Positions 1 to 64,000 of a stretch of 64,000 nt of DNA are shown here, one piece after another (position 1 is the first letter of the stretch; the number at the start of each line of letters is the position of its first letter). The notes below the pieces were generated by a model. The model searched no databases. It had not been told where the DNA came from and saw nothing but the letters and a program-made list of their open reading frames with translations. Source of the stretch: Paenibacillus sp. JNUCC-31 (lineage in GTDB: Bacteria > Bacillota > Bacilli > Paenibacillales > Paenibacillaceae); contig NZ_CP062165.1 in assembly GCF_014844075.1 (NCBI RefSeq), forward strand, positions 5,890,001 to 5,954,000, written 5' to 3'. The position numbers and the translations under genes were made by a program.

Positions 1-45
1 TCTCCGAAAATAAGGGAGTGTGCATGATTTTTACATAAGGGATTT

Positions 46-54
46 TGATATAAT
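46..54 (+). promoter_or_regulatory. Extended -10 promoter for dinB
   Basis: TGATATAAT matches an extended -10 (TGnTATAAT) about 50 bp upstream of the polymerase IV start. No good -35 lies 17 bp upstream, which is tolerated for extended -10 promoters. No LexA box (CGAAC-N4-GTTCG) is visible, so SOS control is not supported here. Confidence 0.45.
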
Positions 55-107
55 AGATAAAAGAGTACGTTTTAAGGAATAGTGTATACGAAAGGACGGT
101 GGTGGAC

Positions 108-1412
108 ATGTCTTCAGACCAAACGCATAACAACATAAATGTAGATCGATATTATCCTGCCGCCGGACGAGTGATTTTGCATGTCGATATGAATGCTTTT
201 TATTGCTCTGTACATGAAGCCGAGGAACCGGAATTATATAGAGGAAAAGCGACGGCGGTTGCTGGCAGCAGTGAAGTGCGCAAAGGTGTCATTGTCACTT
301 GTTCGTACACGGCTCGAAGCAGGGGCATATCCACAGGCATGGTTGTTCATCAAGCGTTGAAGAAGTGTCCTGAATTAATTGTGATTCGTCCGGATTTTCA
401 TCTGTATCGAAAGTATTCGAGAGAATTCATGAAAATAGCCTACAGTTATACGCCGCTGCTCGAAGCGACCTCCATCGATGAATGTTACCTCGATATTACA
501 GGTTCCAGACAGTTCGGTACGCCGCTGGAAATTGCGGAGAGTATTCAGAACAGAATCCGGGACGAACTGGGGTTGCCTTGTTCCATCGGAATTGCACCCA
601 ATAAGCTGCTGGCCAAGATGGCCTCTGATTTGAAGAAACCGAACGGCATTTCGATTTTGCGGATGAGAGATGTGCCAGAGATCTTGTGGAAGAGACCTTG
701 TAACGAGATGTTCGGAATTGGCAAGAAGACAGCCGAAAAGCTGAAGAAGCTGGGAATTGAAACGATCGGTCAATTGGCCAAATCAGACGAGCGGATGTTA
801 ACGGATGTATTTGGAATCAATGGCTCCTGGCTGAAAAATTCAGCTAATGGCATTAATCATTCGGAAGTTCAGGCTGAACGTGAAGCGAACAAATCGATTG
901 GACATACAACCACTCTGCCTGCGGACATATCTGAAATGCATGATGTACACCGGGTCTTGCTGAATATAAGTGACCAGGTTGCCAGACGACTGCGCAAGCA
1001 CGAAATGCTCAGTCAGGGCATTCAGATTACGATTCGTACACCAGATATGAAGACGATTACCAGATCACGGATGCTGGAAGTGCCTACCGAAGATGCGTCG
1101 ATTATATATCGGGAAGCCTGTGCTTTGTTTGCAAAGCATTGGGGCGGGGGCAAGCCGGTTCGTATGCTGGGCGTTACCCTGCAAACCCTAATTCCGCGTG
1201 AGGAATCGGCGGTACAGCTTGATCTGTTCGAATATGAACAGAAACCCAAAAAGGAAAATCTGATTCGTATTATGGATCAGTTGCGTGACAAATTTGGTGA
1301 GAATGCAGTCGTTACAGCTGGTATGCTGGGGGATGATCCTTCCGTGTTACTTCGCAATCACAAAGTTCGGGGGACCTCTCTGCAAAAAGATAATTTGCAA
1401 AGTCTCGATTAA
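108..1412 (+). CDS. dinB: DNA polymerase IV (Y-family translesion polymerase)
   Basis: This is an error-prone Y-family polymerase that copies past damaged bases without proofreading; the protein is about 434 aa, normal for Gram-positive Pol IV. The N-terminal catalytic motif HVDMNAFYCSVH and the second acidic motif SIDECYLD supply the metal-binding carboxylates. The palm segment CSIGIAPNKLLAKMASD and the helix-hairpin-helix around MFGIGKKTAEKL follow. QLDLF near residue 370 matches the beta-clamp binding consensus, so the protein should be recruited to the replisome. The ATG at 108 lies about 11 bp after AAAGGA; in-frame GTG codons at 99 and 102 are alternatives. It is monocistronic and is followed by the ferredoxin promoter. 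Confidence 0.95.
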   Translation: MSSDQTHNNINVDRYYPAAGRVILHVDMNAFYCSVHEAEEPELYRGKATAVAGSSEVRKGVIVTCSYTARSRGISTGMVVHQALKKCPELIVIRPDFHLYRKYSREFMKIAYSYTPLLEATSIDECYLDITGSRQFGTPLEIAESIQNRIRDELGLPCSIGIAPNKLLAKMASDLKKPNGISILRMRDVPEILWKRPCNEMFGIGKKTAEKLKKLGIETIGQLAKSDERMLTDVFGINGSWLKNSANGINHSEVQAEREANKSIGHTTTLPADISEMHDVHRVLLNISDQVARRLRKHEMLSQGIQITIRTPDMKTITRSRMLEVPTEDASIIYREACALFAKHWGGGKPVRMLGVTLQTLIPREESAVQLDLFEYEQKPKKENLIRIMDQLRDKFGENAVVTAGMLGDDPSVLLRNHKVRGTSLQKDNLQSLD

Positions 1413-1448
1413 ATAGGGCATAATGAAGTCTTGAGGTTGTAAAATAAT

Positions 1449-1477
1449 TTGTAATAACTTTTACTTTGTATTAATAT
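1449..1477 (+). promoter_or_regulatory. SigA-type promoter for ferredoxin gene
   Basis: TTGTAA and TAATAT are separated by exactly 17 bp in a very AT-rich stretch about 55 bp upstream of the ferredoxin start. The spacing is ideal and both hexamers are close to consensus. Confidence 0.5.
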
Positions 1478-1515
1478 GTTCCTAGATAAAAATACTGTAC
1501 GTTCTCGAATAATAG

Positions 1516-1773
<258 letters not shown>

Positions 1774-1786
1774 TTCCTTTTATATG

Positions 1787-1831
1787 AAAAGCACATTCTA
1801 CTGTCATTGCGGCAGCGGGATGTGCTTTTTT
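1787..1831 (+). terminator. Rho-independent terminator after fer
   Basis: AAAGCACAT pairs with ATGTGCTTT across a loop of about 20 nt and ends in a T run. Confidence 0.75.
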
Positions 1832-1938
1832 GTCGAATGTTGTGGGATTGATCCGGGTACTCAAGTCCTATGGATTTCTTGTCTTCATTTGCCGATATAT
1901 AGAGAAACGGAAAAAAAGGCGAAATGATGGAGGATCGG

Positions 1939-3378
1939 ATGCAAAATACTCATCTAAGAACATATGTAAAGAAACATCCCGATAATAAAATGGCATGGTA
2001 TTTGCTTGGTAAGGAGTATTTGGGTGAAGGACAGGAGGCCAAGGCGAACTATTGTTTTCAGCAGGCGGGTGAAGTCTACGAGGCTTTCGAGCGAAGCAAG
2101 GCACCGGCAGATATATGGGTAGATTATCAGGAAAAGCTAGTCGAGATGGCGGAGCAAAAGGAGAAAAAACACCGTGTTCGCAAAATGTGGCTGACCCTCT
2201 TGATGCTGCTTGTCCTTGCAGGGTTACCGCCTGCCGATGCCCCGGGTTTCAACCGCGATGCAGCGGATGCTCTGGCTTCGGCGTTGGAATCTACGGATGA
2301 AGCCACGGAGAACGGATCAGGAAATAGCGGGGGAGATTCGACTCCTGTTACGGATTCCAATGTGTTTACTGCGGGTGCATTTGGTAGAGGTGACCAGGGC
2401 GAAGCGGCACTTGCAGCAGCGTGGTCTGGCTCGGGTTCGAACGTGCAGACATCGGCAGTGCTCGGAATGCAAGTCGCGGGTAACTGGTCATTATGGAAGC
2501 GTAATATGCCTGTAAAATACATCGTTCAGACAAACCACAGTGGTAAATTAACTGCACAGAGTTATGATTCCAAGCAGTGTAACTGTAAGCCACCGGAGGT
2601 ATCACCGAAAATCAAGCGCCTCGCACAAGCGTGGACAGCCAAACAGGAATCTGCGGCAGCTCTGTCGAGTGCAATCATTACATATAAAAAACAAAAAGGA
2701 ACCTGGCCCAAAAGCGTAGCGCAGCTTGCACAGCCGTTTCCAAACAATATTCTGGGAGAGACTGCTCCAGGCATGACCCAGATGTTTCCGACACTATTAG
2801 CGATGCATCAACAAGAGGGGACGGGAAAAGGGGGAAATACAACTGTTGGAACAACAGGTGTGAATTCAGACCTGCCGTCAGGAAAAAATGCTGCGTTTAT
2901 GGATACTTTAGGCGGACAGCCTTTTTTGGAAGATCGGCTTGAGATTATCGTCGACAAGAGCGAACATAAACTTGCGCTGGTTAGTGGCAACACCATTATT
3001 CGGAATTACGAGGTGGGGCTTGGTGGAGATCGTACTCCAGAGGGCTCATTTGTGATTTCAGACAAGGTTGTGAATCCAAATGGTCGTTCCAATGGCGAGT
3101 TTGGGAGTAGAGGGATGCAGCTCTCTGATACGAACTATGCCATCCATGGGACCAACGAGCCGAACAGTATTGGGCTGGATGAATCCCTTGGATGTGTGAG
3201 AATGAGTACTGAAGATGTGGAAGAACTGTTTGCTCTCGCTCCTCAGGGAACTCCGGTACGCATCGGTAAAGATCTGCTGCCAGAAACAACGCTTGTTCCA
3301 GAAGCGAAGGATCGCTACCGGAATACACTTGTTCCCAAGCAAAATAATCCGAATAAAACGTATCACTGGTTGAATTAG
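1939..3378 (+). CDS. Membrane-anchored L,D-transpeptidase (YkuD domain)
   Basis: This protein is predicted to form 3-3 cross-links or to attach proteins or lipids in peptidoglycan using a catalytic cysteine. The C-terminal YkuD domain (from about residue 335) contains His403 in AIHGTNEP and Cys419 in SLGCVRM, the conserved HG...SxGCxRM signature. The N-terminal 80 residues resemble a TPR-like helical unit (AWYLLGKEYL) and should be cytoplasmic. One hydrophobic segment (MWLTLLMLLVLAGL, about residues 80-95) follows, then a long Ser/Gly/Thr-rich linker. This topology of cytoplasmic helices, one TM and an external catalytic domain recurs in Paenibacillus. The ATG at 1939 follows GGAGGA closely; the ATGs at 1924 and 1927 are alternatives. 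Confidence 0.85.
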   Translation: MQNTHLRTYVKKHPDNKMAWYLLGKEYLGEGQEAKANYCFQQAGEVYEAFERSKAPADIWVDYQEKLVEMAEQKEKKHRVRKMWLTLLMLLVLAGLPPADAPGFNRDAADALASALESTDEATENGSGNSGGDSTPVTDSNVFTAGAFGRGDQGEAALAAAWSGSGSNVQTSAVLGMQVAGNWSLWKRNMPVKYIVQTNHSGKLTAQSYDSKQCNCKPPEVSPKIKRLAQAWTAKQESAAALSSAIITYKKQKGTWPKSVAQLAQPFPNNILGETAPGMTQMFPTLLAMHQQEGTGKGGNTTVGTTGVNSDLPSGKNAAFMDTLGGQPFLEDRLEIIVDKSEHKLALVSGNTIIRNYEVGLGGDRTPEGSFVISDKVVNPNGRSNGEFGSRGMQLSDTNYAIHGTNEPNSIGLDESLGCVRMSTEDVEELFALAPQGTPVRIGKDLLPETTLVPEAKDRYRNTLVPKQNNPNKTYHWLN

Positions 3379-3465
3379 ACGGAAAAAAAGTGATCCGGGC
3401 CAAAGAAACGTTAAAATCTCATGCTGGGTGTGGGTATGTAGATGCAGGGCAGTAGGTTGGACTCT

Positions 3466-3603
3466 TTACAGATTGGCGATAATAATAAGTGCGCCAATAA
3501 TAATAATCAGTCCACCAACACTGGCTGCCGTCCATATAATGGCTTTCCGATTGACCTCATCTTTCTTTTGCTGCAATGTAGGTGGTTTGCGTTTGGGAGC
3601 CAT
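3466..3603 (-). CDS. Small single-pass membrane protein, 45 aa
   Basis: A short gene on the minus strand begins with ATG at 3603 after a near-perfect AAGGAGG (3611-3617) at normal spacing and ends with TAA at 3466. The product has a basic N-terminal 20 residues (MAPKRKPP followed by LQQKKDEVNRK) and a C-terminal membrane helix rich in isoleucine (GGLIIIIGALIIIANL). The N-in topology follows from the positive residues. I do not recognise a family. It lies alone between the L,D-transpeptidase and pyrD, transcribed against both. The strong ribosome-binding site and clean helix make it more convincing than a chance ORF. Confidence 0.7.
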   Translation of the reverse strand: MAPKRKPPTLQQKKDEVNRKAIIWTAASVGGLIIIIGALIIIANL

Positions 3604-3706
3604 GGGCTGTTCCTCCTTCGGGAAATAGGGCTAATATCGAAGTAGCCATGCTCCCATTGTAAAGAATTCAACTCGTCATTTCCAGTAGGCGGGTTGATTT
3701 CTTGTG

Positions 3707-3757
3707 AGCATTTTGCATCATTCGATTTTTGTTGCTTGTAGGGGTATGCAAAATGCT
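3707..3757. repeat. 12-bp inverted repeat upstream of pyrD
   Basis: AGCATTTTGCAT (3707-3718) and ATGCAAAATGCT (3746-3757) are exact complements around a 27-nt loop. There is no T run, so it could be an operator or mRNA hairpin rather than a terminator. The rest of 3604-3885 shows no gene. Confidence 0.55.
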
Positions 3758-3885
3758 TCTGTCTATGCTCAAACTACTTTCCTTTTGAAGAAGAAACGGA
3801 TAGACTTGTGTATAGAGTGTTTTTTTACATATGAAAAGACGGAAAGCAGTTTTTTAGCGTACCGGAACAGAACGGAGTGATTGAT

Positions 3886-4983
3886 TTGTTATACAGAAGT
3901 CTTGCTAAACCCTTATTGTTCAAAATGGACCCTGAGCAGGCCCATCATTTAATTATCGGCGGCTTAAGCGGAATGGGGAGCATCCGCCCGGTTCCTTCCG
4001 GGTTACGTGTCATGTATGGCGTGCGTGAAACCTCCGATCTGGCTGTGGACATGTTTGGATGCCACTTTCCTACTCCTGTAGGACTTGCTGCCGGTTTGGA
4101 CAAAAACGGACAGGCTGTAACGGGCTTTTCTTCCATCGGGTTTGGCTTTATGGAAGTGGGCACAGTCACACCGCTTGCACAGCCAGGCAACGACCAGCCG
4201 CGGTTATTTCGTTTGCCTCCCGATGAGGCTTTGGTGAATCGGATGGGCTTCAATAACCTCGGAGCCGAAGCGATGGCGGGTGAATTGGCAAGCCTCAAGG
4301 AGCGCCGAATTCCAGTGGCAGTGAATATAGGTAAGAACAAGGCGACACCGAATGAAGAAGCGCATTTGGATTATGCAAAATGTATTCGGGCCCTATATGA
4401 TTATGCGGACCTGTTCGTGGTGAATATCAGTTCACCAAATACACCGGATTTGCGTAATCTGCAACATGGGAATGAATTAAAGGAGTTGCTTGCTGCTGTC
4501 ATGAATGAGATGGAGACGCAGCGTAAAAGAGCGGGTGGCCCAGTTAAATCGGTATTGGTCAAAATTGCACCGGATGTCAACGATCAAGAGCTTGAATATA
4601 TGGTAAGTACCATCGCGGATAGTGGTGTTGCCGGCATCATCGCAACCAACACAACGATTAGCCGTGAGGGTCTGTCCCATCAACATGCCAAGGAAACGGG
4701 GGGACTAAGTGGCAAGCCGCTGCGTGACCGTTCCACGGAGATCATTCGCCAAATCTATCGTCATACTGAAGGCAAACTGCCGATCATCGGTTCAGGTGGT
4801 ATTTTCACAAGCGAAGATGCCTACGAAAAGATTAAAGCGGGAGCAAGCCTGGTGGAAATATATACAGCATTGATCTATGAAGGTCCTGAAGTGAACCGAC
4901 GCATTCATGCCGGACTGCGTGAATTGCTGCGCAAAGACGGTTACAGCCATATTACGGAAGCTGTCGGTGCAGAGCATCGTTAA
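3886..4983 (+). CDS. pyrD: Dihydroorotate dehydrogenase (quinone), class 2
   Basis: This FMN enzyme oxidises dihydroorotate to orotate in pyrimidine synthesis and passes electrons to membrane quinone. It is about 365 aa. The class 2 N-terminal extension is present (LLYRSLAKPLLFKMDPEQAHH), a helical quinone-tunnel segment absent from class 1 enzymes. FMN and substrate motifs include GLAAGLDKNG, MGFNNLG, VNISSPNT (the catalytic Ser is in this loop) and GSGGIFTSEDAYEKI. I start at TTG 3886, which lies 8 bp after CGGAG and gives the usual family N-terminus; GTG 3877 overlaps that ribosome-binding site. The gene stands apart from any pyr operon in this window. Confidence 0.95.
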   Translation: MLYRSLAKPLLFKMDPEQAHHLIIGGLSGMGSIRPVPSGLRVMYGVRETSDLAVDMFGCHFPTPVGLAAGLDKNGQAVTGFSSIGFGFMEVGTVTPLAQPGNDQPRLFRLPPDEALVNRMGFNNLGAEAMAGELASLKERRIPVAVNIGKNKATPNEEAHLDYAKCIRALYDYADLFVVNISSPNTPDLRNLQHGNELKELLAAVMNEMETQRKRAGGPVKSVLVKIAPDVNDQELEYMVSTIADSGVAGIIATNTTISREGLSHQHAKETGGLSGKPLRDRSTEIIRQIYRHTEGKLPIIGSGGIFTSEDAYEKIKAGASLVEIYTALIYEGPEVNRRIHAGLRELLRKDGYSHITEAVGAEHR

Positions 4984-5117
4984 GCATGGTTTCAGAGTTA
5001 CCCGGATTGAAAATAGAAGCGTGGAAGAGGGTAATATCGCACGGGACTCTTCCCCCCGTCTAACATCATGTATAATGGATAGGAACAGGGGAAGCTATAG
5101 AGACAGGAGGCATGAGC

Positions 5118-5933
5118 ATGGACGGTAGAGACTGGGGTACATTTTTACTTCCTTATGAACAAGCGGTAGAGGAATTGAAAGTCAAGTTTAAAACGATGCG
5201 GGCGGAGCTTAAGAAAAGGGAAGAATACGCCCCGATCGAGTTCGTTACCGGTCGTGTCAAAAAAATATCCAGTATTCTGGAGAAATCCAGACGCCTGAAT
5301 GTGCCGCTTGATCAGGTAGAAACGGGTATTGAGGATATTGCAGGTATCCGCATTATGTGCCAGTTTGTGGATGACATTCGTCGGGTAGCCGAGTATATAC
5401 GTGGGCGCAAGGATTTGACGGTATTAATCGAGAAGGATTATATCACCAACTTCAAAGAGAGCGGCTACCGCAGTTTTCATATGATTATTGAGTATCCTGT
5501 TCAGACGGCACTTGGACAGAAGAACGTGCTGGCCGAGATACAGATTCGGACGCTGGCGATGAACTTCTGGGCCACAATTGAGCACTCCCTGAGTTACAAG
5601 TTCCGGGAGAGTCTGCCGGATGACATGCGGGCAAGATTGAAAAAAACGGCAGAGGCCGCTTTTGTACTCGATAATGAGATGTCGGCGATCCGTCTGCAGA
5701 TTCTGGAGGCACAGAAGGCCTTTGAGGATGATTCCAACATTGTGTCAAGAACACTGAACATCATACATCAGTTGTATTTCTATCATCTTGTGAACGAAGC
5801 GATTGAAGCACAGAAACGTTTCAATGATTGCTGGGAGCGTCATGATATGGAAGGCCTGAAAGACCTGCTGGATGATGTGAAAGCACTTCTGAATGCAGCC
5901 AGAAAGGGCGAAAACCCGGATGAGCCGCTATGA
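5118..5933 (+). CDS. relQ: Small alarmone synthetase, RelQ/YjbM type
   Basis: This protein is predicted to transfer pyrophosphate from ATP to GDP or GTP, making (p)ppGpp. It contains only the RelA/SpoT synthetase domain: TGRVKKISSILEKSRR, EDIAGIRIMCQF, KDYITNFKESGYRSFHMI, and EIQIRTLAMNFWATIEHSLSYK, which carries the catalytic and substrate-binding residues. There is no hydrolase, TGS or ACT domain, as in RelQ/YjbM and RelP/YwaC; the C-terminal helices are those used for tetramerisation. The ATG at 5118 is 7 bp after AGGAGG, while ATG 5112 is only 1 bp from it. Its last 14 bp overlap the next gene, so the two are probably translated together. Confidence 0.93.
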   Translation: MDGRDWGTFLLPYEQAVEELKVKFKTMRAELKKREEYAPIEFVTGRVKKISSILEKSRRLNVPLDQVETGIEDIAGIRIMCQFVDDIRRVAEYIRGRKDLTVLIEKDYITNFKESGYRSFHMIIEYPVQTALGQKNVLAEIQIRTLAMNFWATIEHSLSYKFRESLPDDMRARLKKTAEAAFVLDNEMSAIRLQILEAQKAFEDDSNIVSRTLNIIHQLYFYHLVNEAIEAQKRFNDCWERHDMEGLKDLLDDVKALLNAARKGENPDEPL

Positions 5934-6414
5934 GCCGCTGTATATTGACTATCTGATCTATTTTAATCGCGATCAGGACTATTTTGAGTGCCATGAGGTT
6001 TTGGAAGAACTATGGCTTGAGCGGGATCGGGATTCGATGTACAAAGGGCTATTGCAGATTGCAGTGGGGCTTTACCATTTCAGAAATGCTAATCTTCGCG
6101 GAGGACGCATGATGTTACAGAGTTCGGTAGATCTGTTAAAGTCATATCCGGAAACTTCGCGAGGTATTGCTCTAAGACCGTTAGTGCAAGAAGTACAGGA
6201 GTTGGTTCATGGACTTTCGGGTCCTGAGCCACAGAAATTTCCTTACAGAGACCTGTACATTCGGATTGAGGATGAGGAACTGGTACAGAAGGTTCGAGAA
6301 CGAGCTCTTGAACTGAAGCCCAATATTCCCCAACGTCGAAGTCCTACACGTGGACGAATCTATGAAGAGAAGATGAAGGCGTTACAGCAGGAACAGAACA
6401 TGCAGAGCGAGTAA
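5920..6414 (+). CDS. DUF309 family protein
   Basis: This is a 164-aa alpha-helical protein with the DUF309 signature: RDQDYFECHEVLEELWLE followed by KGLLQIAVGLYHFRNANLRGGR. The conserved His and Glu of the ECHEVLEE motif are intact. The biochemical function of the family is not established. It overlaps the end of the alarmone synthetase gene by 14 bp, so it is probably made by coupled translation, which hints at but does not prove a shared stress context. The start is ATG 5920, about 10 bp after AAAGGGCG. The C-terminus is basic and hydrophilic. Confidence 0.85.
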   Translation: MSRYEPLYIDYLIYFNRDQDYFECHEVLEELWLERDRDSMYKGLLQIAVGLYHFRNANLRGGRMMLQSSVDLLKSYPETSRGIALRPLVQEVQELVHGLSGPEPQKFPYRDLYIRIEDEELVQKVRERALELKPNIPQRRSPTRGRIYEEKMKALQQEQNMQSE

Positions 6415-6474
6415 GCATATAATGGAAAGTCATCATCCACTTCATCATTAACATATGTCAGACATATAATCTAT

Positions 6475-6518
6475 AAAAAAACACCCCGACTGTTCCTATA
6501 GAGGAGCGTCGGGGTGTT
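6475..6518 (-). terminator. Rho-independent terminator for the thioredoxin gene
   Basis: Read on the minus strand, ACACCCCGAC pairs with GTCGGGGTGT and is followed by seven T residues. It lies about 100 bp beyond the stop of the minus-strand thioredoxin gene. Confidence 0.8.
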
Positions 6519-6622
6519 CGATATTAAATGACATCAATACGTTTTGGAATGATTCCAGAGCTTGTCCATGAAAGGGCAATATGATTCCTGAGGGTCCATC
6601 ACATCCACGATGGGGTAAACGA

Positions 6623-7171
6623 TTAGCTTGCCGACGGAGTAGTACTGCCTTTATATTTCTCGAAAAATTGCTTGTAGTCATCCAGTGTATAACCGTTGTC
6701 ACTGCCATTTTCCTGCAACCCGCCAACCATGCGATCTTTCTCTACACCATCCTGATAGTATACCAGAGTCGGTGTGTATTCAATGTTATAGTCTGACCAA
6801 CCGGAATCAAATTCGCGCAGATTGAACTGAGGCAGTTGAATGCCTTCCTCATCGACCAGCGGCATTAGCTGAGGTGTTGTTGCACGGCAGTGTGAGCAAT
6901 CGGAGGCAAAGAAATATACAAAGAAGCTGTCTTTGTTATCAATTCTGGCTTTTAGATCATCAGGCAAAATAATTTGTTGGTAGTTCGGATCGTCCAGCAA
7001 TTCGCGTGTTGCGGGATTAAGTTTGGAAGCGGCGATGCCATAAGCATTCCCCACGGCGTCCATTTGTTTCTTGGATTGCTGATTCACCAGGACAAGTGCT
7101 GCAATCAATACAACGAAAATACCCAGGAAAATAAGGATTGCAGCGCTTTTCTTTTTCTTCTTGGATTTCAT
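6623..7171 (-). CDS. Membrane-anchored thioredoxin-fold protein
   Basis: This 182-aa protein has a lysine-rich N-terminus (MKSKKKKK), one membrane helix (about residues 10-30) and an extracytoplasmic thioredoxin fold. The active site is CSHC in YFFASDCSHCRATTP, and the cis-proline segment is YTPTLVYYQDG. It probably reduces or exchanges disulfides of surface or cytochrome proteins; the partner is unknown. I start at ATG 7171, which follows GGGGGAT by about 7 bp, rather than the ATG at 7186, which overlaps that site. It is divergent from the rRNA methyltransferase gene and has its own terminator. Confidence 0.85.
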   Translation of the reverse strand: MKSKKKKKSAAILIFLGIFVVLIAALVLVNQQSKKQMDAVGNAYGIAASKLNPATRELLDDPNYQQIILPDDLKARIDNKDSFFVYFFASDCSHCRATTPQLMPLVDEEGIQLPQFNLREFDSGWSDYNIEYTPTLVYYQDGVEKDRMVGGLQENGSDNGYTLDDYKQFFEKYKGSTTPSAS

Positions 7172-7391
7172 TAAGACATCCCCCATCGATCATATCGAAA
7201 TATAGTTTGGCAAAAACACAGGATGGGATAATATGCATAAACACCCGTATTTTTGCACATCCATCAATCTACTTGCCATTATACTACATTACACGCTGTA
7301 GTGGAATATGTATGAATCAATAGGAAAGCCATGCCTGGATATGATAACATAGAGCAAGTTGCAATTTTAACAAGACAGGATGAGTGCGATT

Positions 7392-9080
7392 ATGGCTGTA
7401 CAGCTGCCTTCGATATTTGCCGAGCGAATGAAAAGCTTGTTAGGCGATGAGTTTGAACCATTTATGAAATCTTATGAACAGTCTCCACATGCGGGACTGA
7501 GAGTGAATACGTTAAAAATATCAATGGAACAATTCGAAGAAATTGCTCCATTCGATATGAGACCCATTCCGTGGTGCGGAACGGGTTTTTATGTGCCTCA
7601 CGGAGTTAAGCCGGGTTTACATCCTTATTATCATGCGGGTTTGTATTATATTCAGGAGCCAAGTGCCATGGCCCCGGTTGAATTATTGGATGTACAGCCC
7701 GGGGAACGTGTGCTTGATTTGTGCGCAGCTCCTGGCGGGAAAACAACCCAGATCGCGGCCAAGCTTCAGGGAAAAGGTGTACTCGTTACGAATGATATCC
7801 ATGCGGAACGAACGAAAGCCCTCGCCAAAAACGTGGAATTGTATGGGGTACGCAATGCTGTTGTATTGAATGAATCCCCGGAACGGATTGCGAACGCATT
7901 TCCTCATTATTTTGATAAAGTGTTAATCGATGCGCCTTGCTCTGGGGAGGGCATGTTCCGCAAAGATGTGGACATGGTGAAATCCTGGGAACATCATTCT
8001 GTTGAAAAATGTGTGCTCATGCAGCGCGATATTCTGGAGACTGCCGCCAGGTTACTGGCTCCTGGGGGAACAATTGTATATTCCACATGTACGTTTGCAC
8101 CGGAGGAAAATGAAGCGATGATCGCGGAATTTCTGAACATCAATCCAGAATTCATAGTAAAAGACATCCCGGAAAGTGCCGGATTTGCCCCAGGGAGACC
8201 CGAATGGGTCCGTCAGATGCTGCCCGAGACCGTACGGAAGACAGAATCCGTTCTGGACCAGACTCGTGGAACGGCAAGGTTGTGGCCTCACCTGTTGGAG
8301 GGAGAGGGGCATTATGTTGCTATATTGAAGCATCGTGCTGAATCTCTCAGTGAAGATAACGGGGGTCAAGAAGAAAGCAGGGCGTTACAGACTGGACAGG
8401 CAGCAGATGGGGACGTTATCAATTCGATTGAATCGGTAGATCAATCCATCCGTGTATCTGCATCAATCAGTAAAGAAGAGCGTAAAAGGGAACGTCTCAT
8501 GAGAACCGAATCCAGAGAACGTAATGACAGACATGCCCGCAGTGGTAAGGCACAGGGAAAACAGGGCAAAGAAAACGAACGTGGTGGCCGCAAAAACGGA
8601 CGGAGTCAGGCACGAGGAGCCGATCAATCAAGTTTCGATCCAGGAGCAGTGTACACGTCATTTTTACGAGATAATCTGGAGATGGATACTGCTGGAGAAA
8701 CGGTCTTTTACGGCGATCGGGTGTATCAATCTTCTGTGGGTGCTGTCCGCCTGGAAGGGCTTAAGGTGATACGTCCAGGGTGGTTTATGGGTACCTTGAA
8801 AAATGGACGATTTGTCCCATCTCACCCGCTGGCATGCGCTTTGAATGCAGCGGAGGCTCTGCGATCCGTAAATCTGTCTTCGACTGACGGCGAAGCGGTG
8901 AGGTATCTCAAAGGCGAGACGTTGAACATCGAAGAAGCACGTGTTAAACGCAACACGGGTACAGCCGCCAAAGGCTATGTCCTGGTATGTGTGGATGGTT
9001 TCGCTGTGGGCTGGGGGAAATGGCTGGATGGTGTACTGAAGAATGAATATCCGGCAGGCTGGAGGTGGACATCGGTATGA
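7392..9080 (+). CDS. 16S rRNA m5C methyltransferase, RsmF/NOL1-NOP2-Sun family
   Basis: This protein methylates cytosine C5 in rRNA with S-adenosylmethionine. It has the catalytic core of the RsmB/RsmF family: APGGKTTQIAAKL (SAM motif I), IDAPCSGEGMFRKD (release cysteine) and YSTCTFAPEENE (nucleophilic cysteine). A C-terminal RNA-binding region ends in KGYVLVCVDGFAVGWGK, like RsmF. Between core and C-domain, roughly residues 360-410, is a low-complexity linker rich in Arg, Lys, Gly and Glu. ATG 7392 gives the usual MAVQLP start, about 11 bp after AGGA. The stop overlaps the next gene's start by 4 bp (ATGA), indicating translational coupling with the pseudouridine synthase. Confidence 0.9.
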   Translation: MAVQLPSIFAERMKSLLGDEFEPFMKSYEQSPHAGLRVNTLKISMEQFEEIAPFDMRPIPWCGTGFYVPHGVKPGLHPYYHAGLYYIQEPSAMAPVELLDVQPGERVLDLCAAPGGKTTQIAAKLQGKGVLVTNDIHAERTKALAKNVELYGVRNAVVLNESPERIANAFPHYFDKVLIDAPCSGEGMFRKDVDMVKSWEHHSVEKCVLMQRDILETAARLLAPGGTIVYSTCTFAPEENEAMIAEFLNINPEFIVKDIPESAGFAPGRPEWVRQMLPETVRKTESVLDQTRGTARLWPHLLEGEGHYVAILKHRAESLSEDNGGQEESRALQTGQAADGDVINSIESVDQSIRVSASISKEERKRERLMRTESRERNDRHARSGKAQGKQGKENERGGRKNGRSQARGADQSSFDPGAVYTSFLRDNLEMDTAGETVFYGDRVYQSSVGAVRLEGLKVIRPGWFMGTLKNGRFVPSHPLACALNAAEALRSVNLSSTDGEAVRYLKGETLNIEEARVKRNTGTAAKGYVLVCVDGFAVGWGKWLDGVLKNEYPAGWRWTSV

Positions 9081-9823
9081 GTGGAAAAGGCAAGTCAACG
9101 CTCCGTCTGGATAAAATATTGAGCCATATGGGTGTAGGATCACGAAGTGAACTCAAAAAGATGGTGAAGCAGGGCAGAATTTATGTGGATGGGAAGCCGG
9201 TAAAAGATAGCGGCGTGCAGGTCAATCCTGATGTAAACGTAATTGAAGCGGACGGTGAGCGGGTTGTTTATCGGGAGATGATCTACCTGATGCTGCATAA
9301 ACCGCCTGGCGTGGTGTCCGCAACTGAAGATAACCGGGATAAAACGGTGATTGATCTGCTGCGCAAAGAGGATCGTGTCTTCAATCCGTTCCCTGTGGGA
9401 CGACTTGATAAGGATACGGAGGGCTTGCTTATTCTAACCAATGACGGTCCACTTGCTCATGATCTGTTATCTCCGCGTAAACATGTGCCCAAGACATATG
9501 AAGCCCGTGTACTGGGGAATGTTGATGAGGAAGATATTGAACGATTCAAAGACGGCATTCAGCTGGATGATGGGTATGAGACATTGCCTGCGGAGCTGAC
9601 TGTACTTCATCGTGAGGAGACCGAAGAGGGCGTGTTCTCTTCCATTTCACTAATCATTCATGAGGGCAAGTTCCACCAGGTAAAAAGAATGTTCCAGGCC
9701 GTTGGCAAACGTGTGGTTTATTTGAAACGTGTAGCCATGGGTGAACTGAAGCTGGATGCCAATCTGGATATTGGCAGCTATCGCGAGTTAACCGCAGACG
9801 AGTTAAATCTTCTGCGGAAATAA
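9077..9823 (+). CDS. Pseudouridine synthase, RsuA family
   Basis: This 248-aa rRNA pseudouridine synthase has an N-terminal S4 RNA-binding domain (LRLDKILSHMGVGSRSELKKMV) and a catalytic domain with the family aspartate in VGRLDKDTEGLLILTND. Later motifs include HVPKTYEARV and GKFHQVKRMF, typical of RsuA/RluB/RluF. I start at ATG 9077, 8 bp after GGAGGTGG; this overlaps the methyltransferase stop by 4 bp. The pair forms an rRNA modification operon. The exact target base cannot be read from sequence. It ends just before the GC-rich repeat block. Confidence 0.92.
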   Translation: MSGKGKSTLRLDKILSHMGVGSRSELKKMVKQGRIYVDGKPVKDSGVQVNPDVNVIEADGERVVYREMIYLMLHKPPGVVSATEDNRDKTVIDLLRKEDRVFNPFPVGRLDKDTEGLLILTNDGPLAHDLLSPRKHVPKTYEARVLGNVDEEDIERFKDGIQLDDGYETLPAELTVLHREETEEGVFSSISLIIHEGKFHQVKRMFQAVGKRVVYLKRVAMGELKLDANLDIGSYRELTADELNLLRK

Positions 9824-10041
9824 CAGCTCCCGCCCTTCGCGAAGCGGAGCAGGGAGCCGGGCAGTGGGCAAAGCCCTGCCCTCCGCGCCAGAGGCGCACC
9901 AGCTCCCGTCCTTCGCGAAGCGGAGCAGGGAGCTCGGGCAGTGGGCAAAGCCCTGCCCTCGGCGCCAGAGGCGCACCAGCTCCCGTCCTTCGCGAAGCGG
10001 AGCAGGGAGCCGGGCAGGGGGCGAAGCCCTGCCCGCAAGGG
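9824..10041. repeat. GC-rich 76/77-bp tandem repeat with nested hairpins
   Basis: Copy 1 runs 9824-9899, copy 2 9900-9976, and a partial copy 3 9977 to about 10041. Each full unit begins CAGCTCCCG and contains three potential hairpins: GCTCCC...GGGAGC around the palindrome TTCGCGAA, GGGCAG...CTGCCC, and GCGCC-AGA-GGCGC. Copies differ at only a few positions. The base composition is far above its neighbours. No plausible gene is present; the frames that stay open do so because of the repeat. Confidence 0.9.
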
Positions 10042-10159
10042 TCCCGCTTAAGCTTGGGCGGGACCGCCGCTGTCAAGCGGAGGACCTGGCAACCAAGCGC
10101 TCCCACACCGACCGTCACATAGTAAGATCCCACCAGCCGCCGGTTAACGAGGCGGGAGT

Positions 10160-10202
10160 CCAGAGGGCAGAGCCCTCTGGGGCCCTCCCTCGGAAGGGAG
10201 GG
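10160..10202. repeat. Two adjacent GC hairpins before the HAD gene
   Basis: CCAGAGGGC-AGA-GCCCTCTGG (10160-10180) and CCCTCCCT-CGGA-AGGGAGGG (10183-10202) are perfect short-loop hairpins. A further hairpin, GGTCCCGC...GGCGGGACC, lies near 10039-10064. Together with the tandem block they fill the 421-bp gap between genes. They resemble dispersed GC-rich intergenic repeats seen in some Firmicutes; this similarity is from memory, not a search. Confidence 0.75.
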
Positions 10203-10244
10203 TTTGGGTGGGTGCGACTCTTTTACAGATAAGGAATGAAGACA

Positions 10245-11051
10245 ATGACAATCAAATTAATCGCACTGGATGTAGATGGAACGTTGCTTAATGATCATCA
10301 TGAACTAACCGAAATGACGCAAGAGACTTTAATACGTGCTTCCCGGCAGGGAGCAGAGATTGTCCTGTGTTCAGGCAGAGGCCCGGCGAATACAATTCCG
10401 TTTATGGAGCAGATGGGACTTGACGGATATGTCATTACACATAATGGGGCAGTAACTGCACAGGTGCAGACTCGTGAAGTAGTACACCATTTTGCGATGG
10501 ATGGACAAGGACTTGAGCCTTTCATTTCTTACTGCCGCACGCAGGGCGTGCATTTCGATATTAACACGGCGTTTGGCCTCTATGTGGATCAGCCGGAAGG
10601 CTTGGAGCTGCAGGTGCGCGAGATGTATCAGAACTTTATGGCAGAGCCGCTGAAGCTCCCGCAATGGGCGGATATGACAGAGCCGCTTGCCAAATTCACG
10701 GCGTTTGGACCCATCGAGCAGATGAATGCGGTGCAACAGGAGTGGTCAACCTGGAACCTGCCTTATTATATGACGCGCAGCGGTGACTTTTTCATTGATC
10801 TGATGCACCCCGAGGCTTCCAAAGGTGCAGCGCTAAAAAGACTGGCTGAGGCAAAGGGAATCCTTCCTTCCGAGATTATGGCAGTGGGTAATTACTACAA
10901 TGATATCACCATGTTAACTTTTGCAGGTAAAGGGGTAGCCATGGACAATTCCCCGGAGGAAGTCAAAGCAGCTGCGGATGAAGTTACGCTTTCGAACAAT
11001 GAACAGGGTGTGGCACATGCTATTCAAAAATATGTGTTATCCGTCCAATGA
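10245..11051 (+). CDS. Cof-type HAD-IIB phosphatase
   Basis: This 268-aa haloacid-dehalogenase phosphatase probably acts on sugar phosphates or flavin or pyridoxal phosphates. HAD motifs are visible: DVDGTLLND (nucleophile and acid Asp), CSGRGP (motif II Ser), a Lys in the KGAALKRL region, and GNYYNDITMLTFAG, where the family usually has GDxxND, so the first motif IV acid is Asn here. The large C2 cap lies between motifs II and III. The start is ATG 10245, 9 bp after AAGGA; ATG 10236 directly abuts that site. Substrate unknown. Confidence 0.88.
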   Translation: MTIKLIALDVDGTLLNDHHELTEMTQETLIRASRQGAEIVLCSGRGPANTIPFMEQMGLDGYVITHNGAVTAQVQTREVVHHFAMDGQGLEPFISYCRTQGVHFDINTAFGLYVDQPEGLELQVREMYQNFMAEPLKLPQWADMTEPLAKFTAFGPIEQMNAVQQEWSTWNLPYYMTRSGDFFIDLMHPEASKGAALKRLAEAKGILPSEIMAVGNYYNDITMLTFAGKGVAMDNSPEEVKAAADEVTLSNNEQGVAHAIQKYVLSVQ

Positions 11052-11148
11052 TAGCATTCTTGAATCTGAAAAGATGTTGTACCTTATAAACTCTCGCTTT
11101 CAAGGGTAACCTAACAGAATAACGTTAGGAACTGAGGGGGACAGGTAC

Positions 11149-12204
11149 ATGAAACTGAAAATAGAGCTGATTCCTGATCTTCGTACATCAGGTGGCGAAG
11201 TGCAGGATATTATGGTGGATGGTCAATATGCGGGTTCGCTCCTGCTTGTGTTCAGGGAAGGGGATCGGGTGTCCGGTAGTCTTCAAATGGAACAAGATTC
11301 GCTATCTGACGAGACAGAACATGTGATTGTAGAGCAGGTACACCAATATATTCGCTCTCTCGCGGATGCGGTAAGCGCTGCAGAATATGAGGTGCTTGTA
11401 AGCTGCGGTACATTATATTCTGTGTTACAGAAGCCAGATTCCCACACAGATGGACTAAATGAGTCGTCGCATTCCGAAGGCTTGTATTACAACGATCGAG
11501 AAAATGATCGGTTTAAGTCAAGTGAAGTACATGTGTTACCCGGTTCACAAGCCGAATCATTTACATATGAAGACCCGGGACATATGTTGGAGATGGAGAT
11601 GGTAAGTGCCGGACGAAGCATATCCACCTATCTATTCAATGACGCTAGTGGACAAGAGCTCGCCGAAGCATCTTTGAAACAATATGGTGCTGATGTGCAG
11701 GGCGAGATACACTGGTACGATGAACCTTCGGAGAGTTATCAGGATGCAGCAGCAGAACTGCTGATCCGGGAACTGGATGAAGAAACTATCGATACAATTA
11801 CGATTCGCATGTGGCATCAAGGGTATGAGCTGGACTCCGTGGAATGGGTGCACCGGGATTTTGCAGATGACTTTGAGGTGCAGGATGAAGGAGATCTCGA
11901 TGAGATTGAAGCAGCTGAAGAAGCTTGTTATGTGATGTTAGCACGCAAAGATCGGGAGTTCCGGGTATATGAACTGTTTCTTCAGGAACGCGGAGGGTTA
12001 CCTGTCGGTACGGCAACAATTGACACCTCTCATGCGGATTTATCAGGCTATATGGAGTATCAGTTCCCTGGTACAAGCGCTCAGCGGAAGAGTCTGGTGG
12101 AAGTTCTGATGCGCGAGCTTGACAAAGAGCTTGAATTTGATACTTTACATCTTACGATGTTATATCGAAATGAAATTATTGATGAAGCGAAGATTGATGG
12201 GTAA
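11149..12204 (+). CDS. Acidic protein of three similar ~90-residue repeats, function unknown
   Basis: I do not recognise this 351-aa protein. It seems to consist of three related units, near residues 20-110, 150-245 and 265-350. Each has a short strand pair, a glycine turn (VSGSLQM, VQGEIHW, LSGYMEY), a helix (for example LLIRELDEE and VLMRELDKE), then a strand pair (IDTITIRMW, FDTLHLTML). Units 2 and 3 are clearly alike (LIRELDEE... versus LMRELDKE...). The protein is very acidic, with no signal peptide or membrane segment. It begins 8 bp after GAGGGGG, has its own terminator, and sits between a HAD phosphatase and an acetyltransferase. Confidence 0.8.
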   Translation: MKLKIELIPDLRTSGGEVQDIMVDGQYAGSLLLVFREGDRVSGSLQMEQDSLSDETEHVIVEQVHQYIRSLADAVSAAEYEVLVSCGTLYSVLQKPDSHTDGLNESSHSEGLYYNDRENDRFKSSEVHVLPGSQAESFTYEDPGHMLEMEMVSAGRSISTYLFNDASGQELAEASLKQYGADVQGEIHWYDEPSESYQDAAAELLIRELDEETIDTITIRMWHQGYELDSVEWVHRDFADDFEVQDEGDLDEIEAAEEACYVMLARKDREFRVYELFLQERGGLPVGTATIDTSHADLSGYMEYQFPGTSAQRKSLVEVLMRELDKELEFDTLHLTMLYRNEIIDEAKIDG

Positions 12205-12229
12205 GAGGCAGCAGCCTCTTGCCTTTTTT
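12203..12229 (+). terminator. Rho-independent terminator
   Basis: AAGAGGC-AGCA-GCCTCTT overlaps the stop codon region and is followed by GCCTTTTTT. Confidence 0.75.
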
Positions 12230-12307
12230 GTTTACGTTTTGACGAAAAAGTCATTTCCCGGTATAGTACCATTAGTTTAAGAGAGACCTGGGAAGTGGAG
12301 GAGAATT

Positions 12308-12856
12308 ATGAAGCATTCATTCAGGATCCGTACCGATTACATTAATGATGAATTTAAAGCAGTACAGGCTCGGCCGGAAGACACGGAAGAGGTAAGATCT
12401 CTGCTCATGGAAACCGCCGAATGGCTGCGGAGTCAAGGGTCTTCCCAATGGAACGCATTGTTAAAAGGTGAGGATTCCCATAATACGGCAGAGGCAATTC
12501 TGCGTGGAGACGTATTTGTATTTAAGAAGAGTTCTGACATAGCTGGCATGGTCATTTTGATGAGTCAGCCCAGCGCGTGGGATGCACATCTGTGGGGAAG
12601 CAAAGCGCATCCCGGGGATGGTGCACTTTATTTGCACCGATTAGCGATTCGCAGGAAGTATGCTCAAGGTGGATTGGGACGTGCGATTTTGCAATGGTCC
12701 AGCAGCGGCATCCAATTCGAGGATAAACACATCGTTCGATTGGATTGTGGAGCAGACAATGCCACATTGAATGCTTTTTACGCCCGCAATGGCTATACCT
12801 TCGTCGCGGAGGTAGGCGGATTCAGTACATATGAAAAAGCAGTCAACCCTGGTTAG
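12308..12856 (+). CDS. GNAT family N-acetyltransferase
   Basis: This 182-aa protein has the Gcn5-related acetyltransferase fold. The N-terminal strand ARPEDTEEVRSLLMETAEWL is followed by the core segment LYLHRLAIRRKYAQGGLGRAIL, in which Q-GG-LG corresponds to the acetyl-CoA pyrophosphate loop (Q/RxxGxG/A). LDCGADNATLNAFYARNGYTFV is the usual C-terminal motif. The acceptor substrate cannot be inferred. The ATG follows GGAGGAG by about 5 bp. It is probably monocistronic. Confidence 0.88.
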   Translation: MKHSFRIRTDYINDEFKAVQARPEDTEEVRSLLMETAEWLRSQGSSQWNALLKGEDSHNTAEAILRGDVFVFKKSSDIAGMVILMSQPSAWDAHLWGSKAHPGDGALYLHRLAIRRKYAQGGLGRAILQWSSSGIQFEDKHIVRLDCGADNATLNAFYARNGYTFVAEVGGFSTYEKAVNPG

Positions 12857-13184
12857 CTGGTTAATGATTGTTCCCGCTTCTTAGTCAAGCTTCACTCGAA
12901 TATGCTGTATATACGACTTAAGGATTGCAGGCTGCAAGCTTCAATCTCTGAGCGGTGTAATGTCCAAGCTGCCATACTAGATACCTGCGTTTGTTGACCT
13001 ACGATTGAACCCAGAAAAAAGATAAACGCATAGTCAAAAAGGGAGTCGGGAAAATGATCAGGCGGATGGGTCACCTCCAACGAATTATAGATGTTCAAGC
13101 CTCCATATGTCATAATATATAGGAGAGACTTATCTTCATTGAAGATGTACTGAAAGACTTATGCAAGAAAGGGGGAAACTAACG
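12857..13184. other. Intergenic region with short palindrome
   Basis: No gene is supported in these 328 bp; a 73-codon minus-strand frame lacks a ribosome-binding site. ATCTTCA-T-TGAAGAT (13132-13146) is a compact palindrome about 40 bp before the glycosyltransferase start and could be an operator. Confidence 0.5.
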
Positions 13185-14315
13185 GTGAGATTGCTGCAGG
13201 CGCTTTTCTTTCCTCCGGAGCAGCCCGGAGGTGTATCCTCTATGATTCCTTATATGCAAGAGAGGTTTACAACCCCGAGGTGGGAGATGGATCTGTTCTC
13301 GTTGCCGAAGCGAATTCGTAACAAGGGCAGAGAAGATATCCAGTTCGAGACGTTCGATTGGACACAGTATCAGGACAGTCCTGTCGTGCAAAAATATATG
13401 CAAACCTACCGGGATTATTTGTGGTGGACCAAGCTGCGTATTCAGAAGCCTTACGATCTGATTCATGCCCATCACCCTATAGCCGGACTCGCGATGAAGA
13501 ACGTTTTCCCGGATGTTCCCCTCATTCAAACGATCCACTCCAGTTATGAGCGAGAGCTGATTCTGAATGGACGCATTGAGCCGGACGGACCGGAGCATCA
13601 ATTCCTGTTAGCCATCTATGGTGAACTGGAGCATCAGGCAGAGCGTCTGTTGACCGTGTCGGATTCTTTCCGTCGTTATCTGGTACCTTATGTGCAGCAT
13701 CCCGATGTCATCGGTGTAATACCGAATGGATTTGATGAGAAACGGTTTAAGCCGATTCCTCATGACAATGCTATTCCACAACTGGTCACTGTATGTCGGC
13801 TAGTTCCGGCGAAAGGGCTGGATATTCTGTTCAAAGCCTGTGCCGAGCTGAAAGCTCGGGGACATGATTACGTGCTTCATATTATCGGAGATGGACCGAT
13901 ACGTCCAGATTTGGAAGAGTTGGCCCAGCGGCTGGGCATTTATAATGAAACTATTTTTTACGGATACACGCTTCACCCTGAGGAATTCATGCCTTTCTTT
14001 GATATCTTCGTTCTTCCTTCGCGGGCAGAGGCGTTTGGGTCTGTTTTTGCTGAAGCGGCTCTTAGCTGTCTCGCCCTTGTAGGTACAGATGTTGGCGGTA
14101 TCCCTGAGCAGATCGAGAATGGCAGTAATGGCTTGCTGGTACCCTCAGAAGATCCGTTTGCATTGGCAGAAGCGCTGGAGAAGGTTATGCTTGACCCGGC
14201 GTACCGTTATGAGCTGGCCCGCTCAGCATGTGAGAAGGCCAAGACTCATTATTCTTTGGGCAGATCGGTCAATGAACTTAAAAAAATATATTTGCAATTT
14301 CCGAGCCAGGGCTAA
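13185..14315 (+). CDS. Glycosyltransferase family 4 protein
   Basis: This 376-aa GT-B fold transferase is a retaining GT4 enzyme acting at the cytoplasmic membrane face. The N-domain carries the acceptor region (PPEQPGGVSSMIPYM; HAHHPIAGLAM). The nucleotide-sugar domain has TVCRLVPAKGLDILFKA and the E-x7-E type motif in SRAEAFGSVFAEAALSCLALVGTDVGGIPE. Donor and acceptor are unknown; cell-wall teichuronic or glycolipid chemistry is typical of the family. I start at GTG 13185, 9 bp after AAAGGGGG; the ATG at 13161 lies ahead of that site. A terminator follows. Confidence 0.9.
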   Translation: MRLLQALFFPPEQPGGVSSMIPYMQERFTTPRWEMDLFSLPKRIRNKGREDIQFETFDWTQYQDSPVVQKYMQTYRDYLWWTKLRIQKPYDLIHAHHPIAGLAMKNVFPDVPLIQTIHSSYERELILNGRIEPDGPEHQFLLAIYGELEHQAERLLTVSDSFRRYLVPYVQHPDVIGVIPNGFDEKRFKPIPHDNAIPQLVTVCRLVPAKGLDILFKACAELKARGHDYVLHIIGDGPIRPDLEELAQRLGIYNETIFYGYTLHPEEFMPFFDIFVLPSRAEAFGSVFAEAALSCLALVGTDVGGIPEQIENGSNGLLVPSEDPFALAEALEKVMLDPAYRYELARSACEKAKTHYSLGRSVNELKKIYLQFPSQG

Positions 14316-14334
14316 GCGCTGGGGGGAAAGAAAG

Positions 14335-14360
14335 AAGCCGCTGTGCGAACAGCGGCTTTT
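14335..14360. terminator. Rho-independent terminator between convergent genes
   Basis: AAGCCGCTGT-GCGA-ACAGCGGCTT is a perfect 10-bp stem with a T tail on the plus strand and a weaker one on the minus strand, where the YkvI-type gene ends at 14406. Confidence 0.85.
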
Positions 14361-14405
14361 GATATATTTAGGAAAATTTCCTTCCGTATCATCAGGATGT
14401 GTTAT

Positions 14406-15464
14406 TTACAGATTTTTGTTGCGTCCGCGAAAGCTCCCCCATCGATCCATTATCAATTTTGCCCCCCAGATCAGTGCCAAACTTCCGAAAATGGGGTAAA
14501 GGATAGAGAGCAGGGAACTGAAACCAAACTGGCTGAGCGAATAACATAACAGCATGATGGCCAGTGTGATTATTTTGGGATGTACTTCGATATGCTGTCT
14601 GAGTTGGAGGGTCATTCCATAAATGTCGGCTACAAACGTACTGAAGATTTCCATGAAAATCAGAGATACATACACAGATTGCACTACCCATCCAAGCTGA
14701 AAGGCAATACTGCCCATTGGAATCTCAAACTGAATGATACCAGGCATCTGTGCCGACATGGCGAAGTGGGCGGCCATCAGCATGAATCCTACCCCTATCC
14801 CGCCCAGAACACCGCCCCATTTCAGAACCTTCCGGCTGCGAATCTGATTCCCTACCGGAACGAGTACGGCCTGGGCAAGTGCCAGGTTGAATGAACTATA
14901 CAACAGGGGAGATAACCAGACCTGGATTGGATGACTGTCAGTGGTTAACGTAATAAATCGGTCTGCGCCGGGATGATGTATGGTGCTTGTAATCATAAGC
15001 AGGGAGAGCAGCAGCATCATCGGTACCACGATGCTGTTCATTTGCAGAATGGCCTGGATACCCCGTCCAAGCAGCAGATATGTACCGATAAGCGTCACAA
15101 TCAGACCGGTCTGGTAATGCATACCCAGATGTTCTACAAAGACAGAACCGGCTCCAGCCAGCATGACACTGTTTACTCCAATGAGAATCAGGAGGGTAAC
15201 CCACGTAATCCATTTTCCTGCTTTCTGACCGAACAAATGCTTGTTGAGATCTTCATAAGAACGTGAGCCTGTATCGTGAGCAATCAGCATCATTTTCGTA
15301 CCTAACCAGACAAATAGCATGGTGGATAAGCCGATGGTCATGGTGGCCCATTTGCCATACTGGGTAAAAAACTGCAATATCTCCTGACCTGTAGCGAAGC
15401 CGGCCCCTACGACCGTTCCAATGTATGTAAATGCGATCTGCAGCACCCGAAATGCCTGTTTCAT
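14406..15464 (-). CDS. YkvI family membrane transporter
   Basis: This is a 352-aa polytopic membrane protein with about ten hydrophobic segments. The N-terminus (AFTYIGTVVGAGFATGQEIL) has the broken-helix glycine motif shared by YkvI and the LeuT/APC-like transporters, suggesting sodium- or proton-coupled uptake of a small organic molecule, perhaps an amino acid. The substrate is unknown. ATG 15464 follows AGAGGGGAAG at normal distance. It is convergent with the glycosyltransferase and divergent from xpt. Confidence 0.85.
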   Translation of the reverse strand: MKQAFRVLQIAFTYIGTVVGAGFATGQEILQFFTQYGKWATMTIGLSTMLFVWLGTKMMLIAHDTGSRSYEDLNKHLFGQKAGKWITWVTLLILIGVNSVMLAGAGSVFVEHLGMHYQTGLIVTLIGTYLLLGRGIQAILQMNSIVVPMMLLLSLLMITSTIHHPGADRFITLTTDSHPIQVWLSPLLYSSFNLALAQAVLVPVGNQIRSRKVLKWGGVLGGIGVGFMLMAAHFAMSAQMPGIIQFEIPMGSIAFQLGWVVQSVYVSLIFMEIFSTFVADIYGMTLQLRQHIEVHPKIITLAIMLLCYSLSQFGFSSLLSILYPIFGSLALIWGAKLIMDRWGSFRGRNKNL

Positions 15465-15669
15465 GCGCTTCCCCTCTCAGGCCCCTGAATAGTTTGGACA
15501 TGCGGGTGCCATGGTACAAGGTATGCTTGACCCATCAAAGTCATGACAATCGATGTGCATCTTTGGGGTCATTTGCATGCTCCGGACAAGGGGATAGTCA
15601 ATTTCGCTTGAACTGATAGCCAGATATATGATACTTTTACGTCATAGGATAGGCTTGGGAGGTCAAATA

Positions 15670-16254
15670 ATGGAAGTATTGAAACAACGAATTTTACAAG
15701 AAGGTGTAGTCATCTCGGATCAGGTGCTTAAGCTGGATGGTCTGCTAAATCATCAGATTGATCCTGAATTGACAATGGAGATGGGGCGTGAGTTTGCTGC
15801 TCGTTTCCGAGAAAGTGGTGTAACCCGGGTCCTTACAGTGGAGTCTTCCGGGATTCCGGTCGCCTTTGCTGCTGCCTATGAGCTGGGTGTTCCGCTGGTA
15901 TTTGCCCGTCGCAAAAAAACACTTTTCTAGGCTGACCCCGACGCCTACTGTGAAAGAGTACCTTCCTTTACTAAAGGAATCGTAACGGATATCATGGTAT
16001 CCCGCGAATACATTCATGAGAATGACCGTATTTTGTTCATTGACGATATCATTGCCAATGGAGATGCCGCTCGTGGTGTCATCAAAATTATTGAACGTTC
16101 GGGTGCGGAACTGGTTGGATTCGGTGTCGTGGTCGAGAAATGTTTTCAGGCCGGAGCACGTACCATTCGAGAACAGGGCATCCCGGTTGAAGCGTTGGTA
16201 CGCATTCGTTCACTGAATGACGGTACCGTGCAATTTGATGATAATGAAATGTGA
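15670..16254 (+). pseudogene. xpt: Xanthine phosphoribosyltransferase gene interrupted by in-frame TAG
   Basis: Two reading segments in the same frame (15670-15927 and 15931-16254) together give a full Xpt of about 194 residues, which converts xanthine plus PRPP to XMP. The single interruption is TAG at 15928-15930, directly after RRKKTLF and before ADPDAYCERVPSFTKGIV. The N-part has TVESSGIPVAFAAAYELGVP; the C-part has the PRPP loop LFIDDIIANGDAARG. Without readthrough only an 86-aa fragment lacking the PRPP site is made. There is no frameshift and no other damage, so this is a very recent mutation, a sequencing error, or a readthrough event. The ATG follows GGGAGG. No purine riboswitch is visible upstream. 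Confidence 0.88.
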
Positions 16255-16292
16255 CATTTTAAAGGAATAGGGCCTAATTTTTGAACAATGCC

Positions 16293-16321
16293 TTTGCATG
16301 ACCGCCGATTTCATTTATAAT
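16293..16321 (+). promoter_or_regulatory. SigA-type promoter
   Basis: TTTGCA and TATAAT are separated by 17 bp, about 30 bp upstream of the next start codon. Confidence 0.55.
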
Positions 16322-16351
16322 GGGGTTATGTTAGGGAGAGGAGGCAACACC

Positions 16352-16681
16352 ATGGGGAACCAACCGGCAACAGAACAATTTTTTATTGATAAGCTGGCGG
16401 AATCGAAAGTTCATTTTGAACGTGCCCTGGATTGTAAACATACGGAATTCGATGACCTTTATCCCTATATGATTGAACATCCTCAATTTTTCTGGTACAA
16501 ACGCTACGTTGCCTGGTCAGAATTGCTGACGATTGTAGGCTTGTGCGAAGAGTTGTCCTTCTCTTGGAAAGAACAATTTACACCGCATCAAGTGGAGTAC
16601 CTTGAAGAACGTGTGATGTCCGCCAAAGTGCTTGATTTTTGGTTTGAGAAGAACGACAGCAAAGAGCACGCGCAGCGGTAA
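16352..16681 (+). CDS. Conserved hypothetical protein, 109 aa
   Basis: This is a soluble, mostly helical protein rich in aromatic residues (PQFFWYKRYVAWSELL, LDFWFEKND). No enzyme motif or membrane helix is visible. ATG 16352 follows GAGGAGG by 8 bp and a good promoter lies upstream; a strong terminator follows, so it is a single-gene unit. I do not recognise the family, and no function is proposed. Confidence 0.75.
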   Translation: MGNQPATEQFFIDKLAESKVHFERALDCKHTEFDDLYPYMIEHPQFFWYKRYVAWSELLTIVGLCEELSFSWKEQFTPHQVEYLEERVMSAKVLDFWFEKNDSKEHAQR

Positions 16682-16733
16682 CTTTCAGTCGGGACATACT
16701 TTCGAATGACATGACAGTCCAATACAGTCACGT

Positions 16734-16768
16734 GAGACCTAAATGACTTTTCATTTAGGTCTCTTTTT
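16734..16768 (+). terminator. Strong Rho-independent terminator
   Basis: GAGACCTAAATGA pairs with TCATTTAGGTCTC (13 bp) around a short loop, followed by TTTTT. Confidence 0.9.
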
Positions 16769-16802
16769 GTAAATAATTTTTTGGAAAGTAGGCGCCGGGA
16801 AT

Positions 16803-17021
16803 ATGATCAGTGATGAAGAATTGGATGCACTGCGTTTATCGGGTGAAAAAGTAAGAGTGGTACGAGACGAGATTCAGTCGAATGATGTGACGGGCATTGT
16901 CGTAGCCTGGGACGGGGAGCAGGTGCTCATTCGCCGTCAGAATCGTCGTGTGGTCAAACTCGACCGGAATTATCGGTATCAATTATTCAGCGAACCACGC
17001 AAGAGCCTGCTCGAAGAATAG
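16803..17021 (+). CDS. Small hypothetical protein, 72 aa
   Basis: This short protein is rich in charged residues and predicted beta strands (TGIVVAWDGEQVLIRRQNRRVVKLDRNYRYQL), giving it the look of a small barrel such as SH3/Hfq-like folds; this is an impression only. The ribosome-binding site (AAAGTAGG) is weak and distant. It lies between the terminator of the preceding gene and the AhpD-like gene. Function unknown. Confidence 0.6.
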   Translation: MISDEELDALRLSGEKVRVVRDEIQSNDVTGIVVAWDGEQVLIRRQNRRVVKLDRNYRYQLFSEPRKSLLEE

Positions 17022-17138
17022 GACATGCCTTTTTAGGTTCATTTACCATGGATGATTTGGCATAATTGCACCTCTCGGGAGAGAAGATAGGTACAGTGAG
17101 AGCTTGTAACATATCAGCCGAGAGGATGTGCGGTAACC

Positions 17139-17468
17139 TTGACACTAATGAATGATAAGGTTCATGCCTATAAGGACCAGATTGGAGAATTAAGCGACGT
17201 GCTGCCTTCCGTGGTGAAGTCTTATCATGAGTTCACAGGAGAATGCTTTCAGGCAGGAGCGATGGATGCCAAGACCAAACAGCTGATTGCACTGGGCATC
17301 GGATTGTTCGCCAACAATGAGGTGTGTACGTTTTACCATGCGGAAGAGGCCCGTGCCAAAGGAGCGACCGACCAGGAGATTATGGAGACGGTTGCTGTAG
17401 CTGGAGCCGTAGGCGGCGGTCATGCGCTGTCACAGGGTGCGATGAGAGTCCAGAAGGCCTTGCATTAA
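17139..17468 (+). CDS. Carboxymuconolactone decarboxylase/AhpD-like protein
   Basis: This 109-aa protein has the AhpD-like all-helical fold: MDAKTKQLIALGIGLFANN, then EVCTFYHAEEARAKGATDQEIMETVAVAG. In AhpD-type peroxidase reductases this region holds CxxC followed by His; here the first cysteine is replaced (NEVC), leaving a single Cys plus His. Classical dithiol chemistry is therefore unlikely. The start is uncertain: TTG 17139 follows AGAGGA at a longish distance, and ATG 17148 is an alternative. It is convergent with the NlpC/P60 gene across a bidirectional terminator. Confidence 0.8.
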   Translation: MTLMNDKVHAYKDQIGELSDVLPSVVKSYHEFTGECFQAGAMDAKTKQLIALGIGLFANNEVCTFYHAEEARAKGATDQEIMETVAVAGAVGGGHALSQGAMRVQKALH

Positions 17469-17536
17469 AAAAGATGTATTGCAGCCTGATTATAACATCA
17501 TGCCTATGCATTTGTAGAAAATCAATGTAGACAAAG

Positions 17537-17566
17537 AAAAGGCTTCGGTAATAACCGAAGCCCTTT
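17537..17566. terminator. Bidirectional terminator
   Basis: GGCTTCGGT-AATA-ACCGAAGCC lies between convergent genes, with a T run on the minus strand (TTTTCTTT) and CTTTC on the plus strand. Confidence 0.85.
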
Positions 17567-17576
17567 CGTGTTCAAC

Positions 17577-18041
17577 TTATATTTTGCCAAGCATCTTATT
17601 ATACATAAACTGCCCTGTTACCCGGCGTGCTGTTACATAACGATCGTGGAAGTAAGGGGTGGATAATTGGGTGATGCTGACACCCTTGCTGCTTGAAGCG
17701 TGAGCGAACTGTCCGCCACCGATATATACACCCGTATGTGAAATGCCGTTGCCCATCGTATTAAAGAATACCAGGTCACCTGTACGCAGATTTGCTTTGG
17801 ATACCGGAGTTCCGGCCTTAGCTTGTTGCTGGGAAGTGCGTGGTAATTCAATGCTATATTTGTTGAAAATATATCTCATAAATCCAGAGCAATCAAATCC
17901 AGCCATTGTCGTGCCGCCCCATTTGTAAGGTATGCCAGTCATGTTGTTAACGACGGTGTTAATACTGCTTGCCTCTGTGCTTGCTGCACCGGATGTAAAT
18001 AGAACTGCTGCTCCAAAAATGGAGATAATAAGTTTTTTCAA
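17577..18041 (-). CDS. Secreted NlpC/P60 peptidoglycan endopeptidase
   Basis: This is a 154-aa secreted cell-wall hydrolase, predicted to cut between D-Glu and diaminopimelate in peptidoglycan stems. A signal peptide (KKLIISIFGAAVLFTSGAAS) precedes a single NlpC/P60 domain with catalytic Cys in FDCSGFMRYIF, His in ISHTGVYIGG and a third polar residue in FAHASS. There is no separate wall-binding domain. I start at TTG 18041, about 9 bp after AAGGGAGA; TTG 18047 is 3 bp from it. A c-di-AMP riboswitch and promoter lie upstream, so expression should fall when c-di-AMP is high, linking wall hydrolysis to osmotic signalling. Confidence 0.9.
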   Translation of the reverse strand: MKKLIISIFGAAVLFTSGAASTEASSINTVVNNMTGIPYKWGGTTMAGFDCSGFMRYIFNKYSIELPRTSQQQAKAGTPVSKANLRTGDLVFFNTMGNGISHTGVYIGGGQFAHASSSKGVSITQLSTPYFHDRYVTARRVTGQFMYNKMLGKI

Positions 18042-18059
18042 AATCAATGTTCTCCCTTC

Positions 18060-18172
18060 GATGCCTACGGAGTTAGCTAAGGGTTCGGTAGAAGGTTCCC
18101 TATATTTCCTATGTATAAGAATAATTCACCCAAAATGGTTCCCCCGTTTTCAAACATGAAACTCGGCAAATG
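18060..18172 (-). ncRNA. c-di-AMP riboswitch (ydaO-yuaA type)
   Basis: Read on the minus strand, the leader shows the conserved blocks of the ydaO/yuaA aptamer in order: GGGGGAACCA, GGGTGAATTA, ATAGGGAACCT, CCGAACCCTTAGCTAAC, and a closing GTAGGCAT that can pair with TTGCC at the 5' end. It lies between a good promoter and the NlpC/P60 start, the classic context for this class. Ligand binding is known to reduce expression in this family. Boundaries are approximate. Confidence 0.87.
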
Positions 18173-18200
18173 AATAATTAAGTTTTTGTAACCTTTTGAA

Positions 18201-18229
18201 ACTATATTGCATAAATGCGAAAATGTCAA
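18201..18229 (-). promoter_or_regulatory. SigA promoter for riboswitch-NlpC/P60 transcript
   Basis: On the minus strand TTGACA (18229-18224) and TATAGT (18206-18201) are separated by exactly 17 bp. Transcription would start near 18194, just ahead of the aptamer. Confidence 0.8.
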
Positions 18230-18435
18230 ACGGGTTTTAATCCCTTCTTAGTACCTCAATGTTAACGGAATTCCAGCTTTCCATGTAGAAAAAACTCGGA
18301 AGTGCGTATCTAACCTATGACAAAAAAGTAACAACTGTTTCAAATGGATAGAAACTGGACAATGAATTGCTTTTTCGCAAGGGTTTGGATAACACTAACA
18401 GGAATCAAAGTAGTTGTTACATGTTGTTGTGAATA

Positions 18436-18464
18436 TTGACATAATTCATTGTTTTGCATAGAAT
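18436..18464 (+). promoter_or_regulatory. SigA promoter for pectate lyase
   Basis: A perfect TTGACA (18436-18441) and TAGAAT (18459-18464) with a 17-bp spacer. The predicted start of transcription, near 18471, lies inside the inverted repeat that follows. Confidence 0.75.
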
Positions 18465-18466
18465 GG

Positions 18467-18494
18467 TTTTATCCAATCCACATATTGGATAAAA
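18467..18494 (+). promoter_or_regulatory. 11-bp inverted repeat at the pectate lyase transcription start
   Basis: TTTTATCCAAT (18467-18477) and ATTGGATAAAA (18484-18494) are exact complements with a 6-nt loop, placed over +1. It may be a repressor operator or a 5' mRNA stabilising hairpin. A second small repeat, TTTGATT-TTAT-AATCAAA (18503-18520), follows. Confidence 0.6.
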
Positions 18495-18585
18495 AGAAAA
18501 AGTTTGATTTTATAATCAAATATAAGGAGGGTAGGATCAGGGAAACAGTTTGCATAAAATGAATCGGGAGAGGTGTTCTAATCTG

Positions 18586-19545
18586 ATGTTTAAATCAAAA
18601 GTAAGGTTTGCATCCTTTGTTATGGCTTGTACAATGGTTCTGTCTGTTATTGGAATAGTATATCAGCCAGTTGCGAAGGTATCTGCTGCAGACGCCTCGG
18701 GAACGACAGCGAGTATTGCTGATATCTTGAAAAATCAGCGTGCTGACGGAGGATGGAAGAAAGATTATAAGGAAACAAGCGGCGAGTGGGCAAAATCCAC
18801 GATTGATAACAAAGCTACATACTCAGAAATCAGAAGATTAGCAAAGGAATTTAAGAAGACTAATGACCCGCGGTATTCGGCTGCTGCCATCAAAGGAATC
18901 AACTTTCTACTAAACATGCAATATTCCAATGGCGGATGGCCGCAAGTATACCAGAGCTCAGGTTATCACAAGCACATCACCTTCAACGATGATGCCATGA
19001 TTAATGTCATGTACATGCTGGATGAAGTAGGTGCACGCAAAGGTGACTTCTCATTCATCGACAGCTCTCTTGCGGATCGCAGTAAAAAATCAGTTGCCAA
19101 AGGAGTAGACGCTATTCTGAATACACAGGTTGTCGCTAATGGCAAACTGACTGCATGGGGACAGCAACATGATTCCAGTTCCCTTAAACCTGCAGGAGCA
19201 AGAATTTACGAAGTGCCTTCTCTCAGTGCTGGAGAGAGCAGTACGATTGTGAAGTTTTTGAAAACAAGACCGTCAAACTCAAAAATTACAGCTTCAATCG
19301 AAGCGGCAGAAACCTGGTTCAACAAAGTGAAAATTACAGGGTACAAATATGTCAGAGAAAACGGGGATAGTAAACTCGTTGCTGATTCAGGTGCAGCGCC
19401 CATTTGGGCTCGTTTTTACGAAATTGGAACAGATAGACCGATCTTCGTAGGACGTGATGGGGTTGTGAAATACAAGCTTAGCGAAATCGATAAGGAAAGA
19501 AGAGGCGGATATGCTTGGTACGGTAACTGGCCTTCCAAGATATAG
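18586..19545 (+). CDS. Secreted pectate lyase, family PL10
   Basis: This is a 319-aa secreted lyase that cleaves polygalacturonate by beta-elimination, leaving unsaturated ends. A signal peptide (FASFVMACTMVLSVIGIVYQPVAKVSAADA) is followed by the PL10 alpha-toroid: ILKNQRADGGWKKDY, NKATYSEIRRLAK, INFLLNMQYSNGGWPQVY, FNDDAMINVMYMLDEV, and near the C-terminus APIWARFYEIGTDRPIF. There is no binding module or surface anchor. The start is uncertain: ATG 18586 gives the shortest signal peptide, 12 bp after GGGAGAGG; ATG 18559 and TTG 18550 are possible. The neighbouring locus adds other plant-glycan enzymes, and the gene has its own promoter and terminator. Confidence 0.92.
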   Translation: MFKSKVRFASFVMACTMVLSVIGIVYQPVAKVSAADASGTTASIADILKNQRADGGWKKDYKETSGEWAKSTIDNKATYSEIRRLAKEFKKTNDPRYSAAAIKGINFLLNMQYSNGGWPQVYQSSGYHKHITFNDDAMINVMYMLDEVGARKGDFSFIDSSLADRSKKSVAKGVDAILNTQVVANGKLTAWGQQHDSSSLKPAGARIYEVPSLSAGESSTIVKFLKTRPSNSKITASIEAAETWFNKVKITGYKYVRENGDSKLVADSGAAPIWARFYEIGTDRPIFVGRDGVVKYKLSEIDKERRGGYAWYGNWPSKI

Positions 19546-19627
19546 TTCTTTCACGCTTTTCATCAATTTCAATCAGAATCATAAAATAAACAATAACAAT
19601 AATTTGACTCATACTTAATATCCAAAC

Positions 19628-19677
19628 AAAACCAAGGGTAATACAGTGCTTGTTAACTGTGTTGGCCTTGGTTTTTT
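19628..19677 (+). terminator. Rho-independent terminator after pectate lyase
   Basis: AAAACCAAGG pairs with CCTTGGTTTT across a 28-nt loop that is itself partly foldable; a T run follows. Confidence 0.75.
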
Positions 19678-19739
19678 GTTTTACATGAAATGATGGATGA
19701 ATACAGCTTTAAATATAGAATGAAAAAATTTTTTTTTTG

Positions 19740-19768
19740 TTGACACATATTATTCCACATGATATATT
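19740..19768 (+). promoter_or_regulatory. Promoter for tRNA-Leu
   Basis: A perfect TTGACA and TATATT with a 17-bp spacer, about 45 bp before the tRNA 5' end. Confidence 0.75.
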
Positions 19769-19811
19769 ATTTCTTGTCGCCGCGATATAATATCTCGGAG
19801 ATATGAGATAC

Positions 19812-19895
<84 letters not shown>

Positions 19896-19910
19896 TCATA
19901 TGTAAGGTGA

Positions 19911-19956
19911 AAAAGGTTCCTAGAATGGCATTTGTGCCATCAGGAACCTTTTTTTG
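19911..19956 (+). terminator. Rho-independent terminator after tRNA-Leu
   Basis: AGGTTCCT and an inner ATGGCA pair with TGCCAT and AGGAACCT, followed by seven T residues. Confidence 0.88.
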
Positions 19957-20052
19957 TTGGTTTACGTTTTTAGTAGGTTTTCCTTTGTTTATTTATCCAG
20001 TAATGGAAAGATGTTCGTTCTGCGACGGTTTGCCCCTTTAATTCAGGTTATT

Positions 20053-20078
20053 TGTACGTAAAATACCGAATTGTACCT
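20053..20078 (+). promoter_or_regulatory. Paired direct repeats TGTACGT/TGTACCT (putative AraC-type operator)
   Basis: TTGTACGT and TTGTACCT occur with starts 19 bp apart (20053 and 20072), two helical turns, the spacing AraC-family proteins favour. The second copy starts exactly 44 bp before the cre-like box at 20116. The same arrangement recurs before the ABC transporter operon. Confidence 0.55.
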
Positions 20079-20115
20079 ATTCTGTGCCTCAGGCATCCAC
20101 TATTCTTTTCTCGTA

Positions 20116-20129
20116 TGGAAGCGCTATCA
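20116..20129 (+). promoter_or_regulatory. cre-like box before the GH27 gene
   Basis: TGGAAGCGCTATCA matches the CcpA consensus TGWAANCGNTNWCA at all but one position. Its end (TATCAA) could serve as a -10, so binding would block initiation. Confidence 0.55.
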
Positions 20130-20171
20130 ACCATGATTTGAATGACCAAATTCAGAGGGGGTAGGGATAAT

Positions 20172-23100
20172 TTGAAACGAATCGGAAAAAGGATGGCAAT
20201 GTGTTTTATGGTATTCGTGATTGCGGCAGTGCAGTTCGGGATGATGGGGACGAGAGGTAATGTGGCACAAGCAGCAGATAAAAGTCTCGCCCAAAAGCCG
20301 TATATGGGCTGGAGCAGCTACAGCATGCAGGTGTATGACGGGGCGGGTAACTGGACATCGGCCGAGAGCATTAAGAAGCAATCAGATGCCATGCGTGAGA
20401 AGCTGCAGGCCCATGGCTATGAATACATTAATATTGATGCTGGCTGGAACGGGGACGAGGATGAATATGGCCGTCCTATTCCGAGTACTGTTCTTTATCC
20501 GAACGGATTTCAGGAGGTCATTGATTATGTCCATAATAACGGGCAGAAGATCGGGATCTATCTGATCCCGGGATTATCAATCACCGCCTATAACAAAAAT
20601 CTTGAGGTTTATGGGACGGGTGGAGCATGTCGTATGCAGGATATCGCGGTAAAGCCGCTCGTTGTTATGGATGCTTGGGATTCGTACACGTACAAAATCG
20701 ATTTTACGAACCCATGCGCACAGAAGTATGTGGATTCCATTGCCGATCTTCTGGGCGAGTGGGGCATTAACTTTGTCAAATTCGACAGTGTAACTCCGGG
20801 ATCGGGAATCAATAACTTGAGTCGGGATGCACGCGGTGATGTGGAGGCGTGGTCCAAAGCCCTGGACAGAAATAACATCTGGTTTGAGCTTTCCTGGGCG
20901 CTCGACCATAATTACGTGGATTTCTGGAAAAAGTATGCGAACGGTTGGAGAATCGACTGGGATGTTGAAGCCTACGACAGCAGTAAGGGCTTAACGGAAT
21001 GGTCGAGCATTTCACGTTTATTCCCCATCGCTGCCATCTGGTGGCGCGATGCAGGTCCAGGGGGTTGGAACGACTTTGATTCCCTGAATGTCGGGAATGG
21101 CTCGATGGATGGTCTGACCAGGGACGAGCGGAAGACCGCTACCACGTTCTGGGCAATCTCTTCAGCACCGCTTTATTCAGGTAATGATCTGACCAGGTTG
21201 GACAGCTATGGACTGGAGCTGCTTACGAATGATGAAGTCATTGCGGTCAATCAGGCCGGACGTCCAGCCCATCCGGTTTCCATGGACACCAAACAGCAGG
21301 TATGGTATGCCAATAACGGAGATGGTACGTACAGCGTAGCTCTGTTCAATCTGGGCAACCGGAGTGCAGAGGTGAAAGTGAAATGGAGCGATCTTGGCCT
21401 CGAAGGTCCGGCTTTGGTCCGAGATCTTTGGAGCCATTCCGAATTGGGAACTTTTAATACGGAATTTAGTGGCGGCGTGTTGGAACCCCATGCTTCCCGA
21501 ATGCTTAAAGTAACTGCCGTGAGCGGCACATCGGCCGTTAATGATGATGACACGGGCATGCGTTATAGTGGGGATTGGAAGCGTAACGGGGGCAAGGAGC
21601 AAATCGATGGCAGACAGGATCTAAGCATCGCCATTACGGATTCCTCGACCACAGACTCTGCGAATACGCAGCAAGGAGTTGACTTGGAAGCAGAAGTGGA
21701 CCCAATCACGAATGTAGAAAATGCTGCAAATGCGGTTTCAATGGATGCTGCTGCCGTTACCGATGTGGTTTACATTAATGATGATGACAGCCATATTCAA
21801 TACACGGGTTCATGGAGTCCAAATACCGGCAGAAGTTTCGGGGATTACAAAGGAGATGTACATTTTACTGAAACCGACGGCGATTATTTTGAATATACCT
21901 TTACTGGAACAGGCATTGACCTGCTGACGGAGAAGGATCAAGGACTGGGAGACATGATTGTTACACTCGACAATGGAACGCCTGAAACGGTAAACGCTTA
22001 TACCAGTGGTGAACGAGAAGTCCAACAGGTGCTGTATCGTGCTGCCGAACTGGATAGTGGTTCGCATACCTTGAAGGTGGTCAAAAAATCGGGCCAATAT
22101 ATGCTGCTGGATGCACTTAGAGTAACAACGGAAATTCCCACAGGAGGGCAGAACAGCACGATTAGTCCGGCTTCTGTTGACTTTGACAAGGCCACAGAAC
22201 AACAGAAGGATATTGCTGTCACGCTGTCATTGAATGGAAATACACTGATCAGTATTGAAAATGATGGGGTGCAGCTTAATGAAGACGACTATACGGTGGT
22301 CGATGACAAACTGAACATCAAGAAAGAATATCTCACCCAACTGCCTATAGGGGCAAATGACTTGACCGTCAATTTCAGCGCTGGTGATCCGCAGACTCTT
22401 AGAGTTAAGGTCAATGATACAACAGGCATTCGTTATGTACTGATCAATAACGACGACCCGGCAATGAAATACAATGGCTCATGGTCCCGCAGCACTGGCA
22501 GAGGAATGGGCGACTATAAGGATGATGTACAATATACCGAGACAAATGGTGATTCCTTTGAGTATATCTTCCGAGGTACAGGGATCCAGTTGTTCACGGA
22601 GGTAGACCAGTCACAAGGGGATATGGATATCTATGTGGACGGTCAGTTCAAGGAAACGGTCAGTGCTTATCGCAACGGACGGTTGGCACAGCAGAATCTG
22701 TACAGCATCTCGGGTCTGCCGGATGGGCAGCATACGCTGAAGGCCGTCAAGAAATCAGGTAGATTCATGCTACTTGATATGCTTAAGGTTGAGCTTCCGA
22801 ATATGATTAATCCGGTGAATGCGAGCTTTGACAAATCAACTTCCGCTCAGGCTGATATTGATGTCACGCTGCTGAAACAGGTGGAAAGCTTCAAGGGTAT
22901 TACCAACGGCTCTAATGAATTGATTCGGGGCACTGATTATACAGTTAATGGAGATCACGTTACACTGAGCAAAACGTATCTTGCTGCCCAGCCCGTTGGA
23001 ACGTTGAATCTCAGTTTTTCCTTCGGTGGTGATTACCTCAATGACGTACATTCGGCGACGGCGAATGGAGATTTCTTCGAATACACCTTCAAAGGGACCG

Positions 23101-24113
23101 GTATAAGCTTGATTACACCTACGGGACCGGAGCAGGGAGAAGTGGATATCTATGTCGATGGACAGCTGAAACAAACCGTGAATGCATACAGTCCGAGCCG
23201 GTTAATGATGCAGGAGATTTACAGCATCTCAGGACTGTCAAAAGGTCAGCATACACTCAAAGCTGTGAAGAAATCCGGTGATCTTATGCTGGCCGATCAA
23301 CTGAAATTTACTGTCCCTACTGGAATCGGAAACGGTGAACCAACGAATCCGTCGAATCCGTCGAATCCAGGTGGGCCATCCAATCCAGGCGGACCATCGA
23401 ATTCAGGCGGACCATCGACTCCAGTCGTGCAGCCTTCAGACACTTCTGTGCCAGCGCCAACTCCTGAATCCGGAACAACTGACGGGACAACAGGAACAGA
23501 GGGTGGTCAAGATATTCTGTACAAGGCGTATATTCAAGGGTATCCGGGCGGTTTGTTCAAGCCAGATAACAAACTCACCCGTGCGGAGATGGCAACCATA
23601 CTGGCACTGGTATCTGCGAAAGAAGTCAAGGGATCTGCTGTTGCATTCAGTGACGTTAAATCTGAATTTTGGGGAGCAGACGCCATTGCTAAGGTAAGCA
23701 AGATGGGGCTGATGAGTGGCTACGAGGATGGTACGTTTAAGCCAAATCAGCCCTTGACTCGTGCGGAGATGGCCACTCTTGTGGCCCTTCTGGGTCCGGC
23801 TTCCGAGCCTTTAGGTGACGGTTTCTCAGATATCAGCAGTCACTGGGCCAAAGAAGCTATTTTGAAAGCGCAAAGTGCAGGCATCCTGAAAGGCTACAGG
23901 GATGGAACCTTTAGACCGAATGCTTTACTGACAAGAGCAGAAGCAGTCGTTGCCATCAACCGAGTTTTAGGGAGAACGCCGCTCACTGACGTTACACACC
24001 CACAGTGGAAAGATGTTCCTTCCACGCATTGGGCCTTCGGTGATATCGAAGGGGCTTCGGTGGATCAGGTCGCAAAGTCCCTGATAGATGGGGGAGACCA
24101 GAAGAATAAATGA
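20172..24113 (+). CDS. SLH-anchored GH27-type glycoside hydrolase with carbohydrate-binding and X2-like modules
   Basis: A surface enzyme of about 1313 aa. After a signal peptide (MCFMVFVIAAVQFGMMG) comes a GH27 barrel (residues 35-440) opening with KPYMGWSSYS; the predicted nucleophile is Asp205 in VKFDS and the acid/base is near Asp264 in RIDWDVEAYD. It is probably an alpha-galactosidase or beta-L-arabinopyranosidase. Next are alternating units of a lectin-like module (531-652, 753-876) and an X2-like Ig module (664-749, 883-951). The third lectin-like module (about 952-1046) lacks its first 40 or so residues. A Pro/Asn/Gly/Ser linker and three SLH repeats (from 1114) tie it to the wall. 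I start at TTG 20172 after GAGGGGG and AGGG; ATG 20142 precedes those sites. The promoter has paired TGTAC repeats and a cre-like box. Confidence 0.9.
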   Translation: MKRIGKRMAMCFMVFVIAAVQFGMMGTRGNVAQAADKSLAQKPYMGWSSYSMQVYDGAGNWTSAESIKKQSDAMREKLQAHGYEYINIDAGWNGDEDEYGRPIPSTVLYPNGFQEVIDYVHNNGQKIGIYLIPGLSITAYNKNLEVYGTGGACRMQDIAVKPLVVMDAWDSYTYKIDFTNPCAQKYVDSIADLLGEWGINFVKFDSVTPGSGINNLSRDARGDVEAWSKALDRNNIWFELSWALDHNYVDFWKKYANGWRIDWDVEAYDSSKGLTEWSSISRLFPIAAIWWRDAGPGGWNDFDSLNVGNGSMDGLTRDERKTATTFWAISSAPLYSGNDLTRLDSYGLELLTNDEVIAVNQAGRPAHPVSMDTKQQVWYANNGDGTYSVALFNLGNRSAEVKVKWSDLGLEGPALVRDLWSHSELGTFNTEFSGGVLEPHASRMLKVTAVSGTSAVNDDDTGMRYSGDWKRNGGKEQIDGRQDLSIAITDSSTTDSANTQQGVDLEAEVDPITNVENAANAVSMDAAAVTDVVYINDDDSHIQYTGSWSPNTGRSFGDYKGDVHFTETDGDYFEYTFTGTGIDLLTEKDQGLGDMIVTLDNGTPETVNAYTSGEREVQQVLYRAAELDSGSHTLKVVKKSGQYMLLDALRVTTEIPTGGQNSTISPASVDFDKATEQQKDIAVTLSLNGNTLISIENDGVQLNEDDYTVVDDKLNIKKEYLTQLPIGANDLTVNFSAGDPQTLRVKVNDTTGIRYVLINNDDPAMKYNGSWSRSTGRGMGDYKDDVQYTETNGDSFEYIFRGTGIQLFTEVDQSQGDMDIYVDGQFKETVSAYRNGRLAQQNLYSISGLPDGQHTLKAVKKSGRFMLLDMLKVELPNMINPVNASFDKSTSAQADIDVTLLKQVESFKGITNGSNELIRGTDYTVNGDHVTLSKTYLAAQPVGTLNLSFSFGGDYLNDVHSATANGDFFEYTFKGTGISLITPTGPEQGEVDIYVDGQLKQTVNAYSPSRLMMQEIYSISGLSKGQHTLKAVKKSGDLMLADQLKFTVPTGIGNGEPTNPSNPSNPGGPSNPGGPSNSGGPSTPVVQPSDTSVPAPTPESGTTDGTTGTEGGQDILYKAYIQGYPGGLFKPDNKLTRAEMATILALVSAKEVKGSAVAFSDVKSEFWGADAIAKVSKMGLMSGYEDGTFKPNQPLTRAEMATLVALLGPASEPLGDGFSDISSHWAKEAILKAQSAGILKGYRDGTFRPNALLTRAEAVVAINRVLGRTPLTDVTHPQWKDVPSTHWAFGDIEGASVDQVAKSLIDGGDQKNK

Positions 24114-24127
24114 TGTGAAACAGGATT

Positions 24128-24151
24128 AGGGGCCATGTTGGCCCCTTTTTT
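24128..24151 (+). terminator. Rho-independent terminator after the GH27 gene
   Basis: GGGGCC-ATGTT-GGCCCC followed by TTTTTT. Confidence 0.88.
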
Positions 24152-24332
24152 CTGAGTGATAAGAAGTCATGGAAAAGGATGCCTGTTGTACAGAAAAACG
24201 AGCTATTGGAGTCGTGCATCATCACAGAATGGAGAACTTCGGAAATGTTGAAAAAAGCAGTGATAACAGGCTTGTATCATTGCCTTTTATTCATTTCTGA
24301 ATGAATAACAATTGTAGAATGAGATAAAACAA

Positions 24333-24361
24333 TTGACTAAGCCGACAAATATTATTATCTT
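24333..24361 (+). promoter_or_regulatory. SigA promoter for the membrane AraC regulator
   Basis: TTGACT (24333-24338) and TATCTT (24356-24361) have a 17-bp spacer, predicting transcription from about 24368. A weaker cre-like sequence, TGATAACGCTACCA (24362-24375, two mismatches), covers the start of transcription. The remainder of 24152-24332 shows nothing else. Confidence 0.6.
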
Positions 24362-24405
24362 TGATAACGCTACCAATACCTCAAGGAGGGGGAGGAGGGT
24401 TACCC

Positions 24406-26694
24406 ATTAAATATTCCAGTGTTTTTCGTAAATTTTTAATTTCCTACGTGATCATTTTGGTGATACCCAGCATTGGCGGTTATATGTCTTATCTGACTTC
24501 AATTTCCGTGACACAATCCATCTCCATTGAGAACAGCGTTACCCAACTGCAGAAAAGCCAGGAAATATTGGAGCGCCGTATGGCGGAAGTGGAAGGTTTC
24601 ACCCGACAGCTTGCGGTTAATCAGGAATTGAACGTTCTGATGAATGAAAGGGACAACGAAACAAACGTATATGGGATATGGAGAACGATGGAGAATGTGT
24701 TGACCTTTGGACAGACAAATGATTTTCTGCAAAATTATTATATCTATCTTGCCAATTACAATCTGATTCTCACCCCGGGCTCTTCTTACAGACCAAATCA
24801 TTATTACGATAATTTCCGTTATAACGATCTTTCGTTGGAAAAATGGATGAAGGATGTGTTGGAGAAGACCCACCGGAGTGAAATTAAACCGCTCAGCTCC
24901 TATGTCAGCAGGGGAAAGCAGACTACCGTAATCACATATATGCAGTCATTGCCTCTGGACAGCTTCAATGATTCATCACCCGCTGTCGCGGTTGTCATTA
25001 TTGACGAGAAAATCATTCTCAGCCTGCTGTCCAGCCTGAATGAGCGATACGGTGGTTGGGTTCATATCAGTGATGCAGAGGGCAATACCATTGCGCTGCA
25101 AGGGAGCACCGAGCCCGAGATGGTGAAAATGGCCTCTGACTCTCATTTTGACCCAAGTAGAGTTAGCCAGTTCTATGGGGATGATCTCGTGATCACTACA
25201 AGATCCGATAAGAATGGATGGGTTTACCAGGCGGGCATTCCCCGTCATGTCCTGATGGAGAATGCAAACAGGATCAAGGGGATGACGCTGCTGATTACCG
25301 GCGGCACACTGCTCATCGGACTTATTGTTGGACTCGTGCTGGCCTATCGCAACAGCGCCCCAATCAATCGACTGCTAAGCGTCATGAAAGAACAGTTCGG
25401 GAAGGATGAATCGGCTCCCAAAAATGAATTTGATTTTTTGAGTGGAAATATCGCTGATATGCTTACCAAGAACAAGCTGCTCGAATCCGAATTGAATCGC
25501 CAGCTCCCACTGGTCAGGGATGCCTTCTTGAAGCGATTGATTTCCGGCGAATTCAAATCGCGGGATGAGATTCTTTCCGCCGCCGAACAGGCTGATATTC
25601 ATTTGTATCAAGGCAAGGGATATGCAGGAATTGTCCAGATTAAGGGTTATGCCAGTATGGATAGCGTTGAGATCCTAAATGAACTGAGTGCCTCCCGACT
25701 GTTGTTGAAGCAGGCTGTGGCTGAACTTGGTGGAGATGTCCTGATGACGGACATGGGCTCAGATAAAGTGGTCATTCTGTTCTTTTCCAGAGAGAACGAA
25801 TCCGGAATGGATCGTGAAAAGGAAGAGATCACGCACACCATGGAAAATCTGACACAATATGTGTTCAATGAATACAGAATCACCATCCAGTCAGGATTCG
25901 GAAATCTCTTCACATCGGTAACAGAGGTGAGTATTTCCTTTGATCAGGCGAATCAGGCGCTGGAGTATGCAGTCTACATGAACAAAAAAGGAATGATGTG
26001 GAACAAGGAGGCCCAAACCGAAAATACAACCTATTATTACCCGCTGGATTCGGAGCAGCGACTGATTGGAACGATCCGTGCAGGAGAACGTGAAGAGGCT
26101 AAACGGATTGTCGATGCAATCATTGTGCAGAACGTGGAGCAAAGGGAATTGTCCATGGAAATGAAGCATCAACTTGTCGGAGAAATGAAGGGGACCTTTC
26201 TCAAGCTGCTGGATCAAAAGGCATTTACGGAATACGCCTCCATCGAGAATGTAAAACGGCGAGTCATTGATATTGGTTCTTCCGAGCCGCTTGAATCGAT
26301 AAAGGCCGAGTTTTATGAAATCATGGAAGAACTGTGCGCACTGATTACGAACAAAAAGAAAGATGCCCATATTCAAATCATTAAACAGATCAAGGAATAC
26401 ACTGCACGGATGTATTCAGATACAGAGCTGACCTTGTATCGGGTGGCAGAGCATGTGGAGCGGCCCGAAAAATACATTTCCCAATTATTCAAAGAGTTTA
26501 CGGGTGTCAATTTCTCTGACCACCTCATCAAAGTCCGGATGGATCAAGCAGTGATTCTGCTAAAAGAGAGTAATTATACGGTGGACGAGATTGCGTCACG
26601 GGTAGGTTACAATAGTTCTCACTCTTTCAGGAGAGCCTTCAAACGATTGAATGGCGTTTCGCCCAGTGTGTACAGACAATCGGTTGACGATTAA
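24406..26694 (+). CDS. Membrane-spanning AraC family regulator (YesS-like)
   Basis: A 762-aa regulator with TM1 near residues 10-30 (FLISYVIILVIPSIGGYM), an extracellular sensor region, TM2 near residues 300-320 (MTLLITGGTLLIGLIVGLVLAY), a cytoplasmic linker, and a C-terminal AraC DNA-binding domain with two helix-turn-helix units (LYRVAEHVERPEKYISQLFKEF and VDEIASRVGYNSSHSFRRAFKR). It probably senses a glycan outside the cell and controls the adjacent transporter and hydrolases. The only codon at normal distance from the strong GGAGGAGGG (24391-24399) is ATT at 24406; no ATG, GTG or TTG fits. TTG 24361 lies in the predicted -10. An AUU start is therefore proposed. Confidence 0.88.
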   Translation: MKYSSVFRKFLISYVIILVIPSIGGYMSYLTSISVTQSISIENSVTQLQKSQEILERRMAEVEGFTRQLAVNQELNVLMNERDNETNVYGIWRTMENVLTFGQTNDFLQNYYIYLANYNLILTPGSSYRPNHYYDNFRYNDLSLEKWMKDVLEKTHRSEIKPLSSYVSRGKQTTVITYMQSLPLDSFNDSSPAVAVVIIDEKIILSLLSSLNERYGGWVHISDAEGNTIALQGSTEPEMVKMASDSHFDPSRVSQFYGDDLVITTRSDKNGWVYQAGIPRHVLMENANRIKGMTLLITGGTLLIGLIVGLVLAYRNSAPINRLLSVMKEQFGKDESAPKNEFDFLSGNIADMLTKNKLLESELNRQLPLVRDAFLKRLISGEFKSRDEILSAAEQADIHLYQGKGYAGIVQIKGYASMDSVEILNELSASRLLLKQAVAELGGDVLMTDMGSDKVVILFFSRENESGMDREKEEITHTMENLTQYVFNEYRITIQSGFGNLFTSVTEVSISFDQANQALEYAVYMNKKGMMWNKEAQTENTTYYYPLDSEQRLIGTIRAGEREEAKRIVDAIIVQNVEQRELSMEMKHQLVGEMKGTFLKLLDQKAFTEYASIENVKRRVIDIGSSEPLESIKAEFYEIMEELCALITNKKKDAHIQIIKQIKEYTARMYSDTELTLYRVAEHVERPEKYISQLFKEFTGVNFSDHLIKVRMDQAVILLKESNYTVDEIASRVGYNSSHSFRRAFKRLNGVSPSVYRQSVDD

Positions 26695-26701
26695 AAGAAA
26701 G

Positions 26702-26757
26702 GAAGATCTTTAGGCTGTGTTGTCCGTGTTCTGGACAATGCGGTCTTTTTTTTGCGA
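26702..26757 (+). terminator. Probable terminator after the AraC regulator
   Basis: TTGTCC-GTGTTCT-GGACAA sits inside an imperfect longer stem (AAGATC with GGTCTT) followed by eight T residues. Confidence 0.5.
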
Positions 26758-26822
26758 ATACGGCACCGTAATGGAAAAATGCCCGTCCTTCTGCGGATCT
26801 GTGCCCCCAAAAACGGGATAAC

Positions 26823-26849
26823 TGTACGTTTAACGGCGCAGGTGTACCT
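26823..26849 (+). promoter_or_regulatory. Paired direct repeats TGTACGT/TGTACCT before the transporter operon
   Basis: TGTACGT starts at 26823 and TGTACCT at 26843, 20 bp apart. The second copy is exactly 44 bp before the cre-like box at 26887, the same geometry as at 20053-20129. Confidence 0.55.
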
Positions 26850-26886
26850 GTTTATGGGACAATCAAATCGACTATGATCAGATTCG

Positions 26887-26900
26887 AGAAAGCGCTATCA
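26887..26900 (+). promoter_or_regulatory. cre-like box before the transporter operon
   Basis: AGAAAGCGCTATCA matches the CcpA consensus except for the first base. TATCAT at 26896-26901 may be the -10; there is no good -35, as expected of an activator-dependent promoter. Confidence 0.55.
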
Positions 26901-26958
26901 TAATTTACGCACCACAGACAGCTGGTCAGGGGGGATTGTTCTGGAGAAGGAAATCGTA

Positions 26959-27906
26959 TTGAATCACAAGACATCAACACAGCTGAAGGGACCTGGTTTT
27001 CTGACCAATGCCCGCAAAAGAATGATGAAGCACTGGCAGTTACATCTGCTGGTGATTCCGCCCTTGCTATTTTTTCTCATCTTCAAGTATTATCCGATGA
27101 TCAATGCGGTCCTTGCCTTTAAGGACTATAACGTCATCAAGGGAATATGGGGAAGTGATTGGGTTGGTTTTCAAAACTTTCGTCTGTTCTTTGAGAACCC
27201 ATTATTCTGGACCCTGGTGAAGAACACCATTCTGCTTAGCGGTTATTTAGTGTTGGCCGGATTTCCGATTCCGATTGTGCTCGCACTCATGATTAACGAG
27301 GTACGCGGAGCCAAGTTTAAGAAGTTCGTGCAGCTCGTATCTTTTGCACCCTATTTCATCTCAACGGTCGTAATGGTGTCCATGATTATGCTGTTCCTGG
27401 CACCACGGCTTGGATTTGTGAACATCGCCATGAATTTCATTGGGCTGGATTCCGTGAATTTTCTGGGTGAGCCGGGTATGTTCCGTTCGATCTACGTCTG
27501 GTCCGACATTTGGCAGACTGCGGGCTACAGTGCGGTTATTTATTTGGCAGCACTTGCCGGAATCGACCCCACATTGTACGAAGCGGCCAAAGTCGATGGA
27601 GCCTCGCGTTTTCAAAAAATTCGTCACGTGGATCTGCCAGGGCTGGTGCCAACCATTGTCATTATTTTGATCCTGAATGTCGGAAATGTCATGGCGATTG
27701 GCTTTGAGAAAGTCTACCTGTTACAGAATCCACTCAATCTGGCTAATTCTGAAATCATTGCTACTTATGTCTACCGAGTGGGCCTGTTGAATGCCAACTA
27801 TAGTTTTGCAACTGCGGTAGGGCTGTTCAACTCACTGATCAATCTGGTCTTACTGGTTACGGTGAATGGTTTGGCGAAGAGAGTTACGAAGAATAGCATT
27901 TGGTAA
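26959..27906 (+). CDS. Sugar ABC transporter permease, LplB type
   Basis: A 315-aa inner-membrane subunit of a carbohydrate importer with about six membrane helices. The cytoplasmic EAA loop that docks the ATPase is EAAKVDGASRFQKIRHVDLPGL. LplB-type features are LLVIPPLLFFLIFKYYPM near the N-terminus and NVGNVMAIGFEKVYLLQNPL. TTG 26959 lies about 8 bp after AGAAGG. It is the first gene of the operon with the second permease and binding lipoprotein; no ATPase is encoded, so a shared MsmX-like ATPase elsewhere is presumed. Confidence 0.93.
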   Translation: MNHKTSTQLKGPGFLTNARKRMMKHWQLHLLVIPPLLFFLIFKYYPMINAVLAFKDYNVIKGIWGSDWVGFQNFRLFFENPLFWTLVKNTILLSGYLVLAGFPIPIVLALMINEVRGAKFKKFVQLVSFAPYFISTVVMVSMIMLFLAPRLGFVNIAMNFIGLDSVNFLGEPGMFRSIYVWSDIWQTAGYSAVIYLAALAGIDPTLYEAAKVDGASRFQKIRHVDLPGLVPTIVIILILNVGNVMAIGFEKVYLLQNPLNLANSEIIATYVYRVGLLNANYSFATAVGLFNSLINLVLLVTVNGLAKRVTKNSIW

Positions 27907-27921
27907 GAAAGGAGTTCACCT

Positions 27922-28821
27922 ATGGCTGCAACCGTTCAAACAAAAATTAAAGAGTCCGCCGTGGACAAAACGTTTCTGATTACGATCTATATTTTGCTCA
28001 GTATCGTGGCGCTGGTGGTCATTTACCCACTGATATTTATCGTCAGCAGCTCAATCAGCAGCCCGGCAGCAGTAACTTCCGGCCGGGTATGGCTCTGGCC
28101 CGTAGATATTTCCTTCAACGGTTACAAGACATTATTTAATACACCTGAGATTCTAATCGGCTACGGTAACTCCATTTTCTATACGGTCGCTGGTACGCTG
28201 ATCAGTGTAGCGCTGACCATCATGATTGCCTATCCGTTGTCACGCAAAACCTTTTTCGGCAGGAACACCCTGATGATGGTCATTACCTTCACCATGATTT
28301 TCAGTGGTGGGCTGATTCCGACTTATATGGTGGTGAAGCAGCTTCATCTGATTGATACCCGCTGGGCGTTACTGATCCCGAATGCAATCTGGGTATGGCA
28401 GGTTATTATTGCTCGCTCGTTCTTTCAATCTTCTATTCCGGGGGAGCTTCAGGAAGCCAGTGAAATTGACGGTTGCAGTGATATGCGGTTTATCTGGAGT
28501 GTTGTACTCCCGTTATCGAAGCCGATCATCGCTGTGTTGGTCCTCATGTATGCTGTGGGGCAGTGGAATGCGTACTTTGATGCGCTGATCTATCTCAAAT
28601 CGGCAGACTTGTTCCCGCTGCAACTCATCTTGCGCAGTATCATCATTCAAAACAACGGTTCGGGTGCCATGGACGTGGTGAAAATGGTGGAAAGACAGCA
28701 GCTTACCGAACTGTTAAAATATTCGTTAATTGTGGTCGCCACTTTGCCCGTACTCGTCATTTATCCATTTGTACAGCGTCATTTTGTACAGGGGATGCTG
28801 GTCGGTTCCGTCAAGGGTTGA
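27922..28821 (+). CDS. Sugar ABC transporter permease, YtcP/LplC type
   Basis: A 299-aa second permease, 15 bp after the first. It has about six membrane helices and the EAA-type loop EASEIDGCSDMRFIWSVVLPLS. Typical LplC/YtcP segments are YPLSRKTFFGRN, FTMIFSGGLIPTYMVVK and MYAVGQWNAYFDALIY. The ATG follows AAAGGAG. It pairs with the upstream permease to form the channel for an oligosaccharide delivered by the lipoprotein encoded next. Confidence 0.93.
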   Translation: MAATVQTKIKESAVDKTFLITIYILLSIVALVVIYPLIFIVSSSISSPAAVTSGRVWLWPVDISFNGYKTLFNTPEILIGYGNSIFYTVAGTLISVALTIMIAYPLSRKTFFGRNTLMMVITFTMIFSGGLIPTYMVVKQLHLIDTRWALLIPNAIWVWQVIIARSFFQSSIPGELQEASEIDGCSDMRFIWSVVLPLSKPIIAVLVLMYAVGQWNAYFDALIYLKSADLFPLQLILRSIIIQNNGSGAMDVVKMVERQQLTELLKYSLIVVATLPVLVIYPFVQRHFVQGMLVGSVKG

Positions 28822-28917
28822 ACCTTAGATTCGGTGTATGGAGAAAGAAAATATAGAACGTTCATATGCAAGGTACCATCGTCTCAACTGGTAAACTACT
28901 AAAGGGAGTGATCAGAT

Positions 28918-30561
28918 TTGAAGAAGAATATGGTAACGTTATTGATGCTGGTAGTGGCATTCACGGTTGTCTTGAGCGGGTGTTCCAATGGCAACTCATC
29001 TACTGCACAACCGGGGAGCACGGAAGAGGGCGGCAAGGTGAATATAAGCGTGTTTGCGGTTCAGGACTCCAGCATTGATATTCCGACCAATAAATTCACT
29101 GCATTTGTGGAAGACAAATTCAATATCAAATTCAATTGGGAGATCAATCCATCAGATGGGGCCAAGGAAAAGCGTCAAATCTCGCTGGCAAGCGGTGACT
29201 ATCCTGATGCCTATCTGCTTACCCATTATATAGATCAATTCTCTCAGGCAGATCTGCTGAAGTACGGTAAGCAGGGTGTGCTTGTTCCTTTGAACGACCT
29301 CATTGATCAATATGCGCCCAACATCAAAGCAGCCATGGAGAAGAATCCTAATTTGAAAACGCTTAATACAGCGCCTGATGGCAATATCTATGGACTTGTT
29401 GCTTATACGGAATGTTTCCACTGCTCCTACCCGAGCAAGATGTGGATGAATACCGATTGGCTGAAAAAGCTGAATCTGGAAATGCCAAAGACCACGGAAG
29501 AGTTCAAAAATGTGCTGCAAGCTTTCAAAACACAGGACCCGAACGGAAACGGCAAAGCAGATGAGGTACCGCTGAGTGGTTCCATAGAGGAGTTCGGCGT
29601 ACGGATTATTCCGTTCCTGATGAATGCATTTGTATATGATGATGACAGAAACTACCTGCAAATGGAAAATGGGAAAGTTCAATCTGCGGCAATTACACCA
29701 GAATGGAAAGAAGGATTGACTTATATCAAGTCCCTCTTTGATGCAGGTCTGATTGACCCTGGCGCATTCACACAAAACGCAGAAGCGTTCAAGAAAATCG
29801 GTGAGAATGCTGATGCTGAAATTTTGGGTGCTGGTGCAGCGATGCATCCCGCAATCTTCGTAAACATTGACGAAGGCAATACTCGTTCGGCGCACTATAA
29901 CCCGCTGCCACCGATTTCTGGACCACAGGGTGTGTCCTATGCAACGCATGATGCGGGCGGTGTATCTCCGGGAGCGAAGTTTGTAATCACGAACAAGGCA
30001 AGTGAAGAAGCGCAGATTGCCCTGATCAAAATGGTCGACTACATGTTCACTCCAGAAGGTCAAACGAACGGTGCAAGCGGCATGAAGGGAATTGACTGGA
30101 CTGATCCGGTCGATGGCGATGTGGCATTGGGGAAAGACGTAAAACCTGTAGTGAAACAAATCCCTATGGCTGAAGGGGAGGCACCGCGCAATGCAGGTTG
30201 GAGTGGTATGGCTCACTTCTATATGCCAAAAGAATATCGTGATACCTTCGTTCAGGGCACAGATATTTATGCATCCAATGGTTATGAGCGCAGATTATAT
30301 GATGCATCGCTGCTGTATGAAGGGCACGAGCCCAAAGAGCTGTTCCCGATCTGGTCCGTCTGGATTGATCCGAATGAAATTGACGAAGCCAGCTTGCTGC
30401 AAACCAACATCAGAAATTACATTGAGCAAAATGAACTGCAATTCATTACAGGCAATAAGGACTTGAATAAGGACTGGGATGCTTATGTAAAAGGCTTGCA
30501 GAACCTGAAGCTTGATCGTTATCTGGAAATTTTGCAAAAAGCATATGACACAAGCAAGTAA
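28918..30561 (+). CDS. Extracellular solute-binding lipoprotein
   Basis: A 547-aa substrate-binding component of the ABC importer. A lipoprotein signal (MVTLLMLVVAFTVVLSGCSNG) places the lipidated Cys in the lipobox LSGC. The mature protein has the two-lobed fold of large LplA/YtcQ-type binding proteins (ISLASGDYPDAYLL; LVPLNDLIDQYAPN; late LFPIWSVWIDPNEI). Size and relatives suggest a complex oligosaccharide rather than a monosaccharide. TTG 28918 follows AAAGGGAG by about 8 bp. A hairpin downstream probably reduces transcription into the hydrolase genes. Confidence 0.92.
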   Translation: MKKNMVTLLMLVVAFTVVLSGCSNGNSSTAQPGSTEEGGKVNISVFAVQDSSIDIPTNKFTAFVEDKFNIKFNWEINPSDGAKEKRQISLASGDYPDAYLLTHYIDQFSQADLLKYGKQGVLVPLNDLIDQYAPNIKAAMEKNPNLKTLNTAPDGNIYGLVAYTECFHCSYPSKMWMNTDWLKKLNLEMPKTTEEFKNVLQAFKTQDPNGNGKADEVPLSGSIEEFGVRIIPFLMNAFVYDDDRNYLQMENGKVQSAAITPEWKEGLTYIKSLFDAGLIDPGAFTQNAEAFKKIGENADAEILGAGAAMHPAIFVNIDEGNTRSAHYNPLPPISGPQGVSYATHDAGGVSPGAKFVITNKASEEAQIALIKMVDYMFTPEGQTNGASGMKGIDWTDPVDGDVALGKDVKPVVKQIPMAEGEAPRNAGWSGMAHFYMPKEYRDTFVQGTDIYASNGYERRLYDASLLYEGHEPKELFPIWSVWIDPNEIDEASLLQTNIRNYIEQNELQFITGNKDLNKDWDAYVKGLQNLKLDRYLEILQKAYDTSK

Positions 30562-30577
30562 TGAACAGGGATATCGA

Positions 30578-30616
30578 AATCAGGTGCCTATGATGTACCG
30601 GCACCTGATTTTCCTT
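30578..30616 (+). terminator. Intra-operon hairpin, probable partial terminator
   Basis: AATCAGGTGCC (30578-30588) and GGCACCTGATT (30600-30610) form a perfect 11-bp stem followed by TTCCTTG, a weak tail. The loop contains ATGATG (30590-30595), in frame with the downstream gene. It may set a high transporter to hydrolase ratio. Confidence 0.6.
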
Positions 30617-30664
30617 GTATTCAGGCAAAAGGGAAGTTTACATACCAAGAAGGGTGGGATTAAC

Positions 30665-32392
30665 ATTCCTGAGACTGAACAAGAACTTATCACGAATTCC
30701 ACAACGATAAGGCTGACGGATTATGGCGCTGTACCGGACTCTGAGTTGGACACCCAGCCAGCCATGGCTCGTGCAATTCAGGCGGCGGCTGAAATCCCTG
30801 GTCCGGTTGTACTGGACTGTGCGAGAGGCAAGTATCATTTCTACCCGGAGGAGGCGATTCGGGCGCCTTATTATATCTCCAATACCACGAGTGAAGAAGA
30901 GAACCCGGACGTAACCAAGACCATTGCCATTTTGCTGAAAGGGATGAATGATGTAACACTGGAGGGCAACGGCTCCCTGTTTATTTTCCACGGCAAACAG
31001 ACCCTGTTTCTGCTGGACCATTGCATAAATGTAGAGATTCGCAACCTGCATACGGACTATCACCAACCAACGGTGACCGAGATGACGATTATCTCCAGCG
31101 GAAAGCATTATTTCGATGCGCGGGTTCACCCCGATTCCCGTTATCAGATTCGGGACAACAAGCTAACCTGGCTCGGTGAAGGCTGGAGCTTTGCCAAAGG
31201 TCCCATGCAAACCTATGATCCATTGCGGAATACAACCTGGCGAATCGACAATTGGTTGGAATTGGCCCAATCTGTGGAAGAGCTTGAGCCCATGATCATC
31301 CGTTTACATTTTGATTTCCAGCCTAATGTGGTTTCTGGTCATGTATTGCAAAATCGGGATGGCATTCGTGATCAAGTCGGGGTTTTTATGACCGAATGCT
31401 CGGATATTGCGTGGAGTGATGTAAGTCTGCATTTCCTGCACGGGCTCGGTGTCGTCGGCCAGTTCAGCACAAATCTGACCTTTTCACGGATGAATCTGGC
31501 ACCCCGCACCGAGACGGGACGCACCGTTGCCGGCTTTGCGGATTTTCTGCACATATCCAGCTGCCGAGGCAAGGTGACAGTAAGGGATAGCCGTTTTTCC
31601 GGTTCGCATGATGATCCTGTCAATGTCCATGGTACCTATTTACGAATTATAGAACAGCCAGCAGCGAATTGCGTGAAGGTTCGATTCATGCATCCCCAGA
31701 CGTATGGACTTCCGGCGTTTTATCCGGGTGATGAGATCGAATTTGTCCGATCCGGTTCGTTGACGACCTACGCTTCCAACAATGTGGTTGCCGTTGAGCG
31801 TTTAAATTCTCGTGAACTTTTGCTGACGCTTGCTTATCCAGTACCAGAAGGGATTGGAAGTCATGATGTCATTGAGAACGTAACCTGGACGCCTGAAGTG
31901 GAAATTGCAAATAATCATTTTGTCCGGGTGCCCACACGAGGCATACTCGTAACGACACGTCGCAAAGTGCGGATTACCGGAAATACGTTTGAACGTATGT
32001 CCATGAATGCCATTCTGATTGCGGTGGATGCTGAGTCCTGGTATGAGTCAGGAAGGGTGGAAGATGTGACGATTAGCGATAACCATTTTATTGAATGTGG
32101 CAGCAGGGAGCATCCCGTGATCTTCATATCCCCGGAGAATGTGGAGGTAAATGAGAACGCTCCCGTCCATCGGCAGGTCATTATCCTGAATAACCGTTTC
32201 GAAACGTGTAGTGATGTCCAGATTGTAAGCGCCAAATCCACGCGTGGGCTGGTTTTCAAGTCGAATAAAATCTTGTCCACCAGAGCGACAGGAAAGTTAT
32301 CCTGCTACGAAGAAGTCGTTTATGTAAGCGCATGCAGCAAGGTTGACCTTGCCGATAACACGTTTACTGATGTTCCAAATAGAATTGGCTAG
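30665..32392 (+). CDS. GH110-like alpha-1,3-galactosidase (parallel beta-helix)
   Basis: About 575 aa with a right-handed parallel beta-helix: repeated strand-turn units such as VEIRNLHTDYHQ, GKVTVRDSRFSGSHDDPVNVHG and RVEDVTISDNHFIEC. The SHDDPVNVHGTYLRI motif and the N-terminus IRLTDYGAVPDSELDTQPA fit GH110, inverting exo-enzymes that remove alpha-1,3-linked galactose as in B antigen or linear B caps. No signal peptide, so it acts on imported oligosaccharide. The start is uncertain: ATG 30590/30593 lie in the loop of the preceding hairpin, while ATT 30665 is 7 bp after AGGGTGG. I give the latter. Other beta-helix families remain possible. Confidence 0.68.
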   Translation: MPETEQELITNSTTIRLTDYGAVPDSELDTQPAMARAIQAAAEIPGPVVLDCARGKYHFYPEEAIRAPYYISNTTSEEENPDVTKTIAILLKGMNDVTLEGNGSLFIFHGKQTLFLLDHCINVEIRNLHTDYHQPTVTEMTIISSGKHYFDARVHPDSRYQIRDNKLTWLGEGWSFAKGPMQTYDPLRNTTWRIDNWLELAQSVEELEPMIIRLHFDFQPNVVSGHVLQNRDGIRDQVGVFMTECSDIAWSDVSLHFLHGLGVVGQFSTNLTFSRMNLAPRTETGRTVAGFADFLHISSCRGKVTVRDSRFSGSHDDPVNVHGTYLRIIEQPAANCVKVRFMHPQTYGLPAFYPGDEIEFVRSGSLTTYASNNVVAVERLNSRELLLTLAYPVPEGIGSHDVIENVTWTPEVEIANNHFVRVPTRGILVTTRRKVRITGNTFERMSMNAILIAVDAESWYESGRVEDVTISDNHFIECGSREHPVIFISPENVEVNENAPVHRQVIILNNRFETCSDVQIVSAKSTRGLVFKSNKILSTRATGKLSCYEEVVYVSACSKVDLADNTFTDVPNRIG

Positions 32393-32422
32393 CAAATGAG
32401 AAAATTTTGAGGGAGAGTGCAC

Positions 32423-34801
32423 ATGAAACTTCAATATGACAAACCTGCACATGTATGGACCGAAGGGCTTCCTATTGGTAATGGTCGTCTGGGCGGCATG
32501 ATCTTTGGCGGGGTGGAGCAGGAGAAAATCAGCTTGAATGAGGATACGTTATGGTCTGGTTATCCGAAGGACGGCAACAATTCTGGCGCAAAGAACGCCC
32601 TGCCAAAGGTCCGCAAGCTTTTACAGGAAGAACGTTATACGGAAGCGGACACGCTGACCAGAGAAATGATGGGGCCATACACCCAATCTTACCTGCCTTT
32701 AGGGGATTTACTCCTGCGCTTTGAGCATGGGGACATCTATCAATCCTATAAGCGGACGCTGGATGTAGAAAATGCAGTGCACAGCCTTGAATATCAGATT
32801 GGTCATGTGATATATACCCGCGAAATGTTTGCTTCGCATCCGGATCAGGTACTTGTGCTGCAGCTGACTGCAAGTGTGGAAGGGGCGTTGAATGTACATG
32901 CCACGCTGGATAGCCCGCTTCGACATATGACTAGCGTTAAGGAAGACCGTTTTGTTCTGGCAGGTACGGCTCCCGAGCAAGTCGATCCCAGCTACTTTGC
33001 AAGCGACGAACCGATCCGATACGGTGACCCTGAAAATAACAAGGCGATGGTATTTGAAGGACAGTTAGCTGTGGAGACAGAGGGCGGACAGGTAACGATA
33101 GATGGCAGAGGAATTCACGTGTTGGGTGCGACGACGGCAACCTTTTATTTTAGTGCGGCTACTAGTTTTAATGGTATGGATGCCATTCCGGGAATCGAGG
33201 GAAAAGATGCTTCCTTCATTGCAAGTTCATTTCTGAATGAGGCGGTAGGCAAGCCTTACGCCAGCTTGCGTGACTCGCACATTGCGGATTACCGTCTGCT
33301 GTTCGATCGGGTGAAGCTTCAGCTTGGGAATTCACTAGCGTCAGAGGAGATGTCCACTGAACAGCGGATTACGGCCTATGGTGCGGAAGATCCGGGGCTT
33401 GTGGAGCTGCTCTTTCATTATGGGCGCTACTTGCTGATCGCAAGCTCCCGTCCCGGAACGCAGGCTGCGAATCTCCAGGGCATATGGAATGCGGTAACTC
33501 GTCCTCCCTGGAGCAGCAATTATACGTTGAACATCAACACTGAAATGAATTATTGGCCGGCAGAAATATGCAATCTGGCCGAATGTCATGAGCCTTTACT
33601 GGACATGATCAGCAATCTGGCGAAGAAAGGCGCTGAAACAGCACAGGTCAATTATGGCACCCGCGGCTGGACCGCGCATCATAACACGGATATCTGGGGA
33701 CAGACGGCTCCGGTGGGCAACTTCGGAGATGGTGATCCGAGCTGGGCCTTCTGGCCAATGGGAGGCATTTGGCTGACCCAGCATTTATGGGAGCATTATG
33801 CTTTCAGCGGAGACGAGAAGTACTTGCGCGATTCTGCTTATCCTGTGATGAAGGAAGCTGCCCTTTTCGCGCTGGATTGGCTCATCGAAGATGGCAGCGG
33901 CAGCCTTGTGACTTCACCTTCCACTTCACCGGAACATAAATTCCAGACAACAGAAGGCGTAGCAGCGGTCAGTCCGGGTTCAACCATGGATATCTCATTA
34001 ATCTGGGAGTTGTTTACCAACTGTATTGAAGCCTCGAAGATCCTTGGAACAGATCCGGACTTTAGAAAAGAGTTGGAGACCATCCGTGAACGTTTACTAC
34101 CACTGCAAATCGGCAAATATGACCAATTGCAGGAGTGGTCGAAGGACTTTGAGGATGAGGATATCTATCATCGGCATACTTCGCATCTGGTAGGGGTTTA
34201 TCCGGGTCGACAGCTTTCGGATGAGGAGACACCAAAGTTGTTTGGCGCTGCCAGAACCTCGCTTGAGCGACGGGGAGATGAAAGCACGGGCTGGAGTCTT
34301 GGATGGCGAGTTGCGCTCTGGAGCCGTTTCAGAGATGGCAACCGTTCCCTACATTTGCTCTCCAACATGCTCCGTTTGGTCAGAGATGGAGCGTCGGAGC
34401 AATACAACCATGGCGGCGTATATCCGAATCTTCTGGGTGCACATCCTCCGTTTCAGATTGACGGCAACTTCGCCGCCTCTGCCGGGATTGCCGAGATGCT
34501 GCTTCAATCTCACCGTCCCTATTTGGAACTGCTTCCCGCACTGCCGGATGCTTGGCAGCAGGGCAGCGTTTCCGGCCTGCGTGCCCGAGGCGGCTTTGAA
34601 GTCAGCATCCGGTGGGACAATGGACAACTGGCTGAAGCGCACATCACTTCACTCCTGGGCCGGGACTGCACGCTTAGAGTTGAAGAAGGCCCGGTTAAAG
34701 TTACCCTTGACGGCAACGTGATTGAGATAGAGGATACCGACTTAAACCTCGTAAATTTCCCTACATCTGCAGGACGTACCTACAAGGTTAAGTTGAGTTA
34801 A
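32423..34801 (+). CDS. GH95 alpha-L-fucosidase/alpha-L-galactosidase
   Basis: A 792-aa cytoplasmic GH95 inverting hydrolase. The N-terminal beta region starts [17 protein letters not shown]...LNEDTLWSG. The (alpha/alpha)6 barrel has the paired asparagines in [13 protein letters not shown] that activate water, the acid Glu in STSPEHKF and the catalytic Asp in [20 protein letters not shown], as in AfcA-type fucosidases. The protein removes terminal alpha-1,2-L-fucose or alpha-L-galactose. ATG 32423 follows GAGGGAGAG. It is 30 bp after the GH110-like gene and probably in the same transcript. No signal peptide. Confidence 0.92.
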
Positions 34802-34930
34802 ATCGCGTTATGGATCGGAAGATCGTTGCATGGAAAATGCTCTACGCGGTCTTTATAATGAGGGCAGACTTGGGCAGGAGAGACATGACCAGCTCCGCTC
34901 AGGGCACAGCATGCAACAATAAGGAGGCAT

Positions 34931-36988
34931 ATGATGCTAACTAGTGATACAGCCGTACAGGTACAGCAACAGAATGGTAATCTTGTAAGCGTTACAAACG
35001 GGCGCGTAAACCTGGAGATCAATCTTGAAAATGGTGAAGTGTCATGCATCGGCAATCATTCTTCCTACGTGAAGGGCATTCGTAGTGCTTTTCGCTGGCA
35101 GGGTCGGGAGTACGGTACGGATCATTATCAGGTCCACGAGCTGACGGCACAGGAAGATATTGTTCGAGAAGGTTTTGGAAAAGGCATCCGCTTGGTCATT
35201 CTGCATAAAAACCCGTTGCTGCCGCAACTGGAGCAGCATTTCTATATGTATGAATCCTCACCGTTTGTACTGGTGCAGACCGCTATAGTCGGTGATGAAG
35301 AGCTTAAGGCGAATCGCATGGCTGTCATCCAATCCAAAACCATATCGCTCGGCGGAGAATCCGGCCAGGATGAACCAAGCATTCTGCGTGTTCCGTTTGA
35401 CAACGATAAATGGGTCAGATATACGGTGGTTAAGCCCCCACTTGATGAGGAGAGTTACGAGGCGACAGCCTTGTTCGCGCCCCACAGCCGCCGGGGAATT
35501 GTGATGGGTTCCCTTACGCATAAGGTATGGAAAACAGGGATTCGTATGCAAAGCGAAAAAAGCGGACATATCGAGGGACTTGATCTGTACGGCGGTGCCG
35601 TGAGTGAACTGACTCGCGATTCCCAGCCTCATGGTTATGTGAAGGGAAAAAGAGTGGAATCACCCCTGGTTTTCATCGGGTTCTATGAAGACTACCGTGA
35701 AGGCCTCGAAGCCTACGGTCAGGCCAATATCTGGATCGAACCTCAGTTACCGTGGGAAGGCGGTGTCCCGATCGGGTGGAACAGCTGGTCAGCGGCCATG
35801 AGCGACCTGGACTATGATCTGTATACGGCGACCAGCGATTTTCTCAAAAATGAAGTGCAGCCGCTTGGATTCCAGAATGAGGATACTCTATACATCAATT
35901 TTGATGCATTCTGGGATAATTTTACGCCGGAAGAAATGAAGAGGGCGCTGGACCGGGTGCGGCAAAACGGACATAGAGCGGGAACGTACTGGACCCCGTT
36001 TGCCTTCTGGGGAGGGCCGGATCAGTTCGGTCAGGCGGTCGAAGGAACGAATGGAAAATACACCTATGCAGATATCCTGCTGCGTGACAGTGAGGGCGAG
36101 ATCCTGCCAGATGTAGACGGTGGTCTGGCGATAGACCCTACCCATCCCGGCAACCTGCAAAGAATCGACTGGTTCACGGATAAATTCATCTCGGAAGGTT
36201 TCGAATATATCAAACTGGATTTCTTGGCACATGGCGCGTTGGAAGGACAGCACCACAATTCGGATATTACAACAGGGATAGCGGCCTATCACTATGGCAT
36301 GTCTTATTTGCAGCATAAGCTCTCGCCAGAAGTAATCGGTCGGCCATTTTTCATTAACTTGTCCATCGCTCCATTATTTCCATATGCTTTTGCCCACAGC
36401 CGCCGTATTTCCTGTGATGTCTTCGGTACACTTGCGGATACGGAATACCTACTGAACTCGCTGACACACGGCTGGTGGATGAGCAATACGCTCTATCGCT
36501 ACAATGATCCTGACCATTCCGTGTTGTACAAGAGTTTCAATCAGGAAGCTACCGGCTGGCATGAAGGACGCAGCCGTCTGACTGCTTCAGTCATTGCCGG
36601 TACAGTGCTTCTGCTCGGGGATGACTTCCGTAAAGAGGAAGCAGCTGAACGAGCAAGAGAATGGCTTGGTAACAAGGATATTTTGAACGTCGCCCGTATG
36701 GGGAGAACCTTCCGTCCAGTCGAAGGTGATCTGGGGAAGCTGTCGTCTGACGTATTTGTTCTTGAATCGCCGGAAGAGAAAAGCTTCTATCTCGCCGTCT
36801 TCAACTTTGATGCTGCACAAGCTGCGGTGAAGTCGATCTCGCTGGAACGAGCCGGGCTGAATGCCAAGACTGTATACGGCTTGCAGGATCTGTGGAAAAG
36901 ATCGTATGGGGAGACGTCTGGAGAGCTTACAGTCTCGCTGGAACCGGCGGAGTCCAAAATCTTCAGATTGACCGTTAAGGAGAACTGA
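34931..36988 (+). CDS. Cytoplasmic clan GH-D alpha-galactosidase-like enzyme (GH36-like)
   Basis: A 685-aa enzyme without signal peptide. An N-terminal beta-sandwich is followed by a barrel starting VPIGWNSWSAAM, with predicted nucleophile Asp430 in YIKLDFLAHG and acid/base near Asp496 in RRISCDVFG, then a C-terminal beta domain. It parallels the central 650 residues of the secreted SLH protein at 41392 almost motif for motif (FIKLDFLTHG, RRISCDTYG), so the two are paralogues for outside and inside. AAGGAGG (34921-34927) serves ATG 34931 or 34934. A TATAAT at 34854 hints at an extra promoter in the 129-bp gap. Confidence 0.85.
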   Translation: MMLTSDTAVQVQQQNGNLVSVTNGRVNLEINLENGEVSCIGNHSSYVKGIRSAFRWQGREYGTDHYQVHELTAQEDIVREGFGKGIRLVILHKNPLLPQLEQHFYMYESSPFVLVQTAIVGDEELKANRMAVIQSKTISLGGESGQDEPSILRVPFDNDKWVRYTVVKPPLDEESYEATALFAPHSRRGIVMGSLTHKVWKTGIRMQSEKSGHIEGLDLYGGAVSELTRDSQPHGYVKGKRVESPLVFIGFYEDYREGLEAYGQANIWIEPQLPWEGGVPIGWNSWSAAMSDLDYDLYTATSDFLKNEVQPLGFQNEDTLYINFDAFWDNFTPEEMKRALDRVRQNGHRAGTYWTPFAFWGGPDQFGQAVEGTNGKYTYADILLRDSEGEILPDVDGGLAIDPTHPGNLQRIDWFTDKFISEGFEYIKLDFLAHGALEGQHHNSDITTGIAAYHYGMSYLQHKLSPEVIGRPFFINLSIAPLFPYAFAHSRRISCDVFGTLADTEYLLNSLTHGWWMSNTLYRYNDPDHSVLYKSFNQEATGWHEGRSRLTASVIAGTVLLLGDDFRKEEAAERAREWLGNKDILNVARMGRTFRPVEGDLGKLSSDVFVLESPEEKSFYLAVFNFDAAQAAVKSISLERAGLNAKTVYGLQDLWKRSYGETSGELTVSLEPAESKIFRLTVKEN

Positions 36989-37046
36989 TCTCTGAGGCAA
37001 ATGGATAAACCCGAGCCGTGATCGGCTTCAGAATAAATTCAAAGTC

Positions 37047-37092
37047 AAACGCGCGCTTTTGTATCTTACAGATCGCGCGTTTGTCTATTTTT
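37047..37092 (+). terminator. Probable terminator after the GH36-like gene
   Basis: AAACGCGCG (37047-37055) pairs with CGCGCGTTT (37074-37082), then GTCTATTTTT. Confidence 0.6.
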
Positions 37093-37117
37093 GAATATGT
37101 GGGATGGAGGGCATGAT

Positions 37118-39448
37118 ATGAATGATTTTACTTTGTGGTATTCAACCCCTGCCGCGGATTGGTCTCAAGGCCTGCCGCTGGGCAATGGAAGAATAGGGGC
37201 AGTTATTATGGCGTCTTCGCATCGTGAGGTGTGGAGTATGAGCGAGGTCACCTACTGGTCAGGCCAGATTGACCCGGAGCACCTTTCCGGAGGCGGAAAG
37301 GCTGCACTAGAAGAGATGCGTGGTTATTTCTTCGCCGGCGATTATGATAGAGGAGATCGTCTTGCCAAACAGCATTTGCAGCCGAAAAAGGGTAATTTCG
37401 GCACTAATCTTGGATTATGTGAGGTCGTTATTGATTTTGAGAAGAAGAATACAGGCACTGATCAAGGCGGAAGCTTCCAACGTGAGCTGGATCTGACTCA
37501 TGCGCTGGCCGGGGCATTCTGGAAAGATGACGACATCACGATTCTTCGTGAGGTCTTCGCTTCACACGCTGATGATATAGTCGCATCCAGAGTTTGGAGC
37601 GAAGCTCCGGGTGGAGTATCCTTTACGCTCGGTTTGGAGAGGGGAACTGAGTCATTCAAGGTTGCAGTCTTAGAGGACAACACGCTCGAATTTCAAGGTC
37701 AGGCGACGGAAAATGTACACAGTGATGGGACTTGCGGCGTACGGGCCAAGGGTTTAGTGAAGGTGGTTGTATCCGGGGGAGCCATCACCAGTGAAGATGG
37801 TCGATTGATCGTGACCGGAGCGGACGAGGCATGGATTTATTTTAGTGTAAGTACGGATTATCGTCATACAGATCAGGAGTGGGAAACAAAGAGCCAGTCT
37901 ACGCTGTTGAAGGCTTTAGACAAGGGATATGTCTTGCTGAGAGAAGATCATATCTGCGATTACAGCGAGCAATATGACAAGGTAGATATACAATTGGGGA
38001 GCAAAGGGAAATCCGGTCTGGCAACAGATCAGCGTATTCGATTGCTGGAACAGGGTGGTGGAGATGGAGACCCACAATTGTTTGCATTGTTTCTCCAGTA
38101 TGGAAGGTATCTGACCATTTCGGGTTCTCGTGAGAACTCTCTGTTGCCACTCCACCTCCAGGGAATCTGGAATGACGGTGAAGCGTGCCGGATGGGCTGG
38201 AGCTGTGATTATCACCTTGATGTGAATACTCAGATGAATTATTACCCCACAGAGATTGTGAATTTGGGAGAGAGCCATCTTCCGCTGCTTCGCTACGTTG
38301 AAGATTTGGCACAGGCCGGCAGAGAAACGGCACGTAATGTATATGGATGCGACGGATGGGTCGCTCATGTATTCTCCAATGTATGGGGCTTTACGTTACC
38401 TGGATGGGAGACCTCATGGGGACTGAACGTTACAGGCGGATTATGGCTGGCTACACACCTGATTGAACATTATGAGTACAGTCGGGATCGTGTTTTTCTT
38501 GAGAAAGTGGCCTATCCTGTACTTAGAGAATCTGCAGCCTTCTATTTGGACTACTTGTGTGAGCATCCTCGGAACGGATGGCTGGTGACCGGTCCTTCGA
38601 ATTCGCCGGAAAATCATTTCTATCCCGGTCATTCGAAAGATGGGGCACATCAGCTGTCCATGGGACCGACAATGGACCAGATGTTGGTGCGCCGTCTCTT
38701 TGAATTTTGTCTTCATTCAGTTGAGCTTTTGAACAAAGACGATGAACTGGGACGCAAGCTGAAAGAAGCCATCAGCAAGCTTCCACCTGTGCAGATCGGT
38801 AAAAAAGGTCAGTTGCAGGAGTGGCTGGAGGATGTTGAGGAAGTGCAGCCAGAGCATCGGCATTTGTCTCATCTCTATGCGCTCTATCCAGACCATCAGA
38901 TTACACCTGACCGTACACCGGAACTCAGTGCGGCAGCACGAGTAACGCTGGAGAACCGCATGGTCCAGGAAGAACTGGAGGATGTTGAGTTTACTGCTGC
39001 CTTGTTTGGACTGGGTTTTGCGAGATTACATGATGGGGAGACAGCTTATAAACATCTCTCACACTTGATCGGCGGCCTGTGCTTCGATAATTTGTTTACC
39101 TATTCCAAATCGGGCATTGCTGGAGCAGAGAGCAATATCTTTGTCATTGATGGAAATTTCGGCGGTACAGCTGTCATAGCGGAGATGCTGCTGCAAAGTT
39201 ATGCGGGCGAGATTCACCTCCTCCCAGCGCTCCCAAGGGCATGGAGCACAGGGGCTATCTCCGGACTTCGGGCTAAAGGGAATGCCGAGGTTGACATCGT
39301 CTGGGACGATGGAAAGCTGACATCTACGACCATTCACACTTTCTCGCCGGGAACATTCACCATTTGTTGGGGCAAACAAAGAAGGATTCTTCATACTGAA
39401 GCAGGCGAAAGTTACTATTTCAATAGCGAGCTGGAGTTGGTAAAATAA
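37118..39448 (+). CDS. Second GH95 family hydrolase
   Basis: A 776-aa GH95 paralogue lacking a signal peptide. It retains the diagnostic sites: LPLGNGRIGAVIM, the Asn pair in LDVNTQMNYYPTE, Glu in SNSPENHFY, and Asp in [19 protein letters not shown]. Sequence differs widely from the first GH95 (for example TQMNYYP versus TEMNYWP), suggesting a different linkage or sugar such as L-galactose versus L-fucose. ATG 37118 is 6 bp after GATGGAGGG; TTG 37091 and ATG 37097 precede that site. It follows a terminator and precedes the response-regulator gene. Confidence 0.9.
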   Translation: MNDFTLWYSTPAADWSQGLPLGNGRIGAVIMASSHREVWSMSEVTYWSGQIDPEHLSGGGKAALEEMRGYFFAGDYDRGDRLAKQHLQPKKGNFGTNLGLCEVVIDFEKKNTGTDQGGSFQRELDLTHALAGAFWKDDDITILREVFASHADDIVASRVWSEAPGGVSFTLGLERGTESFKVAVLEDNTLEFQGQATENVHSDGTCGVRAKGLVKVVVSGGAITSEDGRLIVTGADEAWIYFSVSTDYRHTDQEWETKSQSTLLKALDKGYVLLREDHICDYSEQYDKVDIQLGSKGKSGLATDQRIRLLEQGGGDGDPQLFALFLQYGRYLTISGSRENSLLPLHLQGIWNDGEACRMGWSCDYHLDVNTQMNYYPTEIVNLGESHLPLLRYVEDLAQAGRETARNVYGCDGWVAHVFSNVWGFTLPGWETSWGLNVTGGLWLATHLIEHYEYSRDRVFLEKVAYPVLRESAAFYLDYLCEHPRNGWLVTGPSNSPENHFYPGHSKDGAHQLSMGPTMDQMLVRRLFEFCLHSVELLNKDDELGRKLKEAISKLPPVQIGKKGQLQEWLEDVEEVQPEHRHLSHLYALYPDHQITPDRTPELSAAARVTLENRMVQEELEDVEFTAALFGLGFARLHDGETAYKHLSHLIGGLCFDNLFTYSKSGIAGAESNIFVIDGNFGGTAVIAEMLLQSYAGEIHLLPALPRAWSTGAISGLRAKGNAEVDIVWDDGKLTSTTIHTFSPGTFTICWGKQRRILHTEAGESYYFNSELELVK

Positions 39449-39481
39449 CGATCTATACTTGAAAATAACTTTCATTTATAT

Positions 39482-39515
39482 GGACCATGGTCCCATGGAG
39501 GGAAAAACATATAAT
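39482..39515 (+). promoter_or_regulatory. Promoter and palindrome before the response regulator
   Basis: A perfect TATAAT (39510-39515) lies 34 bp before the start codon. The -35 area is occupied by the 12-bp palindrome GGACCATGGTCC (39482-39493), a possible operator. Confidence 0.45.
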
Positions 39516-39548
39516 AGAGACATAAAGAGACAAAGGGAGGGGACGTTG

Positions 39549-41081
39549 ATGTATAGTATTTTCTTGGTAGACGATGAGGAACTTGGACTTGAGATGATGA
39601 GGGATTATATCCGCTGGGAAGAAATGGGCATCTACATCATGGGAACTGCGAGTAACGGCAGGGAGGCCTTGGAGAAGATTGAGGCCACCCAGCCTGATAT
39701 TGTTCTTACCGATGTTCAGATGCCGATCATGAACGGTATTGACCTAGCGAGAAAAATACATGAGAGCTACGACTCAATCCAGGTGATGTTTCTGACCGGA
39801 CACGATGAATTTCAATATGTAAAATCAGCTATCAACGTAGGGGCCGTGGGATATATGCTAAAACCGTTGGATTTAAACGAAATTGAAAGCGTTATCACCA
39901 AAGTTAAACAGCGTTGTGACGAAGTTGCAATGAAGAATCGTTCCATGGAGGCGGCCAAAGCCAATATTCTGAAGGAGTTATCTTACGAAAAAAATGCGGA
40001 TCGTGCTATTGATCTCGCGTTTGGTTTCAGCCGTCTAACTCGTCAGCCGGAAACCACCCGATATGCAATGGCCTTGTTCAGTATTGATCCCAAGGAGGCC
40101 GAAGGGGAGCAGCAAAGTCTGGAGGATTGTACAGGTCGGCTGCTGTCTTTTCTTGACCATTTCTTCAAGGCGAAGAACCTGAAAGTGACCTTTGTGGATT
40201 ACAAGGAAGGGGAGACTGGTGTATTTATGGAGGCAACCCAGCAGCCGGGACATTATGCGTGGGAAGACTTGGCTGAGGCTATCCGAAGTGTCCTGGATTT
40301 TACGGTGACGACAGCTGTAGGCGGACAAGAGACGGAGTTATCCAATATTCATTGTCTGTATGAACAGACGCGAATCATTTTGAACGAGCGTTTCTATGAA
40401 GGTACAGGTACGATTATTCATGCAGAGACTGTTTCGAATCAGTTTTATACGGAACATATGCCGCCTTTTGAACAAAAGGAGTGGTTTGAGGCCATTAACC
40501 GACTGGATTTTGAATGGGCTGCACAGAAGCTGCATGGATATATTGAGGGATTGGCAACATTACGAGTCAAGAAAAAAATCATCTGCGACTGGTCGATAGA
40601 TCTCGTGAATGAGCTGCTGGAGCAGCTTCATAAACCTGTTCCAAAGCGGGCTGAGCTGTATCATTCCATCTATAATGCGCTGACTCTGCATGAGATTGAA
40701 GATCTGATCCTCAGCACTGCCGGAGACGCCGTGAGTATGTTGGGTGAGCGGTTTATGGACAAAAATGCAAAGCTGATTCACAAGGTCCGCACGCTCATTG
40801 ACCAGAATTATAATCAGCCGATTACCATCAACAGCCTGTCGGATCAGGTCTATTTGTCTCCGAACTATTTGAGATCCATATTTAAGGACAAAACAGGGAT
40901 GACCATTCACGATTATCTGACACGCATCAGACTGGATAAAGCCAGGGAACTGCTGGCAGACGGCTCGCTCAAGATTCACGATATTGCGCAGAGCGTCGGC
41001 TATGAGAGCACGTCTTATTTTATTTCTCTATTCCTTAAGACGCAGGGTGTTACACCCAATGAATACAGGAAAAGTATATGA
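39549..41081 (+). CDS. Two-component response regulator, YesN/AraC type
   Basis: A 510-aa response regulator. The receiver domain has the acidic pocket VDDEE at residues 7-11, phospho-acceptor Asp55 in VLTDVQMP, and Lys in MLKPLDL. A long middle linker is followed by an AraC DNA-binding domain (INSLSDQVYLSPNYLRSIFKDKTG and IHDIAQSVGYESTSYFISLFLK). YesN-type regulators activate sugar transporter operons. Its natural partner, a YesM-type kinase, is not adjacent but lies 7 kb away on the opposite strand beside the second transporter. ATG 39549 follows GGGAGGGGA. Confidence 0.93.
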   Translation: MYSIFLVDDEELGLEMMRDYIRWEEMGIYIMGTASNGREALEKIEATQPDIVLTDVQMPIMNGIDLARKIHESYDSIQVMFLTGHDEFQYVKSAINVGAVGYMLKPLDLNEIESVITKVKQRCDEVAMKNRSMEAAKANILKELSYEKNADRAIDLAFGFSRLTRQPETTRYAMALFSIDPKEAEGEQQSLEDCTGRLLSFLDHFFKAKNLKVTFVDYKEGETGVFMEATQQPGHYAWEDLAEAIRSVLDFTVTTAVGGQETELSNIHCLYEQTRIILNERFYEGTGTIIHAETVSNQFYTEHMPPFEQKEWFEAINRLDFEWAAQKLHGYIEGLATLRVKKKIICDWSIDLVNELLEQLHKPVPKRAELYHSIYNALTLHEIEDLILSTAGDAVSMLGERFMDKNAKLIHKVRTLIDQNYNQPITINSLSDQVYLSPNYLRSIFKDKTGMTIHDYLTRIRLDKARELLADGSLKIHDIAQSVGYESTSYFISLFLKTQGVTPNEYRKSI

Positions 41082-41391
41082 CCATACAGGCCGTCTGATA
41101 ACGAGAACAAGACTGTAATTTTCCCAGAACGTTGCAACGTGACTTGAAGAGGTTCCTCCTTGGGCCAGCCCATGAATTTGATTTGTAAATGAAAGAGGCT
41201 TTCCTGTATGAATAGTAACATTGTGGTATGGAACATCCCCCTCCTCCTTTTTACAATTAGGCATATAGGAAAGGAAGGAGGAGAGGGGATTTGGCAGCTC
41301 TCTATGAAAGCGATTACAGATAATGGCTGTGAACCACCGCAGGATAGGCATATGGAGACCTAACTCAATCAAAAGAAAATGGAGGCATGTT
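41082..41391 (+). promoter_or_regulatory. Regulatory gap with perfect cre box and palindrome
   Basis: This 310-bp gap has no gene. TGAAAGCGATTACA (41305-41318) fits the cre consensus at every position, 74 bp before the SLH enzyme start. ACGTTGCAACGT (41129-41140) is a perfect 12-bp palindrome. I could not assign a convincing -35/-10 pair, and no TGTAC repeats occur here. Confidence 0.6.
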
Positions 41392-44300
41392 ATGTTGGGA
41401 CGGATTATGAAAAAAGGATTTGTGTACTTTATCATTATTTGTTTGGCAATAGGCGGGGGCCAGTTCGCCCGGACAGCTCACGCCGATGATATGAATACCT
41501 ATGAAGCTGAGGCCGAGGGGAATATTTTGCTTGGAAATGCGACTGTCTCTGATAGCCCGACGGCTTCAGGCGGCAAGAAGGTCGGAGGCATGTACCAAGG
41601 CAGCTCCTTGCAGTTCAACAATGTTACTGTAAGTGAGACAGGAAATTATAAGATTTCCGTTTACTATATTTCAGGTGATTCGCGGCCATTCAACATTAGT
41701 GCGAACGGCGGGGAGAAGCAATTTGAAGAACCGCCCAAGACTGTCGATTGGGATACGGTGGGAACCTATGATGTAACCCTTCCGTTGAACGCGGGTACCA
41801 ACACCATCCTGATCGATGACAACAACTGGTATTCTCCAGACATCGACAAGATCGTGATCCATGGTTTGGATAGTGGTCATCCGGGAGAAGGAGACGGAGA
41901 CGACTGGAAGAAAAATCTGCATGGTGCAATCATTGAGGCAGAAGCAGCCGACAATATTTTGAAAGGCAATGCCAAGGTGGCAGACAGCAGCATTAGTTCA
42001 GGCGGGAAAAAAGTAACGGATCTGAACAAGAACAGTTCACTGCAATTTGCGAATGTCACCGTATCGGCAGAGGGTACATATTTGATCCGAATATCTTATA
42101 TTTCCGGTGATCAGCGACCTGTCTATATGCAGGTGAACAATGGAACGGATGAGATGATTGATCTGCCCAAAACAGCAAGCTGGAATACGGTAGGCACATA
42201 TGATGTGGAAGCTTCCCTTCATAAGGGTGTTAATACCATCACATTCTCGGATCATGATTGGTACTCCCCTGATTTTGACCGAATTGAAGTAATCCCGTAT
42301 ACGGTCAGCTATGAAGCCGAAGATTCGGACAATACGCTGACTGGTGAAGCGCGTGTAATGGACAGTTCCAATGCTTCAGGTGGCAAAAAGGTTGGTTATC
42401 TGAATGGCGGGAGCTCCTTGACGTTCAATAAGATTATTGCCCCAATGACAGGGGATTACCGCGTTAAGGTAGCTTATTTTTCCGGAGATCCACGCAGTTT
42501 CTATGTGAACGCGAATGGTGGGGAAGAGCAGTTTCATGACCTGCCCAAAACCCCGGATTGGGATACGGTAGGTACGTATGACCTTACACTCCCGTTAACT
42601 GAAGGTGAGAATACGATTACTTTTTCAGACAACAATGGCTATTCTCCCGATCTGGACCGGATTATCGTAGAGCCTGCGATAAAGACTGAACCCGAAAATC
42701 CGGGTGAAGGAGATGACGATCTCGGAACACCGGGTGACTCGCAACGTTACGGGGATATCACGGTAACTGATTATACCTATGGCCTCTTGGTATCGAATGG
42801 ACAATACGAAGTGTCTTATAATACCCAGACCGGATTTGCCGGTTACAGCTGGGCAGACGGACAGAAGATGCGGGGCATCTTTAGTAGCATTAAACTTGGT
42901 GAGAGCCTTGTGGAAAGCAAAGGGTATGAGAGTCATGCGAGCGGTGGAGCACCACTGGAGATTGAGGATGGATTCGGCAAAGGCATTGAACTGACTTTTG
43001 TTCATACTTCCACTGGCAAACCAACGCTGAAGCAGGTCTATCGGTTTTATGAAGATCAATCGTATTTCCTCAACCGTCTGGATGCCCTCAGTGACACGGA
43101 GATCCAGAGCAATTATATGTCACCCATTACGGTGAAAAATACGGGCGGTGTAGATATCGGCGTCAGCTCGGATAATCGAGTACTGACAGTGCCTTTTGAC
43201 AATGATGCATGGATTCGCTACAAATCTCAAACGATGAACCGGGCGGATACCAGCTACGAAATGACGACGGTATTCAATAACTCGACTCGTTACGGTCTGG
43301 TGATCGGTTCAGTAACCCATGACACCTGGAAGACAGGTATTGACTGGAAAGGCTCAGCTAATCGGTTGAATGAATTTGCTGTATATGGTGGGGCAGCCAG
43401 TGACGTTACCCGCGATACTCAGCCACATGGCAGTCTGACCGGTACTGAAATATCCTCACCCATGATTATGGTAGGTGCTTTCAGTGATTATCGTACAGGA
43501 CTTGAAGAATACGGTAAAGCGAATGCGATCATCACGCCTCCTCTGGCCTTGAATCCGGAATTGCCGCAAGGTGTTCCAGTTGGATGGAATAGTTGGGGCG
43601 CTTATGACAGCAGCCTTTCGTATCAGAATGTAGTAGATGTGTCCAATTATTTTAAGAACAGCCTGAAGAAGTTCAATAATAACGGCAATGTATTCATTAA
43701 TATGGATTCCTACTGGGATAATCTGAGTGATGCAGAGCTTGCCCAAGCCGTATCTGTCATTAAGGACAATGGTCAGCATGCGGGCATCTATTGGGGACCA
43801 TTTGTATACTGGGGCAACGATATGAGCCAAAAAGTGGATGGTACCAATGGGCAATATACGTATGGTGATATTGTACTCAAGGATAGTGCAGGGAAACCTC
43901 TGCCTACACTGGATGGAGCATATGCACTGGATGTGACACATCCGGGAAGTCAAATGCGCATGAATTATTTTCTGGATAAGTTTAAAGCGCTTGGCTTCAC
44001 ATTCATCAAACTGGATTTCCTAACCCATGGCTCGCTGGAAGGCCAACACTATGATACTAATGTGACGACAGGGATCCAAGCATACAATGAAGGAATGCAT
44101 TACGTCGAAGAACGATTGGACGGAAAAATGTTTATTAGTGCGTCCATCGCACCGATATTTCCGAGCCAGTACGCGCACAGCAGACGGATCTCCTGTGACA
44201 CATATGGCAAAATCAATGAGACGGAGTACATGCTTAATTCATTGACATATGGCTTCTGGCAAAATGGCACGATCTATTCCTATACAGACCCTGATCATTT

Positions 44301-45987
44301 GGCATTAAGCAGAGCATCAAGCCTGGAGGAAGCCCGCAGCCGGGTAAATTCCGGCGTGATTGCTGGTACGGTAATGATGGATTCCGATGATGTGAACGAT
44401 CCGAAGGCACAGGAATACATGACGGCATTGTACAATAACACGGATGTTCTTCAGGTGGCGCTGAAAGGGAAAGTATTCAAACCGCTTGAAGGAAATACAA
44501 ACGCCAACGCCGCAGATACGTTTGTTCTGAAGGATGGCAATGATTATTACCTTGCCGTATTTAATTACAACGCCAATAGTTCAGCGAACAAGACGATTGA
44601 TCTGGGCCGCGCCGGATTGAATGATTCTACATCCTACACATTAAAAGACTTATGGACAGGTGAATCTTCGTCAACCACGGGTTCATGGTCCATCTCGCTG
44701 GGACCGGCTGAATCGAAGTTGGTTAAATTGACCGAAAAAGCAGTCACCCCGGAAAATCCAGGGAACCCAGGGAACCCAGGGAACCCAGGGAACCCAGGGA
44801 ACCCAGGGACTTCTGGCAACAATGGAAATACCAATAATACTAGCAGAAACTCCGGCAACAGCGCGACTCCGGAGAACGATACAGTAAAACTCGTCATTAC
44901 AGCCGATATGCTGAAAGTGGACAGTGGGGCAGGGAAAGCCGTTGTGGACATCCAAGCGGGTACTCAGGAGCTGCAACTGTCATCGGCTGTCTTACGTCAG
45001 CTCGGCAACCATGCACTGGAAGTGAAATCAGGCAAGCTAACCCTGCATATCCCTGCAAGTTTGTTCCAGCAGCTATTGAGCAAGCTACCAGCAGGGCAAC
45101 AGGAAGAAAGTACAATATCCCTGAAAATGGTTTCGCTTGATAGCGAGGCCAAGGAGGTCGTTGCTGCAGTGGAATCATCATCCCGGGCAACGGTTTCCCT
45201 TATGGGAGAAATCGTTGAATTCGGCCTTTCGGCAACCACCAAATCAGGTTTAACCGAAACACTTGCTGCGTTTGATCATCCAATTACGCTGAGCCTGGCA
45301 GTGGCTGAAGGCTTCAACGGTAAGCGGGGAGGAATTTATTATATTAACGAGAATGGAAAACTAAAATTTCTCAAATCGGATTACGCGAGTGGTGTACTAA
45401 CGACCAAAGTCAGCCACTTCAGCAAGTATGCCGTGCTGGAACTAGATCGGACTTTTACCGACGTTCCGGCCAATCATTGGGCCGACTCTGTAATCAAGGA
45501 GTTAGCGTCTAAGCTGTTTGTCGATGGCACAAACGAGGATCAATTTGACCCAGGACGTGCAGTCACCCGCGCCGAGTTCGCCGCCATGCTTGTTCATTCT
45601 CTGGGATTGACCGTAGCAGGGGAAGTGCACTTTACAGATGTGGCGGCAGATGCCTGGTACGCGGAACCCGTCTCGATCGCGACCCAAGCTGGAATTGTAA
45701 GCGGTAGAAGCGCAGCCAGTTTCGAGCCGGACGCCCAGATTACCCGGGAGGAAATCACGGTGATGCTGATGAAGGCATATGAGTTGAATGTTGACAAAGT
45801 GCCTGTTGGTTCTACAGACACTATCTTTACCGATATGAATCGGGTTTCCTCATGGGCAACTGCTTCGGTAATGGATGCAGCCCGATTGGGACTGGTTCAA
45901 GGCCAAAGACAGGGACAGTTTGTGCCTAAAGGGATCGCTTCCCGGGCAGAAGCGGCTCAGGTCATTTATAACCTGATTTTGAAGTGA
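41392..45987 (+). CDS. SLH-anchored GH36-like enzyme with three CBM35/6-like modules
   Basis: About 1531 aa. A signal peptide (KGFVYFIIICLAIGGGQFARTAHA) is followed by three tandem binding modules (about residues 35-159, 180-302, 304-427), each opening YEAEA/IEAEA and containing ASGGKKV and W-TVGTYD motifs. The GH-D catalytic region (about 457-1117) opens VPVGWNSWGAY, with predicted nucleophile Asp875 (FIKLDFLTHG) and acid/base Asp936 (RRISCDTYG). A PGN-repeat linker, a 190-residue module common before SLH domains, and three SLH repeats (from 1353) complete it. It probably removes terminal alpha-galactosyl-type residues at the cell surface; the cytoplasmic paralogue is at 34931. ATG 41392 follows GGAGG by 6 bp. 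Confidence 0.9.
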   Translation: MLGRIMKKGFVYFIIICLAIGGGQFARTAHADDMNTYEAEAEGNILLGNATVSDSPTASGGKKVGGMYQGSSLQFNNVTVSETGNYKISVYYISGDSRPFNISANGGEKQFEEPPKTVDWDTVGTYDVTLPLNAGTNTILIDDNNWYSPDIDKIVIHGLDSGHPGEGDGDDWKKNLHGAIIEAEAADNILKGNAKVADSSISSGGKKVTDLNKNSSLQFANVTVSAEGTYLIRISYISGDQRPVYMQVNNGTDEMIDLPKTASWNTVGTYDVEASLHKGVNTITFSDHDWYSPDFDRIEVIPYTVSYEAEDSDNTLTGEARVMDSSNASGGKKVGYLNGGSSLTFNKIIAPMTGDYRVKVAYFSGDPRSFYVNANGGEEQFHDLPKTPDWDTVGTYDLTLPLTEGENTITFSDNNGYSPDLDRIIVEPAIKTEPENPGEGDDDLGTPGDSQRYGDITVTDYTYGLLVSNGQYEVSYNTQTGFAGYSWADGQKMRGIFSSIKLGESLVESKGYESHASGGAPLEIEDGFGKGIELTFVHTSTGKPTLKQVYRFYEDQSYFLNRLDALSDTEIQSNYMSPITVKNTGGVDIGVSSDNRVLTVPFDNDAWIRYKSQTMNRADTSYEMTTVFNNSTRYGLVIGSVTHDTWKTGIDWKGSANRLNEFAVYGGAASDVTRDTQPHGSLTGTEISSPMIMVGAFSDYRTGLEEYGKANAIITPPLALNPELPQGVPVGWNSWGAYDSSLSYQNVVDVSNYFKNSLKKFNNNGNVFINMDSYWDNLSDAELAQAVSVIKDNGQHAGIYWGPFVYWGNDMSQKVDGTNGQYTYGDIVLKDSAGKPLPTLDGAYALDVTHPGSQMRMNYFLDKFKALGFTFIKLDFLTHGSLEGQHYDTNVTTGIQAYNEGMHYVEERLDGKMFISASIAPIFPSQYAHSRRISCDTYGKINETEYMLNSLTYGFWQNGTIYSYTDPDHLALSRASSLEEARSRVNSGVIAGTVMMDSDDVNDPKAQEYMTALYNNTDVLQVALKGKVFKPLEGNTNANAADTFVLKDGNDYYLAVFNYNANSSANKTIDLGRAGLNDSTSYTLKDLWTGESSSTTGSWSISLGPAESKLVKLTEKAVTPENPGNPGNPGNPGNPGNPGTSGNNGNTNNTSRNSGNSATPENDTVKLVITADMLKVDSGAGKAVVDIQAGTQELQLSSAVLRQLGNHALEVKSGKLTLHIPASLFQQLLSKLPAGQQEESTISLKMVSLDSEAKEVVAAVESSSRATVSLMGEIVEFGLSATTKSGLTETLAAFDHPITLSLAVAEGFNGKRGGIYYINENGKLKFLKSDYASGVLTTKVSHFSKYAVLELDRTFTDVPANHWADSVIKELASKLFVDGTNEDQFDPGRAVTRAEFAAMLVHSLGLTVAGEVHFTDVAADAWYAEPVSIATQAGIVSGRSAASFEPDAQITREEITVMLMKAYELNVDKVPVGSTDTIFTDMNRVSSWATASVMDAARLGLVQGQRQGQFVPKGIASRAEAAQVIYNLILK
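44758..44811 (+). repeat. 9-bp tandem repeat coding Pro-Gly-Asn
   Basis: Five exact copies of CCAGGGAAC and one variant (CCAGGGACT) encode the PGN linker of the SLH enzyme. The copy number is likely to vary between strains by slippage, staying in frame. Confidence 0.92.
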
Positions 45988-45992
45988 GGCTT

Positions 45993-46025
45993 AAGGCTGC
46001 GGATTACATCGCAGCCTTATTTTCA
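45993..46025 (+). terminator. Rho-independent terminator after the SLH enzyme
   Basis: AAGGCTGCG-GATTACAT-CGCAGCCTT followed by ATTTTC. Confidence 0.8.
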
Positions 46026-46162
46026 TACCTTGAAATGACAGATGATTTCCCCTACGGATTGTAAGAATGCGATATGGCTAATGTAACATCTGCTTCCTAC
46101 AATAATAAGTATGTTCACAACACACAGCACGAGGGTAACAGGAACTCGAAAGGATGATAAAC

Positions 46163-48274
46163 TTGACGATTCAATATAATGAACAGCTACGTATATTTGC
46201 AATACAGACGCAAAATTCGTCCTACCTTTTCGGAATTAATGAGAGAGAACACCTCCAGCATCTGTATTGGGGTGACCCCATTGACATTGAGGACAGCGCC
46301 CCGTTGCTCCGTCTGCAATCCCATAGCTCTTTTGACGCGGAAGTGGAAGGAGAAGTGGAGGAGTACAGCTTCTGGGGAGGCGCATCTTATACAGAACCGT
46401 CTTTGAAGGTTCGTATGCCTGATGGGGTTCGTGATCTCCGGGTACGGTACGACCATCACGAAATTACTGAAAAGGATGGCAGACAGACGCTGATTATCAC
46501 GTTGAAGGATCAGGTGTATGCACTTGAAACGCAGTTGGTATATCGGGTTATCCCGGAGTATGATCTGGTGGAGCGTTACGCCAATATCGTAAATACGGGT
46601 CAGGAGGTCATCGTGCTGGAGAGCATGCAATCTGCGGCCTGGACCCTGCCATATCTTCAGGATTACCGCCTGACCCATGTTACGGGTAAGTGGTCGGGTG
46701 AATTCCAACTCCGAAACACAAGTTTGACTGAGGGGAAAAAAGTGCTTGAATCGAGAAGAGGTTTTACCGACGGCCATGCCAATCCATGGTTCGCCATAGA
46801 TGACGGCCTTTCGACCGAAACAGGCGGCGGGGTATGGTTTGGCGCTCTCGCCTGGAGCGGTAACTGGAAGATTGTTGCAGAGAAGACGCCGTTCACACAT
46901 GTTCGGGTAACGGGCGGAACTAATGATTTTGACAGTGAATGGCTGCTGGGTGCGGGTGAAACGATCGAGACGCCTGTCTTTGTCGGGGGTTTCAGCCCTG
47001 AGGGTTTTGGCGGCATGAGCCACCGCTTGCATCAGTATCAATATGATTACATACTGCCGCGCAGTGAAATCGGGAAAGTGCTGTATAACTCCTGGGAAGC
47101 AACTTACTTCGATGTGAACGCACAGGACCAAATGGCGCTTGCCGAGCGGGCAGCCAAGATGGGTGTGGAGCTGTTTGTCGTGGATGACGGCTGGTTCGGG
47201 CAGCGGCATTCTGACCGTGCTGGGTTGGGCGACTGGAACGTGAACAAGGAGAAGTTCCCGAACGGACTTGTTGAACTGATTGACCGGGTTCACGGACTTG
47301 GGATGGAATTCGGCATATGGGTAGAGCCGGAGTCGGTCAACCCGGATAGTGATCTCTATAGAGAACATTCAGACTGGGTATATCATTTTGAGACCCGGGG
47401 ACGCACGGAGCTTCGCAATCAGCTGCTGCTGAACATTTCCAAGCCTGAGGTTAAGCAATACATTATCCATTTTATGACCGAACTGCTGGGCAACCATGAG
47501 ATTAAGTTCATTAAATGGGACATGAATCGGACCATCACGGAGCCTGGTATGAAGGGTCACCCCATTACCCGCCAGAAAGAAGTATGGGTAAGGCATGTTC
47601 AGAGTCTCTATGATATATGGGCACAGCTGCGAGCCAAGTTCCCGGATGTGGAGTTTGAAACTTGCGCAGGAGGCGGCTCGCGGATTGATCTGGGTATCTT
47701 CCGTTATGCTGACCAATCCTGGCCGAGTGACAATACGGATGCGTTCGACCGTCTGAGCATTCAGGAAGGCTTCTCGTATACATACGCGCCACGAATGATG
47801 ACCTGTTGGGTAACCGAGTCGCCTACAGGAATGAACGGCCGAAACGTCTCGCTGAAGTATCGGTTCCACAGTGCAATGATGGGCACACTTGGTATTGGTT
47901 TCAATCTGAACGAGTGGAGTGATGAGTGGATTGAGCAGTCCGGGGAATTCGTCGATCAGTACAAAGCCATTCGCCACCTTGTCCAGTTTGGCAGACAGTT
48001 CCGTCTGACTGCGCTTCGTCATAAGGGGGTTACCGCTGTCCAGTACAGCGATGCAGCAGGAAGTGACCATGTGCTGTTCGCCTTTCTTCACTCGCAGAAG
48101 CTGGGTGAACCGTTGCCAAGACTCCGTTTGGCAGGTCTTCAGGCTGACAAGACCTATCTCATTGAAGAGTTGGGGTTATCGGTCAGTGGGCGTGCGTTAA
48201 TGAACATCGGAGTGGAGTTGCCCCTACGCGGCGATTTCGACAGCCTGGTGTATCGCATCCGTGAGCAAGAATAA
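46163..48274 (+). CDS. GH36 alpha-galactosidase
   Basis: A 703-aa cytoplasmic retaining alpha-galactosidase. The N-terminal beta-supersandwich is followed by the barrel with LYNSWEATYFD, VDDGWFGQRHSDRAGLGDW and WVEPESVNPDSDL. Predicted nucleophile is Asp453 in IKWDMNR and acid/base Asp523 in WPSDNTDA; CAGGGSRID is the classic GH36 loop for galactose. It should release galactose from raffinose-type or polysaccharide-derived oligosaccharides. TTG 46163 is 9 bp after AAAGG, whereas ATG 46154 abuts it. A bidirectional terminator separates it from the kinase gene. Confidence 0.95.
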   Translation: MTIQYNEQLRIFAIQTQNSSYLFGINEREHLQHLYWGDPIDIEDSAPLLRLQSHSSFDAEVEGEVEEYSFWGGASYTEPSLKVRMPDGVRDLRVRYDHHEITEKDGRQTLIITLKDQVYALETQLVYRVIPEYDLVERYANIVNTGQEVIVLESMQSAAWTLPYLQDYRLTHVTGKWSGEFQLRNTSLTEGKKVLESRRGFTDGHANPWFAIDDGLSTETGGGVWFGALAWSGNWKIVAEKTPFTHVRVTGGTNDFDSEWLLGAGETIETPVFVGGFSPEGFGGMSHRLHQYQYDYILPRSEIGKVLYNSWEATYFDVNAQDQMALAERAAKMGVELFVVDDGWFGQRHSDRAGLGDWNVNKEKFPNGLVELIDRVHGLGMEFGIWVEPESVNPDSDLYREHSDWVYHFETRGRTELRNQLLLNISKPEVKQYIIHFMTELLGNHEIKFIKWDMNRTITEPGMKGHPITRQKEVWVRHVQSLYDIWAQLRAKFPDVEFETCAGGGSRIDLGIFRYADQSWPSDNTDAFDRLSIQEGFSYTYAPRMMTCWVTESPTGMNGRNVSLKYRFHSAMMGTLGIGFNLNEWSDEWIEQSGEFVDQYKAIRHLVQFGRQFRLTALRHKGVTAVQYSDAAGSDHVLFAFLHSQKLGEPLPRLRLAGLQADKTYLIEELGLSVSGRALMNIGVELPLRGDFDSLVYRIREQE

Positions 48275-48293
48275 CGTTCTGGAAGAACTGTTT

Positions 48294-48342
48294 AAAAGGA
48301 GTGCTTTGTAGGCCGATAACGGCTGCATCGCACTCCTTTTTT
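48294..48342. terminator. Bidirectional terminator
   Basis: AAAAGGAGTGC (48294-48304) and GCACTCCTTTT (48330-48340) form a perfect 11-bp stem between convergent genes, with T runs available on both strands. Confidence 0.88.
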
Positions 48343-50098
48343 ATTGAATCTCTTTTTGTGGCAGACGGATCTGGACCGTGGTTCCCATGCCTAGTTTGCT
48401 AAACACTTTGACACCGTAGTATTCACCAAATTTCAGCTTAATTCGCCGATCCACATTTGAAATGCCATAGCCTCGTCCTTCTTTTTCTTCAAACAAAGCC
48501 TCAAGCTTCTCTCGCCGCATGCCCATTCCATCGTCTATAACCGATAAGATGATACTATTGTTCTCGATGACACCCTTGATATGGATATTTAGGGGCCGAT
48601 CCTGATTCCAAAGAGCGTGAATCACTGCATTCTCCACAAAAGGCTGTAACGCAAGCTTCACGGTCGAGTAGGGCAGGATGGACTGATCTATCGTATAGAT
48701 GATGTTCAGCTTGCCCTTAAATCGAATAAGTTGAATAGCATTATAGCTCTGGGTTAGCTTCAACTCCTCATTGATGGTCAGGATACTCTTTCCTTTATTC
48801 AGGGAGATCCGATAAAACTTGGCCAGATGAAGGACCATATCCTGAATCTGGGGATCCTGATGCTTGACGGCCAGAGAGGAGATCGAGCCGAGTGTATTAT
48901 ACAGAAAATGAGGATTGATTTGAGCTTGAAGCAGGTCCAGTTCAGCTTCCTTGCTCTGCAGCTCTTTCTGGTAGACTTCGGTAACCAGACTTTTCAACCG
49001 GGTTGTCATCTGCTCAAATGCAAAGTGAAGCTGTCCGATCTCATCACTGCCCATTTGCTCCTCATGGGCAGGGTTGAAATCTCCCCGTTCAATGCGGCGA
49101 ATCATTCGTATTAACGTCCTGATGCGTTTGCTGAACAGTGAAGCGGTAATATAGATGAGCAACAGCGCCACGCCGATGAAGCCCAGTGAAATTTTGATAA
49201 TAAGCTGAGAGAGAGATTTGGCATCCTTGATAATACTGTCATACGGGAAGATGGATACCGTTTTCCAGCCATTTTTGAGCGTGTTATAAACGGCTAGAGC
49301 CTTCACGCCTTGATACGTTGTATCAAATCTTCCTGAAGCCGTATCGTCAAAATTTTGATGAAGAAGTTCGGGCAGGCTTGTATTAATTAACTGTTTGTCG
49401 GCGGAGGACAGAATCATACCTTTGTCATTTATGATGAAAATATCTTTGCCGCCTGCTTCCTTTTCCATTAAGGAATAGATGACAGACTCGGAGATTTGAA
49501 AGACCAGCATCCCATAAGGATACTGATTACTATTGTTGTTCAGCAGTCGTGCGAGCGTAAACATGGCAGGACCGTTCTCTGTCTGCGGCGATGAGAGATG
49601 AATGATGTTTCCATAGGATTGTTGCAGCTTGTGGAACAGCTCCGTGTTTTGAACTTCGGGTGTAATCGGCCGGATATAATAATTGTCTTTGGGCAGCGAT
49701 GGATTGTCCGAATAAATGAAGGCGCTATCAAAATCAGGGTAGGCAGCCATCACGGTGTCGATACGATTGCCAATATAATTATAGACGTCCAGATACGATG
49801 GATCATCCTGATACTCGTTCGTCAAGTAATTGGCAAGTCGGTTATCCAAATAAATGGAGGCGGAAATATGTTCGTAGCTGTCCAGTTTGTTCTCCAGATT
49901 TTTAGTGATTTGAGCGGTTGAGTTCGTCATGTTGATATAGATCTGCTCGGTGAGTTTGATTTTGGTAAGTTCATAGGAAAAGTAAACCAACAGCATCATT
50001 GGAATGATGGTGACCAGAACAAATACCATAAACAGTTTGGAACGAAAGCTCAGATTAACAAAAGGCATATATAAGTATTTTCTATAAAATTGGCGCAT
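48341..50098 (-). CDS. Sensor histidine kinase, YesM family
   Basis: A 585-aa membrane kinase. TM1 (LFMVFVLVTIIPMMLLVYF) and TM2 (ISLGFIGVALLLIYITASLF) flank an extracellular Cache-like sensor; a HAMP domain follows, then the His_kinase box with the phosphorylated His in QINPHFLYNTLGSIS, and the ATPase domain (QPFVENAVIHALW, VIDDGMGM, GYGISNVDRRI). It probably phosphorylates the YesN-type regulator at 39549, although the two genes are separated. It is divergent from the second transporter operon, whose permease gene starts 224 bp away. ATG 50098 follows GAGAGGG; the frame stays open further upstream without a better start. Confidence 0.93.
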   Translation of the reverse strand: MRQFYRKYLYMPFVNLSFRSKLFMVFVLVTIIPMMLLVYFSYELTKIKLTEQIYINMTNSTAQITKNLENKLDSYEHISASIYLDNRLANYLTNEYQDDPSYLDVYNYIGNRIDTVMAAYPDFDSAFIYSDNPSLPKDNYYIRPITPEVQNTELFHKLQQSYGNIIHLSSPQTENGPAMFTLARLLNNNSNQYPYGMLVFQISESVIYSLMEKEAGGKDIFIINDKGMILSSADKQLINTSLPELLHQNFDDTASGRFDTTYQGVKALAVYNTLKNGWKTVSIFPYDSIIKDAKSLSQLIIKISLGFIGVALLLIYITASLFSKRIRTLIRMIRRIERGDFNPAHEEQMGSDEIGQLHFAFEQMTTRLKSLVTEVYQKELQSKEAELDLLQAQINPHFLYNTLGSISSLAVKHQDPQIQDMVLHLAKFYRISLNKGKSILTINEELKLTQSYNAIQLIRFKGKLNIIYTIDQSILPYSTVKLALQPFVENAVIHALWNQDRPLNIHIKGVIENNSIILSVIDDGMGMRREKLEALFEEKEGRGYGISNVDRRIKLKFGEYYGVKVFSKLGMGTTVQIRLPQKEIQ

Positions 50099-50322
50099 CA
50101 GGAAGCCCTCTCTTGACTGAATATTCGTTGCACAGTTCATCATAGCAGAGTGAATATGGAAATCCAATCCTCTCTTTTACGCAGAAACATCTTTAAAAAG
50201 CGGTATCTTTCGGAGAATTCGACTATGGCGGGCAATCAGCGTCAAATTTATGATGAATAGGAGAGAAGTTGAATCCAGATATGGCCTACCATGCTGCTGT
50301 ATAGAAAAAGGGAGGGTATTTA

Positions 50323-51279
50323 ATGCATAAGGTAAGCGCTATCAAAACAGTCAGGAGCAATAATCTGATAAGCAGACTAAAAGAGCAAAAATGGTTATTC
50401 GTGCTTATGCTTCCTGCCTTCATTGCGACATTGCTATTTTCCTATGGTCCGATGTTTGGACTATATATGGCGTTTACGAATTATCAGCCGGGTGGGGGAT
50501 CATTTTTTTACCAGTTCTTCCATGCTGAATTTGTAGGTTTCCAGTGGTTTGAGTATTTCTTTACTACAGGGGATTTCTATCGGGTTATGCGAAATACGCT
50601 TGCCACAAGTTTGCTGACATTGTTCTTTGGATTTCCTGCGCCGATCATTCTCGCGCTTGTACTAAATGAAGCAAGACAGGGATTTTTCAAACGTTTTGTA
50701 CAGACGGTTTCCTATCTGCCGCATTTTATCTCATGGGTTATCGCAGCCAACATTGTAATTACGCTGCTGGCTTCCGATGGAATGCTTAACAATATTCTGG
50801 TTATGCTGGGCATGGTCAAGGAACCTGTCGCATTTTTGCAGAACGGGCCTCTATTCTGGTGGATTATCGCCCTGTCGAACATGTGGAAAGAAATGGGTTT
50901 TAGCGCCATAATGTATCTCGCTGCAATCGCCTCCATTAATCCGGAGCTCTACGAAGCGGCCAGGGTGGACGGAGCCAGCCGATTTAGGCAAATGTGGCAT
51001 ATTACGCTGCCATCCATGCGTCCTACCATTGTCATATTGGCTATTCTCGCGGTCGGAGGCATTTTGAATGCGGGATTTGAACAGCAATACCTGCTGCAAA
51101 ATAATACCGTACTTGAATACTCCGAAGTAATTGATATTTATGCCTACAAATACGGACTGCAGAACAGCATGTTCTCTTACGGGGCTGCCGTGGGAATGTT
51201 CAAATCCGTTGTTGCCTTTATTCTTGTCCTCATCGTGAACCGGATTTCCAGAAAAGTGAACGACCAGGCGTTGTTCTAA
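50323..51279 (+). CDS. Second sugar ABC permease, LplB type
   Basis: A 318-aa permease with six predicted helices and the EAA loop EAARVDGASRFRQMWHITLP. N-terminal LFVLMLPAFIATLLFSYGPMFGLYMAF and C-terminal VNRISRKVNDQALF are typical. ATG follows GGGAGGG. A cre-like sequence, GGTAAGCGCTATCA (50331-50344, one mismatch), lies inside the first codons, where a repressor would act as a roadblock. It starts the second transporter operon, divergent from the kinase, again without an ATPase gene. Confidence 0.93.
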   Translation: MHKVSAIKTVRSNNLISRLKEQKWLFVLMLPAFIATLLFSYGPMFGLYMAFTNYQPGGGSFFYQFFHAEFVGFQWFEYFFTTGDFYRVMRNTLATSLLTLFFGFPAPIILALVLNEARQGFFKRFVQTVSYLPHFISWVIAANIVITLLASDGMLNNILVMLGMVKEPVAFLQNGPLFWWIIALSNMWKEMGFSAIMYLAAIASINPELYEAARVDGASRFRQMWHITLPSMRPTIVILAILAVGGILNAGFEQQYLLQNNTVLEYSEVIDIYAYKYGLQNSMFSYGAAVGMFKSVVAFILVLIVNRISRKVNDQALF

Positions 51280-51307
51280 TTAGAAGAGACAGAGGGGAGC
51301 GCTTGTG

Positions 51308-52198
51308 ATGATTCTGAACAGATTCGGGGATCGTATTTTCAAAATTATTGTGTATTTCATTCTTATTCTCGTATTACTGGTTACATTTCTTCCGTTTTGG
51401 AATATACTCGTTCTTTCATTGAACAGCGCGGAGGATACAGTACGAGGCGGCGTCTACCTGTGGCCCAGAGACCTGACCCTGGACAGCTATCAGCAGATTT
51501 TGAAGGATAGCGAGATTTTGAACGGGCTGTGGGTAACCGTCAAGCGGACTCTGATTGGTGCACCGCTGTCGGTTCTGGTCATTACGATGCTTGCGTATCC
51601 GCTAAGTCGGCGGAATCTGATTGGACGCAAAGGATGGAACCTGTACTTTATCTTTACCATGTATTTCAGTGGTGGACTCATTCCATTCTACATGGTGCTT
51701 AAGGCACTGAACATGATCGATACATTCTCGGTGTTCATTTTGCCAAGTTTGATGAATGTCTTCTATATGATTATTGTCCGTACCTTTATGGAGCAGCTGC
51801 CCCATGAGATTGAAGAATCGGCGAGGGTGGATGGGGCTAACGATCTGACGATTTTCTTCCGAATTGTGATGCCGCTGACAACACCTGTGCTTGCAACAGT
51901 GGGCCTCTTTCAAGCCATTGGACATTGGAATGCCTGGTTTGATTCCTATGCGTTCACCTACAGCTCGGACCTGAAAACTCTTCAAGCCGTGCTTGTCAAA
52001 ATATTGAATCAATTTCAGACCGGCGGCATGATTTCACAAACGCAAATGCTGGCCAACTCGGCCAAGCGGAATGCCGTTTCAAGCGATACCATTCGAATGG
52101 CTGCTACCATGGTAGCGACCTTACCGATCGTTATGGTGTACCCGTTCCTGCAAAAATACTTTGTTAAAGGCATGACTTTGGGAGCGGTGAAGAGTTAA
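51308..52198 (+). CDS. Second sugar ABC permease, YtcP/LplC type
   Basis: A 296-aa permease with about six membrane helices and the EAA-type loop EESARVDGANDLTIFFRIVMPL. Typical motifs are YPLSRRNLIGRK, FTMYFSGGLIPFYMVLK and FQAIGHWNAWFDSYAF. ATG 51308 is 6-7 bp after GAGGGGAGC; GTG 51305 is the immediate alternative. It follows the first permease by 28 bp and forms the channel with it. Confidence 0.92.
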   Translation: MILNRFGDRIFKIIVYFILILVLLVTFLPFWNILVLSLNSAEDTVRGGVYLWPRDLTLDSYQQILKDSEILNGLWVTVKRTLIGAPLSVLVITMLAYPLSRRNLIGRKGWNLYFIFTMYFSGGLIPFYMVLKALNMIDTFSVFILPSLMNVFYMIIVRTFMEQLPHEIEESARVDGANDLTIFFRIVMPLTTPVLATVGLFQAIGHWNAWFDSYAFTYSSDLKTLQAVLVKILNQFQTGGMISQTQMLANSAKRNAVSSDTIRMAATMVATLPIVMVYPFLQKYFVKGMTLGAVKS

Positions 52199-52324
52199 TC
52201 TGTTTCATGATCCGGTTGCAGGGAAGGCTTGTCCGGTGGCCTCTCCTGAAAGGGGGTGGGCAAAGATCGTTTTGGAAATGCTCAATCTAGCACTGCAGGA
52301 ATTTATTCATTGGGAGGAATTAGG

Positions 52325-53935
52325 GTGTCAATGACAAAGACAAAAAAATGGATGACCATGGGGATTACGGCTGCATTAGTCGTTGGTTTGCTGGCGGGCT
52401 GCTCCTCCAATGATGGGGAGAACAATACAGCAGGTAAAGACGGGGAACAAGGGCCGATTACGCTGACCTGGTTTGATGGCAATACCAAAGGAGAACCTTT
52501 TACCGATGCGGTTGCCCAGGAAATTACCAAAAAGACGGGCATAGAGATTTCCATCCAGCAGCCAACGGGTAATCCAACAGAAAAACTGAGCCTGATGCTG
52601 GCGAGTGGTGACTATCCCGATGTGGTGGTCATGAGCCGGGGAGATGCTTCCCTTGATAAGTACATTTCAAGCGGCGCATTCATTCCACTGGATGAGTTGA
52701 TTGAGAAATATGGTTCTGATTTGAAAGAAATGTACGGCGAAACTTTGACCAAAACACGTTATACAGACAGCAAGAACTACTATCTGGCAAACTGGTACGG
52801 TCTCGACAGTGATCCGGTCTTCGGTATGCTGATGAGGCAGAGCCTGCTGGAAGAGTTTCTTCCAGACAAGGCAGATGGTTCAAAGCCACTCACAACGGAC
52901 GAGTTTGAGACACTCCTGAAAAATTTCAAAGAAAAATACAACACGATTGATGGCAAAGAGTCCATTCCGATGACGATGAACGGTGAGAACATGGGCGCGA
53001 ATCTGGGGACATTTAAAGGCATGTGGGGCTTAAAAACGTATTATGACAACAATGGACGTCTGCAATATGATGTCAAGGACCCCAAATATCGTGAAATGCT
53101 GTTATACATGAATCGATTATATAGAGAAGGTTTGATTGAGAAGGAATTTGCGATTAGTAAAACGCAAACATGGATTCAAAAGCTGACGACTGGCGCGGTA
53201 TTCGCTACCCCAGGTGCATATTGGGACCCAGGTAACGGTAATGCGGCCCTGAAGAAGGATGGCGGAGAGAAGAATCAGTTATTTGCATATAAAGTTGTTG
53301 CTCCAGGTGTAGATCCGGCTCAAACGACATTTGGTCCAAGAAGTTCGCTTGGATGGGATGCGATCGCTATTACCAAAAATAACAAGCACCCGGAAGAGAC
53401 AATGAAGCTCTTTAATTATCTGGCGAGTGATGAAGGACAGCATTTGCTGCTGTGGGGTAAGGAAGGCGAACAGTATACCATGGTAGATGGCAAGCGCCAA
53501 CCGGACCCTGCGTTCCTGCAAAGCTTCAAGGATAACTGGGATGACACGGTGAAGAAAAGCGGCGTTCGCAAATGGTTATGGTTTATCAAAAATGGTCTGG
53601 ACCCGAATGGACAGCCGTATGATATGGCGGTCAAATTCCAGCGCAGTGAAGTGGATGAACTGGCCATTAAGAGTCTTGGCGATTCCGTATGGGATACAGC
53701 GCAGTATGATAACCTGAATCCGGATGGGGGAACACCTCAAGCACTGACGGCCCAGAAGGTGAAGGATATTATGGATCAGAGCATTACGAGAGCTATTATC
53801 GCTCCAAGTGAAGCTGAGGCCAATTCCGTATTCGACAAGATGCTGGAGGATATGAAAAAAGCTGGCGATGAGAAAGTGGAGGATATTATCAACGAGAAAT
53901 ATGCTCAGCGTATGGAGCTGTGGTCTTCCAAATAA
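52325..53935 (+). CDS. Second solute-binding lipoprotein
   Basis: A 536-aa binding lipoprotein with signal TMGITAALVVGLLAGCSSN (lipobox LLAGC). The mature part has the LplA/YtcQ-like layout (LMLASGDYPDVVVMSRGD; FIPLDELIEKYGSDLKEM; FNYLASDEGQHLLLWG). It differs strongly from the first binding protein, so the two importers probably take different oligosaccharides. GTG 52325 is 7 bp after GGGAGG; ATG 52331 is an alternative. A hairpin terminates the operon. Confidence 0.92.
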   Translation: MSMTKTKKWMTMGITAALVVGLLAGCSSNDGENNTAGKDGEQGPITLTWFDGNTKGEPFTDAVAQEITKKTGIEISIQQPTGNPTEKLSLMLASGDYPDVVVMSRGDASLDKYISSGAFIPLDELIEKYGSDLKEMYGETLTKTRYTDSKNYYLANWYGLDSDPVFGMLMRQSLLEEFLPDKADGSKPLTTDEFETLLKNFKEKYNTIDGKESIPMTMNGENMGANLGTFKGMWGLKTYYDNNGRLQYDVKDPKYREMLLYMNRLYREGLIEKEFAISKTQTWIQKLTTGAVFATPGAYWDPGNGNAALKKDGGEKNQLFAYKVVAPGVDPAQTTFGPRSSLGWDAIAITKNNKHPEETMKLFNYLASDEGQHLLLWGKEGEQYTMVDGKRQPDPAFLQSFKDNWDDTVKKSGVRKWLWFIKNGLDPNGQPYDMAVKFQRSEVDELAIKSLGDSVWDTAQYDNLNPDGGTPQALTAQKVKDIMDQSITRAIIAPSEAEANSVFDKMLEDMKKAGDEKVEDIINEKYAQRMELWSSK

Positions 53936-53966
53936 CCTGAATGTTTATAACAAGATTGTATAACAG

Positions 53967-53998
53967 GAGCGTCCCGGGGTGATTCGGGACGCTCTTGG
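53967..53998. terminator. Terminator between convergent genes
   Basis: GAGCGTCCCG and CGGGACGCTC form a perfect 10-bp stem with an 8-nt loop. The T tail is weak on both strands. Confidence 0.65.
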
Positions 53999-54024
53999 TT
54001 ATATCTTTCTTTTGGTAAGATACG

Positions 54025-56463
54025 CTACACCTGCGCTTTAACCATGGTGATGATATCTCCTGCTACTGTCGAGATTTTTCCAACCTGACCAGATAACATA
54101 CATTGTTCACCGGAAGGGAGGGTGCACAATGCCCCTTCTGTCCATGGGATATAGAAGGATAGTGAGGTACCAGCTTCACTCTCAATCTCGATCCAATCCG
54201 TCTCCCCATCTACAAAAGCCGCACTTACAAGGAAGCCTCCCACAGCACGGAGCGTATGGAATTCTGCCTTCTGTTCGTTCGGCCAGTTGGGGAAGAAGCG
54301 CAGGTTACCATTATAACTTTGAAGAAGGCATTCATTGATAACGGCAGGCAGGGAAAAATTTTCGAACCAGATGCCCATACGGGACATGAAATCGAAGTTC
54401 TCCGTGTCAGCATAGCGACCACCGCTCATTAGGACCCGATCTGTGCAAGTGCCGTTTGGTAGCAGACAATACTGAATCTGGCGCTTGAACCGTTCCAGAT
54501 CCAGCAAACCAAGCCGGGCTCCTGCAAGATGATAGAACACGAGTTCATTCCCACCTTCGTTTCGATGGTTAAGGTAGGCGTTCACTGCGGTCCGGTATTC
54601 TTCTTCGGGTGAATGAAGCCCATGGTCTTCGCCTGGAAATATCGTCGTGATCGGAATCGGTACGTTATAGATTACATCGGGGTTCTCGCCCTCCACCGAC
54701 ACAAAGACTGGACCGTTCCGGGATTCGGCTATGGGATAAGAAGGAAAATGGTTCAAGATCTGCTCTACATTGTCCAGCAGCTTCTGCTCGGTTTCTACCA
54801 TCTCAAGAATATCACAGGCCTGTGTGAAAGCATTGAACAGAAATCGCGTCAGTGTCAGGTCGATCAGGCTGTCTTTGTTTTTGGCAAAGCCGGGTGCAAT
54901 CTCATATAACTCCGGCACAACCGTCGGAAAAATGTGATAATTGTCGTCTCCCCAGTGTTCACCCCGTGCTTCCGGACGTTTCATGTAATCGACCATGAAC
55001 AGTACAGCTTCTTTCATGGGTTGAAATGCACGATTACGCAGAAACGTCTCGTCCATGGAATAGAGATAGTGCCACCATAGACTTTGCACCGTCCAAGGCG
55101 TCTCACAGATTTCCCATCCCCAGTGCGGGACAGGGTAGGGCATTATGGACATTTCAACAGGATAGGCGGAGTGTGGAAAATAAGCTCCACTCAGTCCGTA
55201 ATAATCTCGCGCCCACGTCCGGCTGACAGGAAGTACATGATCAACCATATCCACGTAAGGAAGATGTTTATCGAGATGGTTGCTGGAGAATGCAACCCAG
55301 AACGGCTGCTGCGTGTTGTAATTCATGTGGTAATCCCCATGCCAGTCTGCACCGATGGTACGGTAGCTCCAATTGGCGAACAGGCCAGGACAGGTAACGC
55401 CTGCTCTCACGGCACAATTAAAAAAATACAGATTGTGATACCAGATACGCTCCAGGAACTCATCTTCCAGTGCGACGGAGGAGAGGCTCCAATAATCACG
55501 CCACATTGCCTTCGACTCTTCCTTAGCTTGATTAAAGTAAGATAGATCTGGCGGGTGGGCCTCATCATCGAGATCGCTATAAAAGCCTTCCCACAGCTCT
55601 GCGCATGCCAAAAAGCCGTGTTCATCTGTTCCCGGAGAATCGAAATTTACTTCTGAATTCTTCGTAAGGAGGGGGTGTTCTTCGTTCTTACCTATACCAG
55701 ATACGCTTACAGCAAGCCGGAAAGCTTTATCTTTCACCTGAGTTATATAAGGTACAGACGGGTGTTCCACATGCGGCAAAATTTGTGTAAATGACTGTCC
55801 GCCCGTCACTGTGTTGGTCATAACTTCTGCGTGTGGGAATTCAGGTGGTGTTTCGGGATCTGGAATTAGCTTGATCTCCTCGAATAAGGGAACCAACGCA
55901 CCTGTTGCAGCATCGCTTGCTTTCATCCAGACTCGTTCGTGTGATCCTTCCACAAATAGCTCGAATATGGCAGGTTTGCCATCCATCAGGAAATCAATCG
56001 TGCAAAGGCCATTTGCAATATCAATGGTATGGCCAATAACTTCGGCCTTTCGCCGATCATATCGCAGCAGCAGTGATCCGCAGGGCATGGGCTTTGGATA
56101 AGCTTTACTGTAATTTTGGCCGGCCAGCTCACAATATTGTTTGTACCATGGATGATCCGTTAATTGCACCAAATCAGCTGGCAGAGCAGCCAATCTTTCA
56201 TAGACCTCTTGGAAAGTCAGTAGCTCGTCTTTGTGATCTTCAGCGAGACGAATATCCCAGACATTGTTATGTCCAAAATGGAGCATTACGGCATCCGGGC
56301 GGGTTGTTACGACAATACCCAGTCCTCCGTTGCCTAACAGTGCGCCTTCAAAAAAGTCCGGCGCAGGACCAGTGAAGGAAACGGGATGCTGCTTGGCACG
56401 TTCATAGCCTCTGTTCTTATTTATCTCGTGTCTTCTCTTCATTTGCTTATCATTCTTCTGCAT
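54025..56463 (-). CDS. Divergent GH95-like (alpha/alpha)6 glycosidase
   Basis: A large protein (812 aa) with the GH95-type layout: an N-terminal sandwich with EGALLGNGGLGIVV, a helical barrel, and a C-terminal end with INECLLQSYNGNLRFFPNWP that parallels LLQS...LELLPALP in the true GH95 enzymes. The Asn pair is retained in YHMNYNTQQPFW, but the catalytic-base motif IDGNF reads WFENF. It may therefore use another residue, act on another sugar, or not be a hydrolase. No signal peptide. ATG 56463 follows GAGGAGG by 7 bp. It is divergent from the soluble AraC regulator that probably controls it. Confidence 0.72.
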   Translation of the reverse strand: MQKNDKQMKRRHEINKNRGYERAKQHPVSFTGPAPDFFEGALLGNGGLGIVVTTRPDAVMLHFGHNNVWDIRLAEDHKDELLTFQEVYERLAALPADLVQLTDHPWYKQYCELAGQNYSKAYPKPMPCGSLLLRYDRRKAEVIGHTIDIANGLCTIDFLMDGKPAIFELFVEGSHERVWMKASDAATGALVPLFEEIKLIPDPETPPEFPHAEVMTNTVTGGQSFTQILPHVEHPSVPYITQVKDKAFRLAVSVSGIGKNEEHPLLTKNSEVNFDSPGTDEHGFLACAELWEGFYSDLDDEAHPPDLSYFNQAKEESKAMWRDYWSLSSVALEDEFLERIWYHNLYFFNCAVRAGVTCPGLFANWSYRTIGADWHGDYHMNYNTQQPFWVAFSSNHLDKHLPYVDMVDHVLPVSRTWARDYYGLSGAYFPHSAYPVEMSIMPYPVPHWGWEICETPWTVQSLWWHYLYSMDETFLRNRAFQPMKEAVLFMVDYMKRPEARGEHWGDDNYHIFPTVVPELYEIAPGFAKNKDSLIDLTLTRFLFNAFTQACDILEMVETEQKLLDNVEQILNHFPSYPIAESRNGPVFVSVEGENPDVIYNVPIPITTIFPGEDHGLHSPEEEYRTAVNAYLNHRNEGGNELVFYHLAGARLGLLDLERFKRQIQYCLLPNGTCTDRVLMSGGRYADTENFDFMSRMGIWFENFSLPAVINECLLQSYNGNLRFFPNWPNEQKAEFHTLRAVGGFLVSAAFVDGETDWIEIESEAGTSLSFYIPWTEGALCTLPSGEQCMLSGQVGKISTVAGDIITMVKAQV

Positions 56464-56491
56464 AAATGTCCTCCTCGTGAAGTATGCGATG

Positions 56492-56610
56492 TACAGTTAT
56501 TACTGTATTGGAACAGCAGTTTGCTGTATTTAGCAAGACGTCCACGATTTGCACGATAGTCAGATCAATTGGTGCTCTGCTGAGATGTACCTCTAGTCCC
56601 GAATTGTACC
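56492..56610 (+). promoter_or_regulatory. Divergent control region with TGTACCT pair and inverted repeat
   Basis: TGTACCT occurs at 56585 and 56604 (19 bp apart, same strand), matching the repeats before the GH27 and transporter genes. TACAGT-TATT-ACTGTA (56492-56507) is an inverted repeat nearer the GH95-like gene, and CTGTATT recurs at 56503 and 56524. These are candidate sites for the adjacent AraC regulator. Confidence 0.5.
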
Positions 56611-56671
56611 TTTCGACAATGGAGATGAATGGGTAACATCGAGAGAAACGGAGTCGGAAAGGAACCTTCCT

Positions 56672-57559
56672 ATGAATTTTGCTTCCTTGCATCCCTATGT
56701 ATATCTGGCGACACGATACCCATTTGTAAAAGGACAGTCGAGTTCTCAGCGAATTTGCTATACCAGCTCTATTTACTTGATCAGCGAAGGGTACGGGATA
56801 TTGACTACAAATGGTCAGAGCAGCAGGCTGGGTCCGGGTTCGCTGGTCTATATCGCAGCAGGGCAACTGCATGAGTGGGTAGCTGATCTGAAGAACCCAA
56901 TGGTACACCTATGTTGTTATTTCGATTGGCACTATGTGGAGAGGGGAACGGATTTTAATACAGTTTGTCCGATTTGTTATCCCCCGCAGGTGCTGCAGCA
57001 GGCATTTGTGGGCCCTTCTTTTCCTTACGCGCTTAGGGAAATTTCAAAGGTGGAGTCATTGCGGATTTGGCAGGATCTCTTCCGGGATTTTTATAAGAGT
57101 GGGGTGTTCATCAATGAACAGACGTTTATGCGCAGTTTGACGATTCAACGTAATTTCCAGACATTCATCGACTATTTTTTGAACTGTTGCATGCTGAGGG
57201 AGGATTTCATTCCAGATCAGCGAATAAGCCAAATGTTGCACATGATTGAGCAGGATTTGTTGCATGAAGCCCCCAAACCGCTGAAGGTCTATTACCAAAA
57301 GCTGAATATGAGCCGTGGTCATTTTTTTGAACTATTTAGAAAATCTACCGGATATTCTCCCATCCAATATATGAACCGATTACGCATAGGACTGGCTAAG
57401 GACGATCTGCTGCACACGACGCTAAGTATCACACAAATAGCGGAAAAATATCACTTTAGCTCCGTTCATTACTTCTCCAGGCTTTTTCATCGACTAACGG
57501 GTCAAACCCCGCGTCAATATCGCTTGTCTGCTTGTGCTAGTTCAATCCTGCAATCTTAA
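56672..57559 (+). CDS. Soluble AraC family transcriptional regulator
   Basis: A 295-aa regulator with a cupin-like sugar-sensing N-domain (LISEGYGILTTNGQSSRLGPGSLVYIAAGQLHEW) and a C-terminal AraC DNA-binding domain (LNMSRGHFFELFRKSTGYSPIQYM; ITQIAEKYHFSSVHYFSRLFHRLTGQTPRQY). It has no membrane segments. ATG 56672 is 9 bp after AAAGGA. The divergent neighbour encodes a GH95-like enzyme. TGTACCT repeats just upstream suggest autoregulation and control of other units in the locus that share the motif. Confidence 0.9.
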   Translation: MNFASLHPYVYLATRYPFVKGQSSSQRICYTSSIYLISEGYGILTTNGQSSRLGPGSLVYIAAGQLHEWVADLKNPMVHLCCYFDWHYVERGTDFNTVCPICYPPQVLQQAFVGPSFPYALREISKVESLRIWQDLFRDFYKSGVFINEQTFMRSLTIQRNFQTFIDYFLNCCMLREDFIPDQRISQMLHMIEQDLLHEAPKPLKVYYQKLNMSRGHFFELFRKSTGYSPIQYMNRLRIGLAKDDLLHTTLSITQIAEKYHFSSVHYFSRLFHRLTGQTPRQYRLSACASSILQS

Positions 57560-57652
57560 GTTTTTCATTGGAATGAACAGGCTTTTTTGGTCTACATATT
57601 CCCCCTTCATTGTTCAAATAATGATGGAACAGAACAAAGGAGGGAACGACGG

Positions 57653-58540
57653 ATGAATAAGGCCGGGCGAAAAGGGTGGTCATGCTCTTGGAGAATGAAG
57701 ATGTCATTGGTGTTAGTCGGCTCGATATTAATAGTCAATGGGGGAAACCTGCCTTCCAGTAGTGCGGATTCGCAACATGTACCACATCAGGTTTCTTCAC
57801 ATACTTCCGGAGACAAATCACAGCATAAACGAATGGCGATCATTATTGATGATGTTGGGAATAACATGAAAGGAACGGCAGAAATTTTGGCGACTCCTGT
57901 GAAGCTAACGGTGGCTGTAATGCCTTTTTTGCAAACGACAAAGAAAGATGCGATCGCAGCACATGAAAAAGGGATGGATGTGATTGTCCACATGCCCATG
58001 GAGCCCAAAAAAGGAAGGCCTGAATGGTTGGGTCCAGGTGCGATCACATCCAATCTGACGGACGAAGAAGTCCGTGACCGTGTAGAGAAAGCCATTGATG
58101 ATGTCCCCTATGCGATTGGCATGAACAATCATATGGGATCCAAAATTACGTCCGATAAACGCATCATGTCTATTGTATTGGACGTTTGTCAAGAGCGTGG
58201 ATTGTTTTTTGTCGATAGCCGGACCAACTTTCGCTCCGTGGTGGGCGAATTGGCAGTGACTAAAGGCATGCCTCCAGTCGGGAATGACATTTTTTTGGAT
58301 GATCATAATTCCAAACAGCGTATTCGTAAACAGATGGATCTTGCGGCTCAGCGCGCTCTTGACAAAGATGTATGTGTCGTTATTGGGCATGTTGGACATA
58401 CCGGAATGAACACATCAGCCGTAGTTCATGAATCCGTTTCCCGGCTCAAAGGTCAGATTGAGTTCGTCGGTATAGGCGATCTGGTTCGTGATGTGTGGCA
58501 TTGGAAGCCTGAGCTTAAACTGCCGACAGATAATAAATAA
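57653..58540 (+). CDS. YibQ-type divergent polysaccharide deacetylase
   Basis: A 295-aa exported protein of the YibQ/DUF610 family with a NodB-like barrel. An N-terminal membrane/signal segment (MSLVLVGSILIVNGG) precedes MAIIIDDVGNNMKG, HMPMEPKKG, GMNNHMGSKITSD and VDSRTNFRSV, the family's metal-site-like motifs. Substrate unproven; an envelope polysaccharide or peptidoglycan role is likely given the amidase next to it. ATG 57653 is 8 bp after AAAGGAGGG. Its last 26 bp overlap the end of the convergent amidase gene. Confidence 0.88.
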   Translation: MNKAGRKGWSCSWRMKMSLVLVGSILIVNGGNLPSSSADSQHVPHQVSSHTSGDKSQHKRMAIIIDDVGNNMKGTAEILATPVKLTVAVMPFLQTTKKDAIAAHEKGMDVIVHMPMEPKKGRPEWLGPGAITSNLTDEEVRDRVEKAIDDVPYAIGMNNHMGSKITSDKRIMSIVLDVCQERGLFFVDSRTNFRSVVGELAVTKGMPPVGNDIFLDDHNSKQRIRKQMDLAAQRALDKDVCVVIGHVGHTGMNTSAVVHESVSRLKGQIEFVGIGDLVRDVWHWKPELKLPTDNK

Positions 58541-59273
58541 TGCCGCTTGCTATGGCCTGTGCGATCCGTTTCTGTTCTTTCGGATCGCTAATCATGGCAC
58601 GATCACGGGCATTGCTTAGAAATCCGGTTTCGACGATTACAGCCGGTTGCTTTACATGATTCAACAGATAAAAGGGTTTACCCCATGCAACGTTATGTTT
58701 GGTCTCGTACAATTGATTAAGTTGACTCTGAATGGAGTCTGCGAGCAGATAGCTGCGTCCCTCGTTCTGATGTAAAACGACCGGACCTCGGGAGGTCGAC
58801 CGTGGGCTCCAGTTGGCATGGATGCTGACAACGATATCGGTGCTTATCTCTTCGCTGAGGCTTTTGCGTTGAGCCAAATCCCTGAGGTGACGTGAGCGGC
58901 TGTTCAGCCAGCGATTTTCGTCACTAAGTGCATAATCGCCGAATCGGTTAATAATGACTGCATAACCCTTGCTGCGAAGCAGGAGGTACACCTTTTGGCT
59001 AATAGCAAGATTGATGTCTTTTTCCAGAACACCATGGTCCGTTGTTCCACCGTCAATGCCGCCGTGTCCCACATCCAACAGGATAACAGGTGCTGCAAAC
59101 GCATGGTGGGAGGAGTGATAGGCATCCCCATCCGTTACCGGCAGCATGGATGAGCTTATGGGTGATTGTTTTGATTGGAGTGAAGCGAATTGCTCCGTGG
59201 CGACGTGAGAAGTCAGGGGGACGCAACTAATACTGATTAGCAATGCCATCGATGCGGCCAGCAGCTTATACAT
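58515..59273 (-). CDS. N-acetylmuramoyl-L-alanine amidase (Amidase_3, CwlD-like)
   Basis: A 252-aa exported zinc amidase cleaving the muramic acid-alanine bond. A signal segment (LLAASMALLISISCVPLTS) precedes LLDVGHGGIDGG (zinc His), EKDINLAI (Glu), VSIHANW (zinc His) and VETGFLSNARDRAMI (catalytic Glu). CwlD-type enzymes act in spore cortex formation, but the short linker gives no proof of that role. ATG 59273 lies about 11 bp after AAGGAG. It overlaps yibQ tail to tail and is divergent from the YqzE gene. Confidence 0.93.
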   Translation of the reverse strand: MYKLLAASMALLISISCVPLTSHVATEQFASLQSKQSPISSSMLPVTDGDAYHSSHHAFAAPVILLDVGHGGIDGGTTDHGVLEKDINLAISQKVYLLLRSKGYAVIINRFGDYALSDENRWLNSRSRHLRDLAQRKSLSEEISTDIVVSIHANWSPRSTSRGPVVLHQNEGRSYLLADSIQSQLNQLYETKHNVAWGKPFYLLNHVKQPAVIVETGFLSNARDRAMISDPKEQKRIAQAIASGIIYYLSAV

Positions 59274-59468
59274 GAGAATACACGCTCCTTCTTGAAATCG
59301 GCTTCTATAAGCAATAGAGCCTGGATGGATACCTTTGGCATTAGACTGTGCATTCTTTTATTTTTCATACTCTTTGCAGCAAAAAAAATGTTTATCTCGG
59401 ATCTCTTTTGCACACAATAGGGATAACACATAAGCCCCGGCTTTACCGGAGCTACGGGAGGCAAGATT

Positions 59469-59693
59469 ATGGCCAAAAGTGACGAGTTGGTGAAATACAT
59501 TACTGAGCGAGTCGTTCATTATATCGACACACCCAAAGATGAACGTAAAGGACGCACCAAGATCAAAGAGCCTTGGACGATGAAGTGGTTCGGAATGATT
59601 CCTTTTGCTGTATCCCTATGGGTTGGGAAAAAGGAAAAAGCAATGAATTCGCCGGAAAACAGGGAGAAACGAAGCTCTTCGGGTAAAGCATAA
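59469..59693 (+). CDS. yqzE: YqzE family small protein
   Basis: A 74-aa protein matching YqzE of Bacillus: ELVKYITERVVHYIDTPKDERK then KEPWTMKWFGMIPFAVSLWV, a short hydrophobic C-terminal half, and a charged tail. In Bacillus the gene lies next to comG, but no com genes are present here. Function unknown. The ATG follows GGGAGG at good spacing; a terminator follows. Confidence 0.82.
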   Translation: MAKSDELVKYITERVVHYIDTPKDERKGRTKIKEPWTMKWFGMIPFAVSLWVGKKEKAMNSPENREKRSSSGKA

Positions 59694-59727
59694 TTATGGA
59701 TCAGCTTTTATATCTGATCTCAACGTA

Positions 59728-59772
59728 AAAGACGCATTCCTAGGAAACCAGAGGAAGGCGTCTTATTTGTTT
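59728..59772. terminator. Rho-independent terminator
   Basis: AAAGACGC pairs with GCGTCTT around a loop of about 22 nt, followed by ATTTGTTTT; it lies between convergent genes. Confidence 0.65.
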
Positions 59773-59789
59773 TGCACATCGGCCACTTC

Positions 59790-60845
59790 TTAACTGGGAT
59801 GTTTAGGATTAAAGGCGTAGAAATGCCCATCCCGTATTAAGGTCTGCAGAGGAACAAATCGTCTTACCGAAGTATGACCACCAATAGCTACATATTGTAA
59901 TAACGCTGTTCCACGATCATTACGCCAGATCTGATACCCGCTGACAGGCAGAGGGCCTCCATAGAAAACATTTTGATGATTTGCAGAGAAAACAATCGCT
60001 TTATAATCTTTCCATTGCTCATTCAACGACTTAACTCCAGTAATGGATACAGCCTTGGATGTGATCCATAACAGGTTATCCGCAGGATTAAACATGGGCT
60101 GCAGATACATGGAATCTACAGATCGCAGGGAACCTTGAGGTGAGACTGACGGGATGACAGCTGTTTGTCCAGACATTGTGGTCATTGAATGAGGGCGTTT
60201 CGTGTTCTGTGAGCCCACATCGAGTTCTTTCAGAACACCTTCTGGCAAGGTATCGCCGTTGGTTGCGTCAATATAGATTGCAGCAGCATGGGGTCTATCC
60301 ACTTTCCAATAAGCGAGCAGGGGAGGAGCGTAACACCATTTTAGCTCTCCTCCTTCTGTACTAAGCTCTTGCAGGGTCAATTGATGTTTATCCAAAACTT
60401 GATTCAACAAGGAACTGCTGTATGGCCGTTGTCCTCCCTGACCATACTCACTGAGCTGTAATTGCCCCTGGTCGTTCTCTGAAATAATCATATAACCAAC
60501 GGGGGACCCTTCAACATCAGCGTAAACAAGCCAACTGCGCGTGCCGGGACCGAGGGGGTAAAAGTCCAATTCAGCCTGTTTCCAACGTTTCCCGGTCGCT
60601 TCAGACCCAAGAATGAGCGCTTGTTCGTGTGCAAACTGTTGAACCGTATCTGGGGCCATTATATCTGAATAAAGCACAGCCGTACTTTGGGCAATGGTTA
60701 AGGGTTGCATCGATTCAGATGCATCTTGAATACCAGCACCTTCAGCTTGCAGTAAGGGGAGCAGGGTGATTACACACAGAAGGCACACAGCAATACCTGT
60801 AATTCGTCGTATTACGTTCCACGCAGGGTGGAAGGGTTGTTTCAT
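59790..60845 (-). CDS. Exported protein of unknown function
   Basis: A 351-aa protein with a signal peptide (IAVCLLCVITLLPLLQAEGAG). The mature part has PepSY-like features (WLVYADVEGSPVGYMIISEND; YIDATNGDTLPEGV), but I do not recognise a family. No enzyme motif is evident. ATG 60845 follows AGAGGTGG by 8 bp. It lies between yqzE and yqhG, with the same orientation as the latter. Confidence 0.75.
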   Translation of the reverse strand: MKQPFHPAWNVIRRITGIAVCLLCVITLLPLLQAEGAGIQDASESMQPLTIAQSTAVLYSDIMAPDTVQQFAHEQALILGSEATGKRWKQAELDFYPLGPGTRSWLVYADVEGSPVGYMIISENDQGQLQLSEYGQGGQRPYSSSLLNQVLDKHQLTLQELSTEGGELKWCYAPPLLAYWKVDRPHAAAIYIDATNGDTLPEGVLKELDVGSQNTKRPHSMTTMSGQTAVIPSVSPQGSLRSVDSMYLQPMFNPADNLLWITSKAVSITGVKSLNEQWKDYKAIVFSANHQNVFYGGPLPVSGYQIWRNDRGTALLQYVAIGGHTSVRRFVPLQTLIRDGHFYAFNPKHPS

Positions 60846-60981
60846 GCGAACACCACCTCTTCTGGAGTACATATCATGACGAATTGGAGCTGTATTCGTT
60901 ACATGATCGTTTCTAGTTTCATTCTAGAGGACAAGCTGTGCAAAGGTTGCTGCAACCTGTCGGGCTGCCACTCATGAATAA

Positions 60982-61018
60982 ACACTACTTTTGCCGTCAT
61001 TTGAGGGAAAAGTAGTGT
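60982..61018 (-). terminator. Inverted repeat, probable terminator after yqhG
   Basis: ACACTACTTTT (60982-60992) and AAAAGTAGTGT (61008-61018) are perfect 11-bp complements just beyond the yqhG stop. The T tail is weak (TTTATT). Confidence 0.6.
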
Positions 61019-61027
61019 CCTCGTCGT

Positions 61028-62251
61028 CTATCTCAAATGAAACATGCCGCTGCTAATGGCGGTCACCTTCACTTTAGGCTCATATTGCCAAATCATCTCG
61101 GTACGGCGTGTCTCGTATTGAAGCTTCATGGCCTCACGGTCCATCACTGCTTGTCGGGCTTTATCCTGTTCAGGGTCCGTTTCCGTGTCCGGTTCTGCCT
61201 GAACAGCAGATTCAGCTGCGAGTTCGACATCGGATCCGATCATCACGCCAGCAGGTTCAATGGGCTGTAAATGTACATTCTGGTTTCGAGAGGGCTCGGA
61301 GCGATCAGGCTGAATAGGGGTAGATGATCCCGCCTGATCCTTACCAGAAGCATTAACCTCTCTACTGGAATCAGAGAGCGTATCTACGTCGACCTCAGGA
61401 GTGTCTTCTCTAAGAACTGCTTCATAGTAGGTATCCACAACAGCGAGTTCCAGATCAAGCCGCTCTTTGGCTTTCTCAGCCCAGCTATAATCGAGTTCCA
61501 ATAAGCGGTTCGTCAAATGAGATTCCAGAGCAGCCCCGGCATCGGCTAGCGATACTTTGGCGGTCTGTACGTGCATATTCTCTGCCAGTCTTGGACTGAG
61601 GTCACGTTTGTTCAGCTTGGAGCCGAATTTCTCGACAATCTCCCCTGTGCGAAGGGAGATTCCAATAAAATGCAGTTCCTCTCGCTTTAAATCACAGGCA
61701 AACTCCACTTTGAAGCAGACACCAAGCCATGGTTCATATACCGCTGGTGCGGTGGCGCGCAATTGCCGTTTGGCAGCCTGTTCGAACAGATTTACATATT
61801 CGCCACCTTCACGGGCTGCATTGAAAATCTGTTGTAACCTGCGGCTGCCATATACCACATCCTCTTTCAAAATCCGTCCTGGCCCTAGTTGAGGGAGAGA
61901 AGGGACAATGCCGAAGTACCGACCTAGAATGGTATCTTTGGGAGCCTCGGGGCTACCTGGATTTGCACCTGGTGAGGGTGGTGGGGCTAACTGTGCAGCT
62001 TTGGCTTCAGCAGCTTCCATTGCCTGCTGATGGGCGTCCGGATCAAATACAAACGTAAAGGACATTGTCTCCGCAGGTGCTCCGGTTCGCTCGACAAATC
62101 CCCAATAATACGGACGGTTGGTTAACGCCTTGTCGGCTTCTGGTGAAAGTTTAACGGTTACATGGGCAGGAGATCGCTCCATGATCTGACAATCGAGTGT
62201 TTCCAGGTAAGTGAGCACGTAAGCTTGCACTTCATGGGGCGACATGGTCAT
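61028..62251 (-). CDS. yqhG: YqhG family protein
   Basis: A 407-aa homologue of Bacillus YqhG (MSPHEVQAYVLTYLETLDCQIMERSPAHVTVKLSPEADKALTNRPYYWGFVE; YGSRRLQQIFNAARE; KEELHFIGISLRTGEIVEKFG split by strands). It is longer than the Bacillus protein because of a Pro/Ala-rich insert near residue 90 and an acidic, low-complexity region near residues 285-360. Function unknown. The ATG follows AAAGGAGGT; it is 2 bp from the stop of the upstream yqhH homologue, so the two are translated together. Confidence 0.85.
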   Translation of the reverse strand: MTMSPHEVQAYVLTYLETLDCQIMERSPAHVTVKLSPEADKALTNRPYYWGFVERTGAPAETMSFTFVFDPDAHQQAMEAAEAKAAQLAPPPSPGANPGSPEAPKDTILGRYFGIVPSLPQLGPGRILKEDVVYGSRRLQQIFNAAREGGEYVNLFEQAAKRQLRATAPAVYEPWLGVCFKVEFACDLKREELHFIGISLRTGEIVEKFGSKLNKRDLSPRLAENMHVQTAKVSLADAGAALESHLTNRLLELDYSWAEKAKERLDLELAVVDTYYEAVLREDTPEVDVDTLSDSSREVNASGKDQAGSSTPIQPDRSEPSRNQNVHLQPIEPAGVMIGSDVELAAESAVQAEPDTETDPEQDKARQAVMDREAMKLQYETRRTEMIWQYEPKVKVTAISSGMFHLR

Positions 62252-62253
62252 GA

Positions 62254-64000
62254 TCAGAGACCTCCTTTGCGAAGATCAACCCCGGTCACGACCGGAGCCT
62301 GACTTGCAACTTCACGCTGAATGGAGTTCAGCGATTGTCCAAGTGAATCCATTTTACGGCGTATATCCTCTTCATTTTGGGACTCAAGCATAATTTTGTA
62401 CAAACTTTTCTCAATGGATTCCTTCTTCTCCAGCCGTTCCAGAATGACATCCAGTCCACCAATGACCATCTCAAACATATTGATCTTTTCATGCAGCAGA
62501 TTCAGAATGTGTTCTTCAATGGTACCCGTCGTCGACAGGTTGTAGATATTGACGTCATTTTGCTGTCCCAATCGGTGTACGCGGCCGATCCGCTGCTCTA
62601 CACGCATGGGATTCCAGGGCAGATCGAAGTTGATCATGTGATGGCAGAATTGAAGATTGATTCCCTCACCGCCTGCTTCGGTTGCAATCATCGCCTGTAC
62701 GCGGCCGCGGAAGAGGTCCATCATCCAGTCTTTTTTCCCCCGATTCATACCGCCTCGGTAAGGAACTGCGGTAAGACCGTTGTTGCGAAAATAATTGAGC
62801 AAGTACTCTTGTGTGGCACGGTATTCGGTGAAAATGATAACTTTCTCATTCATGTCACGAACGAGTTCCATCGTTTTCTCGGCTTTGGTATTTTCCTTGA
62901 TCGCTTTAATGTGCGCAACCAGTTCCCATATCTTGTCCCGCAGCGGAGAGTCCAGTGGAAGTTTCTTTGACAGATTGACCAGTGTTACAAATACGGCATC
63001 CCGGCTGCTGCACACTTCACGCTGCAAGGTGACCAGGGAAAGCATGCTGCTCAGGTTGCCGCCCGCTTCCTGATACTGATCTTTCACAAAGGAAGTTACA
63101 CCATCATATAGGGCCTGTTCTTCGGCCGATAGCTGCAAATTCACATTAGACACGTTCCGTTTGGTGAATTGAACAGGTCCTTCGCCGCGGCGGTTACGGA
63201 TCATGACTTTGGATAACTCATCCTTGAGCTGCTCCTGATTTTTCGGAATACGTTTGTCCACTACAAAATTGGCCGCAAAATCACCTTGACGACCAAGCTG
63301 TCCCGGCTTGAGCAGGTTAATGAGATTAAACAGCTCGCTCATGTCATTCTGTACCGGCGTAGCCGTGAGCAAAAGGCAGTACTTTTTCCGCAACTTCAGC
63401 ATGAATTGATAGTTGGTCGTTTTTTTATTTTTGAGCTTATGAGCCTCGTCGATAATAATCATGTCGTAATCCGTATTCAGCAGCATATCTTTATGCGGGT
63501 CACGCTTCGCTGTATCCATGGAGGCAACCACGATTTCATTTTGCCAGGAATAGGCTTTTTTCTGTGCAATCGCAGGGATGCCAAATTTGGAATTCAGTTC
63601 CCGGACCCATTGCAGTACAAGGGACGCAGGTACGAGAATCAGAACTTTGGATACGAGTCCACGGACCATATATTCTTTCAGAATCAGCCCAGCTTCAATT
63701 GTTTTACCTAGTCCAACCTCATCGGCTAGAATGGCACGGCCTGACATTTCAAATAATACTTTGCGTGCCGTATCCATCTGGTGTGGAAGCGGGGTGAGTC
63801 CCTGTAAATGCTTCAGGCACTGGATTTCATCAAAGTTGGGAATCAAATTCGTCTCTTCCGCTTGAATGGCAAGTTGAAAGAGTCTGTAATCACCCCATGG
63901 GCCGCCTTTATCGAGTCTGGACTCCAGTTGGGTCAGCCAACTACGGTCGAATTCAAGTGGAACGGGTAATTCTGCTGCAGGTTGATTGAGATGATGCGGG
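62254..64000 (-). CDS. yqhH: SNF2-family helicase YqhH, partial at window edge
   Basis: A SNF2/Rad54-type ATPase. Walker A is ADEVGLGKTIEAGLI, the DEAH box IIIDEAHKLKNKK, motif III LLTATPVQN, and the C-terminal helicase half has IFTEYRATQEYL, TEAGGEGINLQFCHHMINFD and RVEQRIGRVHRLGQ. These proteins remodel protein-DNA or RNA-polymerase complexes; the exact role of YqhH is not established. The frame remains open through 64000 (at least 51 codons beyond TTG 63846, encoding PHHLNQPAAELPVPLE and more), so the gene continues outside the window. It is coupled to yqhG. Confidence 0.92.
   Translation of the reverse strand, partial: PHHLNQPAAELPVPLEFDRSWLTQLESRLDKGGPWGDYRLFQLAIQAEETNLIPNFDEIQCLKHLQGLTPLPHQMDTARKVLFEMSGRAILADEVGLGKTIEAGLILKEYMVRGLVSKVLILVPASLVLQWVRELNSKFGIPAIAQKKAYSWQNEIVVASMDTAKRDPHKDMLLNTDYDMIIIDEAHKLKNKKTTNYQFMLKLRKKYCLLLTATPVQNDMSELFNLINLLKPGQLGRQGDFAANFVVDKRIPKNQEQLKDELSKVMIRNRRGEGPVQFTKRNVSNVNLQLSAEEQALYDGVTSFVKDQYQEAGGNLSSMLSLVTLQREVCSSRDAVFVTLVNLSKKLPLDSPLRDKIWELVAHIKAIKENTKAEKTMELVRDMNEKVIIFTEYRATQEYLLNYFRNNGLTAVPYRGGMNRGKKDWMMDLFRGRVQAMIATEAGGEGINLQFCHHMINFDLPWNPMRVEQRIGRVHRLGQQNDVNIYNLSTTGTIEEHILNLLHEKINMFEMVIGGLDVILERLEKKESIEKSLYKIMLESQNEEDIRRKMDSLGQSLNSIQREVASQAPVVTGVDLRKGGL

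Follow-up and report, generated by a model that had tools for sequence, protein, structure and literature searches.

We suggest that Paenibacillus sp. JNUCC-31 carries a system that would cut a glycan at the cell surface, import the pieces and finish them in the cytosol, with a pair of glycosidases, here called GHD, acting on a galacto-configured residue. The polymer is most likely a fucosylated arabinogalactan-type glycan, and we put the probability of this reading as a whole at roughly one half. The genes lie in a window of 64,000 nucleotides, the whole stretch of DNA that was analysed. Surface enzymes, importers, cytosolic glycosidases and regulators stand together there, as in a Gram-positive polysaccharide-utilisation locus, with compartments predicted from the hydropathy of the first 65 residues, which is not a signal-peptide predictor. 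N-terminal hydropathy was high for PL10, GH27, GHDb, both solute-binding proteins (SBPs), the permeases, AraC1, the kinase and the flanking deacetylase, and low for GH110, GH95a, GH95b, GH95c, GHDa and GH36. The original prediction of a glycan-utilisation locus is borne out: permeases and lipoprotein-type binding proteins lie with enzymes predicted for the surface and glycosidases predicted for the cytosol, and the catalytic Asp motifs of GH110 are intact. Most of its gene content also stands, namely GH27, GH110, two GH95, one GH95-like and GH36 enzymes, two importers and four regulators (two of AraC type, one response regulator, one sensor kinase), but both of its 'GH36-like' calls need correction. 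The features are as follows.

18550..19545, + strand: PL10 pectate lyase, secreted (PF09492, 325.9 bits; TIGR02474); chromosomal flank, outside the locus
19812..19895, + strand: tRNA-Leu(CAG), left edge of the insert (ARAGORN)
20142..24113, + strand: GH27 with CBM_X2, CE2_N-like and three SLH domains (Pfam); secreted and surface-anchored by prediction
24361..26694, + strand: AraC1, membrane regulator with dCache and AraC HTH (Pfam; dCache match below the Pfam cut-off)
26959..27906 and 27922..28821, + strand: perm1a and perm1b, permeases of importer 1 (BPD_transp_1)
28918..30561, + strand: SBP1, solute-binding lipoprotein of importer 1 (SBP_bac_1; lipobox-like LSGC N-terminus by our own reading)
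30512..32392, + strand: GH110, GLAA-B domains, cytosolic by prediction
32417..34801, + strand: GH95a, cytosolic by prediction (598 bits)
34931..36988, + strand: GHDa, unclassified clan GH-D group, cytosolic by prediction
37091..39448, + strand: GH95b, cytosolic by prediction (495.7 bits)
39459..41081, + strand: response regulator with AraC HTH
41323..45987, + strand: GHDb, with CBM35/6 modules, GHD catalytic part and three SLH domains, secreted by prediction
46154..48274, + strand: GH36 alpha-galactosidase with canonical 'VVDDGW', cytosolic by prediction (397.6 bits)
48341..50167, - strand: sensor histidine kinase, dCache-HAMP
50323..51279 and 51305..52198, + strand: perm2a and perm2b, permeases of importer 2
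52256..53935, + strand: SBP2, solute-binding lipoprotein of importer 2 (lipobox-like LAGC N-terminus by our own reading)
54025..56463, - strand: GH95c, distant GH95-like (catalytic model weak at 110.9 bits; no PF21307 match)
56672..57559, + strand: AraC2 regulator, present only in the source genome among four loci at this site
57587..58540, + strand: divergent polysaccharide deacetylase, right chromosomal flank

The GHD pair and the surface GH27

GHDa and GHDb, the latter with its catalytic part at about residues 490-1139, are 41% identical over 670 residues and form one unclassified clan GH-D group, with a GH36-like predicted fold and a GH27-like profile. Neither has a Pfam or NCBIfam catalytic match. 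The C-terminal domain Melibiase_C (PF17801) is the only match in that region, with none at 1e-3 to the GH36 models PF02065, PF16875 and PF16874 and none to the GH27 catalytic model PF16499. The two proteins, 'GH36-like' in the original prediction, are nearer in profile to the window GH27 than to GH36: the comparison with the window GH27 (alignment of two rows) gave a probability of 98.9, whereas GHDa gave no match to the window GH36 profile (0.2, on an alignment of four rows only). Among the matches listed for the VIA-align rows, GH27 domains were named first. Relative to the GH36 enzymes FpGalNase (9ayu) and TmGal36 (1zy9), GHD shows 14-16% identity and lacks both a Pfam GH36 match and the second Asp of the DD pair.

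The predicted model of GHDa (pLDDT 90.1, pTM 0.90) has structural matches to GH36 and GH27 enzymes and shows the clan GH-D fold, a (beta/alpha)8 barrel like that of GH27 and GH36. By alignment, both proteins would have catalytic Asp residues at the clan's nucleophile and acid/base positions. The pair in GHDb aligns with the Asp of 'KIDF' and of 'GPDT' in TmGal36, and Asp430 and Asp496 have no exception among 73 short GHDa-type rows or among 48 long GHDb-type rows, the classes being defined by length and best match. We infer that GHD are retaining clan GH-D glycosidases whose target would be a galacto-configured residue, alpha-D-Galp and/or beta-L-Arap. A literature search by title and abstract, covering few subscription journals, found no paper describing GHD or the locus.

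Source databases often name GHD proteins 'alpha-galactosidase', which is a name and not a test, yet the window pair has neither a catalytic model match nor the alpha-galactosidase marker residue. Among 994 GHD homologues, 117 of the best 120 carry Ala or Ser at the C6-pocket position, which is Ala326 in GHDa. The window GH27, whose family domains are clear (PF16499, 93.4 bits; PF17801, 52.4 bits), reads 'IDAGW' instead of 'IDDxW' when aligned to 1UAS and Abp, the Ala being residue 100 in ORF numbering. Of 766 homologues, the best 120 all have Ala here. The window GH27 thus has neither the C6-pocket Asp of GH27 alpha-galactosidases (the second Asp of 'NIDD' in 1UAS) nor the bulky Ile, Glu or Tyr of GH27 beta-L-arabinopyranosidases (PMC5853685, PMC4598101). 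Since GHD and the locus GH27 carry Ala or Ser for this Asp, the alpha-galactosidase label is unsafe. The removal of terminal alpha-Gal claimed originally is therefore doubtful for GH27 and both GHD proteins.

The best solved-structure match of the window GH27 domain is the beta-L-arabinopyranosidase GsAbp (4NX0, E 3.9e-44). Like GsAbp, CpArap27 and SaArap27A, it departs from Asp at the specificity position, but those enzymes carry Ile or Glu where it carries Ala. The I56A variant of CpArap27 acted about as well on pNP-beta-L-Arap as on pNP-alpha-Gal, but, counting against our reading, its catalysis was poor and it gave no detectable release from arabinogalactan; the accessible text of that paper gives no example of a natural GH27 with Ala here (PMC4598101). 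Specificity in GH27 is not fully decided by this residue (PMC5853685). Because GHD and the locus GH27 clade show the same small-residue change, the choice of clan GH-D enzymes between galactose, arabinopyranose and substituted galactose can be tested directly here.

A surface-to-cytosol scheme and its polymer

The scheme we suggest follows the Gram-positive pattern of cutting at the surface, importing, and finishing inside. On the cell surface, SLH-anchored GHDb and GH27 would attack a branched polymer, oligosaccharides would enter through the two binding-protein-dependent importers, and GHDa, GH110, GH95a, GH95b and GH36 would remove galacto-configured and L-fucosyl caps in the cytosol. No ABC ATPase was found among the 20 proteins scanned from 18550 to 58540, and the importer ATPase is presumably encoded elsewhere. 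Extracellular sugar would be sensed by the dCache sensor kinase with its response regulator, and also by the dCache AraC regulator. The xylan/aldouronate system of Paenibacillus sp. JDR-2 likewise combines a large enzyme anchored at the surface with ABC import of oligosaccharides, finishing enzymes in the cytosol and in-cluster regulators, but its surface enzyme is a known endoxylanase of known substrate, encoded away from the cluster (PMC4765114), whereas the surface enzymes here, a GH27 of the Ala type and the unclassified GHDb, are encoded within the locus. The JDR-2 genome also has a GH27/3CBMX2/3SLH protein (PMC4765114).

At the core of the scheme would be GHDb, importer 2, the kinase/regulator pair and GHDa. 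This cassette is complete in 29 of the best 79 of 559 confirmed stretches from relatives, and in 26 of those 29 it stands without the remaining enzymes of the locus in the stretch; GH27 is present in at least 1 of the 79. Genes were found with a simple ORF caller and best-match labels, the query gene being missed in 5 of the 79, and 5 were shorter than 20 kb. Because these are the best 79 of 559, reaching at most 10 kb per side, absence counts are lower bounds. Of 196 genomes sampled from the family, 62 carry GHD genes. Among these 62, 59 have at least two matches at 1e-50 and 53 at least two at 1e-140, six of the 59 (G045, G049, G060, G077, G094 and G224) having only a distant second match. 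A phylum-wide search found GHD in 3 of 398 genomes, all from the window's own family, so the contexts of other groups are no help. With GHD and its minimal sensor/importer cassette recurring at these frequencies, the system is widespread, and its substrate would follow from a single enzyme pair and a single binding protein.

For the polymer, an arabinogalactan-type glycan is our best guess. A CBM35 of GHDb matches the module of a galactan 1,3-beta-galactosidase (7byv, E 2.5e-11). Counting against arabinogalactan, the best CBM35 match by E-value is another protein (2wz8, E 1.2e-12), and no known family of arabinogalactan backbone endo-enzyme was matched among the 20 proteins scanned. Also against our reading, the canonical GH36 and GH110 speak for the presence of some true alpha-D-Gal.

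The main rival, unlikely in our estimation, is fungal fucogalactan, an alpha-1,6-galactan with alpha-1,2-L-Fuc branches. GHDb would cut this backbone internally or release short units, its small Ala/Ser leaving space for a 6-linked neighbour; GH95 would remove Fuc-alpha-1,2-Gal, and GHDa, GH36 and GH110 would finish inside. However, an open cleft is seen in no structure, and the literature search gave no link between such an enzyme and fungal fucogalactan. A bolder and distinctly improbable version makes GHD a new clan GH-D family, a paired outside/inside toolkit mainly of Paenibacillaceae, whose surface copy would be endo-acting on an alpha-linked galactan, for instance fungal fucogalactan; the C6-pocket Ala/Ser that GHD has in common with the locus GH27 clade would then be an adaptation admitting a 6-substituted sugar at the cleavage site.

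We give still less credence to recognition by GHD of a C6-modified galacto-sugar (alpha-D-GalA or 6-substituted Gal) through a charged motif of the N-terminal domain, DND-x-W-x-R. The 32-row GHD alignment shows no variation at Asp157, Asp159, Trp161 or Arg163, and the residue at the C6 position is small, but Lys160 is not conserved among GHDb-type copies, 1 of 48 has Thr for Arg163, and it is a guess that this N-terminal loop reaches the active site.

Cytosolic glycosidases and the case for fucose

The arabinogalactan-type glycan that we favour would be fucosylated, and GH95a and GH95b support L-fucose. Each has the three GH95 Pfam domains and the acid Glu, as do AfcA, XacAfc95, BACOVA_03438 and BH0842. 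GH95a, which scores 1082 bits against 2RDY, also has the N-x-N base pair, in the motif T-x-N-x-N. GH95b reads H-x-D-x-N, with Asp at the Asn421 position of the Asn421/Asn423 base pair, where AfcA has Asn. This Asp is found in 24 of 27 relatives, the other three having no readable motif, and likewise in 8zbv, which is named an alpha-L-fucosidase. In the distant GH95c, H-x-N-x-N is conserved and 'WFEN' replaces 'IDGN'.

Beside GH95b, 3 of the best 79 of 559 loci hold a gene that we read as probably GH151-type, one scanned member having an alpha-L-fucosidase as its best solved match. The source genome encodes a fucose isomerase. Across the sampled genomes this isomerase occurs in 54 of 62 GHD-positive and 76 of 134 GHD-negative genomes (Fisher p 1.9e-5, ignoring ancestry and genome size), an association that lends fucose weak support. 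Fucose is better supported than the alpha-galactosidase label of GHD and GH27, and the alpha-L-Fuc of the original prediction is upheld by GH95a, GH95b, the fucosidase-like neighbour of GH95b in relatives and the genomic isomerase. The alpha-L-Gal claimed alongside it is not. GH95a has the Thr of the BACOVA_03438 type (PMC4491172), and we considered the Thr/His position as proof of an L-galactosidase, but the accessible part of PMC8245568 argues against this position as a determinant of GH95 specificity: a fucose-specific enzyme with Thr exists, and T395H left preference unchanged. We therefore make no L-Gal assignment for GH95a.

The GH110 reading frame overlaps SBP1 by 50 bases, so its true start is probably downstream. 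It has the family's beta-helix/barrel domains and, in common with 8yk3, the Asp motifs 'HDD' and 'ADF'; through 8yk3 these would correspond to residues of PdGH110B, the catalytic Asp residues being defined in PMC7939477. In motifs and domains GH110 is thus like the alpha-1,3-galactosidases PdGH110B and 8yk3, but unlike them it is cytosolic by prediction and lies beside importer 1. It adjoins GH95a, with GH95b two genes further on. This arrangement and the conserved motifs (PMC7939477) would suit a mucin or other host glycan bearing B-type epitopes, from which GH110 would remove Gal-alpha-1,3 and GH95 Fuc-alpha-1,2, helped by GH36. Such a substrate is very doubtful, however: no hexosaminidase, sialidase or sulfatase family was matched among the 20 proteins scanned, GH110 is found in 9 of the best 79 of 559 stretches (a lower bound), and the core cassette occurs without it.

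Insertion site and flanks

The locus is an insert at a tRNA-Leu site and may have been built as two modules. The part shared at the same place by the source genome and three relatives (G001, G003 and G012) is 20142-53935, so that the extent first given, 18550..57559, was too wide. The gene-order search called for originally did find these three relatives at the same site, but PL10 and the pair GH95c and AraC2 are missing there, the latter two being present only here among the four. G003 and G012 have no canonical GH36 in their locus. The same tRNA-Leu stands at the edge in the three locus carriers and in nine congeners chosen for an NlpC of at least 90% identity and a site without the locus. 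In all nine, whose flanks are close, NlpC-PL10-tRNA-Leu-deacetylase forms the backbone.

PL10 belongs to this flank and is not linked to the locus across relatives, with no match between the flanks of the three relatives that carry the locus at this site and none in the whole genome of G001. Synteny therefore rules it out as a polymer-opening enzyme, and with PL10 outside the locus the original argument from pectate lyase to a pectin-type polymer falls. A decorated rhamnogalacturonan or mucilage, with PL10 as the enzyme that opens it, is thus highly improbable, its PL10 link being largely refuted: although 596 bases separate PL10 from the downstream GH27, and a cluster with one scanned, GH88-like member occurs near GHD in 3 of the best 79 of 559 loci, a tRNA gene stands between PL10 and GH27. 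The count of PL10 in the best 79 of 559 loci (0 of 79) is uninformative, because PL10 lies further off here than those stretches reach.

An integrase-type tRNA island was considered and set aside, the tRNA 3' end having no second copy within the window. The flanking deacetylase has a match in 27 of the 39 genomes searched, the source genome included.

Insertion site and gene content

Pfam scans of 20 genes (18550-58540) bore out the gene list of the original prediction, and no ABC ATPase was found among the 20 proteins. GH27 (20142-24113) and GHDb (41323-45987; 1554 residues), the longer of two related proteins of an unclassified clan GH-D group that we call GHD, each have three SLH stretches by Pfam and a hydrophobic N-terminus in a hydropathy scan; the same scan found no such N-terminus in GH110, GH95a, GH95b, GHDa, GH36 or GH95c. 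From these sequence features, the shared locus (GH27 through importer 2) is predicted to encode two surface and five cytosolic glycosidases. Proteins of about 350-360 amino acids at 11149-12204, 14406-15464 and 59790-60872 gave zero Pfam matches.

A tRNA gene lies at the insertion site:

19812-19895, tRNA-Leu(CAG), between PL10 and GH27

Thirteen genomes have the flanking NlpC gene at 90% identity or more, all with the deacetylase gene on the same contig. The locus lies between these two genes in four (the window's own genome, G001, G003 and G012) and is missing there from the other nine (G002, G008, G010, G011, G013, G016, G020, G022 and G023). All nine have PL10, followed by tRNA-Leu, between the same flanks. 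Past the tRNA, G008 has nothing in the slot, six others have a single similar gene, and the last two have that gene together with another sugar cluster. Scans of two of the eight slot genes identified them as GH30-like with CBM6, the GH30 match falling below the Pfam cut-off. This places PL10 in the chromosomal backbone and makes the slot a hotspot of cassettes for sugar use. Membership of PL10 in the locus, as originally proposed, was not upheld: G001, G003 and G012 carry the locus between the window's flanks without PL10, GH95c or the regulator AraC2. GH36 is also missing from the locus in G003 and G012, and no GH110 match was found in that of G012.

The site reads NlpC-PL10-tRNA-Leu(CAG)-[variable]-deacetylase (window 18047-20141 and 57587), with the variable slot being empty, a GH30-like gene or whole sugar-utilisation clusters across congeners. 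PL10 is absent at the site in G021 (NlpC 80%), and no repeated tRNA end was found within the window. A c-di-AMP riboswitch (18047-18178, minus strand, 74.7 bits) lies directly upstream of the NlpC/P60 gene.

The core cassette across genomes

Scanning named genomes with the GHD alignment gave at least 559 confirmed stretches, the best of which form 79 loci. Within these 79, GHDa and GHDb occur together in 56, and 29 have GHDb, the kinase, the response regulator, both importer-2 permeases, its lipoprotein SBP2 and GHDa all labelled. In 26 of those 29, none of GH95a/b/c, GH36, GH110, GH27 or PL10 lies within the stretch; among all 79, GH95b is found in 24 and GH36 in 11. G011 and G023 have the GHDa-to-SBP2 part only, at a different place, with no GH27, AraC1 or importer 1 match within the 50 kb retrieved; G023 adds GH95a and pieces of GH110. 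In G024, which belongs to a different family within the order, GHDa, GHDb, SBP2, the permeases, the regulator and the kinase are present. In the G023 locus (L028), GH110 survives only as short pieces beside GH95a, as if decaying.

In a family-level sample, GHD was present in 62 of 196 genomes, with two or more matches in 59 of the 62 at 1e-50 and, by our own count, in 53 at 1e-140. A phylum sample placed it in 3 of 398 genomes, all of the window's family. Outside this family GHD was seen in Neobacillus niacini (L080), so that another genus carries the cassette in an import-only form. L080 has GHDa, importer 2, the two-component genes, GH36 and GH4, with no GHDb in the stretch. Several genomes of the family-level sample have a third, more distant GHD branch beside the short and long pair; its matches share 29-34% identity and fall in reading frames about 1030-1100 or 1430-1450 amino acids long.

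Active sites of the clan GH-D and GH95 enzymes

We aligned 73 short GHDa-type rows with 48 long GHDb-type cores; the window's own protein is in each set, alongside 72 and 47 relatives respectively. No sequence in either set departs from Lys428, Asp430 or Asp496, and the two Asp of GHDb align with the Asp of TmGal36 'KIDF' and 'GPDT'. The equivalents of GHDa residues 468-472 and 536-540 are missing in more than 80% of the GHDb-type cores; in the model the latter gap comes after a barrel strand, and we therefore read it as probably lying on the catalytic face.

In GH27, according to two papers (PMC5853685, PMC4598101), the C6 pocket is shaped by the residue following the conserved Asp ('NIDD'), which is Asp in characterised alpha-galactosidases, Ile or Glu in beta-L-arabinopyranosidases (Tyr in plant APSE) and Cys in some dual-activity enzymes. 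Alignment places Ala here in the window's GH27, as in all of the best 120 of its 766 homologues (116 by pattern, 4 from the printed motif). The position is Ala in GHDa and Ser in GHDb; among 994 homologues of GHDa, the best 120 comprise 72 with Ala, 45 with Ser, 2 read as Leu and 1 without a readable motif, and Ser is found in 48/48 aligned GHDb-type cores. GH36 alone among the locus's GH27, GH36 and GHD enzymes keeps the canonical pair. According to PMC4598101, the CpArap27 I56A variant had low and roughly equal activity on the two chromogenic substrates and gave no product from arabinogalactan, and the 2015 survey there lists no natural example with Ala. The large Ala-bearing GH27 clade (best 120 of 766) has mostly Paenibacillus and Cohnella names, often with CBM_X2 and SLH.

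The GH95a motif is T-x-N-x-N, the same in 11/11 relatives. Thr has been proposed as an L-galactosidase mark in GH95 (PMC4491172); we dropped this assignment for GH95a because a Thr-bearing enzyme is fucose-specific, according to PMC8245568. GH95b has H-x-D-x-N, as do 24 of 27 relatives, the other three being unreadable. Asp in this subgroup replaces the catalytic Asn421 of AfcA, and may be an ordinary general base, since 8zbv has the identical Asp. GH95c retains H-x-N-x-N and has 'WFEN' in the position of 'IDGN'; among 1704 relatives, 112 of the best 120 carry both motifs. Sequence comparison found the catalytic Asp motifs of GH110 retained.

Substrate

In three of the 79 loci (best of at least 559 stretches), a protein of 739-742 residues directly precedes GH95b:

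L039:13408-15633
L040:13404-15629
L049:16001-18217

The L040 copy has GHL6/GH42M domains, and the best solved match of the one copy scanned is the alpha-L-fucosidase 6tvk (E 3.6e-27). As a predicted fucosidase-like protein, this neighbour is a second, unrelated pointer to fucose.

Fucose in the substrate is supported by GH95a/b, this adjoining gene and the fucose isomerase present in the window's genome, and galacto-configured caps by GH110, GH36 and clan GH-D membership. The sugar removed by GH27 and GHD may be beta-L-Arap or C6-substituted Gal. We lean towards an arabinogalactan-type glycan as the polymer; next after it comes a fungal fucogalactan. One CBM35 of GHDb matches that of the galactan 1,3-beta-galactosidase 7byv at E 2.5e-11, with 2wz8 scoring better.
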